The notes beneath the pieces are model-generated. The model saw only the letters and a program-made list of their open reading frames with translations, did no database searches and was not told the DNA's origin. Below are positions 1 through 64,000 of a DNA stretch of 64,000 nt, piece by piece (position 1 is the stretch's first letter; the number at the start of each line of letters is the position of its first letter). The stretch lies in assembly GCA_030645475.1 (NCBI GenBank), contig JAUSMA010000060.1, positions 1 to 64,000 of the forward strand, written 5' to 3'. Made by a program: the position numbers and the translations under genes. Source of the stretch: Nitrospirota bacterium (lineage in GTDB: Bacteria; Nitrospirota; Nitrospiria; Nitrospirales; Nitrospiraceae).

Positions 1-183
1 GATGTGATCAATAACAAACCGTTCTAATACTGTTGCGGAATAGTCGTGATGAACGGAGGCGAGACGGATTCATCATTGTGCATGAGGTAGAGATCCGAAA
101 CGTTTCCTGGCCACGCACGATCTCGCCTTGACGTGCCGTCCAGCTTGCTGACGGATGTGCGGCTCGGGTCAGACAGTCTGTGC

Positions 184-218
184 GAGAGGGATACGGGTTT
201 GAAAACCCTATCCCTCTC
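184..218 (-). terminator. Stem-loop downstream of the VgrG-like gene
   Basis: Two arms of about 15 bases (GAGAGGGATACGGGTT and AACCCTATCCCTCTC) pair with one small mismatch around a short loop, 27 bases beyond the stop of the minus-strand VgrG-like gene. This position fits a transcript end. No clear U-run follows on the minus strand, so it may instead be a stabilising 3' hairpin. The rest of bases 1-244 shows no convincing gene; the one open frame there is compositionally poor and has no recognisable features. Confidence 0.4.
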
Positions 219-244
219 GATGAACAGGCGATCGGCATGCAGGC

Positions 245-2149
245 CTAGTTCTGAGTGATCTTCGACCCTTTGATCACCATATTCCCACTGGATTTGATCG
301 CGACGTTGTTTCCTGCAATCTCGATGTTCCCGTCACGGCGGATGTCCAGAAGGCCCTGTCCCACCTGGATCGTTCCCGAGTCTGCGGCGACGAATTTGAG
401 CATGGCACCGGATTGAGTCGTCAGCGATTTGCCTGTGAGGATCACGGCATGTTCTCCGACCGTAAACTGCGCATTCCGTTGACTGGTGAGCGAAAAGTTC
501 TGTCCGGCCTTGAGCAGCATGTCCTTGCCGGCTTCCACCACCATGTTTCGTCCGACTTGTTGGACCAGGTCTGCGCCTGCCTGCAACTGAAGCGACGTGC
601 TTGCCGACAATATGACCGAAGATCCCGCCATCGTCAGACCGCTCGTGCCGAGGGTTAGCATTTGTCCTCCCGATTCTAGAACGAGCCGTTCGTATCCTGG
701 CGTCGAGTCAAAGATGATTTCTGATTTCTGGCCGCTCGACGATTGTGTACGCAACAGGGAGAGATGTTTTTTGGCGGGAAGTTGAACGGGCGGCATGTCC
801 CTTCCGTTATACAGGCTGCCGATGACCATAGGACGGTTCGGATCGCCATGCTCGAAGGCGATGACGACTTCATCCCCGACATCCGGCAACCACAGAGCCG
901 CACTTCCGGCACCCGCCGCGATCTGCGCGACTCGCACAAATCCGCTGTCTCCTGGATCGGTCTGCATAGAATGCGACGGGTGTCTCCAGGGGAATCGAAT
1001 CCGAACGCGTCCAAACTGATCGACATGTTTGGTTTCACCCTGCGGTCCAACCACGATGCCTGACACTATTCCATTGACGACTGGCTGTGGAGTGATTGGA
1101 AGGGGACGAAATGCAATTTGCACAGGCAGACAGCGAAAGACATTGCGATAGTCTTTGGCCGTTCGCTGATGCTCCACAGCCGTAACGACATACTCTTGGT
1201 TGAAATCTGCGCGTGGATGCCCGGTCATGAGTATGCGTTGCCCGGCTTGTAATTGCGGATAGGTCGACTCGCCCCGGCATTGTTGCGCTTCGGCGATACG
1301 GGCGGCCAATCGGATATTCGCCTGAACCTGGGCATCGGCCTTCGTCTCCACACCGGCAGGAAATATCCGCTCTGTCAAATCTCCGAAGATCGTCGACTGG
1401 GCGCCGGCAGTCAGGTCAGCAGCCGGTAGTTTCCAGTTGTAGTCGCCGGCTTGTACCTGCCCGCTATGCAGGGATTGTCCCCGGCTAAAAGAGGATACGG
1501 AGGGGATGGATGCCGTGGCAAAGATCAGTTTCCCCGAAGGCAAGAAGGGTAATCCTGCATTGGCATCGCTGAAGACCACCTTGTCGCCATTCGGAGATGT
1601 TTCGAAGTGATAATGGATACCGGCTTCTTCCAGCAGTCTTGAGATGAACGCGAAATCGCTCTCTTGATACTGCACCGTCAGTTCTCGGGACGGGGAGGCA
1701 GCGGCCACGCGATATTCCGCGTTCGTGAGGCCCGCTTCATTCAGTAGCGTCTTGACGACGTCAAGCACCGTCATCCCATAGAATGTCCGGCTCGTACTGC
1801 GGTACTTCAGGCGATTCAGACTTGGGACCAACCGTAACCGATACTGCCCTTGCGCAGTGGGAGACTCCAGCTGTTCGATACTTTCGACCATGCCGCTGAC
1901 AATTCGCCCTGGAGCCACAGCCGTTGTGAACGACTGGCCGACCACCAGCGAAAAGTTGATCGCCTTGTCGTTGGCCGCGATCGTTAGGTTGAAGGCAAAC
2001 GGTTCCGACACCGCCTCCTTTCCTGAGAATTGAACGACCGTTCCCTGCGCAAGGGAATCCAGCGCAGGGTTGCCTGCCGCACGTACGGTGGTAGGAATAC
2101 TTGCGCAGAGCGCGACCACCAGCATAAAACAACAGATGACTCGTCGCAT
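245..2149 (-). CDS. VgrG-like spike protein with Sec signal peptide
   Basis: This 634-residue protein has the VgrG architecture. Residues about 30-330 resemble the gp27-like base, including LTVQYQESDFAFISRLLEEAG and HYHFE. A gp5-like OB region follows at about 360-450, with DQFGRVRIRFPW and WLPDVGDEVVIAFEHGDPNRP. The C-terminal part is a repetitive beta-helix-like spike (about 470-634, ending KGSKITQN). The unusual part is residues 1-24: MRR, a hydrophobic stretch and VRA-AG, a normal Sec signal peptide. Classical VgrG is loaded in the cytosol and has none. The start is set by a GAGGAGA ribosome site just upstream. No PAAR, effector extension or T6SS core gene is nearby. An Hcp-like gene with its own signal peptide lies 1.4 kb upstream in the same direction. 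The family call is firm; export by Sec is inferred from the N-terminus. Confidence 0.9.
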   Translation of the reverse strand: MRRVICCFMLVVALCASIPTTVRAAGNPALDSLAQGTVVQFSGKEAVSEPFAFNLTIAANDKAINFSLVVGQSFTTAVAPGRIVSGMVESIEQLESPTAQGQYRLRLVPSLNRLKYRSTSRTFYGMTVLDVVKTLLNEAGLTNAEYRVAAASPSRELTVQYQESDFAFISRLLEEAGIHYHFETSPNGDKVVFSDANAGLPFLPSGKLIFATASIPSVSSFSRGQSLHSGQVQAGDYNWKLPAADLTAGAQSTIFGDLTERIFPAGVETKADAQVQANIRLAARIAEAQQCRGESTYPQLQAGQRILMTGHPRADFNQEYVVTAVEHQRTAKDYRNVFRCLPVQIAFRPLPITPQPVVNGIVSGIVVGPQGETKHVDQFGRVRIRFPWRHPSHSMQTDPGDSGFVRVAQIAAGAGSAALWLPDVGDEVVIAFEHGDPNRPMVIGSLYNGRDMPPVQLPAKKHLSLLRTQSSSGQKSEIIFDSTPGYERLVLESGGQMLTLGTSGLTMAGSSVILSASTSLQLQAGADLVQQVGRNMVVEAGKDMLLKAGQNFSLTSQRNAQFTVGEHAVILTGKSLTTQSGAMLKFVAADSGTIQVGQGLLDIRRDGNIEIAGNNVAIKSSGNMVIKGSKITQN

Positions 2150-2307
2150 GGTGTTCTCCTCAGGACAGAGGGTATATCGATTGGTTCACTCTCGGCTGCA
2201 TGAGACTATCGGTTGGAGGGAATTCAACCGTCTCTCATCTTGAAATAATTGCGCACGCTTGACTCGCTGCTCGTCGACAGATCGCCCCGGCATGGAGACA
2301 ATGACAA

Positions 2308-2337
2308 GGCGAGGGAAAGACCGGCGCTTCCCTCGCC
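2308..2337 (-). terminator. Perfect 10-bp hairpin in the gap before the VgrG-like gene
   Basis: GGCGAGGGAA and TTCCCTCGCC form a perfect 10-bp stem around a 10-base loop. It lies 141 bases beyond the stop of the small exported protein gene at 2478-2759, so it may end that transcript. The following minus-strand bases are only mildly T-rich. The rest of the 328-base gap (2150-2477) holds no supportable gene and presumably contains the promoter of the VgrG-like gene; I could not pick out a promoter with confidence. Confidence 0.45.
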
Positions 2338-2477
2338 TCTGACACCATCGGACTTGGGGCTGCTTGAGCGGAACAGTCCGGTGTCTCTACACGCAGCTCA
2401 ACACAAACGACCGACAGCCGCCCAGCCTGGACTCTTCAACCCGTCTTCCACCTGATTCACGGCGTTCGATGCCGTAA

Positions 2478-2759
2478 CTATCGCGGAGGGTCAACCGGCT
2501 TGACACCCGGCATCATGCGATCCTTCTGTTGCATCGACGGCAGCTTGTGCTGCGTCGCGTCGAGCTTTTGCTGGATGGCGTTCTCCTTCATCTGAATCGC
2601 ATCTTTCTTGATGCCTTCGTGGCCGACTTTAAATTGATTCGATCCGATCGGCGCCTCCGGGCTAGCCGCCAGCACGGACTGAATCTCCACACCGACAGAG
2701 AGACCTAACGTCGCGAGCGCCGCAGCCAACGCCAGAGCCTGCCTCTTGTGCTGTGTCAT
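2478..2759 (-). CDS. Small exported protein of unknown function
   Basis: This 93-residue protein has an N-terminal hydrophobic segment (ALALAAALATLGLSVGV after a short basic start) that looks like a signal peptide or anchor. The mature part is short, charged and Gln/Lys-rich, with a near-repeat of QMKENAIQQKLDATQHKL and QQKDRMMPG that is probably helical. A strong AAGGAGG ribosome site precedes the ATG. It sits 22 bases behind the YkgJ-like gene and ahead of the VgrG-like gene, so it is probably co-transcribed with the former. I do not recognise a family. Confidence 0.7.
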   Translation of the reverse strand: MTQHKRQALALAAALATLGLSVGVEIQSVLAASPEAPIGSNQFKVGHEGIKKDAIQMKENAIQQKLDATQHKLPSMQQKDRMMPGVKPVDPPR

Positions 2760-2781
2760 GCTTTTTCCTCCTTCTTAACGG

Positions 2782-3483
2782 TTAGATTGATCGCACCCAC
2801 TCCTCAATGGCCTGGATATGCAAGGCCATTTTGCCTGACACCTCGGTTGGAATCGGAAGATTCTGACGGACACAATATCTCGTCACCACCAGATCCATGT
2901 CGGTCCATTCCGGCATCACCTCGTCCTGCCCTTGCACCAGTTGTTCAACAGCACCCCGGACTTCGTCTTTGAGTTCCTCATTGCCGCGCATGGCGCCCAC
3001 TAACGCGGCAGTCATGCGGGCCACCACATCCACGTATTGATCAACCGTTTCGATAAATGGTCCGGCGCCTTGGCGTGCCAGGAACTCCTCAACCGTGCTT
3101 CCAGTGCCGTAGGACCCTTCCGTTTCCGGATGCGGCGCCACTTCTCGAAAGGACTCTTCTCCCTCGGCCGTGACCTTGCGTCCCAGGGGATAGAGCCTGC
3201 AGACCAACGGACGATCCTGATGCACGCCGCAGCCTTCCGGAGTCAAAAAGACGCAGGCTCCTTCTTCCTCGCGCTGGAGGACTGTTCCATTCCGCTCCGT
3301 ATAGCGGGCGAGAAACTCCGTCGTGGTGATGCGGCGATTCTCCGCCAGCCTGGCAACTTCATACGGATTGAGCTGAATGATCTTGTCGTGGCAGCACCGC
3401 CTACAGGCGTGACAGGTGTATGAGAACGCGCTGTCGCGTGTATAACGCGTCTCCTGCGGCCGGACTATCGGAAGATTTCTCAT
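2782..3483 (-). CDS. YkgJ-type Cys-cluster (zinc/iron chelating) protein
   Basis: This 233-residue cytosolic protein begins at an ATG behind a GAGGAGG ribosome site; an upstream in-frame ATG at 3510 is less well placed. Near the N-terminus it has CHACRRCCHDKIIQLNPYEVARL, followed by EGCGVHQDRPLVCRLYPLG. This spaced Cys set defines the YkgJ/CxxCxxCC family, thought to bind Zn2+ or an Fe-S cluster. No enzymatic role is firmly established for the family. The C-terminal 90 residues are helical and unassigned. It lies between the Hcp-like gene and the small exported protein, and is the only clearly cytosolic member of this stretch. It may be involved in metal-dependent maturation, but that is a guess from position. 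Confidence 0.8.
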   Translation of the reverse strand: MRNLPIVRPQETRYTRDSAFSYTCHACRRCCHDKIIQLNPYEVARLAENRRITTTEFLARYTERNGTVLQREEEGACVFLTPEGCGVHQDRPLVCRLYPLGRKVTAEGEESFREVAPHPETEGSYGTGSTVEEFLARQGAGPFIETVDQYVDVVARMTAALVGAMRGNEELKDEVRGAVEQLVQGQDEVMPEWTDMDLVVTRYCVRQNLPIPTEVSGKMALHIQAIEEWVRSI

Positions 3484-3564
3484 CGCCTCCTCACACCCAA
3501 TACTCCTCATGTTGGAGCGGATGGGACCTGCCGCTCAGCAGCCTTGTCGACAAGAGCTCACCCG

Positions 3565-4122
3565 TTACGGTGCCAACATGCTATCCATCGCCGCGGTCTT
3601 CGATCTGTGATTGATGAGTTCAATTTGTTGAAAGACAAACTCCACCGTCTCTGTCGGAGGAAGTGACGTGGCTGCTGCTCCCAGCGATTCGGAATTGTGC
3701 GCAATGGATGACACGAAGGCGTTCGTCAGCTTGATGGTATGGTCAAGCACCATCACGCCGTTTGGGTCAACTGAGAAGAAATCGATCACCACTGCCGTTA
3801 ACACCTCATTCTTTGTAATGGCGTTGAACAGTTGCGTCGAGGCGGCTCCCCACGCCTTTTTGATCCTGATCGGTTTGTGCACACGCTTACCAGTAGCCTG
3901 ACCGCTTGCAGCATCACGAGGACTCACCACCGAATAGTCAAATGTGAGCCCGGCGATCTTACCTTCGAATCCCTTCCGAACGACCTCACCATTGAACGGG
4001 CCTTGTGCGGACCCAGTGATAGACACATAGAATTCAGGTGCGGCCTGCGCAACGCTTGTCGCCAATAGCACGAACATGAATCCTGCGAGTGCGAGCCTGG
4101 CTATCTTCGTCAACATCATCAT
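3565..4122 (-). CDS. Hcp-like tube protein with Sec signal peptide
   Basis: This 185-residue protein has a signal peptide (residues about 1-27, AGFMFVLLATSVAQA before APEF) followed by an Hcp-type beta-barrel sequence. Family landmarks are FYVSITGSAQGPFNGEV, EGKIAGLTFDYSV, ATGKRVHKPIRIKKAWGAAS followed by TQLFNAITKNEVL, the HTIKLTNAFVSSI strand, and a closing ETVEFVFQQIEL. The match follows the Hcp1 pattern, where hexameric rings stack into the T6SS inner tube. Normal Hcp is cytosolic and has no signal peptide. GGGAGGTAA precedes three consecutive ATG codons, so the exact start is uncertain by up to two residues. The gap to the TIG gene upstream is 176 bases. Family membership is strong; export and tube formation outside the cytosol are inferred. 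Confidence 0.87.
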   Translation of the reverse strand: MMMLTKIARLALAGFMFVLLATSVAQAAPEFYVSITGSAQGPFNGEVVRKGFEGKIAGLTFDYSVVSPRDAASGQATGKRVHKPIRIKKAWGAASTQLFNAITKNEVLTAVVIDFFSVDPNGVMVLDHTIKLTNAFVSSIAHNSESLGAAATSLPPTETVEFVFQQIELINHRSKTAAMDSMLAP

Positions 4123-4298
4123 TTACCTCCCTGGTTAGTACTATGTACTGAATAGCGTCGTTGAGTTCGGCTTCCGAATCGCCAACAGGCTCAACCTGTT
4201 GGCGCAAAGGAGTGGGCCATCCCCTCTGCACATGCGTAGAGCTGTACATTGAGGCCAATGGAATCAGGCTGCCTGCCGGTTCATTGTTGACATGTGCG

Positions 4299-6029
4299 CT
4301 ATGGTACGACCACGCCATCGGCTACACCCTTGGGCCCTTGAATGAGCATGGAGATCGAGTAGTCCAGCGTGGGAGAGCTTCCCCCGGAGAACATGTTGGA
4401 TGCCCAGCAATCCACCCAAAATCTCACATTCATGTGTGGCCGATCGGTACCGACATGGCTCTCCTCAAGGTACACGCCGCCATCTGTAAACTGGGGAAAG
4501 GATAAATAGACAAGGGGCGTCTGGCTCACGGTCCAGCCGTTTTTCAGCCGGGCGTTCAGAAAGATATGATCGTTTCCTACCGGACCCCAAAACATGAATG
4601 CATGCATACGGCGAACATAATACCCGTTTTGATTGAACACGGTCACACCATTGAATTGCTGGAGTTGCGATTCCGTCATCAGTTTGATCTCTCGGAGCTC
4701 CATCGCAGGATTGAAGCGGAAGGGGACGATATTACTGTTGACGCTACTCGCAGCCGACTTGACGTAGACTGTCCCATTGAAAGCGAGTACACCGGCTGCG
4801 TCCGGCACAGAGGTAAAGATCTGACCGTCGCTCCAGATCGCAGCGGCAGGTGCCACCAGGTCTTTTCCTGGCGCAATCACGAAATGGACCTCACCTCCAG
4901 CTCCAAACCCGCTCCCAGTGATCATGACCGGATCGCCAGGCTGCCCTTGCGTCACGTTCACCGACGCGATCACCGGATTCGGCGCCACGGGGGGTGACAG
5001 GAGAGCGCCTTTTAGCATTCTCTGGGGCATCTGCAGCGCGCGCGTGCCGATTTCGCCTTCCGTGGACGTGCCGGGCTCCGCGGACGTTCCCTCGCTTCCT
5101 TCAACGCCGCGCGAGCGGATCTGCCCACCCATGCGGCCCTGTAGTTGATCGAACTGAGGGCGAATCTGTGCGTGAAGTGCCGCGTGCCGATCCATCTGCC
5201 GGCGGTCGAACTGCGCCTTGTGCTGTTGGAAGGCTGCCTCCATTTTGGTGGCCGTTTGTGCGGCTGCTTGCTGCTGCTCTTGTTCTGTCGGTTCTTTCCG
5301 TGGCTTTGCCCTCGATCGGATGACCTGGTCCAGAGCTGCCTGATTCACCGGTGGATATTGAATGTTGATCATGCCATCGGCCCGGCCGCCCAGCTGCGGC
5401 GGCGCCGGCTGGGCGAGTCGGATCTGGACCCTCCAGAGCGGGCCACTCTGTACGTCCTGCGGCGTAACCATGTAGCTCAGGCGAATCGGTCCGGTACCCT
5501 GCTGGCTCATCGGCTGTGAAGCCAACCCCTGCAACGTCACAATCACCGGCGCGCCCTGGCTTTGGACCTCGACGACCACCGGCCCCGGCTGTGTGACCGC
5601 AAAGCCGAATGAGTCGACTTCCGGTCCCTTCACATCAAACTTCTGCGGATACGTTGGTAATTGCGCATTCGGCTGGCCCGGCGCGCCAGATTGTCCAGGA
5701 TTGCCAGGCAGTATTGGCCGCTGCAACTGCTGCATCCCGCGGCTCCCGATGTCATCGGCTTCGTCTGTCGCCATTCCCTGGGCGAGCGATCGTTTCTTGT
5801 CAGGCGGAAGAGATCCGCGGCTCTCGATCTCGCCAGACTGTTCCTCCACCGCCATCGCCCGTACCCTCGGACGAACCTCCGACTTGACTCCTCCCACTGC
5901 CTCCGATTCCTGGGACGGAATAGCCGAGTCGGCCTCCGCAGCGAACGTGACGGGATGTGACCAGGCGAATAGCGCGACGAATAGGCCCACCATACCAATG
6001 ATCGAAAGGCGTTGTGATTGTCGGGTCAT
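4299..6029 (-). CDS. Exported IPT/TIG-domain protein (copy 1)
   Basis: This 576-residue protein starts at an ATG behind AGGAG; the longer frame upstream runs back into the neighbour and is rejected. Residues 1-30 are a signal peptide (LFVALFAWSHPVTFAAE). The mature region has an Arg/Glu-rich segment with repeated ESRG and GSRG, a beta-rich domain (FGFAVTQPGPVVVEVQSQGA), a Gln-rich coiled region (EQEQQQAAAQ to MDRHAALHAQ), then an IPT/TIG Ig-like domain (VTQGQPGDPVMITGSGFGAG). A C-terminal domain of about 150 residues ends VADGVVVP. It is a tandem paralogue of the next gene, sharing order, linker and C-terminus. IPT/TIG folds usually bind proteins or polysaccharides at the surface. No catalytic residues are evident. 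Its place between Hcp- and caspase-encoding genes suggests a structural or docking role. Confidence 0.85.
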   Translation of the reverse strand: MTRQSQRLSIIGMVGLFVALFAWSHPVTFAAEADSAIPSQESEAVGGVKSEVRPRVRAMAVEEQSGEIESRGSLPPDKKRSLAQGMATDEADDIGSRGMQQLQRPILPGNPGQSGAPGQPNAQLPTYPQKFDVKGPEVDSFGFAVTQPGPVVVEVQSQGAPVIVTLQGLASQPMSQQGTGPIRLSYMVTPQDVQSGPLWRVQIRLAQPAPPQLGGRADGMINIQYPPVNQAALDQVIRSRAKPRKEPTEQEQQQAAAQTATKMEAAFQQHKAQFDRRQMDRHAALHAQIRPQFDQLQGRMGGQIRSRGVEGSEGTSAEPGTSTEGEIGTRALQMPQRMLKGALLSPPVAPNPVIASVNVTQGQPGDPVMITGSGFGAGGEVHFVIAPGKDLVAPAAAIWSDGQIFTSVPDAAGVLAFNGTVYVKSAASSVNSNIVPFRFNPAMELREIKLMTESQLQQFNGVTVFNQNGYYVRRMHAFMFWGPVGNDHIFLNARLKNGWTVSQTPLVYLSFPQFTDGGVYLEESHVGTDRPHMNVRFWVDCWASNMFSGGSSPTLDYSISMLIQGPKGVADGVVVP

Positions 6030-6070
6030 AAGAGACTCCTTGAGCAGATTGTTAATATTTCTCATATGTC

Positions 6071-7714
6071 CTACGGCACCACCACGCCGTCCGGCACACC
6101 TTTTGGACCAATGATTCGTACGACGTACGTGTAGAACGTGTACTTGTAGCCTCCGAAGGCGGCCGGAAGCCACCAGTGCACCTTGAGGTAAGGCGAATCG
6201 GTTCCGCGCCGGCTATCGATCGCGTATGCATTCCCGTCGCACTGGCCGTTGCCCCATGCCACCGCACAGGTCACCCCCACATCATCGACCAACCAGGCAT
6301 TCTTCAGACGGGTTGTAATGAACAACTCGTCATCGTCTTTAAATCCCCAGAAGGGGTTGCCGTTTCCATGAGCGATGGTCGTCGGGCGATAGGGTGAATC
6401 CTCATTGACCGGGAACTTCAGTCGCCGATCCGTGGTCCATCGCACCTCACGCAATTCCAGAGTGGGATTGAATCGCCACGGCACGAGATTCGTTTTTGCC
6501 TGATCCGATCCCCGCACTACGTACACAATCCCGCTGTAGGTGAGTACACCGGCAATGTCCGGCACCGTGACGAAAATTTGTGTATCCGTCCAAACCTGGA
6601 CCGGCGCGACGAGATCCTTGCCGGGATTTACGACGAAGTGCACCTCGCCGCCACCATTCGAAAAACCCGAGCCATTGATCAGAACCGGATCGCCCGGCTG
6701 TCCTTGCGTCACGCTGAGCGAGGCAATTGAGGGGTTCGGCATGACCGACTGGGGACCGGCTGTCGAGCCCACGCCTTGAATGGGCTGCGCAGAAGAGGCC
6801 GTCGCCGGTGGGACAATCGCCCCGAGTTTTTGCCCTGTCGTGGTATCCAAGGGCTGTTTCATGATGCCGATCATCTGATCTCCACGCAATGCGCGTGTGC
6901 CGATTTCTCCTTCCGGTGACGCACCGGCTTCCGCTGAAACCGGCTCACTCTCTTCAAGTCCTCTAGGGCGGATCTGTCCACCCATCCGGATTTGCAACTG
7001 ATCGAGCTGCGGTTGGATCTGCGCGTGAAGCGCGCCACGCCGATCGAGCTGCTGCCGGTCGAATTGAGCCTTGCGCTGTTGAAACGCTTGCTCCGTTTGC
7101 GCCGCGGCTTGCGCGGAGGCCTGTTGTTGTTCTTGTGGGCTCGGCTGCTTCTGCTGCGTCGCCATCGCTTGGACAGCCTGTTGAACCACCGCTTGATTCA
7201 CGGGTGGATGTTGCACCATGACGGCGCCATTCGCACGGCCTCCGAGCTGAGGAGGCGCTGGCTGCGCGAGTCTGATCTGTACACCCCAGAAGACACTCTT
7301 CTGGATATCTTGGGGTGTCACGGTGTAAGCCAGACGAACTTGTCCCGTTCCCTGCTGGCTGATCGGCTGTGGGGCTCCTCCCTGTAACGTCACGATCACT
7401 GGCGCGCCCTGGCTTTGCACCTCCACGACTACCGGCCCTGGCTGCGTGACGGCGAACCCGAACGAATCAGATTCCGGCCCTTGTACGTCGAACTTCTGTG
7501 GCCAAGTTGGCACTTGTGCAGTCGGCTGGCCCGGCGCACTGGGTTGCGCCGGATTACCCCGCATCATCGGCCGTTGCAGCTGCGGCATCCCGCGGCTCTC
7601 GACCTCGCCGGATGTATCCTCCGCTGCGAACGTGACCGGACTTGAGCAGGCGAACAGCGCGACGAATAGGCCCACACTGCTCATGATGGAAAAGCGATGT
7701 GATTGACGGGCCAT
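6071..7714 (-). CDS. Exported IPT/TIG-domain protein (copy 2)
   Basis: This 547-residue protein is a paralogue of copy 1, which starts 41 bases after its stop. The start ATG follows AAGGAGACTCTT, nearly the same leader as copy 1 (AAGGAGTCTCTT), so the duplication included the translation signal. Domain order is the same: signal peptide (LFVALFACSSPVTFAAE), ESRG motif, FGFAVTQPGPVVVEVQSQGA, Gln-rich helix (QEQQQASAQAAAQTE), GTRA motif, IPT/TIG domain (VTQGQPGDPVLINGSGFSNG), and a C-terminal domain ending PDGVVVP. Copy 2 lacks the extra N-terminal charged segment of copy 1 and has a longer linker before the TIG domain. The function is unknown; a surface binding or scaffold role is inferred. Confidence 0.85.
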   Translation of the reverse strand: MARQSHRFSIMSSVGLFVALFACSSPVTFAAEDTSGEVESRGMPQLQRPMMRGNPAQPSAPGQPTAQVPTWPQKFDVQGPESDSFGFAVTQPGPVVVEVQSQGAPVIVTLQGGAPQPISQQGTGQVRLAYTVTPQDIQKSVFWGVQIRLAQPAPPQLGGRANGAVMVQHPPVNQAVVQQAVQAMATQQKQPSPQEQQQASAQAAAQTEQAFQQRKAQFDRQQLDRRGALHAQIQPQLDQLQIRMGGQIRPRGLEESEPVSAEAGASPEGEIGTRALRGDQMIGIMKQPLDTTTGQKLGAIVPPATASSAQPIQGVGSTAGPQSVMPNPSIASLSVTQGQPGDPVLINGSGFSNGGGEVHFVVNPGKDLVAPVQVWTDTQIFVTVPDIAGVLTYSGIVYVVRGSDQAKTNLVPWRFNPTLELREVRWTTDRRLKFPVNEDSPYRPTTIAHGNGNPFWGFKDDDELFITTRLKNAWLVDDVGVTCAVAWGNGQCDGNAYAIDSRRGTDSPYLKVHWWLPAAFGGYKYTFYTYVVRIIGPKGVPDGVVVP

Positions 7715-7768
7715 AAGAGTCTCCTTGATCTGATTGTGAATGTGTCGCAATAGTTCGCTGTATTCCTT

Positions 7769-8605
7769 CTAGGGCATGGTGTACCCGATGGTTATGAGAT
7801 CCACCATCACGCTGGGGCTTTGAGGAGAGGGAACCGGTATTTTTGCTGGAACCAATGTGAGCCTGAGAAAGCGTCCCTGTCTTGCATCAACCGGGATCGC
7901 GAGATTGTTCATCCCCATTTTGCCGTACGTGCCCAACGTAAGACAGTCGCTCTCAAGCACAATGTCAATGAATCCACGGCCGTCTCCGACATAACCCCGA
8001 AACTCGGCAAGGAGATTCTGCTTGCCGCTCCTGTCGTGAACACCAATGCTGATTTCTCTGATGATCGCGCCATGAGGTAGATGCAGCTGGGTTTCTCCGA
8101 TCAGTTGAGATGGGGGAGGGTTCGCAGATTCCTGTGCGTAGACTTGGAGAATCGGAGCATTCATTTCAACATTTTCAGGAAACTGGGGTCTGTTCAGAGA
8201 CGTTCCTGGCCTCGATGCCATTGCAAAGGTGGTTGCATCCAATGTGAATTGCACCAGCGTATCTGCGGTGCGTCGAATGGCATCACTGACATGTATGGTT
8301 GAGGGCATAATCGTGTAGTAATGCGTTGACGGAACCGGCGAGGGAACGACAGCCGCGGTAAAGACAGATTTGACGCATGATGGCGGAGCCGGCGGCACAA
8401 GCGCGGTACCAAGCTGCTTAGGAGGCAGAATCGTCAGCGGAATTTGTATGCCCTGTCGTAGCATCGGCGCAGCCCGTGAGCCGACCTCTTCCGTCGGCGT
8501 TGCGTCTTGTGGTGCTCCCTCTTCCACAGCCCAGCCCAGACCGGGGCATGCAAGCATGCACAGCACGGCCAACCTCACCCTCCATTGCCATGTGCAGCTA
8601 CTCAT
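7769..8605 (-). CDS. Exported protein of unknown fold
   Basis: This 278-residue protein has a clear signal peptide (LAVLCMLACPGLGWAVE) and then an EVGSRAAPML segment matching the motif seen in its neighbours. The rest is beta-rich with few charges. The C-terminal half (LHLPHGAIIREISIGVHD to LITIGYTMP) is homologous to the truncated frame at 15087-15473, which has LPDGAMIREVAVLAYD and IRIGYTLQ at matching places. The gene lies between the WD40-caspase and TIG copy 2, with gaps of 69 and 54 bases, so co-transcription is likely. I do not recognise a named family. The paired GxxIREI and NLAIPV blocks define a small private family in this locus. Confidence 0.75.
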   Translation of the reverse strand: MSSCTWQWRVRLAVLCMLACPGLGWAVEEGAPQDATPTEEVGSRAAPMLRQGIQIPLTILPPKQLGTALVPPAPPSCVKSVFTAAVVPSPVPSTHYYTIMPSTIHVSDAIRRTADTLVQFTLDATTFAMASRPGTSLNRPQFPENVEMNAPILQVYAQESANPPPSQLIGETQLHLPHGAIIREISIGVHDRSGKQNLLAEFRGYVGDGRGFIDIVLESDCLTLGTYGKMGMNNLAIPVDARQGRFLRLTLVPAKIPVPSPQSPSVMVDLITIGYTMP

Positions 8606-8674
8606 AACAATCCTCCACCTACTCGTGTGTCGACCGGCTCCGGAAAAGGTTCAAAGCCTTGGGCGTATTTCCAA

Positions 8675-11600
8675 TCAATACACTGCAAAGTCGTATTCTA
8701 AGTTCTCCCGGCGGACGGTCGGGTTCTGGCCGCCTTCGGTCAGTTTCCTGACTTGATCGATCACATAGCTTTGCAACTCGCTGACCGTGATGGTCTGGTC
8801 CTTGTTCGTATCCGCCCCGCGGTTCTTCAGCCCGTTGAGGAGCGCGTAGGTGAATACGCCATTTTTCCATTGTTCGCCTTCAAGACTGTATTCGTTGCCA
8901 CTGGAGCTGGAGATGACCACCGCGCCGGTCCCGCGCCGCAGATCGGCAAACCAGTCCTGCTGGAATTTCACCATTTCATTGGAGAGGCGCGGTGCGCCTG
9001 TCTGGTTTGAGCCTGTTTCGCCGGTATCCGTCGTCACGCTGATGCCACGCGCCGCTTTGAACGAGCGCATCTTCACCGTCCCTGACCCGCCCGTCTCGGC
9101 CTGCGCCACGACGACGGCTTGATCCTTTTCAATTTCTCCGGAGAAACAGGTATCCAACAGCAGAACTTTCTGCAATGCGGGAATGCCGTCGAGGAGATTC
9201 TCGAAGTCTTCGTACGGCAGCCCATTTGTGGCCGGATGTTTGGGATCGATGTCGTGCGTACCGAAGTAGTAGTCGGATTTCTCGTCAGTCATGCCGTGGC
9301 CTGCGGCAAACACGACGACGAGATCGTTGATCTTCGATTGCTTGAGCCAGTCCTTCACTTTGCGGATTTCTGGTCTGGTCGCTTTCTGATTCGTGAGGTC
9401 CAGCAGATGTACCGTGCCCTTAATACCGGGGCGCTGTTCCACCGCTTTATAGGTATTCAGCAGATCGTTCGCATCTTTGGCTGCGTAGCGCAGGTTATAG
9501 GCCTTATCTTTGTACTCACTGACGCCGATGCCCACCACATAGACATCCGGCGCCGCCGCTTCCGCCGTTGATGTTGTGTAAACCGTCTCCCGCAATGATT
9601 CGGTTCCCTGCTGATTGAGAACTGAAATCTGAATCTTATTGCGGCCTGTCACGAGCGGCACCAGGATCTCCTGCTCCTGCGTCTTTGCCTGCCGGTCCGA
9701 AATCGGGATCCCCGTTGTTCCAAACACCGGAATATCGTTCACGAACACGTTGAACCGATCGAGGGCATATGTGCTGTCGTTCGCCCTCACGTGCAACGAC
9801 AGCGCAGCCTGATTGACGGATACCGGGACATCGCCGGTGAGGATTTGCAACTCGGGCAAATGAAAATCACTTCCCAGCATCTGCTCGGTGAGCCCCATTT
9901 TCTTGAGCCGCTTTTCATAGGCAAGGCGGTAGCTTTGGACGGCCTCAGGCGACGCCATGCCCAAGCGTGACAGCAGGATGTCCGGACGATTGAATCGCAA
10001 GTCGAACTGCTCAAACGGATACAGTTGGCCCTTGATGCGGAATGAGACGCCTTTGATACGGCTCTTCGACGCACGATAGTATTGATCCGGCGTGACCGCC
10101 ACGAAGTCTTCCTGTCCCAGTGCAATGAGAGAGACCCGTTCCTTCCCGGTTTGAAGGTCCCAGATCCGCATGGCGCCATCGCCGCCGCCGCTGATCAGCG
10201 ACTTCCCATCAGGCGCAAACGCCATCGATTTGATCGCTGCGGTATGTCCGATCAATTCCAGCCGGTCCTGTCCGGTCGCCACATCCCAGATCTTGATCAC
10301 TTCTCCATGGCCGCGAGCCGCCAAGCGTCCGTCAGGACTGAAGGCTGCGCCCATGCCGCCCAGATTGAATTCCATGTTACCCAGCAGGCTCATCGGATCG
10401 AACCCGGCTTCTCGCGGCGCTTTCGGTGGGCGAATCTTTTGTCCGGTGGCCACGTCCCACAGATCTTTTCCCTTTGCGCCATCGCCTAGGAGCAACCGAC
10501 CGTCGGCGCTGAATGCCAGACTGTTTGCGCCGCCTCCCATCTGCTCGCTCGCCATATCCAGAAAGTCAGAAGGATCCTGCATCATCATGACGGGAGGGGT
10601 GCTCGGCGCATCGCCAAATCCAAACAGTGAACCGAGTCCGCTGCCTCGACTCGGCATTCCTGGAAAGCCTCCCTGAGCCAATAACGCCTGGAGATCTCCT
10701 CCCTTCGGCATCCCTCTGCCTCCTGAAGTCAGTGATGTATTCTCCGCACCACCGATCTTTCGAATCAGCTGGCCGGTCTGCAGATCCCAGAGGCTCACCT
10801 CATGCTGTTTCCCGACCGCAACCATGTTTCCCTTCGGGTGAACGGCAATGGTCTGGACCCAGTGTGACATCTCCTCCACCTTTTCAAGAGTCTGGGGATC
10901 CATCGTCGGCTGTTCTGAGGCGCGTTCCTCCATCATGGTTTTGAGTTTAGGATCCATTCCCTCATAGGCGGCAGCCGGATTGGCCATCATGCCGAGAGCT
11001 TTGGGTTGTGGGCCATGAGGAATTGCGATACGTCGCAATTCCTTCCCCGTCGCCGCCTCCCAGATTGCCAACTGATCGCGGACTGCCGTAATCACTCGTT
11101 TGCCGTCTGGTGTGAAGCGGACGGCCGTCAGGACAAACTCTCCAGCCGGTAGCGGCGGCATCAGGCTGCGGATTTGCCGACCGGTACTCATCTCCCACAA
11201 CCAGACCGATCCATCCATACAGCCGGTTGCGAGGACTGCCGTGGCATCGTTCATTGCAACCGATCGGACACCCGTTCCTCCCGGGCAATCGAAGGACCGA
11301 GCGATTTGGCCGGTTGTCAGGTCCCAGTATTTGGCGCTCCCACCTTCCATGGCCGCCACCAAGGTTCGGCCATGCGGAGCCATCGCCAAATCCGAGACTC
11401 CGCTGACTCCGCCGGCCAGTCTGGTTTCCTTCCCGCTCGACAGGTCACGCAAAAACGGCGCGCCTCCACTCTCCGACGCCAGCACAAGTTGCGTGCCGTC
11501 CCGGCTGAAATTGATGGCACTCGATTTCATCGTCGTCTGAACCAGCCCGCCCGGAATCTCGATCAGTTTCGTCGTCCCATCGGCTGTGGCGAATGCAAGC

Positions 11601-12604
11601 CGTTTCCCGTCAGGACTGAAGACCAGACTATTCGTCATGCCGCTCATGGCCGATGTGCCGGTGGGAATCGTCTGAACCGGCTTCCCAGTATCCAGGTCGG
11701 AAAGGATGAGGCTCCGCGTCGTCATATCTTCCCGAACAAACCAACGGCCATCCGGGCTGATTTTCCCCACTGCGCCCTCGGCCATCTTGATCGGCCATTT
11801 CTTGCGAAGCTTCTTGGCCGGAAGATCCCACAGCAGCAATTCGTACTGCATCGACGGTAACGCGGGTGTTCCAAACCCGAAGAAGGAGCCGATCGACGTG
11901 GGCATGCTGGTGTCGACCTTTGATGTTAAGAGAATTTTTCCGTCGGGACTGAGCGCGACAGGATTCTGCGAGTCCGCATCAGGAAGCGTCCACAGAATCT
12001 GGCCGGTCGCAAGGTCGATCACCTTCAGGGAGCGCTGGCCCGGGGACATTGTCACGCCATGATCGTGCGCCACGGCGAGTCGCCCGTCAGCGCTGACCGT
12101 CCCGCCGACCGACAACCCAGATCCCACCGTCCGTACTTCGCGGCCCGACGCCACCTCAACGACTTTGATCCCGTTCCCCATCTCAGCAGTAATGATTCGT
12201 GTGCTATCCGGACTGAAGGCAAGCGTATCGCTACCCAGCATGCCGAAGCCCGTCAGGGTCCGGACCTCCTGGCCGCTAGCGACATCCCAAATTTTCACAG
12301 TGGCATCCTGCCCGGATGAGGCGATGTACCGTCCGTTCGGACTGAGCGCGAGGGTGCGTATACCGCTGGCGTGGCCGGTTTGAAAGACCACCTGGACACC
12401 GTCTTTACTGATCTGTGCTTCTCTTTTTGGGCCCTTGCCCATCATACGATTGGTCATTTCCTGGATGTCTGCGTCGGAAGGCTGTCTGTATTCTGGTATC
12501 GAGGGTCCCGCAAACATGGAAATCACCCCGCATCCACTTGGGAGGCATGCGAGCAGAGTCAGCCACATCGCCAAATGCCGTTGTGGTTGATGTGATCGTG
12601 TCAT
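8675..12604 (-). CDS. WD40-repeat caspase-like (peptidase C14) lipoprotein
   Basis: This 1309-residue protein starts with a lipoprotein signal (LACLPSGC, Cys at about 25). Residues about 60-850 carry many WD40 blades, recognisable from repeated SPDGR, IWD and LWDLATGQ-type strings with a Gly/Met-rich insertion. A linker domain (about 870-1010) leads to a caspase-like domain. That domain begins PDVYVVGIGVSEYKD and has the catalytic His in FAAGHGM and the catalytic Cys in LLLDTCFSGE. A closing helical segment with DTNKDQTITVSELQ resembles an EF-hand-like loop and sits near the C-terminus. WD40-caspase fusions are known among bacterial orthocaspases, which cleave after Arg or Lys. The lipoprotein signal places this one outside the cytosol. 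The gene is first in the minus-strand run leading to Hcp and VgrG and diverges from the TIG lipoprotein at 12877. Confidence 0.9.
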   Translation of the reverse strand: MTRSHQPQRHLAMWLTLLACLPSGCGVISMFAGPSIPEYRQPSDADIQEMTNRMMGKGPKREAQISKDGVQVVFQTGHASGIRTLALSPNGRYIASSGQDATVKIWDVASGQEVRTLTGFGMLGSDTLAFSPDSTRIITAEMGNGIKVVEVASGREVRTVGSGLSVGGTVSADGRLAVAHDHGVTMSPGQRSLKVIDLATGQILWTLPDADSQNPVALSPDGKILLTSKVDTSMPTSIGSFFGFGTPALPSMQYELLLWDLPAKKLRKKWPIKMAEGAVGKISPDGRWFVREDMTTRSLILSDLDTGKPVQTIPTGTSAMSGMTNSLVFSPDGKRLAFATADGTTKLIEIPGGLVQTTMKSSAINFSRDGTQLVLASESGGAPFLRDLSSGKETRLAGGVSGVSDLAMAPHGRTLVAAMEGGSAKYWDLTTGQIARSFDCPGGTGVRSVAMNDATAVLATGCMDGSVWLWEMSTGRQIRSLMPPLPAGEFVLTAVRFTPDGKRVITAVRDQLAIWEAATGKELRRIAIPHGPQPKALGMMANPAAAYEGMDPKLKTMMEERASEQPTMDPQTLEKVEEMSHWVQTIAVHPKGNMVAVGKQHEVSLWDLQTGQLIRKIGGAENTSLTSGGRGMPKGGDLQALLAQGGFPGMPSRGSGLGSLFGFGDAPSTPPVMMMQDPSDFLDMASEQMGGGANSLAFSADGRLLLGDGAKGKDLWDVATGQKIRPPKAPREAGFDPMSLLGNMEFNLGGMGAAFSPDGRLAARGHGEVIKIWDVATGQDRLELIGHTAAIKSMAFAPDGKSLISGGGDGAMRIWDLQTGKERVSLIALGQEDFVAVTPDQYYRASKSRIKGVSFRIKGQLYPFEQFDLRFNRPDILLSRLGMASPEAVQSYRLAYEKRLKKMGLTEQMLGSDFHLPELQILTGDVPVSVNQAALSLHVRANDSTYALDRFNVFVNDIPVFGTTGIPISDRQAKTQEQEILVPLVTGRNKIQISVLNQQGTESLRETVYTTSTAEAAAPDVYVVGIGVSEYKDKAYNLRYAAKDANDLLNTYKAVEQRPGIKGTVHLLDLTNQKATRPEIRKVKDWLKQSKINDLVVVFAAGHGMTDEKSDYYFGTHDIDPKHPATNGLPYEDFENLLDGIPALQKVLLLDTCFSGEIEKDQAVVVAQAETGGSGTVKMRSFKAARGISVTTDTGETGSNQTGAPRLSNEMVKFQQDWFADLRRGTGAVVISSSSGNEYSLEGEQWKNGVFTYALLNGLKNRGADTNKDQTITVSELQSYVIDQVRKLTEGGQNPTVRRENLEYDFAVY

Positions 12605-12876
12605 ATCAGCGGTCTCCTTCGGTCAGCAGCGGAGTCCAAGGTTCGGCGGGGAGGGAAGTATAACATGTGGCCAATAGAGTGGACAGATGCTTGACTGTCA
12701 GTCGCGGGAAGGGCAGGGATGGTTCACAGATTATGATTCCACTGGATTGACAGGTTCTAGGGGGTGACCTACACTCGCACGGTTTTGAACGTCTGGAACC
12801 GATGAGACGACAGACTTCGCAGGTGGCCGATTGTGGCCGCGAGCTACTGGGTATGTTCAACGATGAGGAGGCAGGT
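12605..12876. promoter_or_regulatory. Divergent intergenic region, WD40-caspase / TIG lipoprotein
   Basis: These 272 bases separate two genes transcribed away from each other, so both promoters should be here. The right end carries GAGGAGG about 8 bases before the ATG at 12877, a strong ribosome site. I could not identify a convincing -35/-10 pair or an ECF-type box by eye. Confidence 0.5.
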
Positions 12877-14865
12877 ATGAGAAGCGTGGGAAGGGGATTC
12901 GCTCTTGTGATGCTACTGTGGGTGGCCGGTTGCGCGACGCCGCAGCAGGATGCCAGTCAGGCCGACGATGCGACCATCGTCACTCTTCCGCAAGCCGTGC
13001 ACTTTCAGACGCTGGAGGGGGCCGATCTGGTTGTGGAGGCGGGCACCTATCATGTGGAACGTGCTGCCCAGGATGGACTCACGCTGAAGGCCTTGGATGC
13101 CACAGGCATGGCCACTGTCAAAACCGGCCAGACGACCCACGACTTCAAGCTGCGCGGTCCCTTAGCGTTGGTCGCTCCGGAAGGGGATGACACCCGCCAC
13201 ATTGCGCTGTTATTCCCGAGCGGAGAGGCCCTGGACGCTTCCGGTTCGCTCAGTGGAGTCCAGTCCCGCGCCGCATCGTCGACTATGATCTCTCGCATGA
13301 CATTACAGCAATCAGTGCAGGTGCTGAGGCCAACTCAACTCACGTTGTTCACGATGCCCCCTCCAGACCCCTGTGCCGGGGCCATTCCTCCGCTTCCCGC
13401 GCCGGCTCCAGCCCCAAGGAATCTTCCTCAGATCACTCCAGGCCAAGGCCCCATTCCCGATGTCGTCGATTGGCAGCCAAAGCAAAAATCTCCTGCTGGA
13501 GGCGAGTTGATTGTTCAGGGGCGCAACTTCGATCCGGCCGGGTTGGTCGCCATCGTCGGATCGACGCGACTCCTCCCCACCACAAAGTCGGCCTCGGAAG
13601 CACGATTTACGATTCCGACGTCCCTTCGTGCGTTCAATGCTCCTTTGGTGGTCTATCAGCAGGGCGGGACGCCGCGCACGATCGAAACGAACTACGAGGT
13701 CTTTGACCCGATTCCCAGAATTACACGCGTGGTGCCGGAAACGTTCAGTCACGGCGATCTGGTCACCATTTGCGGCGTCAGTGTCTCCCACATCGACCTC
13801 TTGAACTCCGTCGGGACAGGCTGGTCAGGCAATACGCACCTATCGGAAACCAGAAAAATGCTTCGTATCGGTGCGAACCCTCAGCGCTTCCCCAATTCGC
13901 CGTCTCGCTTGGTCGAGACGCTGAATCCGATCGGTTCTCCATCCGGCGACCGTTTAACCTTTGTTGCCGGCTCTCTCTATAAGGACTACATGGATCTTGG
14001 CTCCAATCCAAATGACAACATCTTTGCCATGACTATCGTCAAAGATACAGCGCCTTCAGCCACAGTGACCGCGCCATTTCAATTCCGGTCGGAAGCCAGC
14101 AGTTCAATAACTCTTGACTTGCAGTCACCAAGCCCTGTGACCTGGCGTTTGGGGGGACCTAAGATCGTGAAGGTCGGGATCCATCCCAACGCCCAATTTG
14201 GTGTCAGTGAGCCGTTCCTTATCCAACCGACGATTCTTCCGAATAATGCTCCCTATGCAGGGTACGGAGTCGGACGCTACTTTGTCGTGGAGGGCTACAA
14301 CTTGCAAGGGCAATATCGCCTTGGGAACTTGCCTCTTTCTCAATTGTCCATCCTCTCAAATGATTACACGAAAATCGGCGTGAGCCCTCCTCCCACCGCG
14401 ATAAGCGGCCCGCTCTGTGGGACGAGTAACGGTATCACCACCTGCACGCCACAACCATTAGTGATCGTGCCGGGCCCGGTCCTCGCGACCATACCACCGG
14501 CTCCCTTGGCCTTGCGCGTCACCCACACCATCAACGGATTGCACCTTCGCCCCTCGGGTGTCGCCGGCCTCACCTACGAGCTCTACGTGTCGGGCCTGAT
14601 GGATCCTTCGCAACAAATCGCCGGTGGATCCGCGCCCACTATCGGTCAATGCAACATGGCGCTTCAGGTGCTGGAGCATACGGACTCCCGCATCCAGTTC
14701 CGCTTCGGTGATCCGGCTGGTCCTGCTCCCAACAGCAGCTGTATGACTTTTCTCGCCAACTATTTCAACGCCGCCTCTCCTTCCCGACCGACGATGTTCC
14801 TGCTGGGAAAATACAGCGGCAAGCAATTGACCGTCTGGCATCAGCAATTCCACCTGACCCAGTAG
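12877..14865 (+). CDS. IPT/TIG-domain lipoprotein
   Basis: This 662-residue protein starts at an ATG behind GAGGAGG; an in-frame ATG at 12802 is upstream but lacks that signal. Residues 1-22 form a lipoprotein signal with the lipobox VAGC. A beta-rich N-terminal domain is followed by a Pro-rich linker (residues about 170-215). Two Ig-like segments come next, including SPAGGELIVQGRNFDPAG (TIG type) and a second beginning ITRVVPETFSHGDLVTICG. The C-terminal 350 residues are beta-rich and unassigned. A VQSRAASS string near residue 130 resembles the motif in its neighbours. It stands alone on the plus strand between the caspase and DUF4384 blocks and ends at a strong terminator. A surface-anchored binding protein is the likely role. 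Confidence 0.82.
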   Translation: MRSVGRGFALVMLLWVAGCATPQQDASQADDATIVTLPQAVHFQTLEGADLVVEAGTYHVERAAQDGLTLKALDATGMATVKTGQTTHDFKLRGPLALVAPEGDDTRHIALLFPSGEALDASGSLSGVQSRAASSTMISRMTLQQSVQVLRPTQLTLFTMPPPDPCAGAIPPLPAPAPAPRNLPQITPGQGPIPDVVDWQPKQKSPAGGELIVQGRNFDPAGLVAIVGSTRLLPTTKSASEARFTIPTSLRAFNAPLVVYQQGGTPRTIETNYEVFDPIPRITRVVPETFSHGDLVTICGVSVSHIDLLNSVGTGWSGNTHLSETRKMLRIGANPQRFPNSPSRLVETLNPIGSPSGDRLTFVAGSLYKDYMDLGSNPNDNIFAMTIVKDTAPSATVTAPFQFRSEASSSITLDLQSPSPVTWRLGGPKIVKVGIHPNAQFGVSEPFLIQPTILPNNAPYAGYGVGRYFVVEGYNLQGQYRLGNLPLSQLSILSNDYTKIGVSPPPTAISGPLCGTSNGITTCTPQPLVIVPGPVLATIPPAPLALRVTHTINGLHLRPSGVAGLTYELYVSGLMDPSQQIAGGSAPTIGQCNMALQVLEHTDSRIQFRFGDPAGPAPNSSCMTFLANYFNAASPSRPTMFLLGKYSGKQLTVWHQQFHLTQ

Positions 14866-14888
14866 GGGGCTATCGGGCGAACCGTTTA

Positions 14889-14919
14889 GGGCCCGCGGCA
14901 GGATTCCTGCCGCGGGCCC
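14889..14919 (+). terminator. Rho-independent terminator after the TIG lipoprotein gene
   Basis: A 31-base perfect palindrome (GGGCCCGCGGCAGGA and its complement around one T) lies 23 bases after the stop codon and is followed by GCTCATTTT. The stem is long and GC-rich. It could also act on the opposite strand, but the T-run favours the plus strand. Confidence 0.85.
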
Positions 14920-15086
14920 GCTCATTTTGATGACCGTGAAAGGTCATGTTTTCTTACTAATAAGGCATGCAGACTTCTGAATACATCCTCGAAACTGCCT
15001 GGCAGGACAGTCTATGGATAAGTGGCCCCACTAGTTTCTAGGCGCGGGATATGTGAACGGGGAGATTAGGCTGGGCTGCGGCGAAA

Positions 15087-15473
15087 CTATTGCAGGGTAT
15101 ACCCAATCCGGATCGGACTGATCGTATGGCCTGGGGTCGGTTTGGCCATCATGAAGACATACAACAGATAGCCCATGTCGCGGTTGACGACGGGAATGGC
15201 CAAGTTGCTTGCGGCGACGAGTGTGCTCCCGAACCTTGAGGCGCACTCACTTCTCATATCGTTGACGTCGATGAGAGAGTCACCAGGCGGTTGGGATTCC
15301 ATGGTGGTCGATCCCAAACTCAGTCTGTGGCCCAGAAGCCCAATCTGTATGTCCTCGTCAATGACATCGTAAGCCAAAACTGCGACTTCACGGATCATAG
15401 CACCGTCCGGCAGTTGCACCGTCGCGGCCAATCTTGTGGCATAGGTGCCCGACGGCGCAGTCAACGTGAGCAT
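15087..15473 (-). pseudogene. Truncated paralogue of the exported protein at 7769-8605
   Basis: The 128 residues from the first ATG align by eye with the C-terminal half of the 278-residue exported protein: LPDGAMIREVAVLAYD, ASNLAIPV and a final IRIGYTLQ. The frame is open for 13 more codons upstream (IAVDEHSNVLGT) and then meets a TAG near 15514. No signal peptide and no ribosome site are present, although the full-length relative is exported. I read it as the remnant of a gene that has lost its 5' half. A short cytosolic product cannot be excluded. It lies 114 bases downstream of the proline-rich exported protein gene on the same strand. Confidence 0.6.
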
Positions 15474-15586
15474 CGTCCCCAGAACGTTGCTGTGCTCGTC
15501 GACGGCGATCGGCTAATCGACGCGCCCGTATGTGTTTTCATATTCTCGAGCAACAGGCTGCTTGCCTAAGGGCTCACGCCCATCCG

Positions 15587-16489
15587 TTACGGCCGCGGCA
15601 GGTACGTCACCACAAAATCGGTTCCTTGGAACTCGGAATGCAGGATCTCGATCCTGGCCGGGCTCATGGGGTTGATGCCGGCCTTGGATAACAGATCGGC
15701 GCGCACGAGCTGAAAGACCTGTTGCTCGAACTGCATGCGAGTTTGGGGTTGGAGCAGCAACTCCCGCATGCCGTTTTCCAACGAAGGCTGAATCTGTTTG
15801 AAGTAGTCGACCGCGGCTTTGCAAATATTGACTGGAAAAATGACGTCGAAGAAGTGTGTGCATTTCTCCGCTTCTTTTACGGCCCCTGTCACGGCAATGC
15901 GAAGAGAGTGATACGTCGGCAAGGCTCGCTGATCGATGGTCGGCGTCAGGAAGACATCGATGAGCACCTTCTCCGCCACGAGATCGCTGAGCGCACTGTC
16001 CCCCTCACCCGTATAGTCTTTATAGTATGTTTTGAACTGGATGACTGGAATGACAAACTGGAGTCGGAGCTCCACACCTTCCGTCGTCACAATGGGAGGG
16101 TTCGATGCCCCGGTGACATGGATAAATGACTTTTGCCCGTTCCCGGCTTCGTGTGTGTATTTTTCCAGCGCAATGCGCCCCGCGAGGCCACGTCCCAGGG
16201 AAAAATTTGTATCTAATGGGCTCCGCATATTGCCCAACTGGATAAACGACTTTGTCGGGTCTCCAAGAATCACCGTAAAGGGAATGACCTTCGTGATGGA
16301 TCCAGGCGGTCCGCTGGATTGCGGTGTCATAGCTGGTTGTCCAGGCATCTGTGCTGGTGGTTGAGCCGGTACAGGGAAAGGCGCCGGAGCCGGCTGCGGC
16401 GGGCGAGGGGGAAATACTTGGGCCATCGCGACCGAGCTCGAGAAGATCAGTCCCACCGTGATCCCTATCAATCTACGGGAGATGTGCAT
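15587..16489 (-). CDS. Exported protein with proline-rich N-terminus
   Basis: This 300-residue protein has a signal peptide (IGITVGLIFSSSVAMA) followed by a Pro/Gln-rich stretch (PPRPPQPAPAPFPVPAQPPA). The folded domain runs from about residue 65 to 300 and has VIPFTVILGDPTKSFIQLGN, a two-Cys segment (KCTHFFDVIFPVNICKAAV) that could form a disulfide, and an amphipathic C-terminal part ending TDFVVTYLPRP. I recognise no family. It begins 20 bases after the stop of the repeat-rich DUF4384 lipoprotein and is very likely in one transcript with it. The Pro-rich linker and paired Cys fit a periplasmic or surface location. Confidence 0.75.
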   Translation of the reverse strand: MHISRRLIGITVGLIFSSSVAMAQVFPPRPPQPAPAPFPVPAQPPAQMPGQPAMTPQSSGPPGSITKVIPFTVILGDPTKSFIQLGNMRSPLDTNFSLGRGLAGRIALEKYTHEAGNGQKSFIHVTGASNPPIVTTEGVELRLQFVIPVIQFKTYYKDYTGEGDSALSDLVAEKVLIDVFLTPTIDQRALPTYHSLRIAVTGAVKEAEKCTHFFDVIFPVNICKAAVDYFKQIQPSLENGMRELLLQPQTRMQFEQQVFQLVRADLLSKAGINPMSPARIEILHSEFQGTDFVVTYLPRP

Positions 16490-16508
16490 ATCAATATCCC
16501 TCTCTCAC

Positions 16509-18248
16509 TTATTCGTGTTTAAACCAGCGGGTGACGGTCACATCTTGTCCTGGCTGACCGGCCATATAGGAGAGCGGAGTCACTTGTGTGGCGGTGCCGG
16601 TGTCGTCTTTCACAGTGATTATTCCCCGAGTTTTCGTCGCACCTACCCCTCGTGGAATGACTGGCGGTTCTTCGACTTTCGCCACGATGGTGCTCGTGGG
16701 GCGTGTTTCAGCCGCCATCTTCGCCATGCTCTCTTCCAGGTCTGTTCGTCGATTCGCCGAGGCGACGACATAAAATGTTTCAATTCCCTTTACCTGATCG
16801 AGGCTGAACCAGTAGGGTCCTTCTGGAAACGCCACTTCTTGGTCCTTTTTCACCGGGTTTGCCGTCGTGCCAGCTTTGGCGGGGAAGACCGGTTCCGCCC
16901 AAGCTGATCCATCGATTGAGACGATGTAGACATAACAGTCGCAGCTTGTGCGTATCACCAGCTTGAACTTGTCTCCGGCGTCTTTTTTCCCACCACCGTC
17001 GGTGAGTACGTCGCCATCGTTCATTAAAACCACTTCTTTGTCTTTGGCTGTTTGTTTCTGACGAATCAGCGCCACATCGATGGCCACTGGTTCAGCAGGC
17101 ACTCCACGAGGATAGATTCCAGCCCCTCCGTTGGGTTGTCCCCCGTACGGCTGAGGTTGCCCAGCTGCCCCATATCCCTGCTGCTGCTGCTGTTGTTGTG
17201 GTGGAGCTCCGTACGGCGATGGAGTGCCATATCCAGGCTGCGCTTGTCCGTACCCAGATTGTGCCTGGCCGTATCCTGGCTGTGTCTGGCCATATCCAGG
17301 CTGCGCTTGACCGTAGCCTGGTTGCGTTGCTGCGCCAGCCCCATAGGGATTGTTCGGATCGTAACCAGCCTGTGGCAGAGACGCCGCTCCTCCATACGGA
17401 TTGGCCTGACCTGGCTGAGCAGGCATTCCAGTGTTTCCATACGGATTTTGTGTGCCATAGGGATTCGGCGTTCCGTACGGTTGATTGGTCGAACCATAGG
17501 GATTCTGTTGGCCCGGCTGAGTTTGATACCCACTGTTGCCATAGGGATTTTGCGATCCGTAAGGATTTTGAGCGGCAGCAGGGTTTGGAGATTGTCCGTA
17601 CGGCGATGGTGTTCCATAGGGAGAGGCTGGCTGTCCGTATGGATTTTGGGTGCCGGCTCCATAGGGATTGTTCGGGTCGTAGGCGCCGGCTTGTCCAGGG
17701 TACGTCTGCTGCCCGGGATATTGTTGTTGGGGCATGCCCGGTTGTCCGCCATAGCCCGGGGCTGCTCCATAGGGATTGGCCTGTGCGCCGCCTGGATAGG
17801 TCATAGCGCCAGGGTTCTGGGCGCCGGCTCCATAGGGATTATTCGGATCGTAGGCGCCGGCTTGTCCAGGGTAGGTTTGTGGCCCGGGATATTGTAGTTG
17901 GGGCATGCCCGGCTGTCCTTGAGGCGCTGGTTGCCCGGGAAAACCAGGCTGGCCTTGAAATCCCGGTTGGCCTTGAGGCCCCAGTTGACCCTGCATGCCT
18001 GGCCCTGCCGGAAGGCCCTGCATATAGGGACTGGCCATGCGATTCACGAGATTGCTGAGGTTGTCGCGATGCTTGGAACCGTAATTGGACAGACCGGTTT
18101 GGAAGAGATTTTTGGCAAACTCAAAGGCTATTGGGACGAGGAACGGCGCGGCTGCGCAGGAGCTGAGGAGCAGGGTGCCCGCCAGAGCCATGCTGACTCC
18201 CTGTTGATAGACTCTGTACGGCCTCATCCATCTGTATCGCATCATCAT
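16509..18248 (-). CDS. Repeat-rich lipoprotein with DUF4384-like C-terminus
   Basis: This 579-residue protein has a lipobox-like end to its signal segment ([10 protein letters not shown]). A short helical part follows, then a low-complexity region of about 280 residues built from NPYG, QPGYGQ and PGQPG units, including the recurring [10 protein letters not shown]. The C-terminal 190 residues form a DUF4384-like domain ([29 protein letters not shown], then [17 protein letters not shown]). A KTRGIITV string follows near residue 550. DUF4384 is often fused to kinases or caspases in bacterial envelope proteins. The caspase at 19760-22003 carries a related segment. Divergence from the ECF sigma gene, 179 bases away, suggests that this gene is a regulatory target. 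The Tyr/Gly/Pro-rich stalk probably extends from the membrane. Confidence 0.83.
17220..17890 (-). repeat. NPYG / QPGYGQ coding repeat tract
   Basis: Within the DUF4384 lipoprotein gene the DNA repeats in short units, seen on the plus strand as CCATAGGGATT, TCCGTACGGAT and CATATCCAGGCTG variants. They encode NPYG and QPGYGQ repeats. Units are degenerate and of variable spacing and lack CRISPR-like spacers. The tract is a candidate for length variation between strains. Confidence 0.8.
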
Positions 18249-18427
18249 TGATCTCCGTGCTCTTGTCCCGTAGGTCGAGGCGAGTCGTCGGAAGGTTCAT
18301 GGGCATTGTAGACTGGCCTGAAAGGAGGGTCAATCAAACCTCGTCCTATTGAGGGGCCGGGACAAATGTGTTAGAGCAAGGGCGCGATTCGGTCCTGCTC
18401 CTGTCTCCACATTGAACGAATGGCGCT
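18249..18427. promoter_or_regulatory. Divergent intergenic region, DUF4384 lipoprotein / ECF sigma factor
   Basis: The 179 bases between two diverging genes should hold both promoters. If the sigma factor is autoregulated, as ECF factors commonly are, its target box should be here. No box could be assigned confidently by reading alone. Confidence 0.45.
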
Positions 18428-19006
18428 ATGGACGCGACTCACTGGCACGATGTCTCAGACCCCGATCTTCTGGCCGCAGTGGCGGGCCGTGACGCCGCAG
18501 CGTTTGAACGCCTCTATCAACTCTACGAGAAACGCGTCTATCAATATGTCTGTACCCTGGTCTACGACCCCACGCTGGCAGAAGAAGTGGTGGGGGATGC
18601 CATGATGGCAGTATGGCGTGGTGCCGGAAGCTTTTCCCGTTCTTCGCGTGTGTCGACTTGGATTTTCGGGATTGCGCGGCACAAGGCCTTGGATGCGCTC
18701 AGGCGAACAGGGCGCCATTATCATGATGTGACGTTGGATGAGGCGCTCGAATTGCCGAATGCTCAAGAAAGTCCTGCGGAGTCGGTCAATCGGAAGCAAG
18801 TGACTTCGTTAACGCAGTTGGCCTTGCAGACACTCTCGCTAGAGCATCAGGAGGTGCTTCGTCTCGTGTTTTATGAAGAGCTGCCGTATGAAGAGATTGC
18901 GGAGCTGCTGTCGATCCCGACCAATACGGTGAAAACCCGTGTGTATTATGCCAAGCAGCGTCTCAAACATCATCTTCAGCAACTTGCCCAGGATGAGCGA
19001 GTCTAA
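18428..19006 (+). CDS. ECF-type RNA polymerase sigma factor
   Basis: This 192-residue protein has the two-domain ECF layout. Region 2 (about residues 20-90) includes FERLYQLYEKRVYQYVCTLV and RVSTWIFGIARHKALDALR. Region 4 (about 130-185) includes LSLEHQEVLRLVFYEELPYE and the helix-turn-helix IAELLSIPTNTVKTRVYYAK. Region 3 is absent, as expected. The stop codon is followed directly by the ATG of the anti-sigma gene, with no gap. The regulon is not visible, but the divergent DUF4384 lipoprotein and the downstream caspase are the obvious candidates. An in-frame ATG that would extend the protein is not present, so the start is secure. Confidence 0.93.
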   Translation: MDATHWHDVSDPDLLAAVAGRDAAAFERLYQLYEKRVYQYVCTLVYDPTLAEEVVGDAMMAVWRGAGSFSRSSRVSTWIFGIARHKALDALRRTGRHYHDVTLDEALELPNAQESPAESVNRKQVTSLTQLALQTLSLEHQEVLRLVFYEELPYEEIAELLSIPTNTVKTRVYYAKQRLKHHLQQLAQDERV

Positions 19007-19675
19007 ATGGTAGAACCAGATACACAGGATCATTCCATCCATGCTGAGGGCGCCCTCTTACCATGGTACTTGAACGGCACCCTCCGGGAGGATGAACGCC
19101 GTCACGTTGACCAGCATCTTTCGTCCTGTGCGGCCTGTCGTGCGGAGCTGGAGGAATTGGCTCAGCTAAATGTGCAGTTGCATGAGGTCTATGCGGCGCA
19201 GTCTGAACCTTCGCCCAGGATTCAACTGGCTGTGCTTGCACAGGTCCAGCGCGAGGCCTCCGAGAAGGGCGCCAAGCCTGTGACCGGTTCAGCGTGGCTG
19301 GACGGGCTGGATGCTTGGTTCCGGTCTCTCTTTATTCCTCGATGGGCCCCCGCGCTTGCGGTGACGTTGCTCGTGGCTCAACTGGGATTGCTTCTGTGGA
19401 GCATGACCCTGCCGACTCTTTCTGATCAGGTGACGATCAGAGGGATTGGCGCTCCAACGGTCAGGCTGCGTGTGGTATTCCAGGAAACGGCATCAGAGCG
19501 ACAGATTCGTGTGCTCGTCCAAGGGGTGCATGGCAGAATCGTGGATGGGCCGGCTCTGGATGGCGCCTATATAATGGAGGTTCCAGCCGGGGACCGGGCC
19601 GCCACACAGAAAAAGGTTGACGCCCTGCGTAGCCAGACGGAGAGTATTCGTACGGTTGATCCGATGACACCGTGA
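19007..19675 (+). CDS. Zinc-finger anti-sigma factor, single membrane span
   Basis: This 222-residue protein carries the anti-sigma zinc-finger motif in its N-terminal domain (HVDQHLSSCAACRAEL, the HxxxCxxC pattern). A membrane helix follows at about residues 103-125 (WAPALAVTLLVAQLGLLLW), then a C-terminal domain of about 90 residues that would face the periplasm (VRLRVVFQETASERQIRVLV). It should hold the sigma factor inactive at the membrane until a signal from outside releases it. The gene directly abuts the sigma gene and is followed by the exported caspase. The caspase could process its outer domain, but nothing in the sequence proves that. Confidence 0.9.
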   Translation: MVEPDTQDHSIHAEGALLPWYLNGTLREDERRHVDQHLSSCAACRAELEELAQLNVQLHEVYAAQSEPSPRIQLAVLAQVQREASEKGAKPVTGSAWLDGLDAWFRSLFIPRWAPALAVTLLVAQLGLLLWSMTLPTLSDQVTIRGIGAPTVRLRVVFQETASERQIRVLVQGVHGRIVDGPALDGAYIMEVPAGDRAATQKKVDALRSQTESIRTVDPMTP

Positions 19676-19759
19676 ACCTGAGGAAGCCTGCCCGCGACTG
19701 ACCTATAGATGAGGAATGCTGGACGCCCGCATTTCCCGAGATCCCGTAGACGAAAGGCG

Positions 19760-22003
19760 ATGCTGATGAGAATCTCAATCTGGCCGCAACTGAGTGCAGG
19801 CATTCTATGCGCGATCCTGGGTCCCATTGGAGACAGCTGGGTATTGGCGCAATCCGCTGCGACAGACAGTGGTCCCGGTGTCAAACGCGCGCTGCTGGTT
19901 GGCATCAATAAATATCAAGCCGTACCGAAGCTCCAGGGCTCGATCAATGACATTGAGACCATGCGGCAGATTCTGCTGACGCGTTGGGGATTTCCGGAGC
20001 GAAATGTCGGCATCCTCAAGGACGAAGCCGCGACGCGTGCCGGTATTCTAGCCGCATTGGAACAGCTAGTGAAGGAGACGGGGCCACAGGATACCGTGTA
20101 TTTCCATTTTTCTGGCCATGGGTCCCAGGTGGAGGATTTGAACGGCGATGAAGAGGACGGCCTCGACGAGACCCTTGTTCCGCAAGATGGGCGTTCGGGA
20201 GATGTGCGGGATATCACGGATGATGAGTTAGATGCCGTGTTTGCCAGATTGCGCGCAAAGAACGCCTTCATTGTCTTGGACTCGTGCCACTCCGGTACGG
20301 CGACTCGCTCGCTGGATATCCGCACACGATCGATTCCTCGAGATAACCGGGTCGATATCTACCGGAAGGCCGATCAGGCATCCGTCAAAACACGAGCGGT
20401 GATTCCTGTCGTCACGTCTCGGTATGTGGTCATGAGCGGCGCCGCGTCCAATCAGGAAGCCCTCGATGGTCCGGTTGACGGACGCTACCATGGCTTCTTC
20501 ACGTTTGCCTTGGCGCGGAGCCTGAGCGCGGCTGGAGCAGGGGCGACACCCCGCGACATTTTCGGCGGAGTCGAACGGGAGCTGAAACGCATTCAGACAC
20601 ATTTCGGCCGCTCGTCCATGCCGGAACCGCAATTGGAAGCGCCGCCTGATCTTCTGGAGAAAACCCTGTTCGGTGCGACGAGTGGCGGAACAGGTGTTGC
20701 CTCGCAGAGTCAGGCTTCTCGATTGCCCTGGCTGGAGGTGCAGCCAGGCGTCGGCGGGCAAGTGACACTCGTGAGCGGGGTGCTACTCGGTGCCGGACCC
20801 GGATCGATGTGGACCTTGTATCCGCCGGGGGAGATCAATTTTCTACCTGGAAGAGCGCTCGCGGTCGCAACGGTGACACAGACATCCGGAAAGGATTCAC
20901 TCGCCAAGCTGCAGAAAGCTGACAGTACGATTCCAAAGGGTGCTCGAGCGGTGGCGCTACTGCCAGCCGCACACGGAGAGAAAATTCCCATCAGGATTGT
21001 CGACGTGCCTCAGGAACGTCGCAAACATATCGAGGACATCCTCAAGCGAAACATCGCCGAGGTTGAGCTGGTGGGGCAGGAGAAGACCGCTCGATTCCTG
21101 GTCGATAGCCAGGGAAGCGACCTGCGCCTCCTTGCGGCCGACGGACTGGAGGTGGTGGCGTCATTTTCGACGCTCGACGATCAATGGGGAGCCGGTCTGG
21201 CCCTGGTGGTCTCTCGCTCAGCGAATGCATCGGAATTGCTGACGCTGGATAATCCTTCCACCCAATTGAAAATGAACGTCAGGGTCGTGAATGCAGTAGC
21301 GCAGAAGACATCAGTCGGTACCCGTGGCATCGCTGTCGTGGCAGGGAATACGAAGCCGGCGCAGTATCGCATTCGACGGCCGAAAGAGACGCGGTCCGAG
21401 AAGAACAGTTTGCAATTGGAAGTCAGCGTGAGTGCCGATTCATACGTGACGATTGTGGATGTCGACTCAGAAGGCGGCGTCAATCTTCTGTTTCCCAATA
21501 ATTATCAGCAGCCCAGTTTTGTCACGGACGGCTTTGTCCGCGCTGGAGAGGCCGTCTTGATTCCTGACTCGCTCAAACCCGGTAATCGTGCCGGCTTCTA
21601 CTGGGACTACACCCCGCCGAAAGGCACGGATACCATTCGCGTCTTCACCAGTACGGATGTCCAGACCGCTCAGATGCTCCGTCAGCGAGTGCAGACGCTT
21701 CAGGCCGCGGCGGGTCGCACCAGTGGCGGGGTGAAGACTCGCGGGGTCGCAGCCGGCATCGGCAGCATCCGTCAGGATCTGGCCACCATCGCCACGAGGG
21801 GTATTGTGACCGTGTACGATCCGACCTCGCATGTGCCCGGCACTTCAATCGCCGATCAGCCTGAGCCCCCCCCATCAGTGATGCCCGCGCCTGCAGATCC
21901 TGTTGCGTTGACGCCGCCGATGCCTTCAAGCGAGCCGGTCCTGCCGACCGCACCAGCGGCTGATTGGGCTGCGACCTCGGTCACGATTCTTGTGGAAGGG
22001 TGA
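19760..22003 (+). CDS. Exported caspase-like (peptidase C14) protein with DUF4384-like C-terminus
   Basis: This is about 747 residues from the ATG at 19760 (a second ATG at 19766 is better spaced from AAAGG; a longer frame from 19709 is less likely). A hydrophobic segment (LSAGILCAILGPIGDSWVLAQ) acts as signal peptide. The caspase domain follows (RALLVGINKYQAV), with the catalytic His in YFHFSGHGSQ and the catalytic Cys in FIVLDSCHSGTATR, and an acidic Asp-rich loop (LNGDEEDGLDETL). A middle domain of unknown fold leads to a DUF4384-like segment (SLQLEVSVSADSYVTIVDVD). The C-terminus is Pro-rich. Three TRG strings lie at DNA 21314, 21731 and 21791, flanking the DUF4384-like part, and are possible self-cleavage sites. 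The gene starts 84 bases after the anti-sigma gene. Confidence 0.9.
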   Translation: MLMRISIWPQLSAGILCAILGPIGDSWVLAQSAATDSGPGVKRALLVGINKYQAVPKLQGSINDIETMRQILLTRWGFPERNVGILKDEAATRAGILAALEQLVKETGPQDTVYFHFSGHGSQVEDLNGDEEDGLDETLVPQDGRSGDVRDITDDELDAVFARLRAKNAFIVLDSCHSGTATRSLDIRTRSIPRDNRVDIYRKADQASVKTRAVIPVVTSRYVVMSGAASNQEALDGPVDGRYHGFFTFALARSLSAAGAGATPRDIFGGVERELKRIQTHFGRSSMPEPQLEAPPDLLEKTLFGATSGGTGVASQSQASRLPWLEVQPGVGGQVTLVSGVLLGAGPGSMWTLYPPGEINFLPGRALAVATVTQTSGKDSLAKLQKADSTIPKGARAVALLPAAHGEKIPIRIVDVPQERRKHIEDILKRNIAEVELVGQEKTARFLVDSQGSDLRLLAADGLEVVASFSTLDDQWGAGLALVVSRSANASELLTLDNPSTQLKMNVRVVNAVAQKTSVGTRGIAVVAGNTKPAQYRIRRPKETRSEKNSLQLEVSVSADSYVTIVDVDSEGGVNLLFPNNYQQPSFVTDGFVRAGEAVLIPDSLKPGNRAGFYWDYTPPKGTDTIRVFTSTDVQTAQMLRQRVQTLQAAAGRTSGGVKTRGVAAGIGSIRQDLATIATRGIVTVYDPTSHVPGTSIADQPEPPPSVMPAPADPVALTPPMPSSEPVLPTAPAADWAATSVTILVEG

Positions 22004-22298
22004 TGCATTGGATAGACCCCCATCTGACGACTGAGGCCCAATCGGCATGGCGAGGGCTGCCTCTGTCGTTTCGCTGATCCTTCCTACTCCTGCCATCCAC
22101 TGACAGAACCTTTACACCCGATCACGGTGGTGATTCCTGGTGCCTCTATCGGCTATCGGGCTGCCCTGTAGGCGTGATCATGATGTTCGGAGCATGTGTG
22201 GTCATGCGGGGTTTCACGCTCCACGAATAATGAAGCGCTTCCTGCACGCATGGTTCTCTGTTTGCTGTAGCAGAGAGGTCAGGGGAGTGATGTACAAG

Positions 22299-22374
22299 TG
22301 GTGCGCCCGACAGGACTTGAACCTGTAACCTTCTGATCCGTAGTCAGATGCTCTATCCATTGAGCTACGGGCGC
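22299..22374 (-). tRNA. tRNA-Arg (anticodon ACG)
   Basis: Read on the minus strand, the 76 bases begin GCGCCCGTAGCTCA and end GGGCGCACCA, with the CCA encoded. The acceptor arms pair (GCGCCCG/CGGGCGC). The anticodon stem TCTGA/TCAGA encloses the loop CTACGGA, giving ACG. The T arm reads ACAGGTTCAAGTCCTGT. The 295-base gap between the caspase stop and this gene holds no gene I can support. Confidence 0.96.
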
Positions 22375-22512
22375 GTAGGAGAAGCACAGTTTCACCGGGC
22401 CCCACGCGTTACGCTCTAACGAGCCATGCGGAGAGTGAAGGGCGGTCGGATCACGCTGCAGAGAGGGGTTATACAGGTGTCTGGCCTGGCGGGTCAAGGG
22501 ATCGCAGAAACT

Positions 22513-23487
22513 TTAGAGTAGGGGCTTGCTGACCTCAGTGGAGCAGGGGCTTTCATTGCCTGCGTTATCGAACGCGCTGACGCAGAAATAGTAGGTCCTG
22601 CCAGTGGTGAGATTCGCGGCATTGTAGGCGGCTACAGGCCCCAGGGCGATGGGAGGGTTGTACAGCCGTGATTGTGTTCCGATGTAGACTTTATATCCGG
22701 CTAGATCAGGCTCTGTGTTTGCAGTCCAACTGAGACCAACGGATCCTGTTGTGGTGGGTGCCGGCTGGCTGAGGGTGAGAGAGACAGGGATCTGTTGGGG
22801 GGAATTGGTGGCTCCTGAAGCTATGACCGCGATGACGGTGCTGTAGGTGCCTGCCGCCAGTCCTTGGATGTTCACGCTCGCACTGACCTGATCGGTTTCC
22901 GTGGTGGTCGTGCCAGCCGCGGTGTTCAGCGCCAACCATGCGGCAGATTCCGTCATGCTCCAGGTGAGCGTCCCGCCGGTCGGATTGACCAGGTTCATGG
23001 TCTTCGCAAGAGGATTCGTTCCTCCGACTGTTCCTGAAAAGCTCAGGCTTGCCGGATTGAGCAGCATGCTGGGGGTTGGCGTCGTCACACCTCCTGAGAC
23101 GATGAGGCTGATGGCAACGGATTCAGTCTGGTAGCGGCCATAGCGATCTGCAATGGCAATCTGGACGGTGCTGTTGTAGGTGCCGGCTGAGAGGCCAAGC
23201 TGGTTCACTTGCACGGTGATCGTATCTTCCTCCCTTGAGATGGTTCCCGATGCCGGGGATACCACGAGCCATGGTGAGGTTTCCGTCACTGTCCAATTCC
23301 TGGCCACGAGCGTCCTCTTTGAAAACGTCACGGCTTGAGCCGGTGGGGTGGACCCGCCGGAAGTCGCCGTAAAGGTGAGGGCTCTGGGCGCGTAGGAGAA
23401 GGCGAAGAGCTCAGATGGATCGAGAAGGCTCACCGCAGCGATGGGCACCCAGAGTACGAGAGAAAGAAGTGTCTTATCGTATTGCAT
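22513..23487 (-). CDS. Exported BACON/FN3 domain protein
   Basis: This 324-residue protein has a signal-like N-terminus (LLSLVLWVPIAAVSLLDPSELFA). Two BACON-type Ig-like domains follow: the first with NWTVTETSPWLVVSPASGTI, the second with LTWSMTESAAWLALNTAAGT. A fibronectin type III domain closes the protein (VGLSWTANTEPDLAGYKVYI, then TYYFCVSAFDNAGNESPCS). BACON domains are usually linked to carbohydrate or protein binding on the outside of the cell. No enzymatic domain is present. It is transcribed on the same strand as the tRNA, 138 bases upstream of it. Confidence 0.85.
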   Translation of the reverse strand: MQYDKTLLSLVLWVPIAAVSLLDPSELFAFSYAPRALTFTATSGGSTPPAQAVTFSKRTLVARNWTVTETSPWLVVSPASGTISREEDTITVQVNQLGLSAGTYNSTVQIAIADRYGRYQTESVAISLIVSGGVTTPTPSMLLNPASLSFSGTVGGTNPLAKTMNLVNPTGGTLTWSMTESAAWLALNTAAGTTTTETDQVSASVNIQGLAAGTYSTVIAVIASGATNSPQQIPVSLTLSQPAPTTTGSVGLSWTANTEPDLAGYKVYIGTQSRLYNPPIALGPVAAYNAANLTTGRTYYFCVSAFDNAGNESPCSTEVSKPLL

Positions 23488-23510
23488 GCTGTGCCGTCCG
23501 TCTTTTTATG

Positions 23511-23765
23511 TTAGTGGGCGAGCGGGGTGACGAGGGTCATCCTGCTGGTTTGTTCTGTCGTCTCAAATGTTACTTCAGCAATCGCTGTGCCGCTGCACAA
23601 GGAGAGGGCGTAAGACCAGAACAAGGCCCGTTTCTGGTGACTTAGGGTGAGGTGGCTGGAAACGGTCGCCTGAGAGATTCTGTAGAGATCGTACGGTGGC
23701 ACCTTCAATTCATCGCTTGTGGGGAGAGCTGTTAGTCTTTCGCGTAAGAGCCGCGCAATCGTCAA
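23511..23765 (-). CDS. Possible small protein of unknown function
   Basis: An 84-codon frame opens with TTG and ends 23 bases before the BACON/FN3 gene on the same strand. The translation has a balanced composition (YDLYRISQATVSSHLTLS, ALFWSYALSLCSGTAIAEV) and no low-complexity character. No recognisable domain, ATG start or good ribosome site is present. It may be a real co-transcribed gene or only an open leader region, and confidence is low. The gap from 23766 to 23860 shows no other feature. Confidence 0.3.
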   Translation of the reverse strand: MTIARLLRERLTALPTSDELKVPPYDLYRISQATVSSHLTLSHQKRALFWSYALSLCSGTAIAEVTFETTEQTSRMTLVTPLAH

Positions 23766-23860
23766 CCAAGAAAGAAAAAAACGATGTTCAGATTTCCCTC
23801 TCTCAGGTAGGATGACGTCGGACTGTGGTCTGCGAAATTTACTGGGGGATTCTGCACGCG

Positions 23861-24127
23861 ATGTCGGACCAGCAATGTACTCAACATGGGATTCATGTGC
23901 CGGATACGTCGAGAGGCAACTCGGGTAGGATTCAACTCGTGATTCAATGGACGGTCGGCACAGTGCTTGTCGTGCTCATGGGATCGTGGTTGGTGTGGTG
24001 GACCATACATCTTCAGCGGCAATTTGCGGAAGATGAGATCCGGGCCGCCTGTCAGCGGGTGATGCCGGATACGGTCCAACGCTGTGTGGATACGGTGGTG
24101 ATTCAACGGGGGGGCGCGAGACGATGA
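23861..24127 (+). CDS. Small single-span membrane protein
   Basis: This 88-residue protein has one strong membrane helix (VIQWTVGTVLVVLMGSWLVW) after a 25-residue polar N-terminus, and a charged C-terminal part with two Cys (RAACQRVMPDTVQRCVDTVV) that may form a disulfide outside the membrane. The stop overlaps the start of the outer-membrane barrel gene in ATGA, so the two are translationally coupled. A longer form from a GTG at 23825 is possible. The function is unknown; a membrane partner of the barrel protein is the natural inference. Confidence 0.7.
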   Translation: MSDQQCTQHGIHVPDTSRGNSGRIQLVIQWTVGTVLVVLMGSWLVWWTIHLQRQFAEDEIRAACQRVMPDTVQRCVDTVVIQRGGARR

Positions 24128-25107
24128 GTGGAGGATGGAGGCGGGTGTGCACCGGTCTGCTGTGCGGAGCGATGTCGATCGCGACGGTCTCAGTTGGCGC
24201 AGGGGAAGAGCTCGTTCAGGAATCTCGGCCCAAGGTCGAACTGAGTGCGGGGACCTGGATCAGTACCGGCGAGACCAAATGGGCTCACAATGCCTCTTCG
24301 GTCGCAGGATTGGGTAATCCAACTTCCAAGTTGACCTACAAAGATGTCGGCACGAATGTGATCGACCTAACCGGGAAGTTCTGGTTTTCGCCAAGAATAT
24401 TCGGCCGGTTGAACGGGGGATTTGCGAACATCGGTGGTGGTCGTCTGACGGATGACGACTATGGATCAGGGCAACGGTTGTTTTCGCAAACGACCAGCAA
24501 CATTCCCGGCAATAATATGTACTACATCAATGCCGATTTGGGCGGCCGTGTAAAAGAATTCGCCAACCACCGTGGCTACCTGGACTTGTTCGGAGGATTT
24601 CAGTACTGGCATACGGAGTATCAGGCCACAGGGGTGACGCAGGTGGCCTGTAATTCGAGTGCGATCCCAGGCTTGACCTGTAATGCAGCCAACACGGTCA
24701 GCAATCAAGGGCAGACGGTCATTACGAACAAGACGAATTGGTATTCGCTTCGAGTCGGAGCCACGACGGAATATCGGATCACACGACGTATCAGCTTGTT
24801 AGGAAGTGCGGCTCTTATTCCGCTGAGCATCGTCGAGAATAAGGATATTCATCACCTGAGATCAGACCTTCAACAGAATCCGAGTATCTCGATGTTGGGA
24901 TGGGGGGTTGGGGCTGATGCAGATGTCGGGGTGAGATTTATGCTTATGAAGAATATGTCTCTCAACTTAGGCTATCGTGTCTGGTGGAACCATGCAGTCG
25001 ATGGGACTGTCACGTTCCATGGCACAACCGCTACTTCCGAGTATCCACTCACCCAGTTCGATTCTCTCCGCCACGGTCTGACGGCCGGCCTCAACTTCAC
25101 GTTCTAA
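24124..25107 (+). CDS. Outer-membrane beta-barrel protein
   Basis: This 327-residue protein has a signal peptide (VCTGLLCGAMSIATVSVGAG) and alternating beta-strand patterns throughout, such as VELSAGTWISTGET, GYLDLFGGFQYW and NLGYRVWWNH. It ends in Phe (LTAGLNFTF), the usual last residue for BAM-inserted barrels. A loop with two Cys (VACNSSAIPGLTCNAAN) probably forms an extracellular disulfide. Its size fits about 12 strands. The substrate or role is unknown. It is coupled by ATGA to the small membrane protein upstream and converges with the helicase gene, 21 bases away. Confidence 0.8.
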   Translation: MSGGWRRVCTGLLCGAMSIATVSVGAGEELVQESRPKVELSAGTWISTGETKWAHNASSVAGLGNPTSKLTYKDVGTNVIDLTGKFWFSPRIFGRLNGGFANIGGGRLTDDDYGSGQRLFSQTTSNIPGNNMYYINADLGGRVKEFANHRGYLDLFGGFQYWHTEYQATGVTQVACNSSAIPGLTCNAANTVSNQGQTVITNKTNWYSLRVGATTEYRITRRISLLGSAALIPLSIVENKDIHHLRSDLQQNPSISMLGWGVGADADVGVRFMLMKNMSLNLGYRVWWNHAVDGTVTFHGTTATSEYPLTQFDSLRHGLTAGLNFTF

Positions 25108-25128
25108 GATTAGATCAACGGAGACAGC

Positions 25129-26193
25129 TTACCGGCGGCGGCCTGACGGCAGGGTTTCGTCTTCGTACTGTTCGAAGAGCCTCTTGGCTTCCGGGTGCAG
25201 GTGGCCAGGATGTCCATGGGGGATGCCCACGGTGCGGAAGAGCGGCGCGAGCTTTCCGTTCGGATGCAAGTAGCCGGCGCGAAGTGGGACGGTTCGCGTA
25301 CTGTGCTTGATCAGATGGCAGGGAGTCGGCCTGATCGTGGTGAGCCAGTCGGCAATGTCGTGCGGGTTGCCGATCGACGCAGAGAGCAAGAGCAGTTTGG
25401 CTTGGCTCGGACAGAAAATGATCGTTTCTTCCCAGACGACACCCCGCTCCGGATCCGCAATATATTGCGACTCGTCCAAAATCACGAGACCTAAGGTATC
25501 GAGCCGTACATCGATTTCACCGCCCCCCGCGTCGTAGAGCAGATTTCGCAAGATTTCTGTCGTCATAATCAACAGGGGCGCTTGCCCATTGTCCCGCCGA
25601 TCGCCGGTCAGAATACCAACCTGATCGGCCCCGAAGATTTTTGAAAATTCTGTATACTTGGTATTCGAGAGGGCCTTGAGGGGCGAGGTATAGATGACGG
25701 TCCGATTCTCCGCGATGGCCCGGCGAGCCGCTTCAACTGCGACATAGGTCTTTCCGCTTCCCGTCGGAACGCTCACGACGACGTCGCCCTCTCGTAATTT
25801 GGCGATGGCGTCTTCTTGCCAGGCATCGGGGACGAAGGTTTGCGGCGGCGGCACTCCCAGTCCTTCCAGCCAGCTTGAGAGGGTAATGCCCGGTTCCTGG
25901 GATTCCGGCTCAACAGGCCTATGCCCGGCGCGGCGCGGCGCGACTGCTGGTTTCGGTTTTCGCGCGGCCGGGGCTTGGGGGGGGGCTGGAGCCGGGCGAG
26001 CCTCTCGCTCACCGATCAAGGTCTGGAGGTCGGATTCGAATCCTGGTCGATTCTCGGCAGAGTGGCGTAGGAGGACCTCGATCAAGCGACGTTTACCCGC
26101 GCGGAAATGCCGTTGCACTCGTCCGCGCGCAAGTCGATGCAGGAGGGCGATCGGTTGTTGGGCCAGAAGTTGTTCGAGTTCTTCGGTGGTCAT
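25129..26193 (-). CDS. Ski2-like helicase, N-terminal half (RecA1 domain)
   Basis: This 354-residue protein carries only the first RecA domain of a superfamily 2 helicase. A basic, Pro/Ala-rich N-terminal region of about 130 residues precedes motif I (VPTGSGKT), motif Ia (YTSPLKALSNTK), motif II (LDESQ rather than DEVH) and motif III (LLSAS). It ends with EQYEDETLPSGRRR, where the inter-domain linker would begin. Motifs IV-VI are missing here and are found in the gene just upstream (26279-28138). The two products together would make one Ski2/Mtr4-type enzyme. The ATG follows GAGG. A frameshift is not the explanation, because the gene order is the reverse of the domain order. Confidence 0.88.
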   Translation of the reverse strand: MTTEELEQLLAQQPIALLHRLARGRVQRHFRAGKRRLIEVLLRHSAENRPGFESDLQTLIGEREARPAPAPPQAPAARKPKPAVAPRRAGHRPVEPESQEPGITLSSWLEGLGVPPPQTFVPDAWQEDAIAKLREGDVVVSVPTGSGKTYVAVEAARRAIAENRTVIYTSPLKALSNTKYTEFSKIFGADQVGILTGDRRDNGQAPLLIMTTEILRNLLYDAGGGEIDVRLDTLGLVILDESQYIADPERGVVWEETIIFCPSQAKLLLLSASIGNPHDIADWLTTIRPTPCHLIKHSTRTVPLRAGYLHPNGKLAPLFRTVGIPHGHPGHLHPEAKRLFEQYEDETLPSGRRR

Positions 26194-26208
26194 TGTTGCC
26201 TCGTTGAT

Positions 26209-26284
26209 CGTGAAGCGTGAAGCGTGAAGCGTCCGAATCCGTGGACGAGATACGCTTCACGAGTGACGAACGACGCCTTCACGG
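26209..26284. repeat. CGTGAAG tandem and inverted repeat between helicase halves
   Basis: Three perfect copies of the 7-mer CGTGAAG run from 26209. The inverted form ACGCTTCACG follows about 20 bases later, and a further CTTCACGG lies at the end of the upstream helicase gene. The pieces can fold into a hairpin. The element sits exactly in the 85-base gap between the two helicase genes. Confidence 0.75.
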
Positions 26285-28138
26285 TAATTCCTCCAGTACG
26301 CCTCGGCGGAGGGCAGCAATCGCTCGTGAGGCGCTGTCTGCCAACCCCGGGTGTGTGCCTTTGAGTGTGCGTAGCTGCGAGAGAAACTCCAAGGTTCGTG
26401 CTAAGAGGCGATAGATATCCCCTTCAGCCATCGTGGTGCTCTTACAGAGACCGATCCAGGTGAGCGAGGGGTCGCCGATCCACCGCTCCGTCACCGCGGC
26501 AATGTCGGCCCGCAAGAGCGGGGGATCTTCATGCGGCGCGAGCGACACAGCCAGCTTTCGCACCTGCCCGAGCAAGGAACCCAATCCTGAACTGACGCGA
26601 GGAAAGGCGCCGGGGCGATCGTCGTCATGCGCGATGCTCGACATAACGGCGGCCAGCATGGCGGGATCGGCTCCATTGAAGGCATCCGCCCGGAGCAATT
26701 CGGTGATGAGCAGCGAATGGTCGATGCGAATGAGCCTGGCCCATTCGCCGTCGTCGGTGAGACGGGACGTCGGCGAGAGGTACCCGAACTGTTGCAGGAC
26801 ATCGATCTTCTCCTGGAAACGATGCCACAGACTGGTGCGCAGGGCCTGGATCGATTTGATGTGGCGTTGTTGTTCCTGTCGGAGTTTGGAGGCAAGGGGG
26901 TAGTCGCTCTGACAGGCGGCGCGCGACGGACAGGTCGGGCAGGCAAAATCGCCCAGGGTTTGTACGATCGCGTCCGGAATCGGTTCATTGTCTTTTGGAG
27001 TCAGGATGGGAAGTTCCGGTAGCCTGGTCGGTAACTCGTCCAGTTGCCGGAGTAAGTCTTCTACACTTTCCGGCGTGCACCAGGGATAGACCGGCGCGTC
27101 CACGCAGTCGAGGATACGGTCGGAGACTTCGGTGACGGTGGAGGAGGGGGATTCGGTAATGCCTCCTCCCTGACGCAGGGCTGTGACCATCGGGCTCTTT
27201 TGTCCCTTGCTCCGGTATTGCCGTAGGACGACGCCGCGGCTCCGGCCGAATCCCACCACGCGACCCGGGGTGAGAAAGTGAAAGCGCGCGGCCACTTCTG
27301 GTGGCTCGTGCCTTCTGACGGGAGCCCGGTGCGATTTCTGGCGCCGGACCTGGTCGAAGGTCTGCCATTCCGTGATCCAGTCGGTGCAGACGCGCGGTCC
27401 GAACGGCTCCATCTGATCGCGCAGATCGTCCAGTTTTCGTTCCAGGACTTCGGCGCGTTGGTTGAGCTGAAATTGCGCGAAACTTTTTGCGAGAATCGAT
27501 TGAATCTGATCCAGGGGATGCGCCTTCAACAGATTGAGGACCATCGGATAGCTGATGAGGAACTGGCTATTGATCGCTTCCGGATGGCCGGTAAACCCCT
27601 TGGTCAGCACGTTGAGATCGATGTAGGGCGACGGCGTCACGACGGCGAAGCCCACGAGATCTTTGCCGCGTCGTCCTGCTCGGCCGGCAATCTGCTGCAC
27701 TTCGCCGATCGTCAAGTCCATGAAGTCGCGCGACTTGCGTATGCTGGATTGCGTGATGATGACGGTGCGCGCGGGGAAATCGACGCCGGCGGCCAAGGTG
27801 GTCGTGGCGAAGACGGCGTCGAGACAGCCATGGCGCATCAGTTCCTCGACCGCAATTTTCCATGAGGGAAGATGCCCGGCATGGTGCGCGGCCACACCGA
27901 TGCGTGTGACGGTCGGAATGAGCGGATGCTCGGCGATGCTGGGATATTGGGCGATCACCTTGTCCAGCACGGCGGCGATGGCTTCTTGACGAGGCGGCGG
28001 AAGGAAGATGTGGCTATGGTCGAAGGCCTGCATCGCTTCATCGCACGCACGGCGCGACGTCAGAAAGACAATGGCAGGGGTCAAGTGCTTCTCGCGAAGG
28101 GCTAGGATCAGGTCAACTGGATGAATCGAGGGAGGCAT
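26279..28138 (-). CDS. Ski2-like helicase, C-terminal half (RecA2 and DSHCT-like region)
   Basis: This 619-residue protein begins directly at the second RecA domain of a Ski2-like helicase: LTPAIVFLTSRRACDEAMQAF (motif IV area), AVFATTTLAAGVDFPARTVI (motif V) and QIAGRAGRRGKDLVGF (motif VI). No Walker A is present. Winged-helix and ratchet regions follow, then a Cys set (FACPTCPSRAAC) and a DSHCT-like C-terminal helical domain (ITELLRADAFNGADPAMLAA). Its missing ATPase half is the next gene downstream. The start overlaps the end of glgC by 26 bases, which points to coupled translation. The enzyme probably remodels RNA; a metal or Fe-S site at the Cys set is possible but unproven. Confidence 0.88.
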   Translation of the reverse strand: MPPSIHPVDLILALREKHLTPAIVFLTSRRACDEAMQAFDHSHIFLPPPRQEAIAAVLDKVIAQYPSIAEHPLIPTVTRIGVAAHHAGHLPSWKIAVEELMRHGCLDAVFATTTLAAGVDFPARTVIITQSSIRKSRDFMDLTIGEVQQIAGRAGRRGKDLVGFAVVTPSPYIDLNVLTKGFTGHPEAINSQFLISYPMVLNLLKAHPLDQIQSILAKSFAQFQLNQRAEVLERKLDDLRDQMEPFGPRVCTDWITEWQTFDQVRRQKSHRAPVRRHEPPEVAARFHFLTPGRVVGFGRSRGVVLRQYRSKGQKSPMVTALRQGGGITESPSSTVTEVSDRILDCVDAPVYPWCTPESVEDLLRQLDELPTRLPELPILTPKDNEPIPDAIVQTLGDFACPTCPSRAACQSDYPLASKLRQEQQRHIKSIQALRTSLWHRFQEKIDVLQQFGYLSPTSRLTDDGEWARLIRIDHSLLITELLRADAFNGADPAMLAAVMSSIAHDDDRPGAFPRVSSGLGSLLGQVRKLAVSLAPHEDPPLLRADIAAVTERWIGDPSLTWIGLCKSTTMAEGDIYRLLARTLEFLSQLRTLKGTHPGLADSASRAIAALRRGVLEELP

Positions 28139-29351
28139 GCAGTTTCATTCCCTTTGAAATCACGACGAGGCCGGATTCGGTGACGGTAAATCGCTGTGCA
28201 TCGGCCGCCCGGTCGTACCCGATTTCCGTGTTGGGCGGGATGACGACATCCTTATCGATGATGGCCCGTTTGATCCGGCTCTGTTCGCCGATGACGACGT
28301 TTTCCATGACAATCGATTCACGCACGTCGGCATGATCCAGCACGCGGACGTTCGGTGAGAGCACCGAGTTTTGCACTCGGCCACCCGAGACGATGCAGCC
28401 GCCGCAGACGATGGAATCCAGGGCCACGCCCATTCTGCCGCCCTGATAGTCTTGCGCGAAGACGAATTTGGCGGGTGGAAATTGTCCCTGATAGGTGCGA
28501 ATCGGCCACTGCTGGTCGTAGAGATTGAACTGGGGATCCACCGCGACGAGGTCCAGATTCGCTTCCCAGTAGGCGTCCAAGGTGCCGATGTCCCGCCAAT
28601 ACTTCACGTCTTTATTGTTCGCATCGACAAAGTTGTAGGCATAGGCACGTCGATCGCGGATCATCTGCGGAATGATGTTTTTCCCGAAATCGTGGCTCCC
28701 GCCGTCTTGGGCATCGGCAATCAAGTGCTCACGGAGGACCTTGGTGCGAAAGAGGTAGATGCCCATCGAGGCAAAGGCCTTGGTCGGGTCGTTGGGGACC
28801 GACGTTGGGTGGGGAGGCTTCTCTTCAAAGTTCGTAATCCGGAAATCCTCATCCACGCTCATCACGCCGAACCGATGGGCCTCTTCGATCGGGATATCGA
28901 TGGCGCCGACCACGACATCGGCGCCTTTGGCGAGGAGCCAATGGAACATCTCCATATAGTCCATCTTGTAGATGTGGTCGCCGGCCAGGACGAGGACATA
29001 GTCCGGTTGTTCGTTGTCGAGGAGGAACATGTTTTGATGCACCGCGTCGGCGGTGCCTTGATACCATTCTTCGCTGATCCGCTGCTGGGGTGGAATCGAG
29101 GCGATGTATTCCCCGAGTTCGGCGTTGAGGATGTTCCAGCCTGTGCGGATGTGCTTGTCGAGCGAATGGGATTTGTACTGGATGAGGACGGCGACTTTGC
29201 GAAGTCCGGAATTGAGACAGTTGCTGAGTGTGAAATCGATAATGCGATACTTTCCACCAAAGGGCACCGCCGGCTTGGCTCGATGTTCGGTGAGCGGCTG
29301 AAGCCGTTCGCCTTTTCCCCCCGCCAGCACCATGGTGAAAATATTCTGCAT
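28113..29351 (-). CDS. glgC: Glucose-1-phosphate adenylyltransferase (ADP-glucose pyrophosphorylase)
   Basis: This 412-residue enzyme makes ADP-glucose from ATP and glucose 1-phosphate, the committed step of bacterial glycogen synthesis. The nucleotide-binding start is clear (MVLAGGKGERLQPLT), with the activator-site region RAKPAVPFGGKYRIIDFTLS and the substrate-loop sequences VLAGDHIYKMDY and FEEKP. The C-terminal left-handed beta-helix carries the hexapeptide-like repeats (SVLSPNVRVLDHADVRESIV). Length is normal for the family. The start at 29351 puts the GGKGERL motif at the expected distance; the longer frame from 29450 adds an unlikely hydrophobic leader. No other glycogen gene lies beside it, and it overlaps the helicase C-half gene. 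Confidence 0.95.
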   Translation of the reverse strand: MQNIFTMVLAGGKGERLQPLTEHRAKPAVPFGGKYRIIDFTLSNCLNSGLRKVAVLIQYKSHSLDKHIRTGWNILNAELGEYIASIPPQQRISEEWYQGTADAVHQNMFLLDNEQPDYVLVLAGDHIYKMDYMEMFHWLLAKGADVVVGAIDIPIEEAHRFGVMSVDEDFRITNFEEKPPHPTSVPNDPTKAFASMGIYLFRTKVLREHLIADAQDGGSHDFGKNIIPQMIRDRRAYAYNFVDANNKDVKYWRDIGTLDAYWEANLDLVAVDPQFNLYDQQWPIRTYQGQFPPAKFVFAQDYQGGRMGVALDSIVCGGCIVSGGRVQNSVLSPNVRVLDHADVRESIVMENVVIGEQSRIKRAIIDKDVVIPPNTEIGYDRAADAQRFTVTESGLVVISKGMKLHASLDSSS

Positions 29352-29480
29352 TACGGCGAATTGTAGCAGGACGCAGAGGAAATAGAAAGAAAGCAGACTC
29401 GTTGACATCGCGAAGATCTGAGACGATACTACGCGAGACAGCCTAGGCATATGCGTGAGTCGTCGATCAAAGGAGTAGGT

Positions 29481-29792
29481 ATGAAGCGGGATGTATTAGT
29501 TACGTCGCTGGTAAGACAGAAGCCGATTCTGAAATCGGTTCAAAAGTCGGTTCAGAAGCCGATCGTGGATCGCAGTAAGGATGCGCTATCGCGGGTCGAA
29601 CATCTTGAAAGCCAAATGGCCAAGTTGTCCGAATTGGTCCGTGAGCATGCGGAGGATGTCGATCGGTTGGTGCGAATCGTGGCAGAAGATCGCGAAGTCA
29701 TTCGGCGACAGTTGTTGCGCAAGCACCATGAGCAAGTCCGGGTTCGGAAACATCTCCGTGATTCGAATTCCAAAGTAGGACTCGACTCCTAA
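29481..29792 (+). CDS. Small coiled-coil protein
   Basis: This 103-residue protein begins at an ATG six bases after a strong AGGAG site. It has a short near-repeat (KSVQKSVQKP) and then a long amphipathic helix of about 60 residues (RVEHLESQMAKLSELVREHA followed by EDVDRLVRIV), ending in a basic tail (LLRKHHEQVRVRKHLRD). It is probably a coiled-coil dimer. It diverges from glgC across 129 bases. No family is recognised. Confidence 0.7.
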   Translation: MKRDVLVTSLVRQKPILKSVQKSVQKPIVDRSKDALSRVEHLESQMAKLSELVREHAEDVDRLVRIVAEDREVIRRQLLRKHHEQVRVRKHLRDSNSKVGLDS

Positions 29793-29914
29793 GCCGGTGA
29801 TCCTGTGCCGGCGATTCCTCCTCGTGGGTCTTTCCTCTCAGCATTGCGAACAGACCCAGCCCGCCTCGTTCTTGCTGCATCGCCCTTGTGCCGGTGACAT
29901 CCACATGGATCAGC

Positions 29915-31018
29915 ATGGTTGACCAATCAGCGAGCATCGACATCACGTCTTTGGTGAAGCGGCATGGTGCGACGCTCGCGGTCGACCATGTGTCGTTGAC
30001 CGTGCAGCGAGGGGAATTCTTTTCGCTCCTCGGTCCCAGCGGAGCAGGGAAGACGTCCCTGTTGCGGATGATCGCAGGCTTTGAAACGCCGGATGAGGGG
30101 ACGATTCGAATCGATGGCCGCTCGATGGAGGCGGTTCCACCGAACCGCCGACCCGTGAATCTCGTCTTTCAATCCTACGCACTTTTTCCCCATATGACGG
30201 TCGCTGAAAATGTGGCCTTCGGCCCCACGATGCAGGGAGCCGCACGCGCCGACATTGCGTCTCGCGTTCGTCTCGCCTTGGACATGGTGAAGCTTTCATC
30301 GAAAGAGGAACGTTTGCCGTCCCAGCTATCGGGCGGGGAGCAACAACGCGTGGCACTGGCCCGTGCCTTGGTGAATCGGCCGGCTGTTCTGTTACTCGAT
30401 GAGCCGCTCTCAGCGTTGGACCAACAGCTCCGGCAAGAGATGCAGGTTGAATTGAAATCCATTCAAGCACGAGCGGCCTGCACCTTCGTCGGCGTCACCC
30501 ATCATCAGGAAGAAGCCCTGACCATGTCGGACCGTGTAGCGGTCATGCATCAGGGTCGGGTGCTGCAGGTCGGTAGCCCCCAAGACCTGTATGAGTCGCC
30601 AGGCTCGGCATTTGTGGCCCGGTTTATCGGGGTCTCGAATGAACTACGTGGAATCGTTCGACGCATCGACGGGGAGCGAGCGATCGTGCAATCTCCGGAA
30701 TGCGTTGGAGAGATTCAGATTGTCCTGCCCATGCATCTGGCTATCCAGGTGGGAAGTCCGGTGACGCTGCTGATACGGCCAGAGCGGCTTCGCCTGTCGA
30801 CTGCCGCGCAGGGGTTAAGCGGTGAACAGAGTCTGACCGCCTTAGTCGACAAGGTGCTCTACAGTGGAAGCGATCGCCGCTATCTGGTACGTCTCGGCGA
30901 GCATGTCGTCTGGAACGTGCGGGTGCCGAACGATGAGTCCGGTCGAAACAGGCTCGTGCCGGGCGATAATTTGTGCGTGCGCTGGCAGATCTCCGATGCC
31001 GTGGTGTTGAGCGAATGA
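29915..31018 (+). CDS. potA: Spermidine/putrescine ABC transporter, ATP-binding subunit
   Basis: This 367-residue subunit has the complete ABC ATPase set: Walker A (GPSGAGKTS), Q-loop (VFQSYALFPHMTV), signature (LSGGEQQRVALARAL), Walker B with the D-loop (VLLLDEPLSALD) and the H-loop (VTHHQEEAL). The last 120 residues are a TOBE-type regulatory domain. It would drive import of polyamines through the two permeases encoded next. The stop overlaps the permease start as ATGA. An upstream GTG at 29888 is the alternative start; neither has a strong ribosome site. Substrate is assigned from the four-gene order and the PotD-like binding protein. Confidence 0.92.
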   Translation: MVDQSASIDITSLVKRHGATLAVDHVSLTVQRGEFFSLLGPSGAGKTSLLRMIAGFETPDEGTIRIDGRSMEAVPPNRRPVNLVFQSYALFPHMTVAENVAFGPTMQGAARADIASRVRLALDMVKLSSKEERLPSQLSGGEQQRVALARALVNRPAVLLLDEPLSALDQQLRQEMQVELKSIQARAACTFVGVTHHQEEALTMSDRVAVMHQGRVLQVGSPQDLYESPGSAFVARFIGVSNELRGIVRRIDGERAIVQSPECVGEIQIVLPMHLAIQVGSPVTLLIRPERLRLSTAAQGLSGEQSLTALVDKVLYSGSDRRYLVRLGEHVVWNVRVPNDESGRNRLVPGDNLCVRWQISDAVVLSE

Positions 31019-31902
31019 ACAGCTCTCCTCCTGCCGGACGGGTGGAGTCTTCAGGGCCTGTGGCATCCTGGTGGCTGCTCGGACCAGGTCTGCTCTGGAT
31101 GGGGCTGTTGTTTGTGGTGCCGCTCAGTCTTGTCCTTGTGATCAGTTTCGCCGAACGGGGAACCTATGGCGGGATTGTCTGGACGTTCAGCCTGACGAAC
31201 TATCTCGATCTTCTCCATCCTCTTTACGCTCGTATTTTTGGCCAATCGATCCTCCTGGCCGCCGTGACGACCTTGCTTTGCCTGATCATGGGTTTCCCCT
31301 TGGCTTACTACATCGCGAGGGCGGCGCCGGGACGGCAGGGGATTTTGTTGTTGCTGGTCATGATTCCCTTCTGGACCAACTTCCTCGTGCGTACCTATGC
31401 CTGGATGTTTATCCTCCGCACAGAAGGTCTGCTCAATACGCTGCTACTGAAGTTGGGAGTGATTGCGGCTCCGATCGAGCTGCTCTACTCCAACACCGCC
31501 GTCGTGATTGGACTGGTCTATAGCTATCTCCCCTTTATGGTCCTGCCGCTGTATGTCGCGCTCGAGCGGGTGGATCGGACGTTGGTCGAGGCGGCCTGGG
31601 ATCTGTACGCCACGCGATGGGTGATTCTGTGGCGGATTATTGTGCCGCTTGCCAGGCCAGGGATCATGGCCGGTTGTCTCCTTGTCTTTATTCCTTCGCT
31701 GGGAGCATTTCTCACTCCGGATCTTCTCGGGGGCGCCAGGAGCATGATGGTCGGGAACCTCATCCAACATGAGTTTTTGGTCGCGCGCGATTGGCCGCTT
31801 GGCGCGGCCATCTCCTGTCTGTTGATGCTGTTCGTGATGGGCATGATGCGCTGGTTGCTTCACGCCTCGTCATCACGCTCCCGGCAGGAGGAGGAGTCAT
31901 GA
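31015..31902 (+). CDS. potB: Spermidine/putrescine ABC transporter, permease subunit
   Basis: This 295-residue permease has about six membrane helices, starting with LLGPGLLWMGLLFVVPLSLV and including GFPLAYYIAR. The coupling EAA loop is visible as VEAAWDLYATRWVILWRIIV. It begins in an ATGA overlap with potA, and its own end overlaps potC the same way, so stoichiometric translation is likely. The EAA loop docks on the PotA ATPase. Length and topology fit PotB. Confidence 0.92.
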   Translation: MNSSPPAGRVESSGPVASWWLLGPGLLWMGLLFVVPLSLVLVISFAERGTYGGIVWTFSLTNYLDLLHPLYARIFGQSILLAAVTTLLCLIMGFPLAYYIARAAPGRQGILLLLVMIPFWTNFLVRTYAWMFILRTEGLLNTLLLKLGVIAAPIELLYSNTAVVIGLVYSYLPFMVLPLYVALERVDRTLVEAAWDLYATRWVILWRIIVPLARPGIMAGCLLVFIPSLGAFLTPDLLGGARSMMVGNLIQHEFLVARDWPLGAAISCLLMLFVMGMMRWLLHASSSRSRQEEES

Positions 31903-32666
31903 AACAGGCTGGGGGCTGGTTGTGGCGCTTGAGTCTGGCCAATCTGTTCTTTCTCTATGGACCGATCGCCGTGCTGATCCTGTTTTCGTTCAACGCGTCG
32001 CGATTGTCTGCGACCTGGCAAGGATGGACGTGGCAATGGTATCGCGTTTTGTGGGTGAATCAAGCGCTGCTCGATGCCACAGTGAACAGCCTGTGGGTAG
32101 CGGCGGTATCGACAGTGCTGGCACTGTTCTTGGGGGTCGGCCTCGCGGTGGGGTTGGAAGGTCTGCCAGGGAGACGGCAGCGCCAGATTGAACAGGCGAT
32201 GCTGCTGCCGCTGGTGATTCCCGAAGTCATGATGGGGGTCTCGCTGTTGTTGTTGTTCGTCCTACTACAGATTCCCCTCAGTCTGATGACGGTGATGATT
32301 GGCCATGCCCTGTTCAACGTGCCCGTCGTCATGATCATCGTGCGAGCTCGTCTCAAAAAACTAGATCCACGATTGTTGGAAGTCGCAGCGGATCTTGGGG
32401 CCTCCTATTGGGATACGTTGCGTCATGTGACGATTCCGCTGCTCATGCCTGCCATTCTCGGGGCAGGGCTCATGGCCTTTACCATTTCGCTCGACGACTT
32501 CATCGTGACCTATTTTACGGCCGGTCCCGGGGCGACGACCCTGCCGCTGAAAGTCTATTCGATGATCAAATCCGGCATGTCTCCCGAGATCAACGCCCTG
32601 TCGGCCCTGTTCGTGATCGTGTCCATGGGGTTGATCGGGTTGTCCCTTCTCTTGCAACGACGATAG
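31899..32666 (+). CDS. potC: Spermidine/putrescine ABC transporter, second permease subunit
   Basis: This 255-residue permease has six predicted membrane helices and the EAA coupling loop LEVAADLGASYWDTLRHVTI. The start ATG sits in an ATGA overlap with potB and follows GGAGGAG, a strong ribosome site inside the potB end. The FTISLDDFIVTYFTAGPG stretch is typical of PotC. It pairs with PotB to form the channel. The binding protein gene follows after 7 bases. Confidence 0.92.
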   Translation: MKQAGGWLWRLSLANLFFLYGPIAVLILFSFNASRLSATWQGWTWQWYRVLWVNQALLDATVNSLWVAAVSTVLALFLGVGLAVGLEGLPGRRQRQIEQAMLLPLVIPEVMMGVSLLLLFVLLQIPLSLMTVMIGHALFNVPVVMIIVRARLKKLDPRLLEVAADLGASYWDTLRHVTIPLLMPAILGAGLMAFTISLDDFIVTYFTAGPGATTLPLKVYSMIKSGMSPEINALSALFVIVSMGLIGLSLLLQRR

Positions 32667-32673
32667 GGCACGT

Positions 32674-33729
32674 ATGCGTATCAAAGGAATACGGCTCTCC
32701 CTCTGCCTACTGATGCTCCTCCTCTGGGGGACCGTGGCCTGTCAACGAACTTCCGGGGATGCAGGGCAGAAGACGCTTCACTATTTTACCTGGTCCGATT
32801 ACGTCGGCCCCGAGTTGTTGGCTGAGTTTGAACGACGCCATGGTGTGCATGTTGTCGTGGATACGTTCAGCAGCAATGAAGAACTATTGGCCAAGCTCCA
32901 GGGTGGAGCCACGGGTTACGATGTGACGGTGCCGTCAGACTTCATGGCGGCGATCATGATTCAGCAGGGACTTGTTGCGGAACTCGATCCCACGAAGCTG
33001 CCTAATGCCGCTACGTTGGAAGACCACCTCCAACACCTTCCGTTCGATCCGACGCAGCGGTTCGCAATTCCCTATCTCTGGGGGACGGTCGGGATCGGGT
33101 ATGACTCAGCCGTTGTCTCGACACCGCCAGACAGTTGGGCTGTGCTGTGGGATGCCCGTTATACAGGGAAGATCAGCATGTTGAACGATCAGCGAGAAGT
33201 GTTTGGGGCGGTCCTCCGGTCGATGGGGGCCTCCATGAATACCAAGGACCCGGCGTTGATTGAGGCGGCGAAAACGCGATTGTTGGTGCAGAAGCCATTG
33301 GTGAAGGCCTATGCCAGCGAGCATTACGACCAGCTATTGGCGTCGGGCGATGTGGTGCTGGCGCATGGGTGGGGAGGGCCGGTTGCTCGGGCGATGTTAG
33401 ATCGGCCGTCGATTCGTTATGTCGTGCCGAAAGAAGGTGGGACTCTCTGGGCGGACTGTCTGGTCGTGCTGAAGTCCTCTCCCAGGAAAGAACTGGCGAC
33501 GCAGTTCATCAATTATCTCTTGGAGCCTCAGGTGGCGGCGCGCACAGCTGAACGCCTGCTCTTTGCCTCGGCTAATAAAGCAGCCAGGCCATTTGTGCCC
33601 TCACGTATTTTGGATAATCCAGCCATCTATCCACCCCTCGACTTGCTCCCTCGTCTGGAATGGATGACCGACGTAGGCGCGGCGCTGCGAATGTATGATC
33701 GGGCTTGGACAGAACTCAAGATGCATTAG
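32674..33729 (+). CDS. potD: Spermidine/putrescine-binding lipoprotein
   Basis: This 351-residue solute-binding protein has a lipoprotein signal (LLMLLLWGTVAC, Cys at about 23) and begins the mature fold with LHYFTWSDYVGPELLAEFE. That is the hallmark start of PotD/PotF proteins. Further family features are YDVTVPSDFMAAIMIQQGLV, IPYLWGTVGIGYDS and VVPKEGGTLWADCLVV. The lipid anchor differs from the free periplasmic E. coli protein and is common in other phyla. It completes the potABCD operon. The exact polyamine cannot be read from sequence. Confidence 0.9.
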   Translation: MRIKGIRLSLCLLMLLLWGTVACQRTSGDAGQKTLHYFTWSDYVGPELLAEFERRHGVHVVVDTFSSNEELLAKLQGGATGYDVTVPSDFMAAIMIQQGLVAELDPTKLPNAATLEDHLQHLPFDPTQRFAIPYLWGTVGIGYDSAVVSTPPDSWAVLWDARYTGKISMLNDQREVFGAVLRSMGASMNTKDPALIEAAKTRLLVQKPLVKAYASEHYDQLLASGDVVLAHGWGGPVARAMLDRPSIRYVVPKEGGTLWADCLVVLKSSPRKELATQFINYLLEPQVAARTAERLLFASANKAARPFVPSRILDNPAIYPPLDLLPRLEWMTDVGAALRMYDRAWTELKMH

Positions 33730-33846
33730 CGGGCCGGCCGTTTCTTATCAATTAACTGAGTGATCGACAAGGGATAATAAGTGCTTATTTATCAAGAGGT
33801 TCTTTGCTTCAGCCTACGTACCCTGTATAATGACACTTCGGTTAGG

Positions 33847-35196
33847 ATGAATGTGCGATGGCCACAAATTAGGAGCCTGTCTGTGTTGCTGGATCGACGA
33901 TTCATGCTCATGTGCGCTCTCGCAATCATCAGCGTTCTGGGTATTTCCGGATCTCTTGCCGGTGCAGCCTCGCCGTCTTCAATGTCTGAACAGACCACTG
34001 TGGCCTCGAAGGCGGTTCGCCTCAGCGTCAACGATGCGCTGGCATTGTTCATCAATCAAAACCTCGATGTGCTGATCGCCAAGTATGGGATTGAGTACAG
34101 CAAGGGACAGCAGATTACTGCGGGGCTGTTTCCCAATCCTGTGGCGACAATCGGCACGCTCAGCTCGTTTACACAGGGGCGGACATCGTCGAGTAGCGGA
34201 GCGCTTTCCGGCCAAATCCAGCAGTTGTTCGAGTTGGCAGGAAAACGCGGTTACCGGATTGAAAGCGCTGGTTATGGCATCCAGTCCGCGGAAGCATCGT
34301 TTGGCGATGCCGTGCGCCAATTGGGGTTCACCGTCAAGGACACGTACTACCGAATTCAGTTGGCTCAGCGGCGCCTGATTTTAGCCGAAGAGAATCGAGA
34401 CCGCTTTGCCCGTATTCTCGATATCAATACGATTCGGTTTAAGAAAGGGTACATTGCGGAGGTCGACCTCATTCGCATCAGGCTGCAGATGGTCGATTTT
34501 CAATCGCAAGTGATTCAATCGTTGCAGGAAGGGGAATCGGCCCGCGGAGATCTTCGACTGTTGTTGCGACTTTCGCCGAGTACCCTACTGGAACTGACGA
34601 CAGAATTAGACTTTCGGCGCATCGATCCTGACATCGGGAAGCTACGGATGGTCGCGCTCGATCTTCGCCCCGATATCAAGGCGCGGCGGTTTGTGTATTC
34701 GCAACGCGAGTCCGACCTGAAGCTCGCAAAGGCGTACCGCATCCCCGACGTGACGATCGGGGCCGGGTATGCCGTTCAGGGACCGCAGGGGCCGGATAAT
34801 CCCCAGCAGTGGTCTCTCAACTTGGGGCTTCCGCTTCCCATATTCAATCGGAATCAGGGTGGAATCCTCCAGGCCGAGGTCGCAGTACAAACTGCCGAGG
34901 CCGACTTGAATAAAACCGTTAATCTAGTTGAAAATGAAGTGGAAGTCGCGTATCGCAACCTCTTGCAGAGCCGGCGGCTTGTAGAGGCCTATGTGGGTGG
35001 AGTGTTGGAGGATGCCCGCTCGACCTTTACTATCGTCGAACGGGCCTATGAGCGGGGCGGTGCGACGATTCTCGATTTGCTGGATGCGGCGCGCACCTCG
35101 CGGATGATTCAGCAGAATTATATCGAAGCGCTCTTTAACTATCAGCATCAGCTTTTTCAGTTAGAAAGTGCCGTGGGGCAGGAGATTACATCGTGA
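33847..35196 (+). CDS. Outer-membrane efflux protein (TolC/CzcC type)
   Basis: This protein of about 450 residues forms the outer-membrane channel of a tripartite pump. A signal region (LMCALAIISVLGISGSLAGA) is followed by two repeated helical-hairpin halves of the OEP fold, with NPVATIGTL, a long coiled region around QLAQRRLILAEENRDRFARI, and a second strand pair with GLPLPIFNRNQGG, a signature of this family. An upstream GTG start at 33781 is possible. The last codons overlap the adaptor gene as GTGA. Context places it in a heavy-metal RND system. Confidence 0.9.
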   Translation: MNVRWPQIRSLSVLLDRRFMLMCALAIISVLGISGSLAGAASPSSMSEQTTVASKAVRLSVNDALALFINQNLDVLIAKYGIEYSKGQQITAGLFPNPVATIGTLSSFTQGRTSSSSGALSGQIQQLFELAGKRGYRIESAGYGIQSAEASFGDAVRQLGFTVKDTYYRIQLAQRRLILAEENRDRFARILDINTIRFKKGYIAEVDLIRIRLQMVDFQSQVIQSLQEGESARGDLRLLLRLSPSTLLELTTELDFRRIDPDIGKLRMVALDLRPDIKARRFVYSQRESDLKLAKAYRIPDVTIGAGYAVQGPQGPDNPQQWSLNLGLPLPIFNRNQGGILQAEVAVQTAEADLNKTVNLVENEVEVAYRNLLQSRRLVEAYVGGVLEDARSTFTIVERAYERGGATILDLLDAARTSRMIQQNYIEALFNYQHQLFQLESAVGQEITS

Positions 35197-36395
35197 GAAC
35201 CTTTGTTCCAGCAGAGGCAATGGTTGAGCGTATGAAGGAATCTCTCGGATTTCTATCTGCACGATCGGTTTCAACCGTTGCCTTCGCCTGTCTGTTTCTT
35301 GTTGCCTGTGGGCGAGAAGAGCAACCGGCAGTTTCCAATGCCGCCAGTCCTCTTCCTCCGAAGGCCGGCTCAGTCCAGGAGTCGCATCCGCGTGTGGAAA
35401 CGGCTCTCGTTGAAGTCGGATCGGGGGCTCATGACTTGACCTTGTCCGGGAAGGTCGCGTATGGGGAAGATCGCTACTCCAGAATTTCCTCTCCACTCCA
35501 AGGCCGCGTCCTTGAAGTACGGGCGCACTTGGGCGAGCGTGTGCAGGCAGGAAGCGTGCTGTTGGTGTTGGATAGCCAGGAAATTGCTCAGGCCTATTCG
35601 GAATACGTCAAGGAAGACTCCGATCTTCAATATGCGACCCGTGCCCGTGATTTGGCCAAGGACCTGTATGAGAACAAAGCCCTGCCGTTGAAGGATCTCA
35701 AGCAGGCGGAGAACGAACTGACCAAGGCGCGCGCAGAGTTTCGCCGCGCAAAAGAGCGGTTGTTGTCGTTGCGGGTGCCAGCCCAGGAGTTGGATAAACC
35801 GCTCGATCGTCAGAAAATTACGTCACGATTCGACATGAAGAGTCCCTTGACCGGGATTGTCGTGGAGCGAAACGTCACGCCCGGACAGTCGATCGGGGGC
35901 GATTCCGGCCAGGTCGTCTTCACGGTAGCTGACCTCGATATGCTGCAGGTCGTGGCGGATGTGTATGAACGGGATCTGGCGCTGGTCAGAGAAGGGCAGT
36001 TCGCAACGGTCAGCGTAGAAGCGTATCCGGATGTGAGCTTTCCCGCGACTGTGGCCACCATCGGCGACGTCGTCGATACGACGTCGAGAACCATTAAGCT
36101 GCGCGCCTGGGTCAATAATAAGGACCATCGGCTGAAGCCGGAAATGTTTGCGCGTCTCCATATCCAGGTCGGAGAGTCGACACCGCTGCTGATGATTCCA
36201 CGCGAAGCGGTATTGGAAGTGGACGGGAAGCAGTTTGTGTACGTCGTCGAAGGTCCCGACCAGTATGTCAAACGGGAAGTCAAAGTGAGCACGATTTCAC
36301 CGGATCATGTGCGGGTCTTGGAAGGCCTGACATCAGGCCAGCGTATTGTGATTAAAGGCGCCGTGTTGATCAAGGGACAGGAAGTGAAGGGATAG
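35193..36395 (+). CDS. RND efflux periplasmic adaptor (CzcB type) lipoprotein
   Basis: This 400-residue adaptor links the inner-membrane pump to the outer-membrane channel. A lipobox (FLVAC) ends the signal segment. A lipoyl-like half-motif (ISSPLQGRVLEVRAHLGERV) is followed by a helical hairpin (KALPLKDLKQAENELTKARA), the second lipoyl half (MKSPLTGIVVERNVTPGQSI), a beta-barrel domain and a membrane-proximal C-terminus. The GTG start overlaps the previous gene; an ATG at 35232 is an alternative that keeps the lipobox. No extra metal-binding N-terminal His/Met region is obvious, so the exported ion is uncertain. Confidence 0.9.
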   Translation: MRTFVPAEAMVERMKESLGFLSARSVSTVAFACLFLVACGREEQPAVSNAASPLPPKAGSVQESHPRVETALVEVGSGAHDLTLSGKVAYGEDRYSRISSPLQGRVLEVRAHLGERVQAGSVLLVLDSQEIAQAYSEYVKEDSDLQYATRARDLAKDLYENKALPLKDLKQAENELTKARAEFRRAKERLLSLRVPAQELDKPLDRQKITSRFDMKSPLTGIVVERNVTPGQSIGGDSGQVVFTVADLDMLQVVADVYERDLALVREGQFATVSVEAYPDVSFPATVATIGDVVDTTSRTIKLRAWVNNKDHRLKPEMFARLHIQVGESTPLLMIPREAVLEVDGKQFVYVVEGPDQYVKREVKVSTISPDHVRVLEGLTSGQRIVIKGAVLIKGQEVKG

Positions 36396-36444
36396 TGTCT
36401 CACCAGATAGTTCTCCTCCTTCGAATTGGAATCGAACCGCACCC

Positions 36445-39400
36445 ATGATAGCCCGAATCGTCGAACTCTCTCTGGTCCAGCGGGTCATGGTCTGTGTCCT
36501 GGGTTTTCTCCTCCTGTTCGGCGGGCTCTACGCCTTTCATCTTCTCGATATCGTCGCCTATCCAGACCCCTCGCCGCCGATGGTCGAATTGATCACCCAG
36601 CAGCCGGGGTGGTCGGCCGAAGAAGTCGAGCGCCAAATCACGATTCCCATTGAAGTCGCCCTCAACGGCATGCAGGGCCTCACCGACATTCGCTCCCTCT
36701 CGATCTTCGGGTTGAGCGACATCAAAATCTATTTCGATTTCGATACGGAAGTGTTTCGCGACCGTCAGGAAGTCTTGAATCGGTTGAGCTCGGTGCAATT
36801 GCCTCCGGGTGTGGCGCCGTCGCTGTCTCCTTGGTGGGCGATTGCCGAAATCTATCGCTATGAACTCACGGGAGCGGGCGAGACGACGCTCACGGATTTG
36901 AAAACGGTTCAGGATTGGCAGGTCCGTCGAGAATTTCGGCGCATTCCCGGAGTGATCGACGTCACCGCGTTCGGCGGAACGACCAAGGAATATCACGTCG
37001 ACATCGATCCGGGCCGGCTCATCAGTTATGGCGTCAGTCTGTCGCAGGTCATGTCCGCCTTGACCAATAGTAATGCGAACGTCGGAGGTAACTACCTGAC
37101 GATCGGCGCGCAGAACTACAATATTCGTGGTTTAGGCTTGATCAACGGGATCGCGGATATTGAAAACGTCATGGTGGCCGAAAAAGACGGGACCCCGATT
37201 TTCGTCAAGACACTCGGAGCGGTCGCGGTCGGTCCACGAGTTCGATTGGGCAAGGTCGGCATCGACGATCGCGACGACGTCGTCGAAGGGGTCGTCCTGC
37301 TCCAGCGCGGGTATAAGGCACTTAATGTCCTGGAGAAGGTGCGAGATAAAGTCGAGGACCTGAATACGTGGAAGTTGCCGGCCGGCATCAAGGTCAAAAC
37401 ATTTTACGATCGTACGGCCCTGATTCATACGACGGTGGAGACGGTCACCGATATTCTCATCAGCGGTATGGTCTTGGTCTTTATCATCTTGTTTGTGTTC
37501 CTGGGGCATTTGCGCGCGGCCTTGATTGTCGCCTTGACCATCCCGCTGTCCTTGCTGTTTACCTTCGGCATGATGGTCTCGATCGGTCAGTCGGCGAATT
37601 TGATCTCCCTTGGGTCCATCGATTTCGGCATCATTGTCGATGCCACGCTCATTATGGTGGAGAGCATCTTCTTCCATCTGGCGCACGGGAAGACGCATGG
37701 CCTGACGGTCCACCAGCAGATTGTGCGGGCCGCTCGGCAGGTGGGACAGCCGATTTTCTATTCCACGGCGATTATCGTGGTGGCGTTCATTCCGCTCTTT
37801 ACGATGACGGGTGTGCCGGGGAAGATCTTCGCACCGATGTCCATTACCTATGGGTTTGCCTTGGTGGGCGCACTGTTGATGGCCTTTACGTTGGCGCCCG
37901 TCCTCTGTTCCTTTCTGCTCAAGGGCATGATCAGTGAAGATGATACGGTGATCGTGCGCGGAGTCCGCCGGGTCTACAATGGCATTTTGGACTGGGCGTT
38001 AGATCATCGGGTTGTGGTCGTCGGTGCCTGCGTGGGTCTTCTGGCCGTCACCTTCGTGGCATTGAAGTCGATCGGAGGAGAGTTCATGCCGGCGTTGGAA
38101 GAGGGAAATCTTTGGGTGCGTGCCACGATGCCCGTGGATATTTCTTTCGACCAAGCCGCAAAGCTGACGAGCGAGATTCGCCGCCTGTTCCGCGAGTCGC
38201 CCGAAGTCACGACGATTGTCTCGCAGTTGGGCCGTCCAGACGACGGTACCGATCCCACGAGCTTTTTCAATGCCGAGTTCCTGGCCAATCTCAAGCCGGA
38301 AAAGGAATGGCGTCCCGGCTTGAGTAAAGATGGGCTGATCGAAGAGATCGAGGGGAGGCTGAAAGTTATTCCCGGAATTATCTTCAATTTTTCACAGGTC
38401 ATTCAGGACAATGTGGAAGAGGCCATGTCGGGGGTGAAGGGAGAAAACTCCATCAAGCTCTTCGGGTCCGATCTGAAGACCATGGAAGCGAAGGCGACGG
38501 AAATCGAACATGTCATGAGGAACATCCATGGCGTCAAAGATTTGGGAATCTTCCGCCTGGTGGGGCAGCCGAATCTGCTGATCCAGGTCGATCGCGAGGC
38601 CAGCGCGCGGTATGGGTTGCAAGTGTCGGATGTGAACGCCGTGGTCCAGGCAGCAGTCGGAGGCCAGGCTGTCACGCAGGTGTATGAGGGCGAACGGCTC
38701 TTCGATCTTGTGGTCCGGTTTCTCCCGGAGTTTCGGCAGGATGTCGACGCGATCGGGAATATCCTGGTCAGCACGCCGGATGGGGCCCGTATTCCCTTGA
38801 AACAGGTCGCCACGATCACAACTCAGACCGGCGCCTTCATTATTTATCGCGAAAACAATGAGCGGTATATTCCGATCAAGTTCAGTGTCCGGGATCGTGA
38901 CCTTCAAAGTACCGTAGAGGAGGCCCAAGCGCTCCTAGCCAAGGAGGTCACGCTTCCCGAGCGCTATCGGATGGAATGGGCCGGTCAATACGACCAGTTG
39001 AAAGAAGAACAACAACGATTGGCAAAGGTGGTCCCGATCAGTTTGGTGATCATTTTGTTCCTCTTGTACACGACTTTCGATTCGATCAAGAACGCCCTCC
39101 TGGTCTTGAGCACGGTCCCCTTTGCCTTGGTGGGAGGGGTGCTGTCACTCGTGGCGACCCATACGAATTTTAGTATTTCTGCCGCGGTTGGAGTGATTTC
39201 GACGCTGGGGGTGGCCATCCTCGGCGGGGTCCTGTTGATTTCCCGCATCGAAGATTTCCGTCGCACGGGGTTAACCCTTCGGGAGTCTGTTCGGAAGGGG
39301 GCCGACGTGCAGATGCGACCGATTCTCATGGCGACGTTGGGTGCCGCGATTGGTTTGCTGCCGGCTGCTCTTGCAACCGGCATTGGGTCGCAGGCACAGA

Positions 39401-39531
39401 AACCGCTCGCACGAGTGGTGGTCGGAGGTATGCTGACAGCAGCGGTGCTGATTTTGGTGGTCTTGCCGGTACTCTACGAAATTGTCCATCGGCGCGATGA
39501 GCGTCTTGGTGAAGGGGAAGAAAGGGAATGA
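36445..39531 (+). CDS. Heavy-metal-type RND efflux pump (CzcA/CusA family)
   Basis: This 1028-residue inner-membrane pump has the 12-helix RND plan with two large periplasmic loops. Helix 4 carries IDFGIIVDATLIMVESIF, the DFG-xIVD-E motif of heavy-metal efflux pumps with the proton-relay acids kept. Other family marks are VAYPDPSPPMVELITQQPGW at the N-terminus, RQIL-like linker QVGQPIFYSTAIIVVAFIPL, and GGVLLISRIEDFRRTG in the second half. The metal specificity cannot be decided by eye. The gene starts 49 bases after the adaptor and ends in an ATGA overlap with the HEAT-repeat gene. Confidence 0.93.
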   Translation: MIARIVELSLVQRVMVCVLGFLLLFGGLYAFHLLDIVAYPDPSPPMVELITQQPGWSAEEVERQITIPIEVALNGMQGLTDIRSLSIFGLSDIKIYFDFDTEVFRDRQEVLNRLSSVQLPPGVAPSLSPWWAIAEIYRYELTGAGETTLTDLKTVQDWQVRREFRRIPGVIDVTAFGGTTKEYHVDIDPGRLISYGVSLSQVMSALTNSNANVGGNYLTIGAQNYNIRGLGLINGIADIENVMVAEKDGTPIFVKTLGAVAVGPRVRLGKVGIDDRDDVVEGVVLLQRGYKALNVLEKVRDKVEDLNTWKLPAGIKVKTFYDRTALIHTTVETVTDILISGMVLVFIILFVFLGHLRAALIVALTIPLSLLFTFGMMVSIGQSANLISLGSIDFGIIVDATLIMVESIFFHLAHGKTHGLTVHQQIVRAARQVGQPIFYSTAIIVVAFIPLFTMTGVPGKIFAPMSITYGFALVGALLMAFTLAPVLCSFLLKGMISEDDTVIVRGVRRVYNGILDWALDHRVVVVGACVGLLAVTFVALKSIGGEFMPALEEGNLWVRATMPVDISFDQAAKLTSEIRRLFRESPEVTTIVSQLGRPDDGTDPTSFFNAEFLANLKPEKEWRPGLSKDGLIEEIEGRLKVIPGIIFNFSQVIQDNVEEAMSGVKGENSIKLFGSDLKTMEAKATEIEHVMRNIHGVKDLGIFRLVGQPNLLIQVDREASARYGLQVSDVNAVVQAAVGGQAVTQVYEGERLFDLVVRFLPEFRQDVDAIGNILVSTPDGARIPLKQVATITTQTGAFIIYRENNERYIPIKFSVRDRDLQSTVEEAQALLAKEVTLPERYRMEWAGQYDQLKEEQQRLAKVVPISLVIILFLLYTTFDSIKNALLVLSTVPFALVGGVLSLVATHTNFSISAAVGVISTLGVAILGGVLLISRIEDFRRTGLTLRESVRKGADVQMRPILMATLGAAIGLLPAALATGIGSQAQKPLARVVVGGMLTAAVLILVVLPVLYEIVHRRDERLGEGEERE

Positions 39532-40334
39532 TTGTGCAGAAACGACATCTGTATTCCTGGGGAATCTTCGTGTTGGCTGTATTCCTGGGAGCGCCCCAGA
39601 CCTTGTGGGCCGACCCTCTAGGCATAGGAAGGGCCATCCCGATTCAGGTGCCGTACGAGGCGCCTCCAAAGGGACAGGACGTTCTGGCTGAGTCCGTTCC
39701 ACAGAATACGAAACCGTTGACGCCTGAAGAAGTCCAGCGGGCGGAAGCGCTCCTGCCGTTGCTCGAGGGGAAGCAAGAGTTTTGGGCGATGGGGGAATTC
39801 GTGCATCTCGGCGAGCCCGCCGTGCCGGTCCTGGTGAAGGGCTTAACCATGCCTGGCCCGCGGATTCGTTACAACGTGATTGAAACAATTTCGATGTTGA
39901 AGGCGGTCTCGGCAGTTCCCGCCCTCGTCGCAGCAGCCAAGGAACCGAATGAAATCCCGCGGGTGCGCGAACATGCGTTGCGGGTGGCGGTGCGATTGGA
40001 CGCGGCCAAAGCCGTGGAGGCGATCGAGGTGATGGCGAAGGATCAGAATTCGTCGATTCGAAAAGCGGCCGCCTTTGAGTCCCGTTATGTCAGGGAGAAA
40101 GCCGTCGTACCCATTTTGATCGGAACGATCGGCGATGAGGAACGTTTCGTGGCCCTTTCGGCGGTGCAGTCCCTCTGGATTTTGACCAGGCATGAAAGCG
40201 AGTTCCACGATTGGGAGACCTCGTCCAAGCAAGACCGTCAAGAATGGACGGTCGAATGGTCGGAATGGTGGAACGGGCAAAAAGATACGTTTGAAATGCC
40301 GGATCCGAAGAGGTCGGGGCGTAATCGACCGTAG
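39528..40334 (+). CDS. Exported HEAT-repeat protein
   Basis: This 268-residue protein has a signal peptide (WGIFVLAVFLGAPQTLWAD) and an alpha-helical repeat domain of HEAT/PBS-lyase type (AVPVLVKGLTMPGPRIRYNV, AVSAVPALVAAAKEPNEIPR, and so on) over residues about 85-220. The C-terminus is basic and Trp-rich (EWTVEWSEWWNG). Its ATG overlaps the stop of the RND pump gene, so it is translated with the efflux operon. A periplasmic scaffold for the pump is a plausible reading; no pump component of this type is established. Confidence 0.82.
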   Translation: MIVQKRHLYSWGIFVLAVFLGAPQTLWADPLGIGRAIPIQVPYEAPPKGQDVLAESVPQNTKPLTPEEVQRAEALLPLLEGKQEFWAMGEFVHLGEPAVPVLVKGLTMPGPRIRYNVIETISMLKAVSAVPALVAAAKEPNEIPRVREHALRVAVRLDAAKAVEAIEVMAKDQNSSIRKAAAFESRYVREKAVVPILIGTIGDEERFVALSAVQSLWILTRHESEFHDWETSSKQDRQEWTVEWSEWWNGQKDTFEMPDPKRSGRNRP

Positions 40335-40355
40335 AGCGCGAATCGCGAGAAAGGG

Positions 40356-40427
40356 GAGACAGGCGCAACGCGGATCAATTATATCCTCTTCGCTTGTCCC
40401 TCTTGATCCGCGCATCGTGCCTGTCTC
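40356..40427. repeat. Long imperfect inverted repeat upstream of def
   Basis: Two arms of about 23 bases (GAGACAGGCGCAACGCGGATC and GATCCGCGCATCGTGCCTGTC) pair with a small internal mismatch around a 25-base loop. The element lies between the HEAT-repeat gene stop and the peptide deformylase start and could be a bidirectional hairpin ending the efflux operon. No T-run is visible on the plus side. Confidence 0.6.
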
Positions 40428-40530
40428 GCATGCCTATGCCCTGCCTTGCGGGGCTGAAAAACCCTGTGTTATATTTTCTGAGACCGCGCGCTCCTCTCAT
40501 GACGTGCTAGAAGGATTGTAGGTTCGTTCC

Positions 40531-41067
40531 ATGGCTATTCTTCCGATTGCAAAGCTCGGTAATCCTATCCTCCGTCAGATCGCGGCGAAGGTCGATCCTC
40601 GCGATATTCGCACGAAAGAGCTGCAGCGTTTCATCGACGATCTGTTTGAAACCATGTTGGATGAGCCTGGTATCGGGTTGGCCTCGCCACAAGTGTCTCG
40701 CTCGATCCAACTGGTGGTGCTGGGTTGTGAGGGCGACGGTGAGGACAGTTTTCCCAATACCGTGCTCATCAATCCCAAGATCGTGTTCTATGGTCCGCAG
40801 CAGGAGGAAAATTGGGAAGGCTGTCTGAGTGTCGACGGATTGCGCGGGAAGGTGACGCGCCCGGCTGTGGTGCGAGTGCAGGCGCTGGATCGTGACGGAA
40901 AATCTATCGATATCGAAGCGACCGGTCTCTATGCGGTCTGTATCCAGCACGAGATGGATCATCTGATCGGCAAACTGTTCGTGGACCGGATGACCGATAT
41001 GTCGACGCTCACGCAACTCGCGGAGTTCAGTCGCTATTGGCAAAAAGAATCGACCCCGGTCATTTAA
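40531..41067 (+). CDS. def: Peptide deformylase
   Basis: This 178-residue metalloenzyme removes the formyl group from new N-termini. All three active-site motifs are present: GIGLASPQV (motif 1), EGCLSVDG (motif 2, with the metal-binding Cys) and QHEMDHLIGKLF (motif 3, HExxH). The N-terminus (LPIAKLGNPILRQIAAKVDP) is typical. Length is normal. The gene is followed 23 bases later by an ABC exporter gene. No methionyl-tRNA formyltransferase gene accompanies it here. Confidence 0.96.
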   Translation: MAILPIAKLGNPILRQIAAKVDPRDIRTKELQRFIDDLFETMLDEPGIGLASPQVSRSIQLVVLGCEGDGEDSFPNTVLINPKIVFYGPQQEENWEGCLSVDGLRGKVTRPAVVRVQALDRDGKSIDIEATGLYAVCIQHEMDHLIGKLFVDRMTDMSTLTQLAEFSRYWQKESTPVI

Positions 41068-41090
41068 CCAGCCGTGAATAGACCCTCCTT

Positions 41091-42815
41091 GTGAAAACCC
41101 TCCTTCGCGTGCTCCAGTACCTGAGTCCGCACCGTGCCATGGTGGTCGGCACCTTTCTGTTCGCCGGGTTAGCCACCGCCTTCGAGTTGGTGCCGCCGTG
41201 GCTCATCAAAGTGATCATCGACGACGTGATTCAGGCTGGAAAAGTCCAGCTCCTGTCATGGGTGTTTCTCGCGCTCTGCACCGCCTATCTGTTGCGGAAT
41301 TTCTGCGGATCGATGCGCATCAGGATGAATAACGGACTGGAGCAGCAAGTCGTCCATGACCTGCATGTTCAGGTGTTTTCCGCCCTCCAACGACTCTCGA
41401 TCAGCTTCTACGAAAATCGTCCGACGGGCGAGATCATGTCACGGGTCTTGAACGATACCGAGCACATGCAGCGCATCTTCGTCGACGGCCTCGAAGAGAT
41501 TATTACGGCAGGATTGACGCTGATCGGGATCATGATCGTGCTGTTTATGCTCAACTGGAAGCTGGCCTTGCTGGCGCTTGTGCCGATTCCTCTGTTGATC
41601 GTGGGTGCCGCCCTCTTTACCAAGCGTGTCCATGGGCATTATCGCGTCATTCGAAAGGGCGCAGCCGAATTGAACGCCCTCTTGCAAGACGTGCTGGCCG
41701 GTATTCGGGAGACGATGGGGTTCAATCGTCAGCCGTACGAACAGGAGCGATTCGATCGGAAGAGCGACCGCTGCCGGCAAGATACGTTAAAAGCCATGTA
41801 TCTCTGGTCCTTCTACTCCCCAGGCATGATGCTGATCGGGAGTCTTGGCGGGGCGATGGTGCTCTGGTTCGGCACAGCAGAGGTTCTAGCGCATCGGCTG
41901 TCCGTGGGCGAACTGGTGATGTTCACCTCCTACCTGGCGCTCTTCTATGTCCCGATCAATCAGATTCACTCGGTGAACCACATGTTGCAACATGCGTTGG
42001 CTGCAAGTGAGCGGGTGTTCGAAGTACTCGACCTCGTGCCGGATGTCAGGGATCGGCCTGACGCGAAAATCCCGGTGCCTCGGGTACGAGGGGAAGTCGC
42101 CTTTCATCGCGCTGGGTTTCATTATCGGCCCGATTCGCCGATTTTGCATGACGTGACGGTAACCGTCCGTGCGGGAGAGCGGGTTGCGCTGGTCGGTCCG
42201 AGCGGCGCGGGCAAAAGCACGACGCTCAAACTATTGATGCGGTTTTACGATGTGACAGAAGGCGCCATCACCATCGATGGGTACGATATCCGCGATCTGC
42301 CCCTCGCCTTTCTTCGCAGTCAGATCGGGCTGGTCCAACAAGAGCCGTTCCTGTTCAACGGTACCGTGAGAGAGAACATCCTGTATGGCGATCTGTCGGC
42401 AAGGCAGGGAGAGGTTGAAGCGGCGGCGAAAGTCGCTCGCGCCCACGACTTCATCATGGCACTTCCTGAAGGCTACGATACCTGGATCGGAGAGCGAGGC
42501 GTCAAGCTGTCAGTCGGGCAGCGGCAACGTGTGTCGATCGCCCGTGTGATCCTCAAGGACCCACCGATCGTCATGTTCGATGAGGCCACGTCCAATATCG
42601 ACACGGAGACCGAGGTCAAGATTCGGGAGGCGCTGGACGATCTTACGAAGGGGCGGACGACGATCATCATTGCCCATCGCCTCTCCACGATTCACGGCGT
42701 GGACCGGATCATCGTCGTCGATCACGGTCGCGTCGTCGAAGACGGCACGCACGAGACGTTGATCGGTCGGGGAGGCGTGTATACGCGGCTGTATGACGCC
42801 CAGTTCCAGGTGTAG
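41091..42815 (+). CDS. MsbA-type ABC exporter (fused membrane and ATPase domains)
   Basis: This 574-residue half-transporter starts with GTG and has six membrane helices (residues about 15-310) followed by an ATPase domain. It has Walker A (GPSGAGKST), Walker B (IVMFDEATSNID) and H-loop (IIIAHRLSTI). The signature reads LSVGQRQRVSIARVIL, with Val in place of the first Gly of LSGGQ, a tolerated variant. As a homodimer it would export a lipid, lipid-linked sugar or drug; the substrate is not determined by the sequence. A palindromic repeat begins immediately after the stop. Confidence 0.9.
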   Translation: MKTLLRVLQYLSPHRAMVVGTFLFAGLATAFELVPPWLIKVIIDDVIQAGKVQLLSWVFLALCTAYLLRNFCGSMRIRMNNGLEQQVVHDLHVQVFSALQRLSISFYENRPTGEIMSRVLNDTEHMQRIFVDGLEEIITAGLTLIGIMIVLFMLNWKLALLALVPIPLLIVGAALFTKRVHGHYRVIRKGAAELNALLQDVLAGIRETMGFNRQPYEQERFDRKSDRCRQDTLKAMYLWSFYSPGMMLIGSLGGAMVLWFGTAEVLAHRLSVGELVMFTSYLALFYVPINQIHSVNHMLQHALAASERVFEVLDLVPDVRDRPDAKIPVPRVRGEVAFHRAGFHYRPDSPILHDVTVTVRAGERVALVGPSGAGKSTTLKLLMRFYDVTEGAITIDGYDIRDLPLAFLRSQIGLVQQEPFLFNGTVRENILYGDLSARQGEVEAAAKVARAHDFIMALPEGYDTWIGERGVKLSVGQRQRVSIARVILKDPPIVMFDEATSNIDTETEVKIREALDDLTKGRTTIIIAHRLSTIHGVDRIIVVDHGRVVEDGTHETLIGRGGVYTRLYDAQFQV

Positions 42816-42939
42816 CAGGATGCTGAAAAAGTCCGCCAGCGTCGTTCTCGCATCGTTCAGACCCTCAACGTACCCCAAGGGTACGCCTCGGCCCTTCACT
42901 CGCTGCGGCCTAGCTGGACGGCCTTTTTGAGCATCCTGC
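42816..42939. repeat. Palindromic repeat family A, copy 1
   Basis: This 124-base element begins CAGGATGCTGAAAAAG and ends CTTTTTGAGCATCCTG, terminal inverted repeats with one mismatch. Its centre contains the palindromic CGTACCCCAAGGGTACG. Orientation is opposite to copies 3 and 4. It starts right after the ABC exporter stop codon. Related copies lie at 43504, 45681 and 49318. Confidence 0.85.
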
Positions 42940-43094
42940 AAAGTTGTGTCCGAGTACTCATAAGCTGGTGAGTCATTGAATGTAGGCCTGTCGAGATGAT
43001 TCGTGTCGCTCCTGCTTGGGAGGATCGTGCCAGGCCGTTGCGGATGGAACTGGTCCGCCAGTATACTGAGCCTCACTTGAGGGAGAATTGACCG

Positions 43095-43289
43095 ATGGTG
43101 CTGATTTATGAAAGCGATCCCCTGGATGACGAAGACGCGCGCGGGCGCTTTTATCATGTCTGCCGCGGGAAAATTATTAAGACGGAGATTCAACTGCCGG
43201 CCGGTGAGTCCGTGTACGAATGTCCGGTGTGCGAAATCGATCTCGAAGCCGAAGACTTTTGGCTCGCGAGGCAGAAAGGGTCGGTGTAG
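43095..43289 (+). CDS. Small zinc-ribbon-like protein
   Basis: This 64-residue acidic protein has one single Cys (YHVCRGK) and a CPVC pair about 25 residues later, a partial zinc-ribbon pattern. No membrane segment or signal is present. It starts 6 bases behind GAGAATT with a modest ribosome site and is followed 6 bases later by another small CxxC protein. The pair is likely co-transcribed. The family is not recognised. Confidence 0.65.
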   Translation: MVLIYESDPLDDEDARGRFYHVCRGKIIKTEIQLPAGESVYECPVCEIDLEAEDFWLARQKGSV

Positions 43290-43295
43290 AACAGC

Positions 43296-43505
43296 ATGGC
43301 CGGAAGCGCAGGACGAAAAACCGTATCCGTATCTCGCGGGCTGATGATGCTCTGCGATACCTGTTATGACCAGGTCATGGAAGAGAAGTTAACCGACGCC
43401 AGGAACTTTATTGCAGACCACGAAGCGCTCTTCGATTCGATCTGTCTCGGGTGCACCGATATCAACAGGCCCCTCATCGACGACATGCTCGGCAGCTCCG
43501 AATGA
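43296..43505 (+). CDS. Small protein with two CxxC motifs
   Basis: This 69-residue protein carries CDTC and CLGC, spaced about 30 residues apart. They could bind one Zn2+. A start at the ATG near 43344 would shorten it but keep both motifs. It follows the previous small gene closely, and its stop overlaps the start of repeat family A copy 2. The function is unknown. Confidence 0.6.
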   Translation: MAGSAGRKTVSVSRGLMMLCDTCYDQVMEEKLTDARNFIADHEALFDSICLGCTDINRPLIDDMLGSSE

Positions 43506-43631
43506 GGCTGTTGAAAAATCCCGCCAGCTGGAAAACGCTGAACGGTGAGCTGGAAAGTGCTCGCACTTCAGCTTCATAGTTTAGTTGCCCATTCGCTGCG
43601 GCCTTGCTGAACGGGCTTTTTGAACATCCTC
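43504..43631. repeat. Palindromic repeat family A, copy 2 (divergent)
   Basis: This 128-base element begins GAGGCTGTTGAAAAATCCCG and ends GGGCTTTTTGAACATCCTC. The ends are the family A inverted repeats, but the centre differs and lacks the CGTACCC palindrome. The rest of the gap up to 43864 holds no gene that I can support. Confidence 0.75.
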
Positions 43632-43864
43632 ATAGCGCTAGTCTCCTACTGGCTGGATACTGATGACGTCGCAATGCCTCGTGGTTTCCAGTCGATCTTC
43701 CGACACCAACAATTGAATTATGTTGAGACGCTGTTGCCTAGGTAGCACTTGACGGAGATGGTGGTTCACCTGAGAATTAGGCCGAACGTGCCATAGATGT
43801 CAGTTTATCCCGGTCCAAGATGCAGGTCCGTGTACTCAACCGTGAGCCTTCATCAGGAGAACCA

Positions 43865-44410
43865 ATGCGTACGTTTATCGTCTCTCTGTTCCTGGTCGTT
43901 GTGGCATCCAATTCCTGTTTCGCAGGCGTGGCTGAAGATCAAGCTGACGCGTTCGCAAAGATCTATGCGTCGCTCTGCCTGAAGAACATCACGAACCTGG
44001 ATAGTCTTCGGGAGAAGTTGAAAGATATGCCCAAGCTCGCTCCGGAGCAATCTGCTCACTTCTTGGCTGGAAATCAGGGCGATGCCTGGCCGGTTTCTGA
44101 TAAAGCTGGAACCTTCGTCCTGGCTCTTCCCCGCGATAAAAATATTTGTGCGGTGTATGCGCGGAGAGCCGATGCCGCGAAAGCAGAGCAGTTGTTTGTG
44201 GCGCTAGTCGGCAATTCGCCCGCTCCACTGGTTTCACGGCCAGTAAGAGACGAGCGTGCCCATACTCCTGCCAATGGTCCAACCCATACCATTTCGTACG
44301 AGTGGGCTTTCCCAAACGCGGCACGAAAGATGTTGTTCACGATTACGACTGCGACGTCCGATGATGCACAGCTCCAAGTACTCGGCTCGGCGGCGATGAC
44401 CGGTAATTAA
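43865..44410 (+). CDS. Exported protein, NMCC_0638-like
   Basis: This 181-residue protein starts at an ATG behind AGGAGA. A signal peptide (VSLFLVVVASNSCFAG) precedes a mature domain with a Cys-containing helix (IYASLCLKNITNLDSLREKL) and a second Cys (KNICAVYARR). The pattern of AFxKIC, LDxLRxxL and FLxGxxGxxWPV recalls the NMCC_0638 family of unknown function; I hold this loosely. It stands alone between repeat copy 2 and a 239-base empty gap. Confidence 0.65.
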   Translation: MRTFIVSLFLVVVASNSCFAGVAEDQADAFAKIYASLCLKNITNLDSLREKLKDMPKLAPEQSAHFLAGNQGDAWPVSDKAGTFVLALPRDKNICAVYARRADAAKAEQLFVALVGNSPAPLVSRPVRDERAHTPANGPTHTISYEWAFPNAARKMLFTITTATSDDAQLQVLGSAAMTGN

Positions 44411-44649
44411 AACCTAACTCGACCCCCAGCCCGCTTCCTTTGGTTTCTAGATGGAGCGTTTGAGAAAATTCAGAAGAGTGTTCGGGTGAAGGTCTGAAGG
44501 GGAAATACACGGGGACATGGTGAGTTCTTGAAAGCGCCCGCCTGAGATTTGCGGAAGTAGCTCAGAATGTCGCGCTAGATCATCTCTGGCTTCTTAAGCA
44601 TTCTCGCATATTATTACGCTCGACGAACGACACGTTACGTACAACGAAA

Positions 44650-44988
44650 CTACTTGCAGGTCGTTCCATCGAAGTATTTGCAGGTCGATTCCCCTGATTT
44701 TATCTTCCAGCTTTTAAGCAGGGGCGGTTGCCCATTCTCTCTCATGTCCAGCACGAAATCTGCGAGGCCCGAGATCGGCAGTTTCTCGAGGTGCGGCTTG
44801 GCGGCATCGGGGACATCGATCCAGAAAACGGCCCCGAGTGTGGAGATCAATATCTTGTGCTCTTCCAAGTTGACGCTGATGATAGGGCTATAGAAACTCT
44901 TGTCCTCGGCAAAGCCAGGAGTCGCGATCAGGCCGAGCAGGATGAGACCGAACAATCCGGAGAGAAGAGTCGTACGCAGATAGGGCAT
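44650..44988 (-). CDS. Small exported protein of unknown function
   Basis: This protein of about 112 residues has a signal peptide (LLSGLFGLILLGLIATPGFAE) and a short mature domain with two C-terminal Cys (STCKYFDGTTCK), likely a disulfide. An alternative ATG lies three codons upstream. The beta-rich middle (IISVNLEEHKILISTLGAVFWIDV) resembles a small periplasmic fold. No family is recognised. Confidence 0.65.
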   Translation of the reverse strand: MPYLRTTLLSGLFGLILLGLIATPGFAEDKSFYSPIISVNLEEHKILISTLGAVFWIDVPDAAKPHLEKLPISGLADFVLDMRENGQPPLLKSWKIKSGESTCKYFDGTTCK

Positions 44989-45099
44989 GACGAGCACTCC
45001 TTCTTATGAAGACAATGAGGAGCGCATTATCGCATTGGGGCAGATGGGATACAAACTGGAAATTCTCAAGAGGTTTATCTCGTTTATCCGGTTTATGTA

Positions 45100-45137
45100 G
45101 TTTGTTTGGTTTCTTCGGGTCATGTAACCAAACAAAC
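45100..45137 (-). terminator. Perfect 12-bp hairpin after the JAMM gene
   Basis: GTTTGTTTGGTT and AACCAAACAAAC pair perfectly around a 14-base loop, starting 6 bases beyond the JAMM protease stop on the minus strand. The position fits the end of the sulfur-carrier transcript. The same GTTTG/GGTTT string style recurs near 55262 and 61260, so it is also a repeat (family C). Confidence 0.65.
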
Positions 45138-45142
45138 CAGGC

Positions 45143-45673
45143 TTAATTCGCGGTCGTGATGTGCGCCGCTGAGACCGTCCCACCCTTGATCCAGTAACAA
45201 CGTATATCGGGCCTCGACTTCTCCATGAGGGAGAGAATCAAATAGGCGGGGATTGGCAGGTTGATCTTCGGCCAGATTTCTTCGTAGTCGGTGGCAATCT
45301 TGATGTCGGTGATGGAAGGGCGCGCCGGGTCGTGAGGGTGCGAGTGGTAGACCACTTGTAGGTCGAGTCCTTTGTTTCGAATATCCTTCTTTGCCGTAGA
45401 AAAATCCTGCATATCCATTACGAAGGCAATTTCGGCTCGTTCAGCCGGGGAGAGCCGTTCCAGATGTGCAGCCTTGGCCGGATCGAAGGAAGACAGTTTT
45501 TCAGCTCCCTCGCTCGCCACAATATTTTTGATCCGATAGATATGGGTGACGGCGCCGTTGGTTCCTGCCAGCAGACCACAGCATTCGTAGGGGGCGAGTT
45601 CCCTGGCATGGGCCACCATGTCGTCGAGGATTGTTTGAGGAATGACGAGATCAGCCACGCTAGTTGAGTCCAA
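45143..45673 (-). CDS. JAMM/MPN metalloprotease (Mec+-like) for sulfur-carrier maturation
   Basis: This 176-residue protease has the complete JAMM zinc motif: the Glu in YECCGLLAG, HSHP at the centre and ARPSITDIKIA, giving H-x-H-x(7)-S-x(2)-D. Enzymes of this type (Mec+, HcyD) trim residues after Gly-Gly of sulfur-carrier proteins or release their amino-acid adducts. Two such carriers with extra C-terminal residues are encoded upstream in this operon. The start is unclear: the frame opens with TTG (45673) or GTG (45658), neither with a good ribosome site. A family A repeat ends 8 bases upstream and may have replaced the original leader. Confidence 0.88.
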   Translation of the reverse strand: MDSTSVADLVIPQTILDDMVAHARELAPYECCGLLAGTNGAVTHIYRIKNIVASEGAEKLSSFDPAKAAHLERLSPAERAEIAFVMDMQDFSTAKKDIRNKGLDLQVVYHSHPHDPARPSITDIKIATDYEEIWPKINLPIPAYLILSLMEKSRPDIRCYWIKGGTVSAAHITTAN

Positions 45674-45680
45674 TCTTACG

Positions 45681-45803
45681 CAGGATGCTCAAAACGTCTG
45701 TCCAGCGAGGCCGCAGCGAGAGAGGGTCCGAGGCGTACCCTCAGGGTACGTTGAGGATCCGAACGATGCGAGAACAAAGCTGGCGGGCGTTTTCAGCATC
45801 CTG
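45681..45803. repeat. Palindromic repeat family A, copy 3
   Basis: This 123-base element begins CAGGATGCTCAAAACGTC and ends GGCGTTTTCAGCATCCTG, with GCGTACCCTCAGGGTACG inside. It fills nearly the whole gap between the ThiF/MoeB stop and the JAMM start in the sulfur-carrier operon. Confidence 0.85.
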
Positions 45804-45806
45804 AGG

Positions 45807-46610
45807 CTAAATGGTGCAGCTGACCACATAGTCCATACTCAGATCTTTGATCTTCGGATTCTCGCCGCAGAGCGGGCAGGCCGGGTCCTTGGGACGGCGG
45901 ACCTTCCTGAATTTCATTTCGAGGGCATCGTAAATCATCAGGCGATCGGCCATGGTTTCCCCGATGCCGAGAATTTCTTTGATCGCTTCCGATGCTTGAA
46001 GAATACCCATGGTCCCGGCGAGGACGCCTAAGACACCGGCCTCTTGGCAGTTCGGAACCAATCCAGCCGGCGGTGGCTCTGGATAGAGACAGCGATAGCA
46101 GGGATAGCCGGCATGGGGCTTGATCGTCGTCAGCTGGCCTTCGAACCGGAACATGCTGGCGGAGATCAGCGTCTTTTTGGCAAAGAAGCAGGCATCGTTC
46201 ACGAGAAATCTGGTCGAAAAGTTGTCGGACCCGTCCAGCACGATGTCATACTCGGACACCAGCGCAAGAATATTGTCGCTGTCGACGTTCTGGTGATAGG
46301 TCTTAATCGTGATCTCAGGGTTGATCGCCGACAGGGTCTTACGGCCCGATTCCACTTTCGGCATGCCTACTGTCGCCGTGGAATGCATGATTTGCCGCTG
46401 TAAATTCGAGAGATCGACGACATCGCCGTCGACTAGACCGATGGTGCCGACTCCGGCGGCAGCAAGATAGAGTCCTGCAGGCGAGCCGAGTCCACCGGCG
46501 CCGATGAGCAAGACCTTCGCCTTGCTCAACTTCATCTGGCCCTTGCCGCCGACTTCGCTGAGAATAATCTGACGGCTGTATCGTTGAATCTGTTGTTCGG
46601 TGAGTTCCAT
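45807..46610 (-). CDS. ThiF/MoeB-family adenylyltransferase (copy 1)
   Basis: This 267-residue E1-like enzyme activates the C-terminal Gly of a ubiquitin-like carrier by adenylation. The ATP site is visible (VLLIGAGGLGSPAGLYLAAA, then GLVDGDVVDLSNLQRQIMHS), with the DGSDNFSTRFLVNDAC helix and zinc Cys pairs (CYRCLYPEPPP and CPLCGEN). It lacks the C-terminal rhodanese domain of MoeZ-type relatives. A paralogue is at 48482-49294. It lies 79 bases downstream of the NIL-domain gene in the sulfur-carrier operon. Confidence 0.92.
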   Translation of the reverse strand: MELTEQQIQRYSRQIILSEVGGKGQMKLSKAKVLLIGAGGLGSPAGLYLAAAGVGTIGLVDGDVVDLSNLQRQIMHSTATVGMPKVESGRKTLSAINPEITIKTYHQNVDSDNILALVSEYDIVLDGSDNFSTRFLVNDACFFAKKTLISASMFRFEGQLTTIKPHAGYPCYRCLYPEPPPAGLVPNCQEAGVLGVLAGTMGILQASEAIKEILGIGETMADRLMIYDALEMKFRKVRRPKDPACPLCGENPKIKDLSMDYVVSCTI

Positions 46611-46689
46611 GCTTCGCTTTCGGCTAGAGGTAAACGGCTAGAGCGAGAGGTTTGAGAAGGATTTTCTCTAGCCCCTTGCCTCGCACCCC

Positions 46690-46923
46690 TTACCCTTCAA
46701 CCACATCCAATTCGATCGGGTCGACGATGACGCCCTTCTTGCGAAGGCCTGCGACTGCCCGCTCGATTTCTGCGCTCTCTCCGGTCAGCTCGAGATCCAT
46801 CCAACCGGTGGTTTCACGGACGTCCGCTCGCCGAACGTTGGTGACCACCTTGAACTCGTGGCCGATCTGATAGATGACGGGCTCTTTGATTTTATCTTCC
46901 GGAAACCGCACATGCACTTTCAT
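46690..46923 (-). CDS. NIL-domain small protein
   Basis: This protein of about 77 residues is almost wholly one NIL domain, the ligand-sensing fold also found at the end of MetN methionine transporters and in NIL-ferredoxins (MKVHVRFPEDKIKEPVIYQI, DLELTGESAEIERAVAGLRK). Its preferred start forms an ATGA overlap with the MoaD-like gene; an ATG three codons earlier is possible. No Fe-S motif is attached. NIL proteins in some archaea take part in homocysteine synthesis, which fits its place between the carrier and ThiF genes. Confidence 0.85.
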   Translation of the reverse strand: MKVHVRFPEDKIKEPVIYQIGHEFKVVTNVRRADVRETTGWMDLELTGESAEIERAVAGLRKKGVIVDPIELDVVEG

Positions 46924-47207
46924 GCTTGGCATGATGAGCCTCCCGCAATGGCGGGCACAATCGAGACTTCGTCGCCATCTTTGAGCGAGGTCTCTTTGCC
47001 CTTGAGGAATCGGATGTCTTCCTCGTTGACGTAAATGTTTACGAAACGGCGAAGCTCACCCGTGTCGTCGCAGAGACGATCCTTGATCCCAGGATGCGCG
47101 GTGTTCAAGGTGTCGATCATCTCAGTGATACTCGTCGCCTGTGCGTCGACCTCGCCCTGTCCCTTCGTGAGGGGACGGAGTGGAGTTGGAATGCGAACTT
47201 TAATCAT
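46920..47207 (-). CDS. MoaD/ThiS-like sulfur-carrier protein with C-terminal extension
   Basis: This 95-residue protein has the ubiquitin-like carrier fold (MIKVRIPTPLRPLTKGQGEV to LKDGDEVSIVPAIAGG). The usual Gly-Gly end is followed by five extra residues, SSCQA. Thiocarboxylation needs a free Gly-Gly end, so a protease must remove the tail; the JAMM gene in the same operon is the obvious candidate. The start overlaps the threonine synthase stop as ATGA, and the stop overlaps the NIL start the same way. It is close to CysO-type carriers used in cysteine or homocysteine synthesis. Confidence 0.9.
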   Translation of the reverse strand: MIKVRIPTPLRPLTKGQGEVDAQATSITEMIDTLNTAHPGIKDRLCDDTGELRRFVNIYVNEEDIRFLKGKETSLKDGDEVSIVPAIAGGSSCQA

Positions 47208-48454
47208 GCGTCACCACCACCGTTCTTTCCCATCTTAAAGGTTTTCTCGAAACTTGCGAGACTCGGCTGAATGCGGTGAGGCTTGCCGACCGCATCGATC
47301 ACCGCTTCCTGCGTCTTCAAGCCGTTGCCGGTGATATAGGCGACTGTTACGTCGCCCTTCTTGATCGTGCCTTGTTTCACCAGCTTTTGGAGCACACCGA
47401 TCGTCACGCCGCCGGCCGTTTCTGCGAAGATGCCTTCCGTCTGCGCCAGTAGTTTGATGCCTTCCACCACTTCGTCGTCCGACACCATGTCCATGGAGCC
47501 CTTGCTCTCGGCCGTCGCCTTGAGGGCGTAGTACCCGTCTGCGGGGTTGCCGATGGCCAGGGACTTGGCGATGGTTTTCGGCTTTACCGGTTTGAAGAAA
47601 TCCCGTCCCGCCTTGAACGCCGTCGAAATAGGGGAGCAACCTTCGGCTTGCGCGCCGTTGATCTTGGTGCGCACGTCGTCGACGAGTCCCAAGGTTTTCA
47701 TTTCATGGAGGCCCTTCCAGATCTTGGTCAGGAGCGAGCCTGAGGCCATCGGGATGACCACTTGGTCCGGCGTGCGCCAGCCGAGTTGTTCCACCGTTTC
47801 ATAGGCGAGCGTCTTCGAGCCTTCCGCATAGTAAGGCCGCACGTTGATATTCACAAAGGCCCAGGCATATTCACCGGCAATTTCGCTGCAGAGACGGTTG
47901 ACGTCGTCGTAATTGCCTTCGACCTCGACCACGTTGGGTTTATAGATCAAATTGCCCAGGACCTTCGCGGCTTCTAAATCGCCGGGAATGAACACGTAGG
48001 CGCGCATGCCAGCGGCAGCCGCATGGGCGGCGACGGAATTCGCCAGATTGCCGGTCGAGGCACAGGCGATGGTTTCAAATCCCAATTCGCGAGCCCTGGT
48101 GATGGCGACCGCGACCACGCGATCTTTGAACGAGAGCGTCGGATGATTCACCGTATCGTTCTTAATATAGAGCTCGTCCAATCCGAGGTAGGCGCCAAGG
48201 TTCTTGGCGCGCACCAGCGGGGTCATTCCGGCATGCGGGCCGAGGAAGGTCGGCCCTTCCACCGGCAGCAAATCGGCGTATCGCCAGATGCTCAGTGGTC
48301 CGTCCTGGATCTTCTTGCGGGAAATGTTCTTTTTGATCTCCTCGTAGTTGTACTTCACTTCGAGGGGACCGAAGCACATCTCGCAGACGTGAATCGCTTT
48401 GGTCGGATATTCTTTTCCGCACTCGCGGCAGACTAGCGCTTTCATTTTGGTCAT
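47204..48454 (-). CDS. thrC: Threonine synthase
   Basis: This 416-residue PLP enzyme starts at the ATG behind GAGGTGGAG, 8 codons inside the longest frame. An N-terminal zinc-ribbon-like segment (CRECGKEYPTKAIHVCEMC) precedes the fold II PLP domain, with the lysine in TLSFKDR and the loop CASTGNLANSVAAHAAAAGM. GITGNGLK near the end fits ThrC. It would convert O-phosphohomoserine to threonine. Its coupling by ATGA to a sulfur carrier is unusual for threonine synthesis alone and suggests a link to homocysteine formation. Confidence 0.92.
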   Translation of the reverse strand: MTKMKALVCRECGKEYPTKAIHVCEMCFGPLEVKYNYEEIKKNISRKKIQDGPLSIWRYADLLPVEGPTFLGPHAGMTPLVRAKNLGAYLGLDELYIKNDTVNHPTLSFKDRVVAVAITRARELGFETIACASTGNLANSVAAHAAAAGMRAYVFIPGDLEAAKVLGNLIYKPNVVEVEGNYDDVNRLCSEIAGEYAWAFVNINVRPYYAEGSKTLAYETVEQLGWRTPDQVVIPMASGSLLTKIWKGLHEMKTLGLVDDVRTKINGAQAEGCSPISTAFKAGRDFFKPVKPKTIAKSLAIGNPADGYYALKATAESKGSMDMVSDDEVVEGIKLLAQTEGIFAETAGGVTIGVLQKLVKQGTIKKGDVTVAYITGNGLKTQEAVIDAVGKPHRIQPSLASFEKTFKMGKNGGGDA

Positions 48455-48481
48455 GGTGACTCCACCTCGCTGCGTCAATGG

Positions 48482-49294
48482 TTACGGCCGGACGGCACAG
48501 CCGGCAAAAGGATCGCCGTCGTCGAACAATTCGGTAATCGTCGGGTGCGCACCACAGAGGGCGCAATCGGGATTTCGCTTTATCTTAATCTCTCGGAACT
48601 GGGTCTTGCGTGCATCGAAGTCCAGGAATCGGTTCGTCAACGGCTGTCCGATGCCTAAGACCAGTTTCAACGCTTCCGTTGCCTGGATCGTGCCGATGAT
48701 CCCGGCCAATACGCCGATCACGCCCGCTTCCTGGCAGGAGGCGACCAGCCCGGCCGGCGGCGGCGTCTTGAACACGCAACGATAACAGGCTGACTGCTTC
48801 GGCACAATGGTCGTCACCCGTCCATCGAAGCGGAGGATGCCGCCGTGGACCAACGGTTTCCCGGCAAAGAAGCAGGCGTCGTTGATCAGAAACTTGGCGG
48901 TAAAGTTATCGACCCCGTCGATCACGACGTCGTACTCGCTGATGATCTTTAACGCATTGCCCGCGGTGAGCCGCTCTTCGTACATCGAGACCTGGACGTC
49001 GGGATTTAAGCCTTGAATTTTTTCCTTGCCCGAGAGGACTTTCGGGCGGCCCACATCCGACGTGTGATGGAGAATCTGACGTTGCAAGTTGGTCAGATCT
49101 ACCACGTCGCTATCGATGAGTCCGATCGTGCCGACTCCGGCCGCGGCCAAATAGAGGGCAACGGGCGACCCCAGGCCTCCCGCGCCGACCAGGAGAATCT
49201 TGGCCTTGGCGATCTTCTTCTGCCCCTTGCCACCGACCTCCGGTAGCAGGATATGGCGGCTGTAGCGGCTTATCTGATCTTCAGTAAATTCCAT
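48482..49294 (-). CDS. ThiF/MoeB-family adenylyltransferase (copy 2)
   Basis: This 270-residue paralogue of copy 1 carries the same set: ILLVGAGGLGSPVALYLAAA, IDSDVVDLTNLQRQILHH, DGVDNFTAKFLINDAC, and zinc Cys pairs CYRCVFKTPPP and CALCGAH. Rhodanese is absent here too. It sits between thrC (27 bases) and repeat copy 4. Two ThiF proteins next to two carriers suggest that each serves its own partner. Confidence 0.92.
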   Translation of the reverse strand: MEFTEDQISRYSRHILLPEVGGKGQKKIAKAKILLVGAGGLGSPVALYLAAAGVGTIGLIDSDVVDLTNLQRQILHHTSDVGRPKVLSGKEKIQGLNPDVQVSMYEERLTAGNALKIISEYDVVIDGVDNFTAKFLINDACFFAGKPLVHGGILRFDGRVTTIVPKQSACYRCVFKTPPPAGLVASCQEAGVIGVLAGIIGTIQATEALKLVLGIGQPLTNRFLDFDARKTQFREIKIKRNPDCALCGAHPTITELFDDGDPFAGCAVRP

Positions 49295-49317
49295 GATGTT
49301 CAGTTGGTGAATCTAAA

Positions 49318-49440
49318 AGGATGCTCAAAATGGTTTTCCAGCGAGGCCGCAGGCGAGAGAAAACCGGAGGCGTACCCTCGGGGGTACGTTGAGGATTTTC
49401 TTGAGCCGAGAACGAAGGTGGAAGCCATTTTCAGCGTCCT
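49318..49440. repeat. Palindromic repeat family A, copy 4
   Basis: This 123-base element begins AGGATGCTCAAAATGG and ends CCATTTTCAGCGTCCT, with GCGTACCCTCGGGGGTACG inside. It fills the gap between cysM and ThiF copy 2, touching the cysM stop codon. Orientation is the same as copy 3. Confidence 0.85.
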
Positions 49441-50369
49441 TAAATATTAAAGTACTTCTCGATGCTGATATACCGTTCTCCGGTATCGCAGAGGATCGTG
49501 ACCACGTTCTTGCCCGGTCCCAATTCCTGGGCGACTTTCTGTGCGGCGAACACATTGGCTCCCGCGGAGATTCCCACCAGGAGACCTTCTTTCTTCGAAA
49601 GCTGCTTGGCCGTTTGATAGGCTTCGTCGTCGGTCACGGTCATCACCCGATCGATGATGGCCCGGTTCAACACTTTCGGGATGAATCCTGCGCCGATACC
49701 TTGAATCTTATGCGGCCCCGGTTCTCCGCCCGACAAGACCGGCGACCCGGCCGGTTCCACGGCGATCACCTTCACGTCGCGATTCCGTTCCTTGAACAGT
49801 TCTCCGCATCCGGTAATCGTGCCGCCGGTGCCAACCGCCGCGACGAAGGCATCGATCTTTCCTTCGAGCGCATCCAGAATCTCGAGCGCGGTGGTCTTCT
49901 TATGCATCGCCGGATTCGCCGGATTGGAAAACTGATCCGGCATATAGTACGACGGATTTTGCGCGATGATACTTTCCGCCTCGCGGATCGAGCCCTTCAT
50001 CCCTTCCCAGGCCGGCGTCAAGACGAGCTGTGCGCCGTAGGAGGACAAAAGACTGGCCCGCTCCATGCTCATGCTCTCCGGCATGACGAGAATCAACTTA
50101 TACCCACGGACCGCGGCGACCAATGCCAGTCCGATCCCGGTGTTTCCACTCGTGGGCTCGACGATCGTGCCGCCGGGCTTCAAATGACCCAGGCGTTCCG
50201 CCTCGTTGATCATGTTGAGACAGATCCGGTCCTTGATGCTCCCGCCAGGATTAAAGAACTCGACCTTTCCGTAGATCGTCGCTCCGCCAGCAGGGGAGAG
50301 CCGGTTCAGACGGACAAGGGGAGTCCGCCCGATGAGTTCGGTAATATCCTTGTGCAGCGGCATCGTCAC
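49440..50369 (-). CDS. cysM: Cysteine synthase (CysM/CysK family)
   Basis: This PLP enzyme of about 307 residues makes cysteine from an activated serine and a sulfur donor. The lysine lies in NPGGSIKDRICLNMI, with the phosphate loop TSGNTGIGLALVAAVRG and GTGGTITG. The GTG start overlaps the ThiS stop as GTGA; an ATG two codons on is equally likely. In this operon the sulfur donor is probably the thiocarboxylated carrier, as in the mycobacterial CysM-CysO pair, rather than sulfide. The acceptor could be O-acetyl- or O-phosphoserine; the sequence does not settle this by eye. Confidence 0.92.
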   Translation of the reverse strand: MTMPLHKDITELIGRTPLVRLNRLSPAGGATIYGKVEFFNPGGSIKDRICLNMINEAERLGHLKPGGTIVEPTSGNTGIGLALVAAVRGYKLILVMPESMSMERASLLSSYGAQLVLTPAWEGMKGSIREAESIIAQNPSYYMPDQFSNPANPAMHKKTTALEILDALEGKIDAFVAAVGTGGTITGCGELFKERNRDVKVIAVEPAGSPVLSGGEPGPHKIQGIGAGFIPKVLNRAIIDRVMTVTDDEAYQTAKQLSKKEGLLVGISAGANVFAAQKVAQELGPGKNVVTILCDTGERYISIEKYFNI

Positions 50370-50566
50370 CGGCCACCTCCCATATAGAACAAGAACTCGA
50401 CTCGGTCGCCCTCGTTCAGGCTGGTGGTGGCGAGAAGATTCCGGTCTAACACAGCGTCGTTGACTTCGACCGCAACCATTTGCGGTTCGATTTTTTTGGT
50501 CTGGAGAAGGTCGAGGACCGTTCCTCCTGAAATCTCTTCTGGCTTGCCATTGATTTTGACCTGCAT
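50366..50566 (-). CDS. ThiS-like sulfur-carrier protein ending GGGR
   Basis: This 66-residue carrier starts at an ATG behind TAGGAG; the longer frame from 50608 is not supported. The fold is ThiS-like (MQVKINGKPEEISGGTVLDL, then VEFLFYMGGGR). The final Arg means that the Gly-Gly is not exposed, so trimming is needed before adenylation. It is the first gene of the operon and overlaps cysM as GTGA, which makes it the natural sulfur donor for CysM. No thiamine gene lies nearby. Confidence 0.88.
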   Translation of the reverse strand: MQVKINGKPEEISGGTVLDLLQTKKIEPQMVAVEVNDAVLDRNLLATTSLNEGDRVEFLFYMGGGR

Positions 50567-50716
50567 GAAGACTCCTAATATGGCCCAGAGATTAAACAAT
50601 TTCAACACGTTATCAAACGGACTTTGCCGTTGTCAAGGCAACGAAATGGGCCGGTTGGTGGCTTGACTTTGTTTGTGATCCGCCGCCACTATGCCATCTT
50701 TTGGAGGCGTGATTGC

Positions 50717-51094
50717 ATGTGGAAACGCAATTTCATGTTCCGGTCCGCTGAGGCCATTCCGCTCAAAGAATCCGAAAACGAGCTGTTTCACGATACCGAT
50801 CCCGCCATGGATAGCGCCGGACTCGAGTTAGAGAAGTTTTTATCCGTGTGGATTCAAGGCGAGGGGGAAGACGAAAAGCCGACGATCTTTACGAACATGT
50901 ATGTCCGCACGGCCACGTTGGATTTTCAGAAGCGGGTCGGATTTCTCCAACCCCTCCAAGGCCGCACACACCAGATCAAACAGTTGCTCACGCCGGGCCA
51001 AAAGCAGTTTCTGCAGCAATGGCTCTCTACCACGGCGCCCGAGGCCTGGGAGGCCACGGACGAACATTTCAAAATGTTGTTTGAGCTCGACTAA
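50717..51094 (+). CDS. Small cytosolic protein of unknown function
   Basis: This 125-residue protein starts at an ATG behind GGAGG. It has no signal or membrane segment. Features are an acidic N-terminal half (VWIQGEGEDEKPTIFTNMYV) and a basic helical part with KQLLTPGQKQFLQQWLST. It is the first gene of a probable transcript with the PLD-type nuclease 14 bases on, and diverges from the sulfur-carrier operon. No family is recognised. Confidence 0.7.
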   Translation: MWKRNFMFRSAEAIPLKESENELFHDTDPAMDSAGLELEKFLSVWIQGEGEDEKPTIFTNMYVRTATLDFQKRVGFLQPLQGRTHQIKQLLTPGQKQFLQQWLSTTAPEAWEATDEHFKMLFELD

Positions 51095-51108
51095 CTGGGA
51101 GCCTGCAA

Positions 51109-51669
51109 TTGTCATCTATGAGCGCAGGCCTTGCCCACTCCATCATCCGGTCGCTGGCTCTCGTCGCCCTGCTGCTCACGGTTCCGGTCGGGGCCGGCTG
51201 GGCGGCCACGGTGGAGGTCTACTATGCACCGGACGATGCGCCACTCGATCGCCTGACGGCGCTCTACGGACAGGCCAAACGTTATCTCTACGTGGCGGTC
51301 TATGGGCTGACCACCCCTCGCGCCGTGGAGGCGATGGTCGCGGCGAAGAAGCGGGGCGTCGATGTGCGATTGATCACCGACCGGCAGCGCACCGAGGACG
51401 TCAAGCAGCGCGCGGCGCTGCATACGTTGCATCTGGCCGACATTCCTATTCTGGTCAACGAGCACGACGGGTTGATGCATCTGAAGCAGGCCGTGATCGA
51501 CGATGAGGTGAACGCCTCCGGCTCGATGAACCATACGACCAGCGGCAACCGTTATAACGATGAGCGGCTCGATATCATCACCGATCGTGCGATCTCCGTA
51601 AAAGCCAGGGAGAAATTCCTGATGATGTGGAACGATCACACGAGGTATCGGGCCTGGGACGCCCACTGA
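51109..51669 (+). CDS. Exported phospholipase-D-family nuclease-like protein
   Basis: This 186-residue protein has a signal peptide (LALVALLLTVPVGAGWAA) and one PLD catalytic motif (HLKQAVIDDEVNASGSMN, the HxKxxxxD...GSxN pattern). Single-motif proteins of this size include the dimeric Nuc endonuclease, which forms the active site across two subunits. The TTG start at 51109 is 7 bases from GGGAG; an ATG three codons on is an alternative. A periplasmic nuclease or phospholipase is the likely role. The FAD monooxygenase gene follows 4 bases after the stop. Confidence 0.87.
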   Translation: MSSMSAGLAHSIIRSLALVALLLTVPVGAGWAATVEVYYAPDDAPLDRLTALYGQAKRYLYVAVYGLTTPRAVEAMVAAKKRGVDVRLITDRQRTEDVKQRAALHTLHLADIPILVNEHDGLMHLKQAVIDDEVNASGSMNHTTSGNRYNDERLDIITDRAISVKAREKFLMMWNDHTRYRAWDAH

Positions 51670-51673
51670 GACC

Positions 51674-52957
51674 ATGGCAGACTCGACTGAACAGACCGAT
51701 GTGGCGGTGGTAGGAGCTGGGGGCGGTGGAGCGGTCCTCGCCCTGGCGTTGGCGAAGCAGGGGATCAGTACCGTCGTGCTGGATCAGGCTGCCGGTCCAC
51801 CCCAGGGATTGCGGGGAGAAATTCTCCAACCCAATGGACAACATGTGCTCGATCGCCTGGGCGTCCTGCAATCCTTACCGGCCAACGCCACGCGATCCGT
51901 GCGGCACTTTCATTTCTGCCGGGCCGGAGGCAAGCGCCTCTGTAGCATCGATTACAACGACCTGCCAGAGCCGTACAATCGCGCCATCGTCACCCTGCCG
52001 AACGTGGCCCATCATGCCATCGTTGCAGCGGTGCAGCAGCAGCAGAGCGCGACCCTTCGTTATGGCACCTCCTTCGTCGGACTCTTGCGCGAGGGAAACA
52101 AGGTGGTGGGATTGACCACGCAAGGGCCGGAAGGCACGAGCACGATCCGCGCCAAGATCGTCGTCGGCGCCGATGGGGCCTTTTCCAAGGTGCGCGAGGC
52201 CTTGCAGATTCCCGCCGACCTGCATCGCTATCCCGACGGCTATCTGATTGCGATTCTCGAATCGGAGGAGCCGATCTCCGAATCGTTTTACTACGTTGGG
52301 CACAAGACCATTTTGGGTCTCTTTCCTGCGACAGGGAACAAAGTCTATTTGTTCTACATGATCCCGAGCGGCTCAATGGAGGCCGTGATGCAGCGGGGCC
52401 TTCCTTCCTTGCAGCAGGCCTGGAGCCAGATCGCGCCGCAGTTCACCGGACTGTTCAAGCGTCTGAACGATTGGAGCCAGACCGCCTACATGCCGACCGG
52501 GCGGGTACGCACGCCGACCTGGGTAGCGGATGGGGCAGTCCTGATCGGCGATGCCGCCCATGCGATGAATCCCCATGCCTCGCAGGGACGGATGCAGGCG
52601 ATGGTCGATGCCATGGCCCTGTCCGATCTCTTGCCTGGCTGTTTGGCCGACAAGGACTATTCAGCCGCCAGGCTGAAAGAGTTTGAACGGATCAGGCGGC
52701 CGCATGTCACGATGTTGCAGCAGTTGGCCGATCAGCAAGTGTTCTATTGGAATACGGGCAATCCGGTCGTGGCTTTCCTGCGCGATCGTGTGTTTCAGAC
52801 CTTGGATCGGAACGAACGGCTGCGGTATCAGGTCCTCTCGACCACAGCGGGCTTGCGGACGACTGCGCCCTTCGATCTGATCGACCGCGTGATCGCCGCG
52901 GGGTTTCTTCCCGATTTTCGCGCGAATGGACAATCTCCACATCCGAAGTCTTCATGA
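51674..52957 (+). CDS. FAD-dependent monooxygenase (UbiH/PHBH family)
   Basis: This 427-residue flavoprotein has the N-terminal dinucleotide motif VAVVGAGGGGAVLALALAK, the middle VVGADGAFSKVRE and the FAD ribityl motif LIGDAAHAMNPHASQG. This arrangement defines class A aromatic or quinone-ring hydroxylases. The substrate is unknown; quinone, aromatic or geranylgeranyl compounds are all possible. It lies between the PLD-type nuclease and the nucleotidyltransferase genes with short gaps of 4 and 10 bases. No reductase partner is visible. Confidence 0.9.
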   Translation: MADSTEQTDVAVVGAGGGGAVLALALAKQGISTVVLDQAAGPPQGLRGEILQPNGQHVLDRLGVLQSLPANATRSVRHFHFCRAGGKRLCSIDYNDLPEPYNRAIVTLPNVAHHAIVAAVQQQQSATLRYGTSFVGLLREGNKVVGLTTQGPEGTSTIRAKIVVGADGAFSKVREALQIPADLHRYPDGYLIAILESEEPISESFYYVGHKTILGLFPATGNKVYLFYMIPSGSMEAVMQRGLPSLQQAWSQIAPQFTGLFKRLNDWSQTAYMPTGRVRTPTWVADGAVLIGDAAHAMNPHASQGRMQAMVDAMALSDLLPGCLADKDYSAARLKEFERIRRPHVTMLQQLADQQVFYWNTGNPVVAFLRDRVFQTLDRNERLRYQVLSTTAGLRTTAPFDLIDRVIAAGFLPDFRANGQSPHPKSS

Positions 52958-52967
52958 GGAATAGGGC

Positions 52968-53726
52968 ATGACTGAACGTGTGATCGAAGGATTGTCGGAC
53001 GAAACCCAGCAGCTGCTGCAGACCTACGTGAAGGAGGTCAAAGGCTGCTTCGGGGACCAGTTGGAAGGCATGCTGCTCTATGGCAGCGCCGTCCGTGGTG
53101 AATTTCTTCCGGGGCGTTCCAATCTGAATATCCTGCTGCTCGTGTCGTCGTACGACAGCGCCGTGCTCAAGAAGTACAGCGCCTTGCACCGTCAATGGAG
53201 CAAGGAACAGATCGTGGTCCCTCTCTTTCTCACGGAAGAGGAGCTGCACCAGTCGGCTGCGGTCTTCCCGCTCGAGTTTCTGGAAATCCAGGAGCACCAT
53301 CGCGTATTGGGCGGGCGCGATCCCTTCATCGGTTTTCACGTGAAGGCCGATCGGCTGCGAGAGGCCGTCGTTCAGGGCATGACGAGTAATCTATTCCGGC
53401 TGCGTCAGCGCTATGTCGAAGGGGGCGGGACCGACGATGCCACCACGATTTTGCTGCCGCTCTCGATTACGGCGACATTGCCATTGCTGCGCGGGGTGCA
53501 GCGGCTCCTCGGGCGGCCAGTCCTTTCTCATTCCGACTCCGTAATCAAGGACGTGGCCGAGCAGTTGAATCTCGATCTGCATGGTTTGTTGGATGCCTTG
53601 TTGCTCAAGCGCGGGCAGATTTCTCCCGGCCCGCACGAAGTGCCTCGCCTCTTCGACCGGTATTTACACACCATGACGCAACTCACGCGTGCGGTCGAAC
53701 AATTGCCGCAGCCGGGGCCACGATGA
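52968..53726 (+). CDS. Nucleotidyltransferase-fold protein with altered active site
   Basis: This 252-residue protein has the Pol-beta-type start (EGMLLYGSAVRGEFLPGRSN). The usual metal-binding D-x-D after the GSxxRG loop reads N-x-N here (SNLNILLL), so ordinary nucleotidyl transfer is unlikely. The rest is helical and resembles the C-terminal substrate-binding part of such proteins. The ATG follows GAGGAAT. The stop overlaps the TPM gene as ATGA. A binding or regulatory role is inferred. Confidence 0.8.
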   Translation: MTERVIEGLSDETQQLLQTYVKEVKGCFGDQLEGMLLYGSAVRGEFLPGRSNLNILLLVSSYDSAVLKKYSALHRQWSKEQIVVPLFLTEEELHQSAAVFPLEFLEIQEHHRVLGGRDPFIGFHVKADRLREAVVQGMTSNLFRLRQRYVEGGGTDDATTILLPLSITATLPLLRGVQRLLGRPVLSHSDSVIKDVAEQLNLDLHGLLDALLLKRGQISPGPHEVPRLFDRYLHTMTQLTRAVEQLPQPGPR

Positions 53727-54451
53727 CGAAGTTCGTTAGGATTGTACTCGTTTGCTGCCTCGTCCTCGTGGCGGGGACCGCTCAGGCGGTGCCCTACGAT
53801 CGACCCAAGGTCCAATTGCCGGAACCGCGAGGTTACGTGAGCGACCATGCCCAGGTGGTCAATGCGGAATGGAAAGAACGCATCCGGTCCGTCTGTCAAG
53901 ATCTGGAGCGGAAGACCGGCGTGGAAATGGTCGTGGTGACGGTCCCGAACATCAAGCCTTTCGGGACGATCAACGAATATGCGACGGCGATCTATGCCAA
54001 GTGGGGTATCGGGTCCGCGCAACAAGAGCATGGCGTCATGGTGCTGGTATCGGTGGAGGACCGACAAGTCGCGATCACGCTGGGCCGGCAGATGTTGCCG
54101 GTGATTACCCCCACGGTGATGAATCAAGTCGGACATGAGCATCTGCAACCGTTCATCGACCGGGGTCAGTTCGGCGAAGGGCTCTATCGCACCGTGGTCT
54201 CGCTCGCCGCGCCGGCGCAAGAAATCAGGGTCGGGACGCTGTCGAAGACCCATTTCAAAGGTGTCGGTTTCTGGATCACCCTCTTTACCAGCATCGGAGC
54301 TATCTCATTCTTCTGGTGGATCAGCCGTCCGGATCTCCGGCATCCCTACAGACGGATTCAAAAAGGCGAGTATTGGGGAACCGGGCAGGGGGGATTCGGG
54401 GGGAACTTCGGAGGATTTGGAGGGGGGACTGGTCAGGATGGTTGGCGGTAG
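53723..54451 (+). CDS. TPM-domain exported membrane protein
   Basis: This 242-residue protein has a signal peptide (VLVCCLVLVAGTAQAVP). A TPM domain follows (residues about 30-165, with YVSDHAQVVNAEWKERIRSV, AIYAKWGIG and GVMVLVSVEDRQVAI). One membrane helix (FWITLFTSIGAISFFWWI) leads to a Gly-rich tail (GGFGGNFGGFGGG). TPM proteins act in envelope or thylakoid repair. It ends the operon that begins at 50717. Confidence 0.87.
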   Translation: MTKFVRIVLVCCLVLVAGTAQAVPYDRPKVQLPEPRGYVSDHAQVVNAEWKERIRSVCQDLERKTGVEMVVVTVPNIKPFGTINEYATAIYAKWGIGSAQQEHGVMVLVSVEDRQVAITLGRQMLPVITPTVMNQVGHEHLQPFIDRGQFGEGLYRTVVSLAAPAQEIRVGTLSKTHFKGVGFWITLFTSIGAISFFWWISRPDLRHPYRRIQKGEYWGTGQGGFGGNFGGFGGGTGQDGWR

Positions 54452-54463
54452 AGGAGGGGTGAG

Positions 54464-54549
54464 GGTAGTCTGACGGTCTCCTGTGCTCGCGCAACGCGCG
54501 GCCTCAGAAGGCCCTCGTTGGACGCGCGCAGTGGGAGACGATCAGACCA
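54464..54549. repeat. Palindromic repeat family B, copy 1
   Basis: About 86 bases with inverted ends (GTCTGACGGTCTCC and GGGAGACGATCAGAC) surrounding GCTCGCGCAACGCGCGGCC and a complementary GGCCCTCGTTGGACGCGCGC. Copies of the core recur at 55200, 56432, 56620, 56751, 61354 and 62570. The gap from 54550 to 54660 holds no gene. Confidence 0.8.
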
Positions 54550-54660
54550 CCCTTCCCCGTTGAGAGGGGTAGGTAACTAGCAAGCTTGGAAGGAGCATTG
54601 ATAGCTGTTCGTTTCTATGAGTTCTCGGTGCAGACCAATGGGATGTCGCCAGGCGAGGTG

Positions 54661-54978
54661 TTAGAGACTTCGCAAGCGATGTTTGTAATGGGCTGTCTCA
54701 GGAGGCTCATGTAAAGGCGGTTGACTGAATCGTTCTCGCTCCCATTCGGTCAGCACTTGGCGGAAGGCCTTCTCCGTGACGACGTGGTGATCCCGGAAAT
54801 AACGATAGCGCTGTTGATGTTCGGTATCGAATCGAGCCACGTTGTTTTGGTCCACGACTAAGACCGTGCGTTGCTCTAGCCCTTCAATGTAGCGCTGGCC
54901 CAGAAATATAGCGCAGACACATGAGAGGCTAACCATAAGAATTGGGATCTGAGCGGCGAGATGACTCTTCTGTTCCAT
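54661..54978 (-). CDS. Small membrane protein
   Basis: This 105-residue protein starts at an ATG behind GGAGA. One membrane helix lies near the N-terminus (AQIPILMVSLSCVCAIFLG); the rest is charged, with HHVVTEKAFRQVLTEWERER and a basic end. It probably has a large cytosolic or periplasmic tail. No family is recognised. It stands alone among repeats. Confidence 0.6.
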   Translation of the reverse strand: MEQKSHLAAQIPILMVSLSCVCAIFLGQRYIEGLEQRTVLVVDQNNVARFDTEHQQRYRYFRDHHVVTEKAFRQVLTEWERERFSQPPLHEPPETAHYKHRLRSL

Positions 54979-55014
54979 GATCTTGTCTCCGCGTACCATG
55001 TAACTATAGCGCAC

Positions 55015-55341
55015 GGTTCGACGTCCGACCTCCTGTCCTCAGCGGGCTCTCTTTCTATTGCGGTTGCCACCCAAACGACTCCGTTACTACATCTTGTTGC
55101 TGTGCATTAGCCCAACGGCTGAAAGACACAGCCCAAATCGAGTCACCTCAGACGAAGAAGCCGTAGGTGGAGAAGGGTGGCCTGGCCGTCCTTCTGATCG
55201 CGGAATAGAGAGCGGGATGGAGGCTGATGATCTTCTGTGCTCGCGCAGCGCGCAGGGGCTTGTCTGTCTGGTTTTTCGGGATGAAATTCCAGTCCGATCA
55301 ACCAAACAAACCAGATAGACGGGATAGACCAGATGAACTAG
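55015..55341. repeat. Repeat-bearing gap (families B and C)
   Basis: No gene is supported in these 327 bases. At about 55200-55260 lies a family B core (TGTGCTCGCGCAGCGCGCAG). At 55262-55320 is a family C hairpin with arms GTCTGTCTGGTTT and AAACCAGATAGAC (one mismatch), which sits just after the MtfA-like gene stop on the minus strand and may act as its terminator. Confidence 0.7.
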
Positions 55342-56328
55342 CTAGCCGCGCTTCGCCGGTCCTGCAAGGCAGCAATGTTTGTATTTCTTGCCGCTGCCGC
55401 AGGGACAGGGCGCGTTGCGGCTGACCCCCTGGCGACGTGGGGGTACCAACGGGAGCAGCGACCCCGTGTCTTGGTGAAACATACCGCGCAGCATGGCGTA
55501 CAAGGCGGGATCCCGGCGTTTCAACAGTTCCGGCGAGGTGAAGAAATACTCGGCCAGCACGGCGAAGTATTCGTGTTCGTTCGTGTAGGCATAGGAACTG
55601 ACGTGGGCGCGATGCGTCGAAGGGCGAGCCAGTTCCCGAGCCACGTAGCGCACCCATTGCCGGACCACCATCCAGGGCACCTCCGGCGGGAGCCCATACT
55701 CATTCGCCTCTTGCTCGACCAGGTGCGCAAACTCATGCACCCCCACATTCTGTGTGCCGGCCTGATGGGCGAACCCTGCCAGGAGCGCCGGCTTGGAGAG
55801 AATCATCACTCCGCTCAAATGGTGCAGCCCGACCATCCCAAGAATGTTCTCATCGGACCCCCCATGGCTTTGGTAGGCGTCGTCGAAGGCATCCGGGTAG
55901 ATCAGCACCTCACGCAGTCGATGATATTCCCAGTCGTGGAAGCCGAAGATCGGGATCGCCGCACTCGCCGCCACCAGCACCCGAATCGTCTCATCTACCT
56001 CCGTGCGAATGCCCGTAATCTGGATCTCGTCGAGGAAAATCTGCACCAGGTGCCGGAATCGCGTCTTCTCCGCATCGTTCAACGCCACGAAGAAGGCGAC
56101 ATGCGTGCGAAGAATTCGTTCCCACTCGTCTGGAAAGGGTTGCTGCATCACCGTCACCCGCCGGAGATAGCGCCGCCGCACCCACCAGTAACTGAACGGG
56201 ATCAGACCCAGTAGGAGCCAGAGCGCAGGGGCCAGCCAGACCAACAGGCCCGCAGCCCAGGCCACCAGGCCGGCGACGACGAGCGCCTGCCGCCGATTTC
56301 GGCCATTCATCTCCAGGGTCACGATCAT
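55342..56328 (-). CDS. Membrane-anchored MtfA-like zinc peptidase with SEC-C tail
   Basis: This 328-residue protein begins with two close membrane helices (residues about 15-45, VVAGLVAWAAGLLVWLAPAL and onward). An MtfA-like M90 peptidase domain follows, with the zinc helix VGVHEFAHLVEQEANEYGLP and DAFDDAYQSHGGSDE. The C-terminus carries a SEC-C zinc motif (RNAPCPCGSGKKYKHCCL). E. coli MtfA is soluble and has neither the helices nor SEC-C. The start ATG is spaced well from GGAG. It probably cleaves proteins at the membrane; its target is unknown. Confidence 0.9.
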   Translation of the reverse strand: MIVTLEMNGRNRRQALVVAGLVAWAAGLLVWLAPALWLLLGLIPFSYWWVRRRYLRRVTVMQQPFPDEWERILRTHVAFFVALNDAEKTRFRHLVQIFLDEIQITGIRTEVDETIRVLVAASAAIPIFGFHDWEYHRLREVLIYPDAFDDAYQSHGGSDENILGMVGLHHLSGVMILSKPALLAGFAHQAGTQNVGVHEFAHLVEQEANEYGLPPEVPWMVVRQWVRYVARELARPSTHRAHVSSYAYTNEHEYFAVLAEYFFTSPELLKRRDPALYAMLRGMFHQDTGSLLPLVPPRRQGVSRNAPCPCGSGKKYKHCCLAGPAKRG

Positions 56329-57010
56329 CGAGGTCTCCAGCGTGAAAGGACTTCCAGCGTCAGGATGTTACTCTGGGCGAACAGACACGGGAGATGAGTA
56401 TGGCAGCGACGGAGACAAGAGCATAGGGGCAGGAGGAGTGGCCAGGTGCCCTTCTTGCTCGCAGAACGCGCACGATGAAACGGTGCTCGTCCGATGCGCG
56501 CAGTAAAGGGCAGCCTCAGCCACTCCTCTAAAGAGAGGTAGAGAAAATTGAAATCTGCTTATTAGACCAGCGGGATTGCGCAAGGGATTGAGGAGCTTTT
56601 TTGCTCCCGAAGCAGAGGAGGGATGGAGCCTGATGATCTTCTGTGCTCGCGCAACGCGCGGCCTCCGAAGGCCCTCGTTGGACGCGCGCAGTGGAAGATC
56701 AATCAGCCCCCATCCCTAAGAGAGAATGAGCGAGCTTGGAATCGGATGGGAAGGGCAGCCTGGTCGTCCTCCTGCTCGCGGAACGCGCACGATAGGAATG
56801 TGCTCGTTCGACGTGCGCAATCGAGGATTGACCAGGTCACTCTTGAAAATGGAGTAGGGGATTGAGAGGCCGCGTGCAGTGGGAGACGATCTAGCCCGCC
56901 CTCAAGGGAGATGGTTGATAGAATAGCGATGGATATTCAGCCGAGAAAAGACTCCCAACCATTTTTCTGGCCAAAAAGAGTCTCCGGAAACTCTTGATCC
57001 CTGAATCAAG
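56329..57010. repeat. Cluster of family B palindromic repeats
   Basis: This 682-base gap holds no supportable gene. It contains family B elements at about 56432-56529 (ends GGAGGAGTGG/CCACTCCTC), 56620-56716 (ends GGGATGG/CCATCCC) and 56751-56840, plus a fragment near 56870-56900. Each has a GCTCGC(G)NAACGCGC core and a second, complementary CGTTGGACGCGCGC-type arm, giving long hairpins. It borders the 3' end of the nuclease-STAND gene. Confidence 0.8.
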
Positions 57011-60000
57011 CTAGCGGACGTGTTCGATGAAGTTGCCCAAGGGCTGATCGAGGGCATTTGCAGCTGCCTGAAGCAGCTTCCTCAAGGTTCCATTCCCGGC
57101 CTCAACATCATGTACTACTCGGAGCAATGCAGGTACAGATGTGCGAGGAGAGGAAAACTGGAAGCGATTCTCTGCTTGTGCATGCCAGGAACCTGCGAAG
57201 CGTCTCGCAACATGGAGGTTGAAGAGTTCTTGGCGTGTGACGCTCGAGTCACTGATCATTGCTGAAACAAGGAAATTCTGCAGCCGCAGGGTTATGGTAG
57301 CACCTGGCAAGCTCAACAGTAGCTTCGCTGCGGCTCCACAACGTACGGTCCCTGGGTTCGCTGTGTCCTGAACAGTTGCCTCAAGAAGATCTGCTTGGCG
57401 TGAAGCCCCTTCGAGAAGCAACCGTACGGCGTTAGTTAATACAGCATCGTTTCCGAGTTCTTTTCTGCTTTCTTCTAGCCATCCCTCTAGGTGGGCAGTC
57501 AAGTAAGGACCGCTGCAGACGATGCCTGCAATCAACAGACCAAACCATCGCTCAGGTAAGACCGTCAGATTCGATGTTGGTCCTGTGTCGGGCTCCAGCG
57601 GATTTAGGTTTTCTTGTCTAAGTGAAAGGTCAGCTGTTGCTGTCTCATAATCCACCAATGCCTGAATGAAGCCGACCTCAGCACCAGCAGCGTAAAATAA
57701 CGCAAGGCGTGCTTGCGACGCGAACCATCGAACAAGGAGATACCTCGAGCCTGCCAAGGTTTCGAGTTCAGTGGTAATGGAGGACGGCCCTACTCCTAGA
57801 GTAGTCGCAAGAAGTAGCACTTGAGCCCTGGTCATTTCGTTGCGGGCAGCTTGCCCTGGTTCAACCTTGGGAGCTTTCAGGATGGGGGAGCTTGCATCTC
57901 CTGGCCGAATCCGTGACTCCTCCCCCTCCTGTTTCCAATAGGCCTTCCTGATGATTCTGCAGACCTCAACGGTCATTCGCTGCACGGCGTCCCACCGGGT
58001 ATCACCTTCATCAGCTGCTTCGGGAGGTAATGTTAGGACCGCCTCAACCAATATCCTTGCCGCAGTAGGTTGGTTGCCCTTGAGGGATACGACGAGCGCG
58101 GCATCCATTCGCAGGCCAAATTTAGTGAGGTCGAAAGACCCAGGAGTAATGGAGTCGGCGGCTGCAAGAAAGATTCGCTCTGCATCACCATACTGCTTAA
58201 GCCGAGCAGCGCTAACGCCCGCTCGTCGGTATGCGAACGGATCGAGCACAGCCTTGCTAGCTTGGGCGGAAGTCAGCTGGTGCCAGATCTTTAGAACCGC
58301 CTCATCATCTTGTCTATGGAAGAGGACATTGGCTCGTTGTTCCAGGACCACGGCCGAAGACCCGAAGGCCGCGTCAGCCTTATCCAGCACAACCAACGCA
58401 TCCTCACTCCGATCGAGAGACTCGGAGAGAATGATCGCTCTGGCTTTAGCAGCTTCCTGACCAAATCGAGCTGAATCTCGGCGTTTAGCGTAATCGTCCA
58501 CTCGCTCAAAGAGTGTCAGCCAAGGCTCCCAGTCTGTGGTCTCCTCATGCTTGGCAGCCCACGCACCCTGTACGAATGCGCCTAAATCTTGCACAACCGG
58601 CCATTCCAACATCGTATCAAACTGTTTACGAAGGTCATCTGTTGCCACGTTGTCTAACCACTGCAATAGCTCGTCGAGACTCGCTATGTTGCGAAAGCTC
58701 CGGTTTGCGAAAAGAAACATCATCTGGACTGTCGTTCCGTTAGCGGGCAAGCCCGACGCTGCCACATCGTCCTTCCCTAGGAGGTTTCGTGTCCTATCAG
58801 CCTGAAGCTCTTGCAAATCGTCTGGTAGTCTTTCAATACCAGCGATAGCTTGAAGGCGAGGTCTGAGCGGCACCTTGAGACTCTGTGAAAATCCAATGGA
58901 GGACCACATGATCGCCAGCATAGTGGATTTAGCTTCAGGCGACGGAATCCGTTCGATGTCGTCTGCCCAACGTTCACAAATTTGAGGGAGAAAATCAGAG
59001 TCCAATGTCGAAGCAGCCTGAAACTGCAATCGTCGGAGAATTGGCCCTATCATCACATCGTCGATGATAGATTGGCCAGCTTCCAGTGCGATAAGAGGCA
59101 GCCACAGAAGCTGCCTTTCAACCGCGCGCTCGGCATCCTCCTTTGCGATCAGCTGGAGGTGCATTGCTGTGTAAGCTAGCCGTGCGCGGTCTTGAGCAAT
59201 GAATGCGTGATAGAGAAGTGCTGCTGCCTCAGATGGGTCAAGGGGCTGTTTGGCTTGAATAGCGACATACAAGCGAATGTGCGCTTGCTTGCACTTTTCA
59301 GGGGACCAGACGTCAGCAGCAACTCCTTGAAGCAGCGCAGTGGTGCGAAACCATTGCCCCTCGATCTTCTCAATCCATTTTCCAGTGAGCTTGTCGAGTA
59401 CATCCCCGGCATTTGTCAGCCCCTCAACGGCCTCAGCCAGTCGGATCGCAACTGTTCGATGCATTAGCACGGTGCATTCTGAGGCTAAGTAGACAAACTC
59501 AGCTGTGGGACCAGACACTGACTCACTTAGTAGTTGTTGAGCCATTTGACGAACGGAGATCACAGCCGGTGATTGCGTGGTCAAATCAGTCTGATTAGGC
59601 TTAGGCCAGCCGCGGGTGGTGAGTTCAGCCAACCGAACCTGGACGAGTTTTGGATGACCCCTTGTCCAGATCTTTACGAAAGTACCCCAGATATTTGAAA
59701 GTGCTTCTGGACAACCGTGCTCGAGGCACAATGTCTCTGTTTCCTCGGTGCTCAGCTCGGGCACATCAAGAACTTGGATATTGTTGAAGTCTTGAACGAC
59801 AGCCGAATCGCTAGAGGCACCCTGCGCAGTAAGAATGACGCCACGCCCTGTCGCGTTAGCCCGGTGCAACACCAACTCAAGCGAGTCTCGATAGACACGG
59901 TGAGCAGTCGGACTGATGTCCATGTCATCGACAACGACCAGGCTTGGACATTCCCCACTTTCAATTTGACCAGCCAGCGCGAGGAGGACGATGTCTGCCT

Positions 60001-61075
60001 CGCCCAGGGAACGCCCGGTTAGGTTGATCCACCATGCCTCGGGGCACAATGTCGAAGCGACAAGCTGTGCGAGAGTAGTCTTGCCCTTATAGACTGTCCC
60101 TGTGAGCAAGATGACTCGGCGTTGTTTGACCAATTCTTCCAGGTGCTGCGTGAGCGCTGGTCTACGGAGGAGTGGATTAGGGGGGCGTGGCGATTTGAGA
60201 ATTAAAAGTTTGAGTAAATTCAAGCCAGGATGTGCGTTACCTATAAGGTCTAGCAGCTGTTCAACTGGTATTGGCAAATTAATAGTAATCGCCGCTTCGA
60301 CCTGTCTCAACAACTCGCCACGAGTCAAGCATCTTTTGGCAGGTAATGGGTCTAGTACTGCTTCCCAAAAATGGGAAACAACGTACTTTTGAACGCGTGA
60401 GCAGAGAGACGGTGGGCGTCCCTGGCTTGCCAAGAGCACAACGATGCGATTGTTAACGCTACGCTTGACCCCTTCAAGGTCTGGCTGGTCCATGAACCAG
60501 TAAAATCGCCTAATGAGTCGCTGCTGGACATCATCAATAGTTGCGTCTGCTAAAAACGCCCGCAAAGAACTGCCAGCAGGAAGTTTTACTTTTAAATACT
60601 CCGCTATCTTGGCAGCTAACTCTGAATTCGTCTGCGCAGCGCGCCAAGCCTCAATGCCCTTGAGACCATCGAAGCTTGAGTCCTCCTCCATTGCAATAGA
60701 GCTGGTCGTAAGGTAGTGGAAATCTATCTGACGCGTGGGTTCATTGCAGGACAGTGTCCAGAAGTTCTCCAGCGCCTCGCGAGCCTTCTTGTTGCCCAAC
60801 GAAATAGAACCTACGTTCTTCTTAACTTGCACAGCAATAGCACTGCCGGGCTTAACAACATCGAAGTCTTCCGCGCATTCCAAGTAGATTGCTTCGTCGG
60901 CATTATTTAGCCGAAGCCAGGCATCAATTGAACACCAGGCTTGATAGACGGTTCCTTGAATGGAGTAGACAGCCTGTCGCCCGGGGTCTCCTAGTAGATG
61001 AGGAGGAAGGCCGGCAATGCCTAGTAGAGTCTGATCATCGGGCAATGGTTTCAGTGTTGGATTGTGGTCAGGCAT
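57011..61075 (-). CDS. Nuclease (DUF4297/Cap4-like) - STAND-type ATPase - helical repeat protein, candidate defence gene
   Basis: This 1354-residue protein starts at the ATG at 61075; the frame upstream is repeat DNA and is rejected. Residues about 20-100 look like a Cap4/DUF4297-type PD-(D/E)xK nuclease: GTVYQAWCSIDAWL, then ECAEDFDVV and AVQVKKN. At about 325-390 is an NTPase with Walker A (TGTVYKGKTT) and Walker B (LVVVDDMD), in the style of STAND proteins. From about 650 to the end the protein is all-helical and TPR-like (HRQDDEAVLKIWHQL, YRRAGVSAARLKQYGDAERI). This layout resembles Avs-type antiphage sensors with a nuclease effector. Base composition appears lower in GC than in its neighbours (judged by eye). 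Repeats flank both ends. Family placement is inference from motifs. Confidence 0.8.
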   Translation of the reverse strand: MPDHNPTLKPLPDDQTLLGIAGLPPHLLGDPGRQAVYSIQGTVYQAWCSIDAWLRLNNADEAIYLECAEDFDVVKPGSAIAVQVKKNVGSISLGNKKAREALENFWTLSCNEPTRQIDFHYLTTSSIAMEEDSSFDGLKGIEAWRAAQTNSELAAKIAEYLKVKLPAGSSLRAFLADATIDDVQQRLIRRFYWFMDQPDLEGVKRSVNNRIVVLLASQGRPPSLCSRVQKYVVSHFWEAVLDPLPAKRCLTRGELLRQVEAAITINLPIPVEQLLDLIGNAHPGLNLLKLLILKSPRPPNPLLRRPALTQHLEELVKQRRVILLTGTVYKGKTTLAQLVASTLCPEAWWINLTGRSLGEADIVLLALAGQIESGECPSLVVVDDMDISPTAHRVYRDSLELVLHRANATGRGVILTAQGASSDSAVVQDFNNIQVLDVPELSTEETETLCLEHGCPEALSNIWGTFVKIWTRGHPKLVQVRLAELTTRGWPKPNQTDLTTQSPAVISVRQMAQQLLSESVSGPTAEFVYLASECTVLMHRTVAIRLAEAVEGLTNAGDVLDKLTGKWIEKIEGQWFRTTALLQGVAADVWSPEKCKQAHIRLYVAIQAKQPLDPSEAAALLYHAFIAQDRARLAYTAMHLQLIAKEDAERAVERQLLWLPLIALEAGQSIIDDVMIGPILRRLQFQAASTLDSDFLPQICERWADDIERIPSPEAKSTMLAIMWSSIGFSQSLKVPLRPRLQAIAGIERLPDDLQELQADRTRNLLGKDDVAASGLPANGTTVQMMFLFANRSFRNIASLDELLQWLDNVATDDLRKQFDTMLEWPVVQDLGAFVQGAWAAKHEETTDWEPWLTLFERVDDYAKRRDSARFGQEAAKARAIILSESLDRSEDALVVLDKADAAFGSSAVVLEQRANVLFHRQDDEAVLKIWHQLTSAQASKAVLDPFAYRRAGVSAARLKQYGDAERIFLAAADSITPGSFDLTKFGLRMDAALVVSLKGNQPTAARILVEAVLTLPPEAADEGDTRWDAVQRMTVEVCRIIRKAYWKQEGEESRIRPGDASSPILKAPKVEPGQAARNEMTRAQVLLLATTLGVGPSSITTELETLAGSRYLLVRWFASQARLALFYAAGAEVGFIQALVDYETATADLSLRQENLNPLEPDTGPTSNLTVLPERWFGLLIAGIVCSGPYLTAHLEGWLEESRKELGNDAVLTNAVRLLLEGASRQADLLEATVQDTANPGTVRCGAAAKLLLSLPGATITLRLQNFLVSAMISDSSVTRQELFNLHVARRFAGSWHAQAENRFQFSSPRTSVPALLRVVHDVEAGNGTLRKLLQAAANALDQPLGNFIEHVR

Positions 61076-61234
61076 TTGAAGACAGCATTTACATGGGAGG
61101 AAACAGAGACATTCTACGTTTTCCTCGGCAGCCGGTCTATGCCCATGTGGGACAGTTTGCCGAACGCTATTTCCATTTTTCCCTCCATGATCAGAGGGGC
61201 GGCCTGGTGGGCTCCCATCTTGCGCGCATCGACC

Positions 61235-61410
61235 GAATGCTGGTTCATCTGGTCTGTCTCGTTCATCTGGTTTGTCTGGTTTGTCTGGTTGGTCGGACTG
61301 GAGATTCGTCCAACAGAACCAGGCTGACCAGAAAGACAAGCCACCTAGATAGACGATCCCTCGCGCGTTGCGCGAGCACAGAAGACCGTCTGGCCTGTCT
61401 CTCTCCCTCC
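61235..61410. repeat. Family C tandem motif and family B core upstream of the nuclease-STAND gene
   Basis: CTGGTTTGTCTGGTTTGTCT and related strings run through 61240-61300, and a complementary AACCAGGCTGACCAGAAAG lies at 61317-61335, so the region can fold. At 61354-61385 is an inverted family B core (CTCGCGCGTTGCGCGAG). The remainder of 61076-61486 holds no gene that I can support. The promoter of the nuclease-STAND gene must lie here, as the gene starts at 61075. Confidence 0.7.
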
Positions 61411-61486
61411 CTCTTGCCATACGCGATACGCCATCAGCTGTGCGCTCTTGGGAAGAAACAGGCTCTTCTCCTTCGCCTTGTGCCCA

Positions 61487-61609
61487 TTAGCTTCCGGCCT
61501 TGGTAGCAAGGCGAGAAGAACCCTCCATAGCCTCGCGAATGAGGGTCATGACCGCACGCAGGTTCTGACTTTCCTCGCTCATGTGGTCGATCGCCACCCT
61601 CTCATCCAT
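61487..61609 (-). other. Possible 40-codon small gene or gene remnant
   Basis: An ATG at 61609 opens a 40-codon frame with a well-composed helical product (MDERVAIDHMSEESQNLRAV, then MTLIREAMEGSSRL). No ribosome site is clear and no family is recognised. It could be a small protein or the tail of a decayed gene. The bases from 61610 to 61752 show no further feature. Confidence 0.3.
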
Positions 61610-61752
61610 ACGGCCTATCGATAATACGGGTATCGGCTCGATGCAATTAGGGCCACTTCGCCGTGCATAAGGCCACGGTCAGCCGTCGCGTGAAGCAGGC
61701 TAAGGAGTCTGAACTGCGGATAGTTACCTTTTGAATGATCGCTGCGGGATTA

Positions 61753-62064
61753 TTAGACGTAGAAGAGCTGGTTGGTGACTTCTTCGGCGGTGAATGTGTC
61801 GAGCACGGTCATGATCCGTCTGGCGAGTTCGAAGTCTGAGGCGCGGCGGCTGGCGATGAGAATGCCTGCATGGGGCCGTTGGTCTCGGAGCGCTGCTTCA
61901 TGCAGCTGTTCGAAGTCGCAACGATTATGGGTGAGTATGGTGTGCTGACGGGCTGTTGCAAATTGCAGTTGTGCTTCGTCGGAGCATCCAAGATTCTTGG
62001 CCTCCCGCGTGGTCAGCACCTCAAAGCCGTGGGGACGCAGCAGTTGTGCAAGAAAAACAGACAC
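61753..62064 (-). CDS. DUF5615 PIN-like toxin
   Basis: This 103-residue frame from GTG at 62064 encodes a DUF5615-type PIN-like protein (GFEVLTTREAKNLGCSDEAQ, then HTILTHNRCDFEQLH). The expected N-terminal acidic motif, RLYLDEDV, is encoded just upstream in the same frame, yet no ATG, GTG or TTG precedes it after the antitoxin stop. The real start may be an unusual codon (ATC before RLYL) or the gene may be damaged. It follows the DUF433 antitoxin gene, which fits a toxin-antitoxin pair. Confidence 0.8.
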   Translation of the reverse strand: MSVFLAQLLRPHGFEVLTTREAKNLGCSDEAQLQFATARQHTILTHNRCDFEQLHEAALRDQRPHAGILIASRRASDFELARRIMTVLDTFTAEEVTNQLFYV

Positions 62065-62105
62065 ATCTTCGTCGAGGTAGAGCCGGATGAAGAGCGCGGG
62101 CTCGG

Positions 62106-62387
62106 TTACTGGAGGCGGGGGTGAATTTTCTCGGCCGGTACGCGATTTCGACGGATGTCTTCGTCGATCGCCTCGCGATGCTCCTGATAGTAACTCAGGG
62201 CATCGAAGACCTGGGCCAATGTGAGGTGGGGGAGACGCCCGATGATTTCTTCAGGGGCGATGCCGAACTTCCAGAGCTCGGCGATTGCGCGCACCGGGGT
62301 GCGGCTACCCGATATGATGGGGGCTCCGTGGAGAATGTCCTCGGTGCAGACAATGTATGGATGGCTTGTCGCGGTTGTCATGATCAA
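62106..62387 (-). CDS. DUF433 antitoxin
   Basis: This 93-residue protein is a DUF433 family member with the helix-turn-helix-like core (GAPIISGSRTPVRAIAELWK, then GIAPEEIIGRLPHLTLAQVF) and HREAIDEDIRRN near the end. DUF433 proteins are the usual antitoxin partners of DUF5615 toxins, encoded directly upstream of them as here. An ATG two codons on (62381) is an alternative start. It probably represses its own promoter. Confidence 0.88.
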   Translation of the reverse strand: MIMTTATSHPYIVCTEDILHGAPIISGSRTPVRAIAELWKFGIAPEEIIGRLPHLTLAQVFDALSYYQEHREAIDEDIRRNRVPAEKIHPRLQ

Positions 62388-62569
62388 AGCCTACTGGAGT
62401 CACGGGGGGATGTCAATTTTGCGCTGTTCCGTTCGATGCGGTTGAAGATTGCAATCGCATGAGACGACTGTAGTTCAGAGCCCCGCAGAGCGCAAAGAAT
62501 AGTGCGAAATAGTCTGGTAGGGGTTTCTTGAGCGGTTCCTATGAATGAGGATTGTGAAGGCCGGTAGAT

Positions 62570-62625
62570 TGCTCGCTTGCTCGTGTTCCGCGAGCGCAGA
62601 AGACCGTCGAGCCTGTCTCTCCCCC
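62570..62625. repeat. Family B repeat fragment
   Basis: GCTCGTGTTCCGCGAGCGCAG with a following AGACCGTCGAGCCTGTCTCTC resembles the family B element at 61354-61410. The gap from 62388 to 62729 (342 bases) otherwise holds no gene I can support; open frames there overlap this repeat and look spurious. Confidence 0.6.
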
Positions 62626-62729
62626 TCTTGCCATACGCTCTTATCCCCAGCGGGATACGGGAAGGAAGGAATGGCGCCGATGGCAGATTTTCATGGCCTG
62701 CGGCGCTGCGGTGGGTAGGTAGCGATGGG

Positions 62730-63233
62730 TCAGTGAACGAGTTCGTCTGTCTCGATGTTGTGCGCGAGCTGCTTGTAATCGGATTCCCGTTCCGTGAGGC
62801 GGAGGCCTGCGTTGTTGTGCCGGATGGTCTGATTGGGCATCCCGTTGCTGTGCTGCGTGGATTCTTCGGCCTTAGGGCCGGGGCCCATGTCTGCGAAGCC
62901 TTTGAAATAGGCGCCATCTTCGATCGAGAAGGCCGGGGTATGCACGTCGCCGATCTGCACGGCGGTCTTGAGAAGTTGTACTTTGTCGACCGCTGCTACG
63001 GTGCCCTGAATCTTCCCGCTGCTGAGTAACGTGCCGACCGAGACGGTTCCCCGTATCTCCGCATGTTCGCCGACGACGAGCACCCCCGTGGTGTGAATCT
63101 CGCCTTCCACGCATCCGTCGAGCTGGACGGTGCCTTCAAAATAGACAATGCCTTTGAACGTGACGTCTTTACCCAGGACGGTAAAGTTCTCGGCATCGGT
63201 CTGCTTATTCTTGGGTTTCTTGGTGTCCCACAT
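62730..63233 (-). CDS. Bactofilin (polymer-forming cytoskeletal protein)
   Basis: This 167-residue protein starts at an ATG behind AAGGAGC; the frame from 63356 adds an unlikely leader. The core (about 15-115) is the bactofilin beta-helix: TVLGKDVTFKGIVYFEGTVQ, LDGCVEGEIHTTGVLVVG and AEIRGTVSVGTLLSSGKIQG. The flanking tails are polar and disordered-looking. Bactofilins polymerise into filaments that localise cell-wall enzymes or help shape the cell. No M23 peptidase gene, a frequent partner, is adjacent in the window. The 278-base gap upstream holds its promoter and no gene I can see. Confidence 0.92.
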   Translation of the reverse strand: MWDTKKPKNKQTDAENFTVLGKDVTFKGIVYFEGTVQLDGCVEGEIHTTGVLVVGEHAEIRGTVSVGTLLSSGKIQGTVAAVDKVQLLKTAVQIGDVHTPAFSIEDGAYFKGFADMGPGPKAEESTQHSNGMPNQTIRHNNAGLRLTERESDYKQLAHNIETDELVH

Positions 63234-63511
63234 TGGTGATGCTCCTTGATGATTCAGAATGAAGGGTCTCGACGGACAGCGAACATGTAATATCGTCTGA
63301 AGGAGCAACAGTCGTGCCTTCAGTCGATTCGATAAATGTTCAACAACATCAGTCACCTAGCTCGGCACCGCACGATGTCTGTATGTAGGAACATGTAGGG
63401 GAGGGGAGTCAGTCTGCAGGCAAACTGGCTGGTGTGGGAGTGGAATACGTCGGCAAAGCCTGGAGCGAACTGCGTGGCCACAGAGATTTTCCGTGGCCTG
63501 TGTGAGGAGCC

Positions 63512-64000
63512 TCAGTCTGTGGCGTTCAAGATCTTTTCGGCCTCAGCAAGGGGCAACATCACCGTCAGGGGGTCAATGGGCGAGGCTGTAAATCCGCATT
63601 CCTCATAGAACCGTTTGGCGGGCTCCGAGATCGCAGGGACAAGAATCGCTCGGATACCGGCGATCTCCGCGGCCTGCACTGTGCGCAGGATTGCGTCACG
63701 CAGTAACCCTTTGCCGATACCACGACGCTGGATACTGGTATGGACTGCGAGTCGTCCGAGGACCATGACCGGCAAAGGGTCAGGCATATTGCGTTTCATC
63801 CGCCCAGGTGCTTCCGCATGTGCCACCGCACCAACGGCGAGCGTGTAGTATCCCACCACGGTTTTCCCGACACAGACCACATAGGTGCGTGAGGCTCCGC
63901 TGGCCTCGTTGTGAAGGGCGCGCCGACGCAGCCAATCATCTAATGCTGGTTCGCCTGAATCAAAGTTCGCGAGGTCATGTGTGGTGGTTAATTTCTCGGG
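63512..64000 (-). CDS. GNAT acetyltransferase, TacT-like toxin (N-terminus cut by window end)
   Basis: The frame is open to the window end, giving at least 162 residues. The upstream part reads LTTTHDLANFDSGEPALDDW, then LRRRALHNEASGASRTYVVC, the usual start of TacT-like GNAT toxins, which acetylate aminoacyl-tRNA. The acetyl-CoA site follows (LGRLAVHTSIQRRGIGKGLL). A catalytic Tyr-rich end (AKRFYEECGFTASPIDPLTV) is present. The start codon and the expected RHH antitoxin gene would lie just beyond base 64000. Only a few residues of the N-terminus should be missing. Confidence 0.85.
   Translation of the reverse strand, partial: PEKLTTTHDLANFDSGEPALDDWLRRRALHNEASGASRTYVVCVGKTVVGYYTLAVGAVAHAEAPGRMKRNMPDPLPVMVLGRLAVHTSIQRRGIGKGLLRDAILRTVQAAEIAGIRAILVPAISEPAKRFYEECGFTASPIDPLTVMLPLAEAEKILNATD

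Follow-up and report, generated by a model that had tools for sequence, protein, structure and literature searches.

Discussion of bacterial orthocaspases usually centres on cell death, and to our knowledge few of their natural substrates have been described. Enzymes of family C14 process themselves at the linker between p20 and p10, and for metacaspases cleavage is seen only after Arg or Lys (PMC5756287). Operons combining a metacaspase with a sigma-70 factor were listed in 2012 for Myxococcus, Anaeromyxobacter, Haliangium, Sorangium, Ralstonia and Fibrobacter (PMC3501461). In site-1 proteolysis of the DegS-RseA type, an extracytoplasmic cut in a membrane anti-sigma factor begins its destruction (PMC10028731).

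The window analyzed here (the whole 64,000-nucleotide stretch of contig JAUSMA010000060.1, from a Nitrospira genome of the Nitrospirota) encodes an exported caspase within a group of exported proteins, in which a short motif recurs in unrelated contexts: the p20/p10 linker and domain borders of the caspase, an anti-sigma factor, the end of a beta domain, and linkers of TIG proteins. Its consensus from P4 to P1' is [V/I]-x-[S/T/P]-R-[G/A/S], in which P4 is V/I and P1 is Arg. Based on sequence comparison, these strings are predicted to be cleavage sites of an exported, Arg-specific, metacaspase-like protease cutting between the Arg and [G/A/S] (probability roughly 0.6), and most likely the sites of this protease are written into its own anti-sigma factor and into a suite of exported proteins. 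The proposed protease and its sites are as follows.

19709..22003, + strand: exported caspase of 764 aa, proposed protease (Pfam Peptidase_C14, 4e-26; DUF4384, 7e-17)
20384..20398, + strand: caspase site A, VKTRA (Arg229), in the p20/p10 linker; Arg in 30/30 relatives
21314..21328, + strand: caspase site B, VGTRG (Arg539), before DUF4384; RG in 29/30 relatives
21731..21745, + strand: caspase site C, VKTRG (Arg678), after DUF4384; retained in roughly one half of the relatives and altered or missing in the other
21788..21802, + strand: caspase site D, IATRG (Arg697), at the start of the tail; RG in all relatives reaching the region

The 764-aa protein consists of a signal-peptide-like N-terminus, the C14 caspase domain, a middle region, DUF4384 and a proline-rich tail, and its closest solved relatives are type I metacaspases. 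The catalytic Cys193 was invariant and the His was kept among 11 aligned relatives, with GHG and DSC[HN]SG retained. Asp81 and the Asp two positions before Cys193 were invariant in 30 relatives and aligned with Mca1; by analogy with MCA2, they would be the acidic S1 pocket residues for Arg/Lys at P1. Judged from these alignments, the enzyme carries the acidic residues expected of an Arg/Lys-specific protease. The sole exception at site B was a truncated ORF (relative G167). Sites A to D all fall in segments with pLDDT <50, yet the model of the whole caspase reaches only pLDDT 60 (low confidence), so that a location in disordered segments lends weak support. The string ATRA at residue 109 was dropped as a site, as it lies within the catalytic domain and is probably structural. 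No full-length relative was found in the plasmid collection.

Upstream of the caspase gene lie the genes of a sigma factor and of the proposed regulatory substrate.

18428..19006, + strand: ECF sigma factor (Sigma70_r2 and r4); a caspase neighbour in relatives
19007..19675, + strand: zf-HC2 membrane anti-sigma factor, proposed regulatory substrate (Pfam zf-HC2, 3e-7; NCBIfam anti-sigma factor below cut-off)
19430..19444, + strand: anti-sigma site VTIRG (Arg145), just outside the membrane helix; in 26/26 relatives, V/I occupies P4 and Arg occupies P1

The anti-sigma factor, encoded next to its ECF sigma gene, has a single membrane helix (about residues 117-135), and its gene adjoins the long caspase gene wherever the neighbourhood was read. 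Among the 26 relatives covering the site, P1' was G, S or A in every case, while P2 was loose (Ile in the copy of the window, Glu in several relatives). Across 19 non-redundant sequences Arg145 was invariant, as no other linker residue was; it lies about 10-20 residues past the helix. Two control zf-HC2 anti-sigma factors with a membrane helix were found in relatives (L246 and L247), both lacking the motif, a number too small for a firm control; most zf-HC2 matches in relatives had no membrane helix.

Further copies were found in three neighbouring proteins encoded on the opposite strand.

4299..6029, - strand: TIG protein 1 (TIG1), five strict motif copies
5814..5828, - strand: IESRG, TIG1
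5736..5750, - strand: IGSRG, N-terminal site of TIG1; [VI][EG]SRG aligned in 7/7 homologues
5307..5321, - strand: IRSRA, TIG1; not retained in most homologues
5106..5120, - strand: IRSRG, first middle site of TIG1; [IV]R[PS]R[GS] in 7/7 homologues
5037..5051, - strand: IGTRA, second middle site of TIG1; EIGTRA identical in 7/7 homologues
6071..7714, - strand: TIG protein 2 (TIG2; Pfam TIG, 3e-4)
7589..7603, - strand: VESRG, TIG2
6959..6973, - strand: IRPRG, TIG2, relaxed motif with Pro at P2
6890..6904, - strand: IGTRA, TIG2
7769..8605, - strand: exported protein of 278 aa, without a Pfam match
8471..8485, - strand: VGSRA, 278-aa protein; retained in relatives G009 and G012

Three sites were retained among the TIG homologues despite large indels, the N-terminal site of TIG1 staying aligned even though such indels precede it.

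Another copy belongs to a lipoprotein with a new N-terminal domain.

12802..14865, + strand: TIG lipoprotein with the new beta domain, without Pfam or NCBIfam match
12943..13248, + strand: new beta domain of about 100 aa; all-beta model, core pLDDT about 90
13258..13272, + strand: VQSRA, directly after the beta domain; Arg/Lys in 85/87 distinct family members

No fold match was found for this domain (best E = 0.04, TM 0.22), and the VQSRA site lies outside the folded part of the model. At this position the family showed a single change from Arg to Lys at P1, and conservation was gone by P2'. The family was detected in 38/236 genomes and the long caspase in 32/236. Both occurred together in 26 of the 38 domain-bearing genomes (p = 3e-8 by genus; 6e-20 by genome, a value that ignores kinship), while the long caspase occurred without the domain in six genomes and the domain without a detected long caspase in 12, some of them incomplete assemblies and with other caspases present. 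A caspase gene was found ≤20 kb from the beta domain in 48/58 cases.

The remaining proteins of the locus include a second possible protease.

8675..12604, - strand: WD40-caspase lipoprotein, second possible protease of the locus (Peptidase_C14, 1.6e-13)
16509..18248, - strand: DUF4384 lipoprotein; sites poorly kept outside the genus
17103-17117, - strand: IYPRG, DUF4384 lipoprotein, relaxed site flanking DUF4384
16647-16661, - strand: VIPRG, DUF4384 lipoprotein, relaxed site flanking DUF4384
16623-16637, - strand: KTRG, DUF4384 lipoprotein

The WD40-caspase retains His and Cys (in GHG and DTCFSG), and no copy of the strict motif was found in it. Because the sites of the DUF4384 lipoprotein are poorly kept outside the genus, they are weak evidence; its KTRG, proposed earlier as a copy, does not match the longer motif, is kept within the genus only, and was dropped.

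The first-pass annotation of this DNA had pointed to a recurring [S/T]-R-[G/A] in the exported proteins. All the strings it listed are present and in frame, within about 15 bases of where it had placed them, and they exceed chance; however, that motif is too short, and the signal resides in its flanks. V or I occupied P4 in 9/11 [ST]R[GA] sites of the non-caspase proteins, against 12.6% of 135 background sites (p = 2e-6), and in 4/5 such sites of the 764-aa caspase. The strict form, [VI]x[ST]R[GA], gave 9 matches in the 4,821 aa of the non-caspase locus proteins, a 12.7-fold enrichment (p = 4e-7) over a background of 354 other genes of the same genome (115,850 aa, drawn from eighteen 20-kb stretches and the remainder of the window), and composition shuffles of these proteins yielded 0.63 on average and never more than 4. 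When all 20 residues were tried at P1, only Arg was enriched (13 vs. 0.63 expected; every other residue ≤3). The frequency thus exceeded that expected from composition by shuffles, by the genome's own background and by P1 substitution. With the short [ST]R[GA], TIG1 (5 found vs. 0.73 expected; 0/1000 shuffles) and the 764-aa caspase (5 vs. 1.56; p = 0.012) stood out, whereas TIG2, the 278-aa protein, the TIG lipoprotein and the DUF4384 lipoprotein, each taken singly, were not above composition. As the longer motif was picked after inspection of the locus, its enrichment p-values are somewhat optimistic, and the conservation counts among homologues are the stronger evidence: the Arg, whose conservation the earlier annotation had proposed as a check, is kept in the caspase, anti-sigma, beta-domain and TIG families. 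Neither of these two checks of the earlier annotation, motif frequency and Arg conservation, spoke against its proposal.

A scoring matrix trained on the anti-sigma sites alone recovered caspase sites D, B and C and the PRG sites of the DUF4384 lipoprotein, while TIG1 and beta-domain sites ranked low because their P1' and P2' differ. At the DNA level, a genome-wide pattern for [DE][VI]x[ST]R[GA] gave 171 matches vs. 135 for a reversed control, and is therefore too degenerate for listing substrates.

Three other explanations of the motif were weighed against cleavage by the long caspase. That the copies derive from a few duplicated linkers, with the remainder due to chance, is disfavoured and seems very improbable: TIG1 and TIG2 are indeed paralogues with common sites, and the short motif rises above shuffles in single proteins only for TIG1 and the caspase, but the P4-P1' pattern is common to the anti-sigma factor, caspase linker, beta-domain family and TIG proteins, among which no homology was detectable, and strict-motif enrichment survives the omission of TIG2 (22.6-fold, p = 1.6e-7). 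Alternatively, the strings could be short elements for docking or beta-strand formation, in the form of extended V-x-S-R-G-hydrophobic strands bound by a partner protein such as a DUF4384 domain. The hydrophobic P2' shared by the anti-sigma factor and caspase sites B and D, which is more than a cleavage site needs, and the position of such strings on either side of DUF4384 would fit this idea, yet we regard it as improbable, given that conservation in the beta-domain family ends by P2', that the single Arg to Lys change fits P1 specificity, and that one copy sits within the self-processing linker of the caspase.

The motif could also be the cleavage site of another protease, either one of the other caspases (the WD40-caspase or one encoded alongside the other clusters) or an envelope protease that is Arg-specific but no caspase. 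The genome holds six C14 domains, and the beta-domain clusters each adjoin a different caspase gene, so that the enzyme cutting each cluster is unsure; the twelve genomes with the domain and no detected long caspase point the same way. We nevertheless consider this explanation unlikely, since the anti-sigma gene accompanies the long caspase wherever the neighbourhood was read and the linker of that enzyme itself carries the motif.

Under the preferred reading, cleavage by the long caspase, the enzyme would mature by a cut in its own p20/p10 linker at site A and might be trimmed at the domain borders B, C and D. The earlier suggestion that caspases here process the locus proteins and themselves is partly supported by the catalytic pair, the acidic residues and the motif in the self-processing linker, although the motif it relied on was too short, and its site list missed both VKTRA in that linker and the anti-sigma site VTIRG; of the candidate substrates, the anti-sigma factor is the most informative. 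Upon an envelope signal, the caspase would act as a site-1 protease, cutting the anti-sigma factor after Arg145 outside the helix; a site-2 protease would follow, and the freed ECF sigma factor would activate the operon, perhaps together with the substrate genes. Exported beta-domain and TIG proteins may be cut after the motif by this enzyme too, or by a sister caspase whose gene lies near the respective cluster, which would release them from their lipid anchor or N-terminal domain. We tentatively propose, at a confidence somewhat short of even, a bacterial system that combines signalling and shedding at the envelope: one exported caspase-like protease would serve as site-1 protease for its own anti-sigma factor and would also cut a suite of surface proteins across the lineage, recognised by one encoded [V/I]-x-[S/T]-R-[G/A] tag, cleaved after the Arg, that is located where the domains of a new family end. 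Sequence comparison gives a precise site consensus and >100 candidate substrates in the order. If the proposal is true, a caspase relative gains a signalling role at the cell envelope, in which a sigma factor is switched on, and its defined tag lends itself to assays with short peptides.

With type I metacaspases and bacterial orthocaspases (family C14; yeast Mca1, trypanosome MCA2, Microcystis MaOC1), the enzyme shares the caspase domain, the Cys/His pair, the conserved acidic residues and a basic residue in the p20/p10 linker (PMC5756287), but it adds a signal-peptide-like N-terminus, DUF4384 and a tail, and it is predicted to act on an anti-sigma factor and on exported proteins with one encoded tag. 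For the sigma-70/metacaspase operons, the part of PMC3501461 considered describes no cleavage motif, anti-sigma site or substrate family. Craspase (Csx29-Csx30-CASP-sigma; PMC10028731) offers a likeness in that an ECF-type sigma factor is released once its inhibitor has been cut by a caspase-like protease, as predicted here, yet it is a cytoplasmic, RNA-guided CHAT protease with a soluble inhibitor, whereas here an exported C14 enzyme is paired with a membrane anti-sigma factor. No Cas7-11 (gRAMP), TPR-CHAT or CRISPR gene was found among the locus proteins scanned, and the caspases of the locus pair C14 with DUF4384 or WD40, not with TPR-CHAT. CalpL/T/S (PMC11417357) likewise unites a protease, an anti-sigma factor and an ECF sigma factor in one module, although its protease is of the Lon type and activated by cyclic oligoadenylate. 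In contrast to DegS-RseA, this locus is predicted to use a caspase relative as its site-1 enzyme, and many other exported proteins bear the same tag.

The genome from which the window comes belongs to the Nitrospira group, measures 3.7 Mb in 71 contigs and has six caspase genes. The locus encodes two paralogous TIG proteins, exported proteins of 278 and 300 aa, and three lipoproteins (a WD40-caspase, one with a new N-terminal domain and one with DUF4384), followed by an ECF sigma factor, a zf-HC2 anti-sigma factor and a caspase of 764 aa that also carries DUF4384. The caspase has its nearest named counterparts in Nitrospirae/Nitrospirota metagenome bins (97% and 88% protein identity). The main features are:

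245-2149, reverse strand: VgrG-like protein (Phage_GPD 2e-64, Phage_base_V 1e-15); apparent signal peptide at its start, which type VI spike proteins do not usually have
4299-6029, reverse strand: TIG1
6071-7714, reverse strand: TIG2
12802-14865, forward strand: TIG lipoprotein
18428-19006, forward strand: ECF sigma factor
19007-19675, forward strand: anti-sigma factor
19709-22003, forward strand: exported C14 caspase, with sites A (VKTRA, p20/p10 linker), B (VGTRG), C (VKTRG) and D (IATRG)

The first-pass annotation had proposed recurring [S/T]-R-[G/A] strings as caspase cleavage sites. Every listed string was found in the locus proteins, and [ST]R[GA] exceeded chance in TIG1 and the caspase, with only a modest signal elsewhere. 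The sites shared longer contexts, with Ile (EIESRG, DIGSRG, QIRSRG, EIGTRA, TIATRG) or Val (EVESRG, EVGSRA, GVQSRA, SVKTRA, SVGTRG, GVKTRG) at P4. The non-caspase locus proteins (4,821 aa) contain the resulting motif [VI]x[ST]R[GA] 9 times and the background genes (115,850 aa) 17 times, a 12.7-fold enrichment (p = 4e-7); the caspase has four copies (36-fold, p = 1e-5). When each of the 20 residues was placed at P1, Arg alone was enriched (13 observed vs. 0.63 expected). Since the longer motif was derived from the locus itself, these p-values are somewhat optimistic, and the homologue counts are stronger evidence.

At its N-terminus the TIG lipoprotein carries a domain of roughly 100 residues (hereafter beta domain), for which no Pfam match was obtained even at E = 0.1 and no convincing match in a fold search; the lipoprotein had no match in NCBIfam. 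The fetched neighbourhoods contained 64 such domains in 60 ORFs, whose products look exported, as a hydrophobic stretch precedes the domain in 59 of the 60. The domain ends in G-S-x-S-G-[VI]-[RQ]-[SPT]-R-[GA]: 77 of 87 distinct tails fit a fixed pattern permitting Arg or Lys at P1 (76 Arg, 1 Lys), and Arg was in place, by eye, in eight of the other ten (basic residue in 85/87). Information content, computed with Arg demanded at P1 (one of 62 tails failed), dropped steeply past P1', and in the structural model the last strand stops at fragment residue 105, leaving the invariant Arg112 outside the folded part. The gene at 15087-15586 is a remnant whose 5' part, including the beta domain, is missing in the window; its counterpart in two related genomes (G009 and G012) encodes a 360-362 aa protein with the beta domain and GI[QH]SRG.

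Three sites were kept in seven TIG homologues from two genera, namely [VI][EG]SRG past the signal peptide, and [IV]R[PS]R[GS] and EIGTRA mid-protein, while the linker upstream of the first varied in length by tens of residues. In several copies from genomes G002 and G032 this first site lies shortly downstream of a lipobox-like sequence; cleavage at that point would release the protein from its anchor.

The anti-sigma factor had escaped the initial list because its copy in the window reads VTIRG (Arg145). The site lies ~10 to 20 residues past the membrane helix, and all 26 relatives reaching this region carried Val/Ile at P4, Arg at P1, Gly/Ser/Ala at P1' and Ile/Leu/Val at P2'. Among 19 non-redundant sequences, Arg was the sole invariant position of the linker, the share of the commonest residue past the helix averaging 0.51. 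A site-1 protease would cut at this place; the gene directly downstream encodes the caspase. The extracytoplasmic part (19430-19672) also holds a small domain, with no match in a Pfam search and with an invariant Gly181-Pro182 in an [IV]xxGP...Y stretch, which may be a signal sensor or a protease binder.

The closest solved relatives of the caspase by sequence were type I metacaspases (yeast Mca1, E = 5e-26), and it keeps the Asp residues equivalent to those assigned to the Arg-binding pocket in trypanosome MCA2. Metacaspases and orthocaspases that have been characterised cleave exclusively C-terminal to Arg or Lys, and the stretch from p20 to p10 is where C14 caspases process themselves (PMC5756287). 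The p20/p10 linker Arg was present in 30/30 caspase relatives, mostly as VxTR[AGQ]; the other copies are upstream of DUF4384, downstream of it and at the tail start. All four sites fell in segments with pLDDT <50, in a low-confidence model (pLDDT 60) where such residues make up 31% of the chain. The C-terminal end (21962-22000, DWAATSVTILVEG), downstream of a variable proline-rich tail, is strongly conserved and includes a predicted strand.

Within the order, the long caspase (E up to 1e-40) was detected in 32 of 236 genomes and the beta domain in 38, with both in 26 (p = 6e-20, by genome, uncorrected for kinship); by genus, all 10 domain-bearing genera were among the 11 bearing the caspase (p = 3e-8). 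In G002, an apparent exception, the contig ends within the orthologous anti-sigma gene, and its caspase may therefore sit just off the contig end. Across nine genomes, 48 of 58 beta domains lay within 20 kb of a caspase gene vs. ~2.6 expected, scoring contigs without a known caspase as far. Two further clusters of this genome (L074, contig C60, ~224-235 kb; L089, contig C68, ~14-25 kb) encode beta-domain and motif-bearing exported proteins beside other caspase genes; around the caspase genes of C33 and C61 (L165, L166), motif copies were almost absent.

Most likely, the exported caspase, co-encoded with its own sigma and anti-sigma factors, would mature at site A, cut the anti-sigma factor on the outer side of the membrane, and cut exported proteins at the same tag. 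Any of the six caspase genes may supply the enzyme for a given substrate.

No paper combining 'orthocaspase' and 'sigma factor' was found in the literature searched, which is weak evidence of novelty since subscription papers and preprints were mostly outside it. A list published in 2012 (PMC3501461) includes operons of metacaspase and sigma factor from Myxococcus and other bacteria, and sigma-factor inhibitors are cleaved by a caspase-like protease in Craspase (PMC10028731) and by a Lon-type protease in CalpL/T/S (PMC11417357). The predicted system would therefore belong to known kinds (C14 protease; anti-sigma proteolysis) rather than to a new one.
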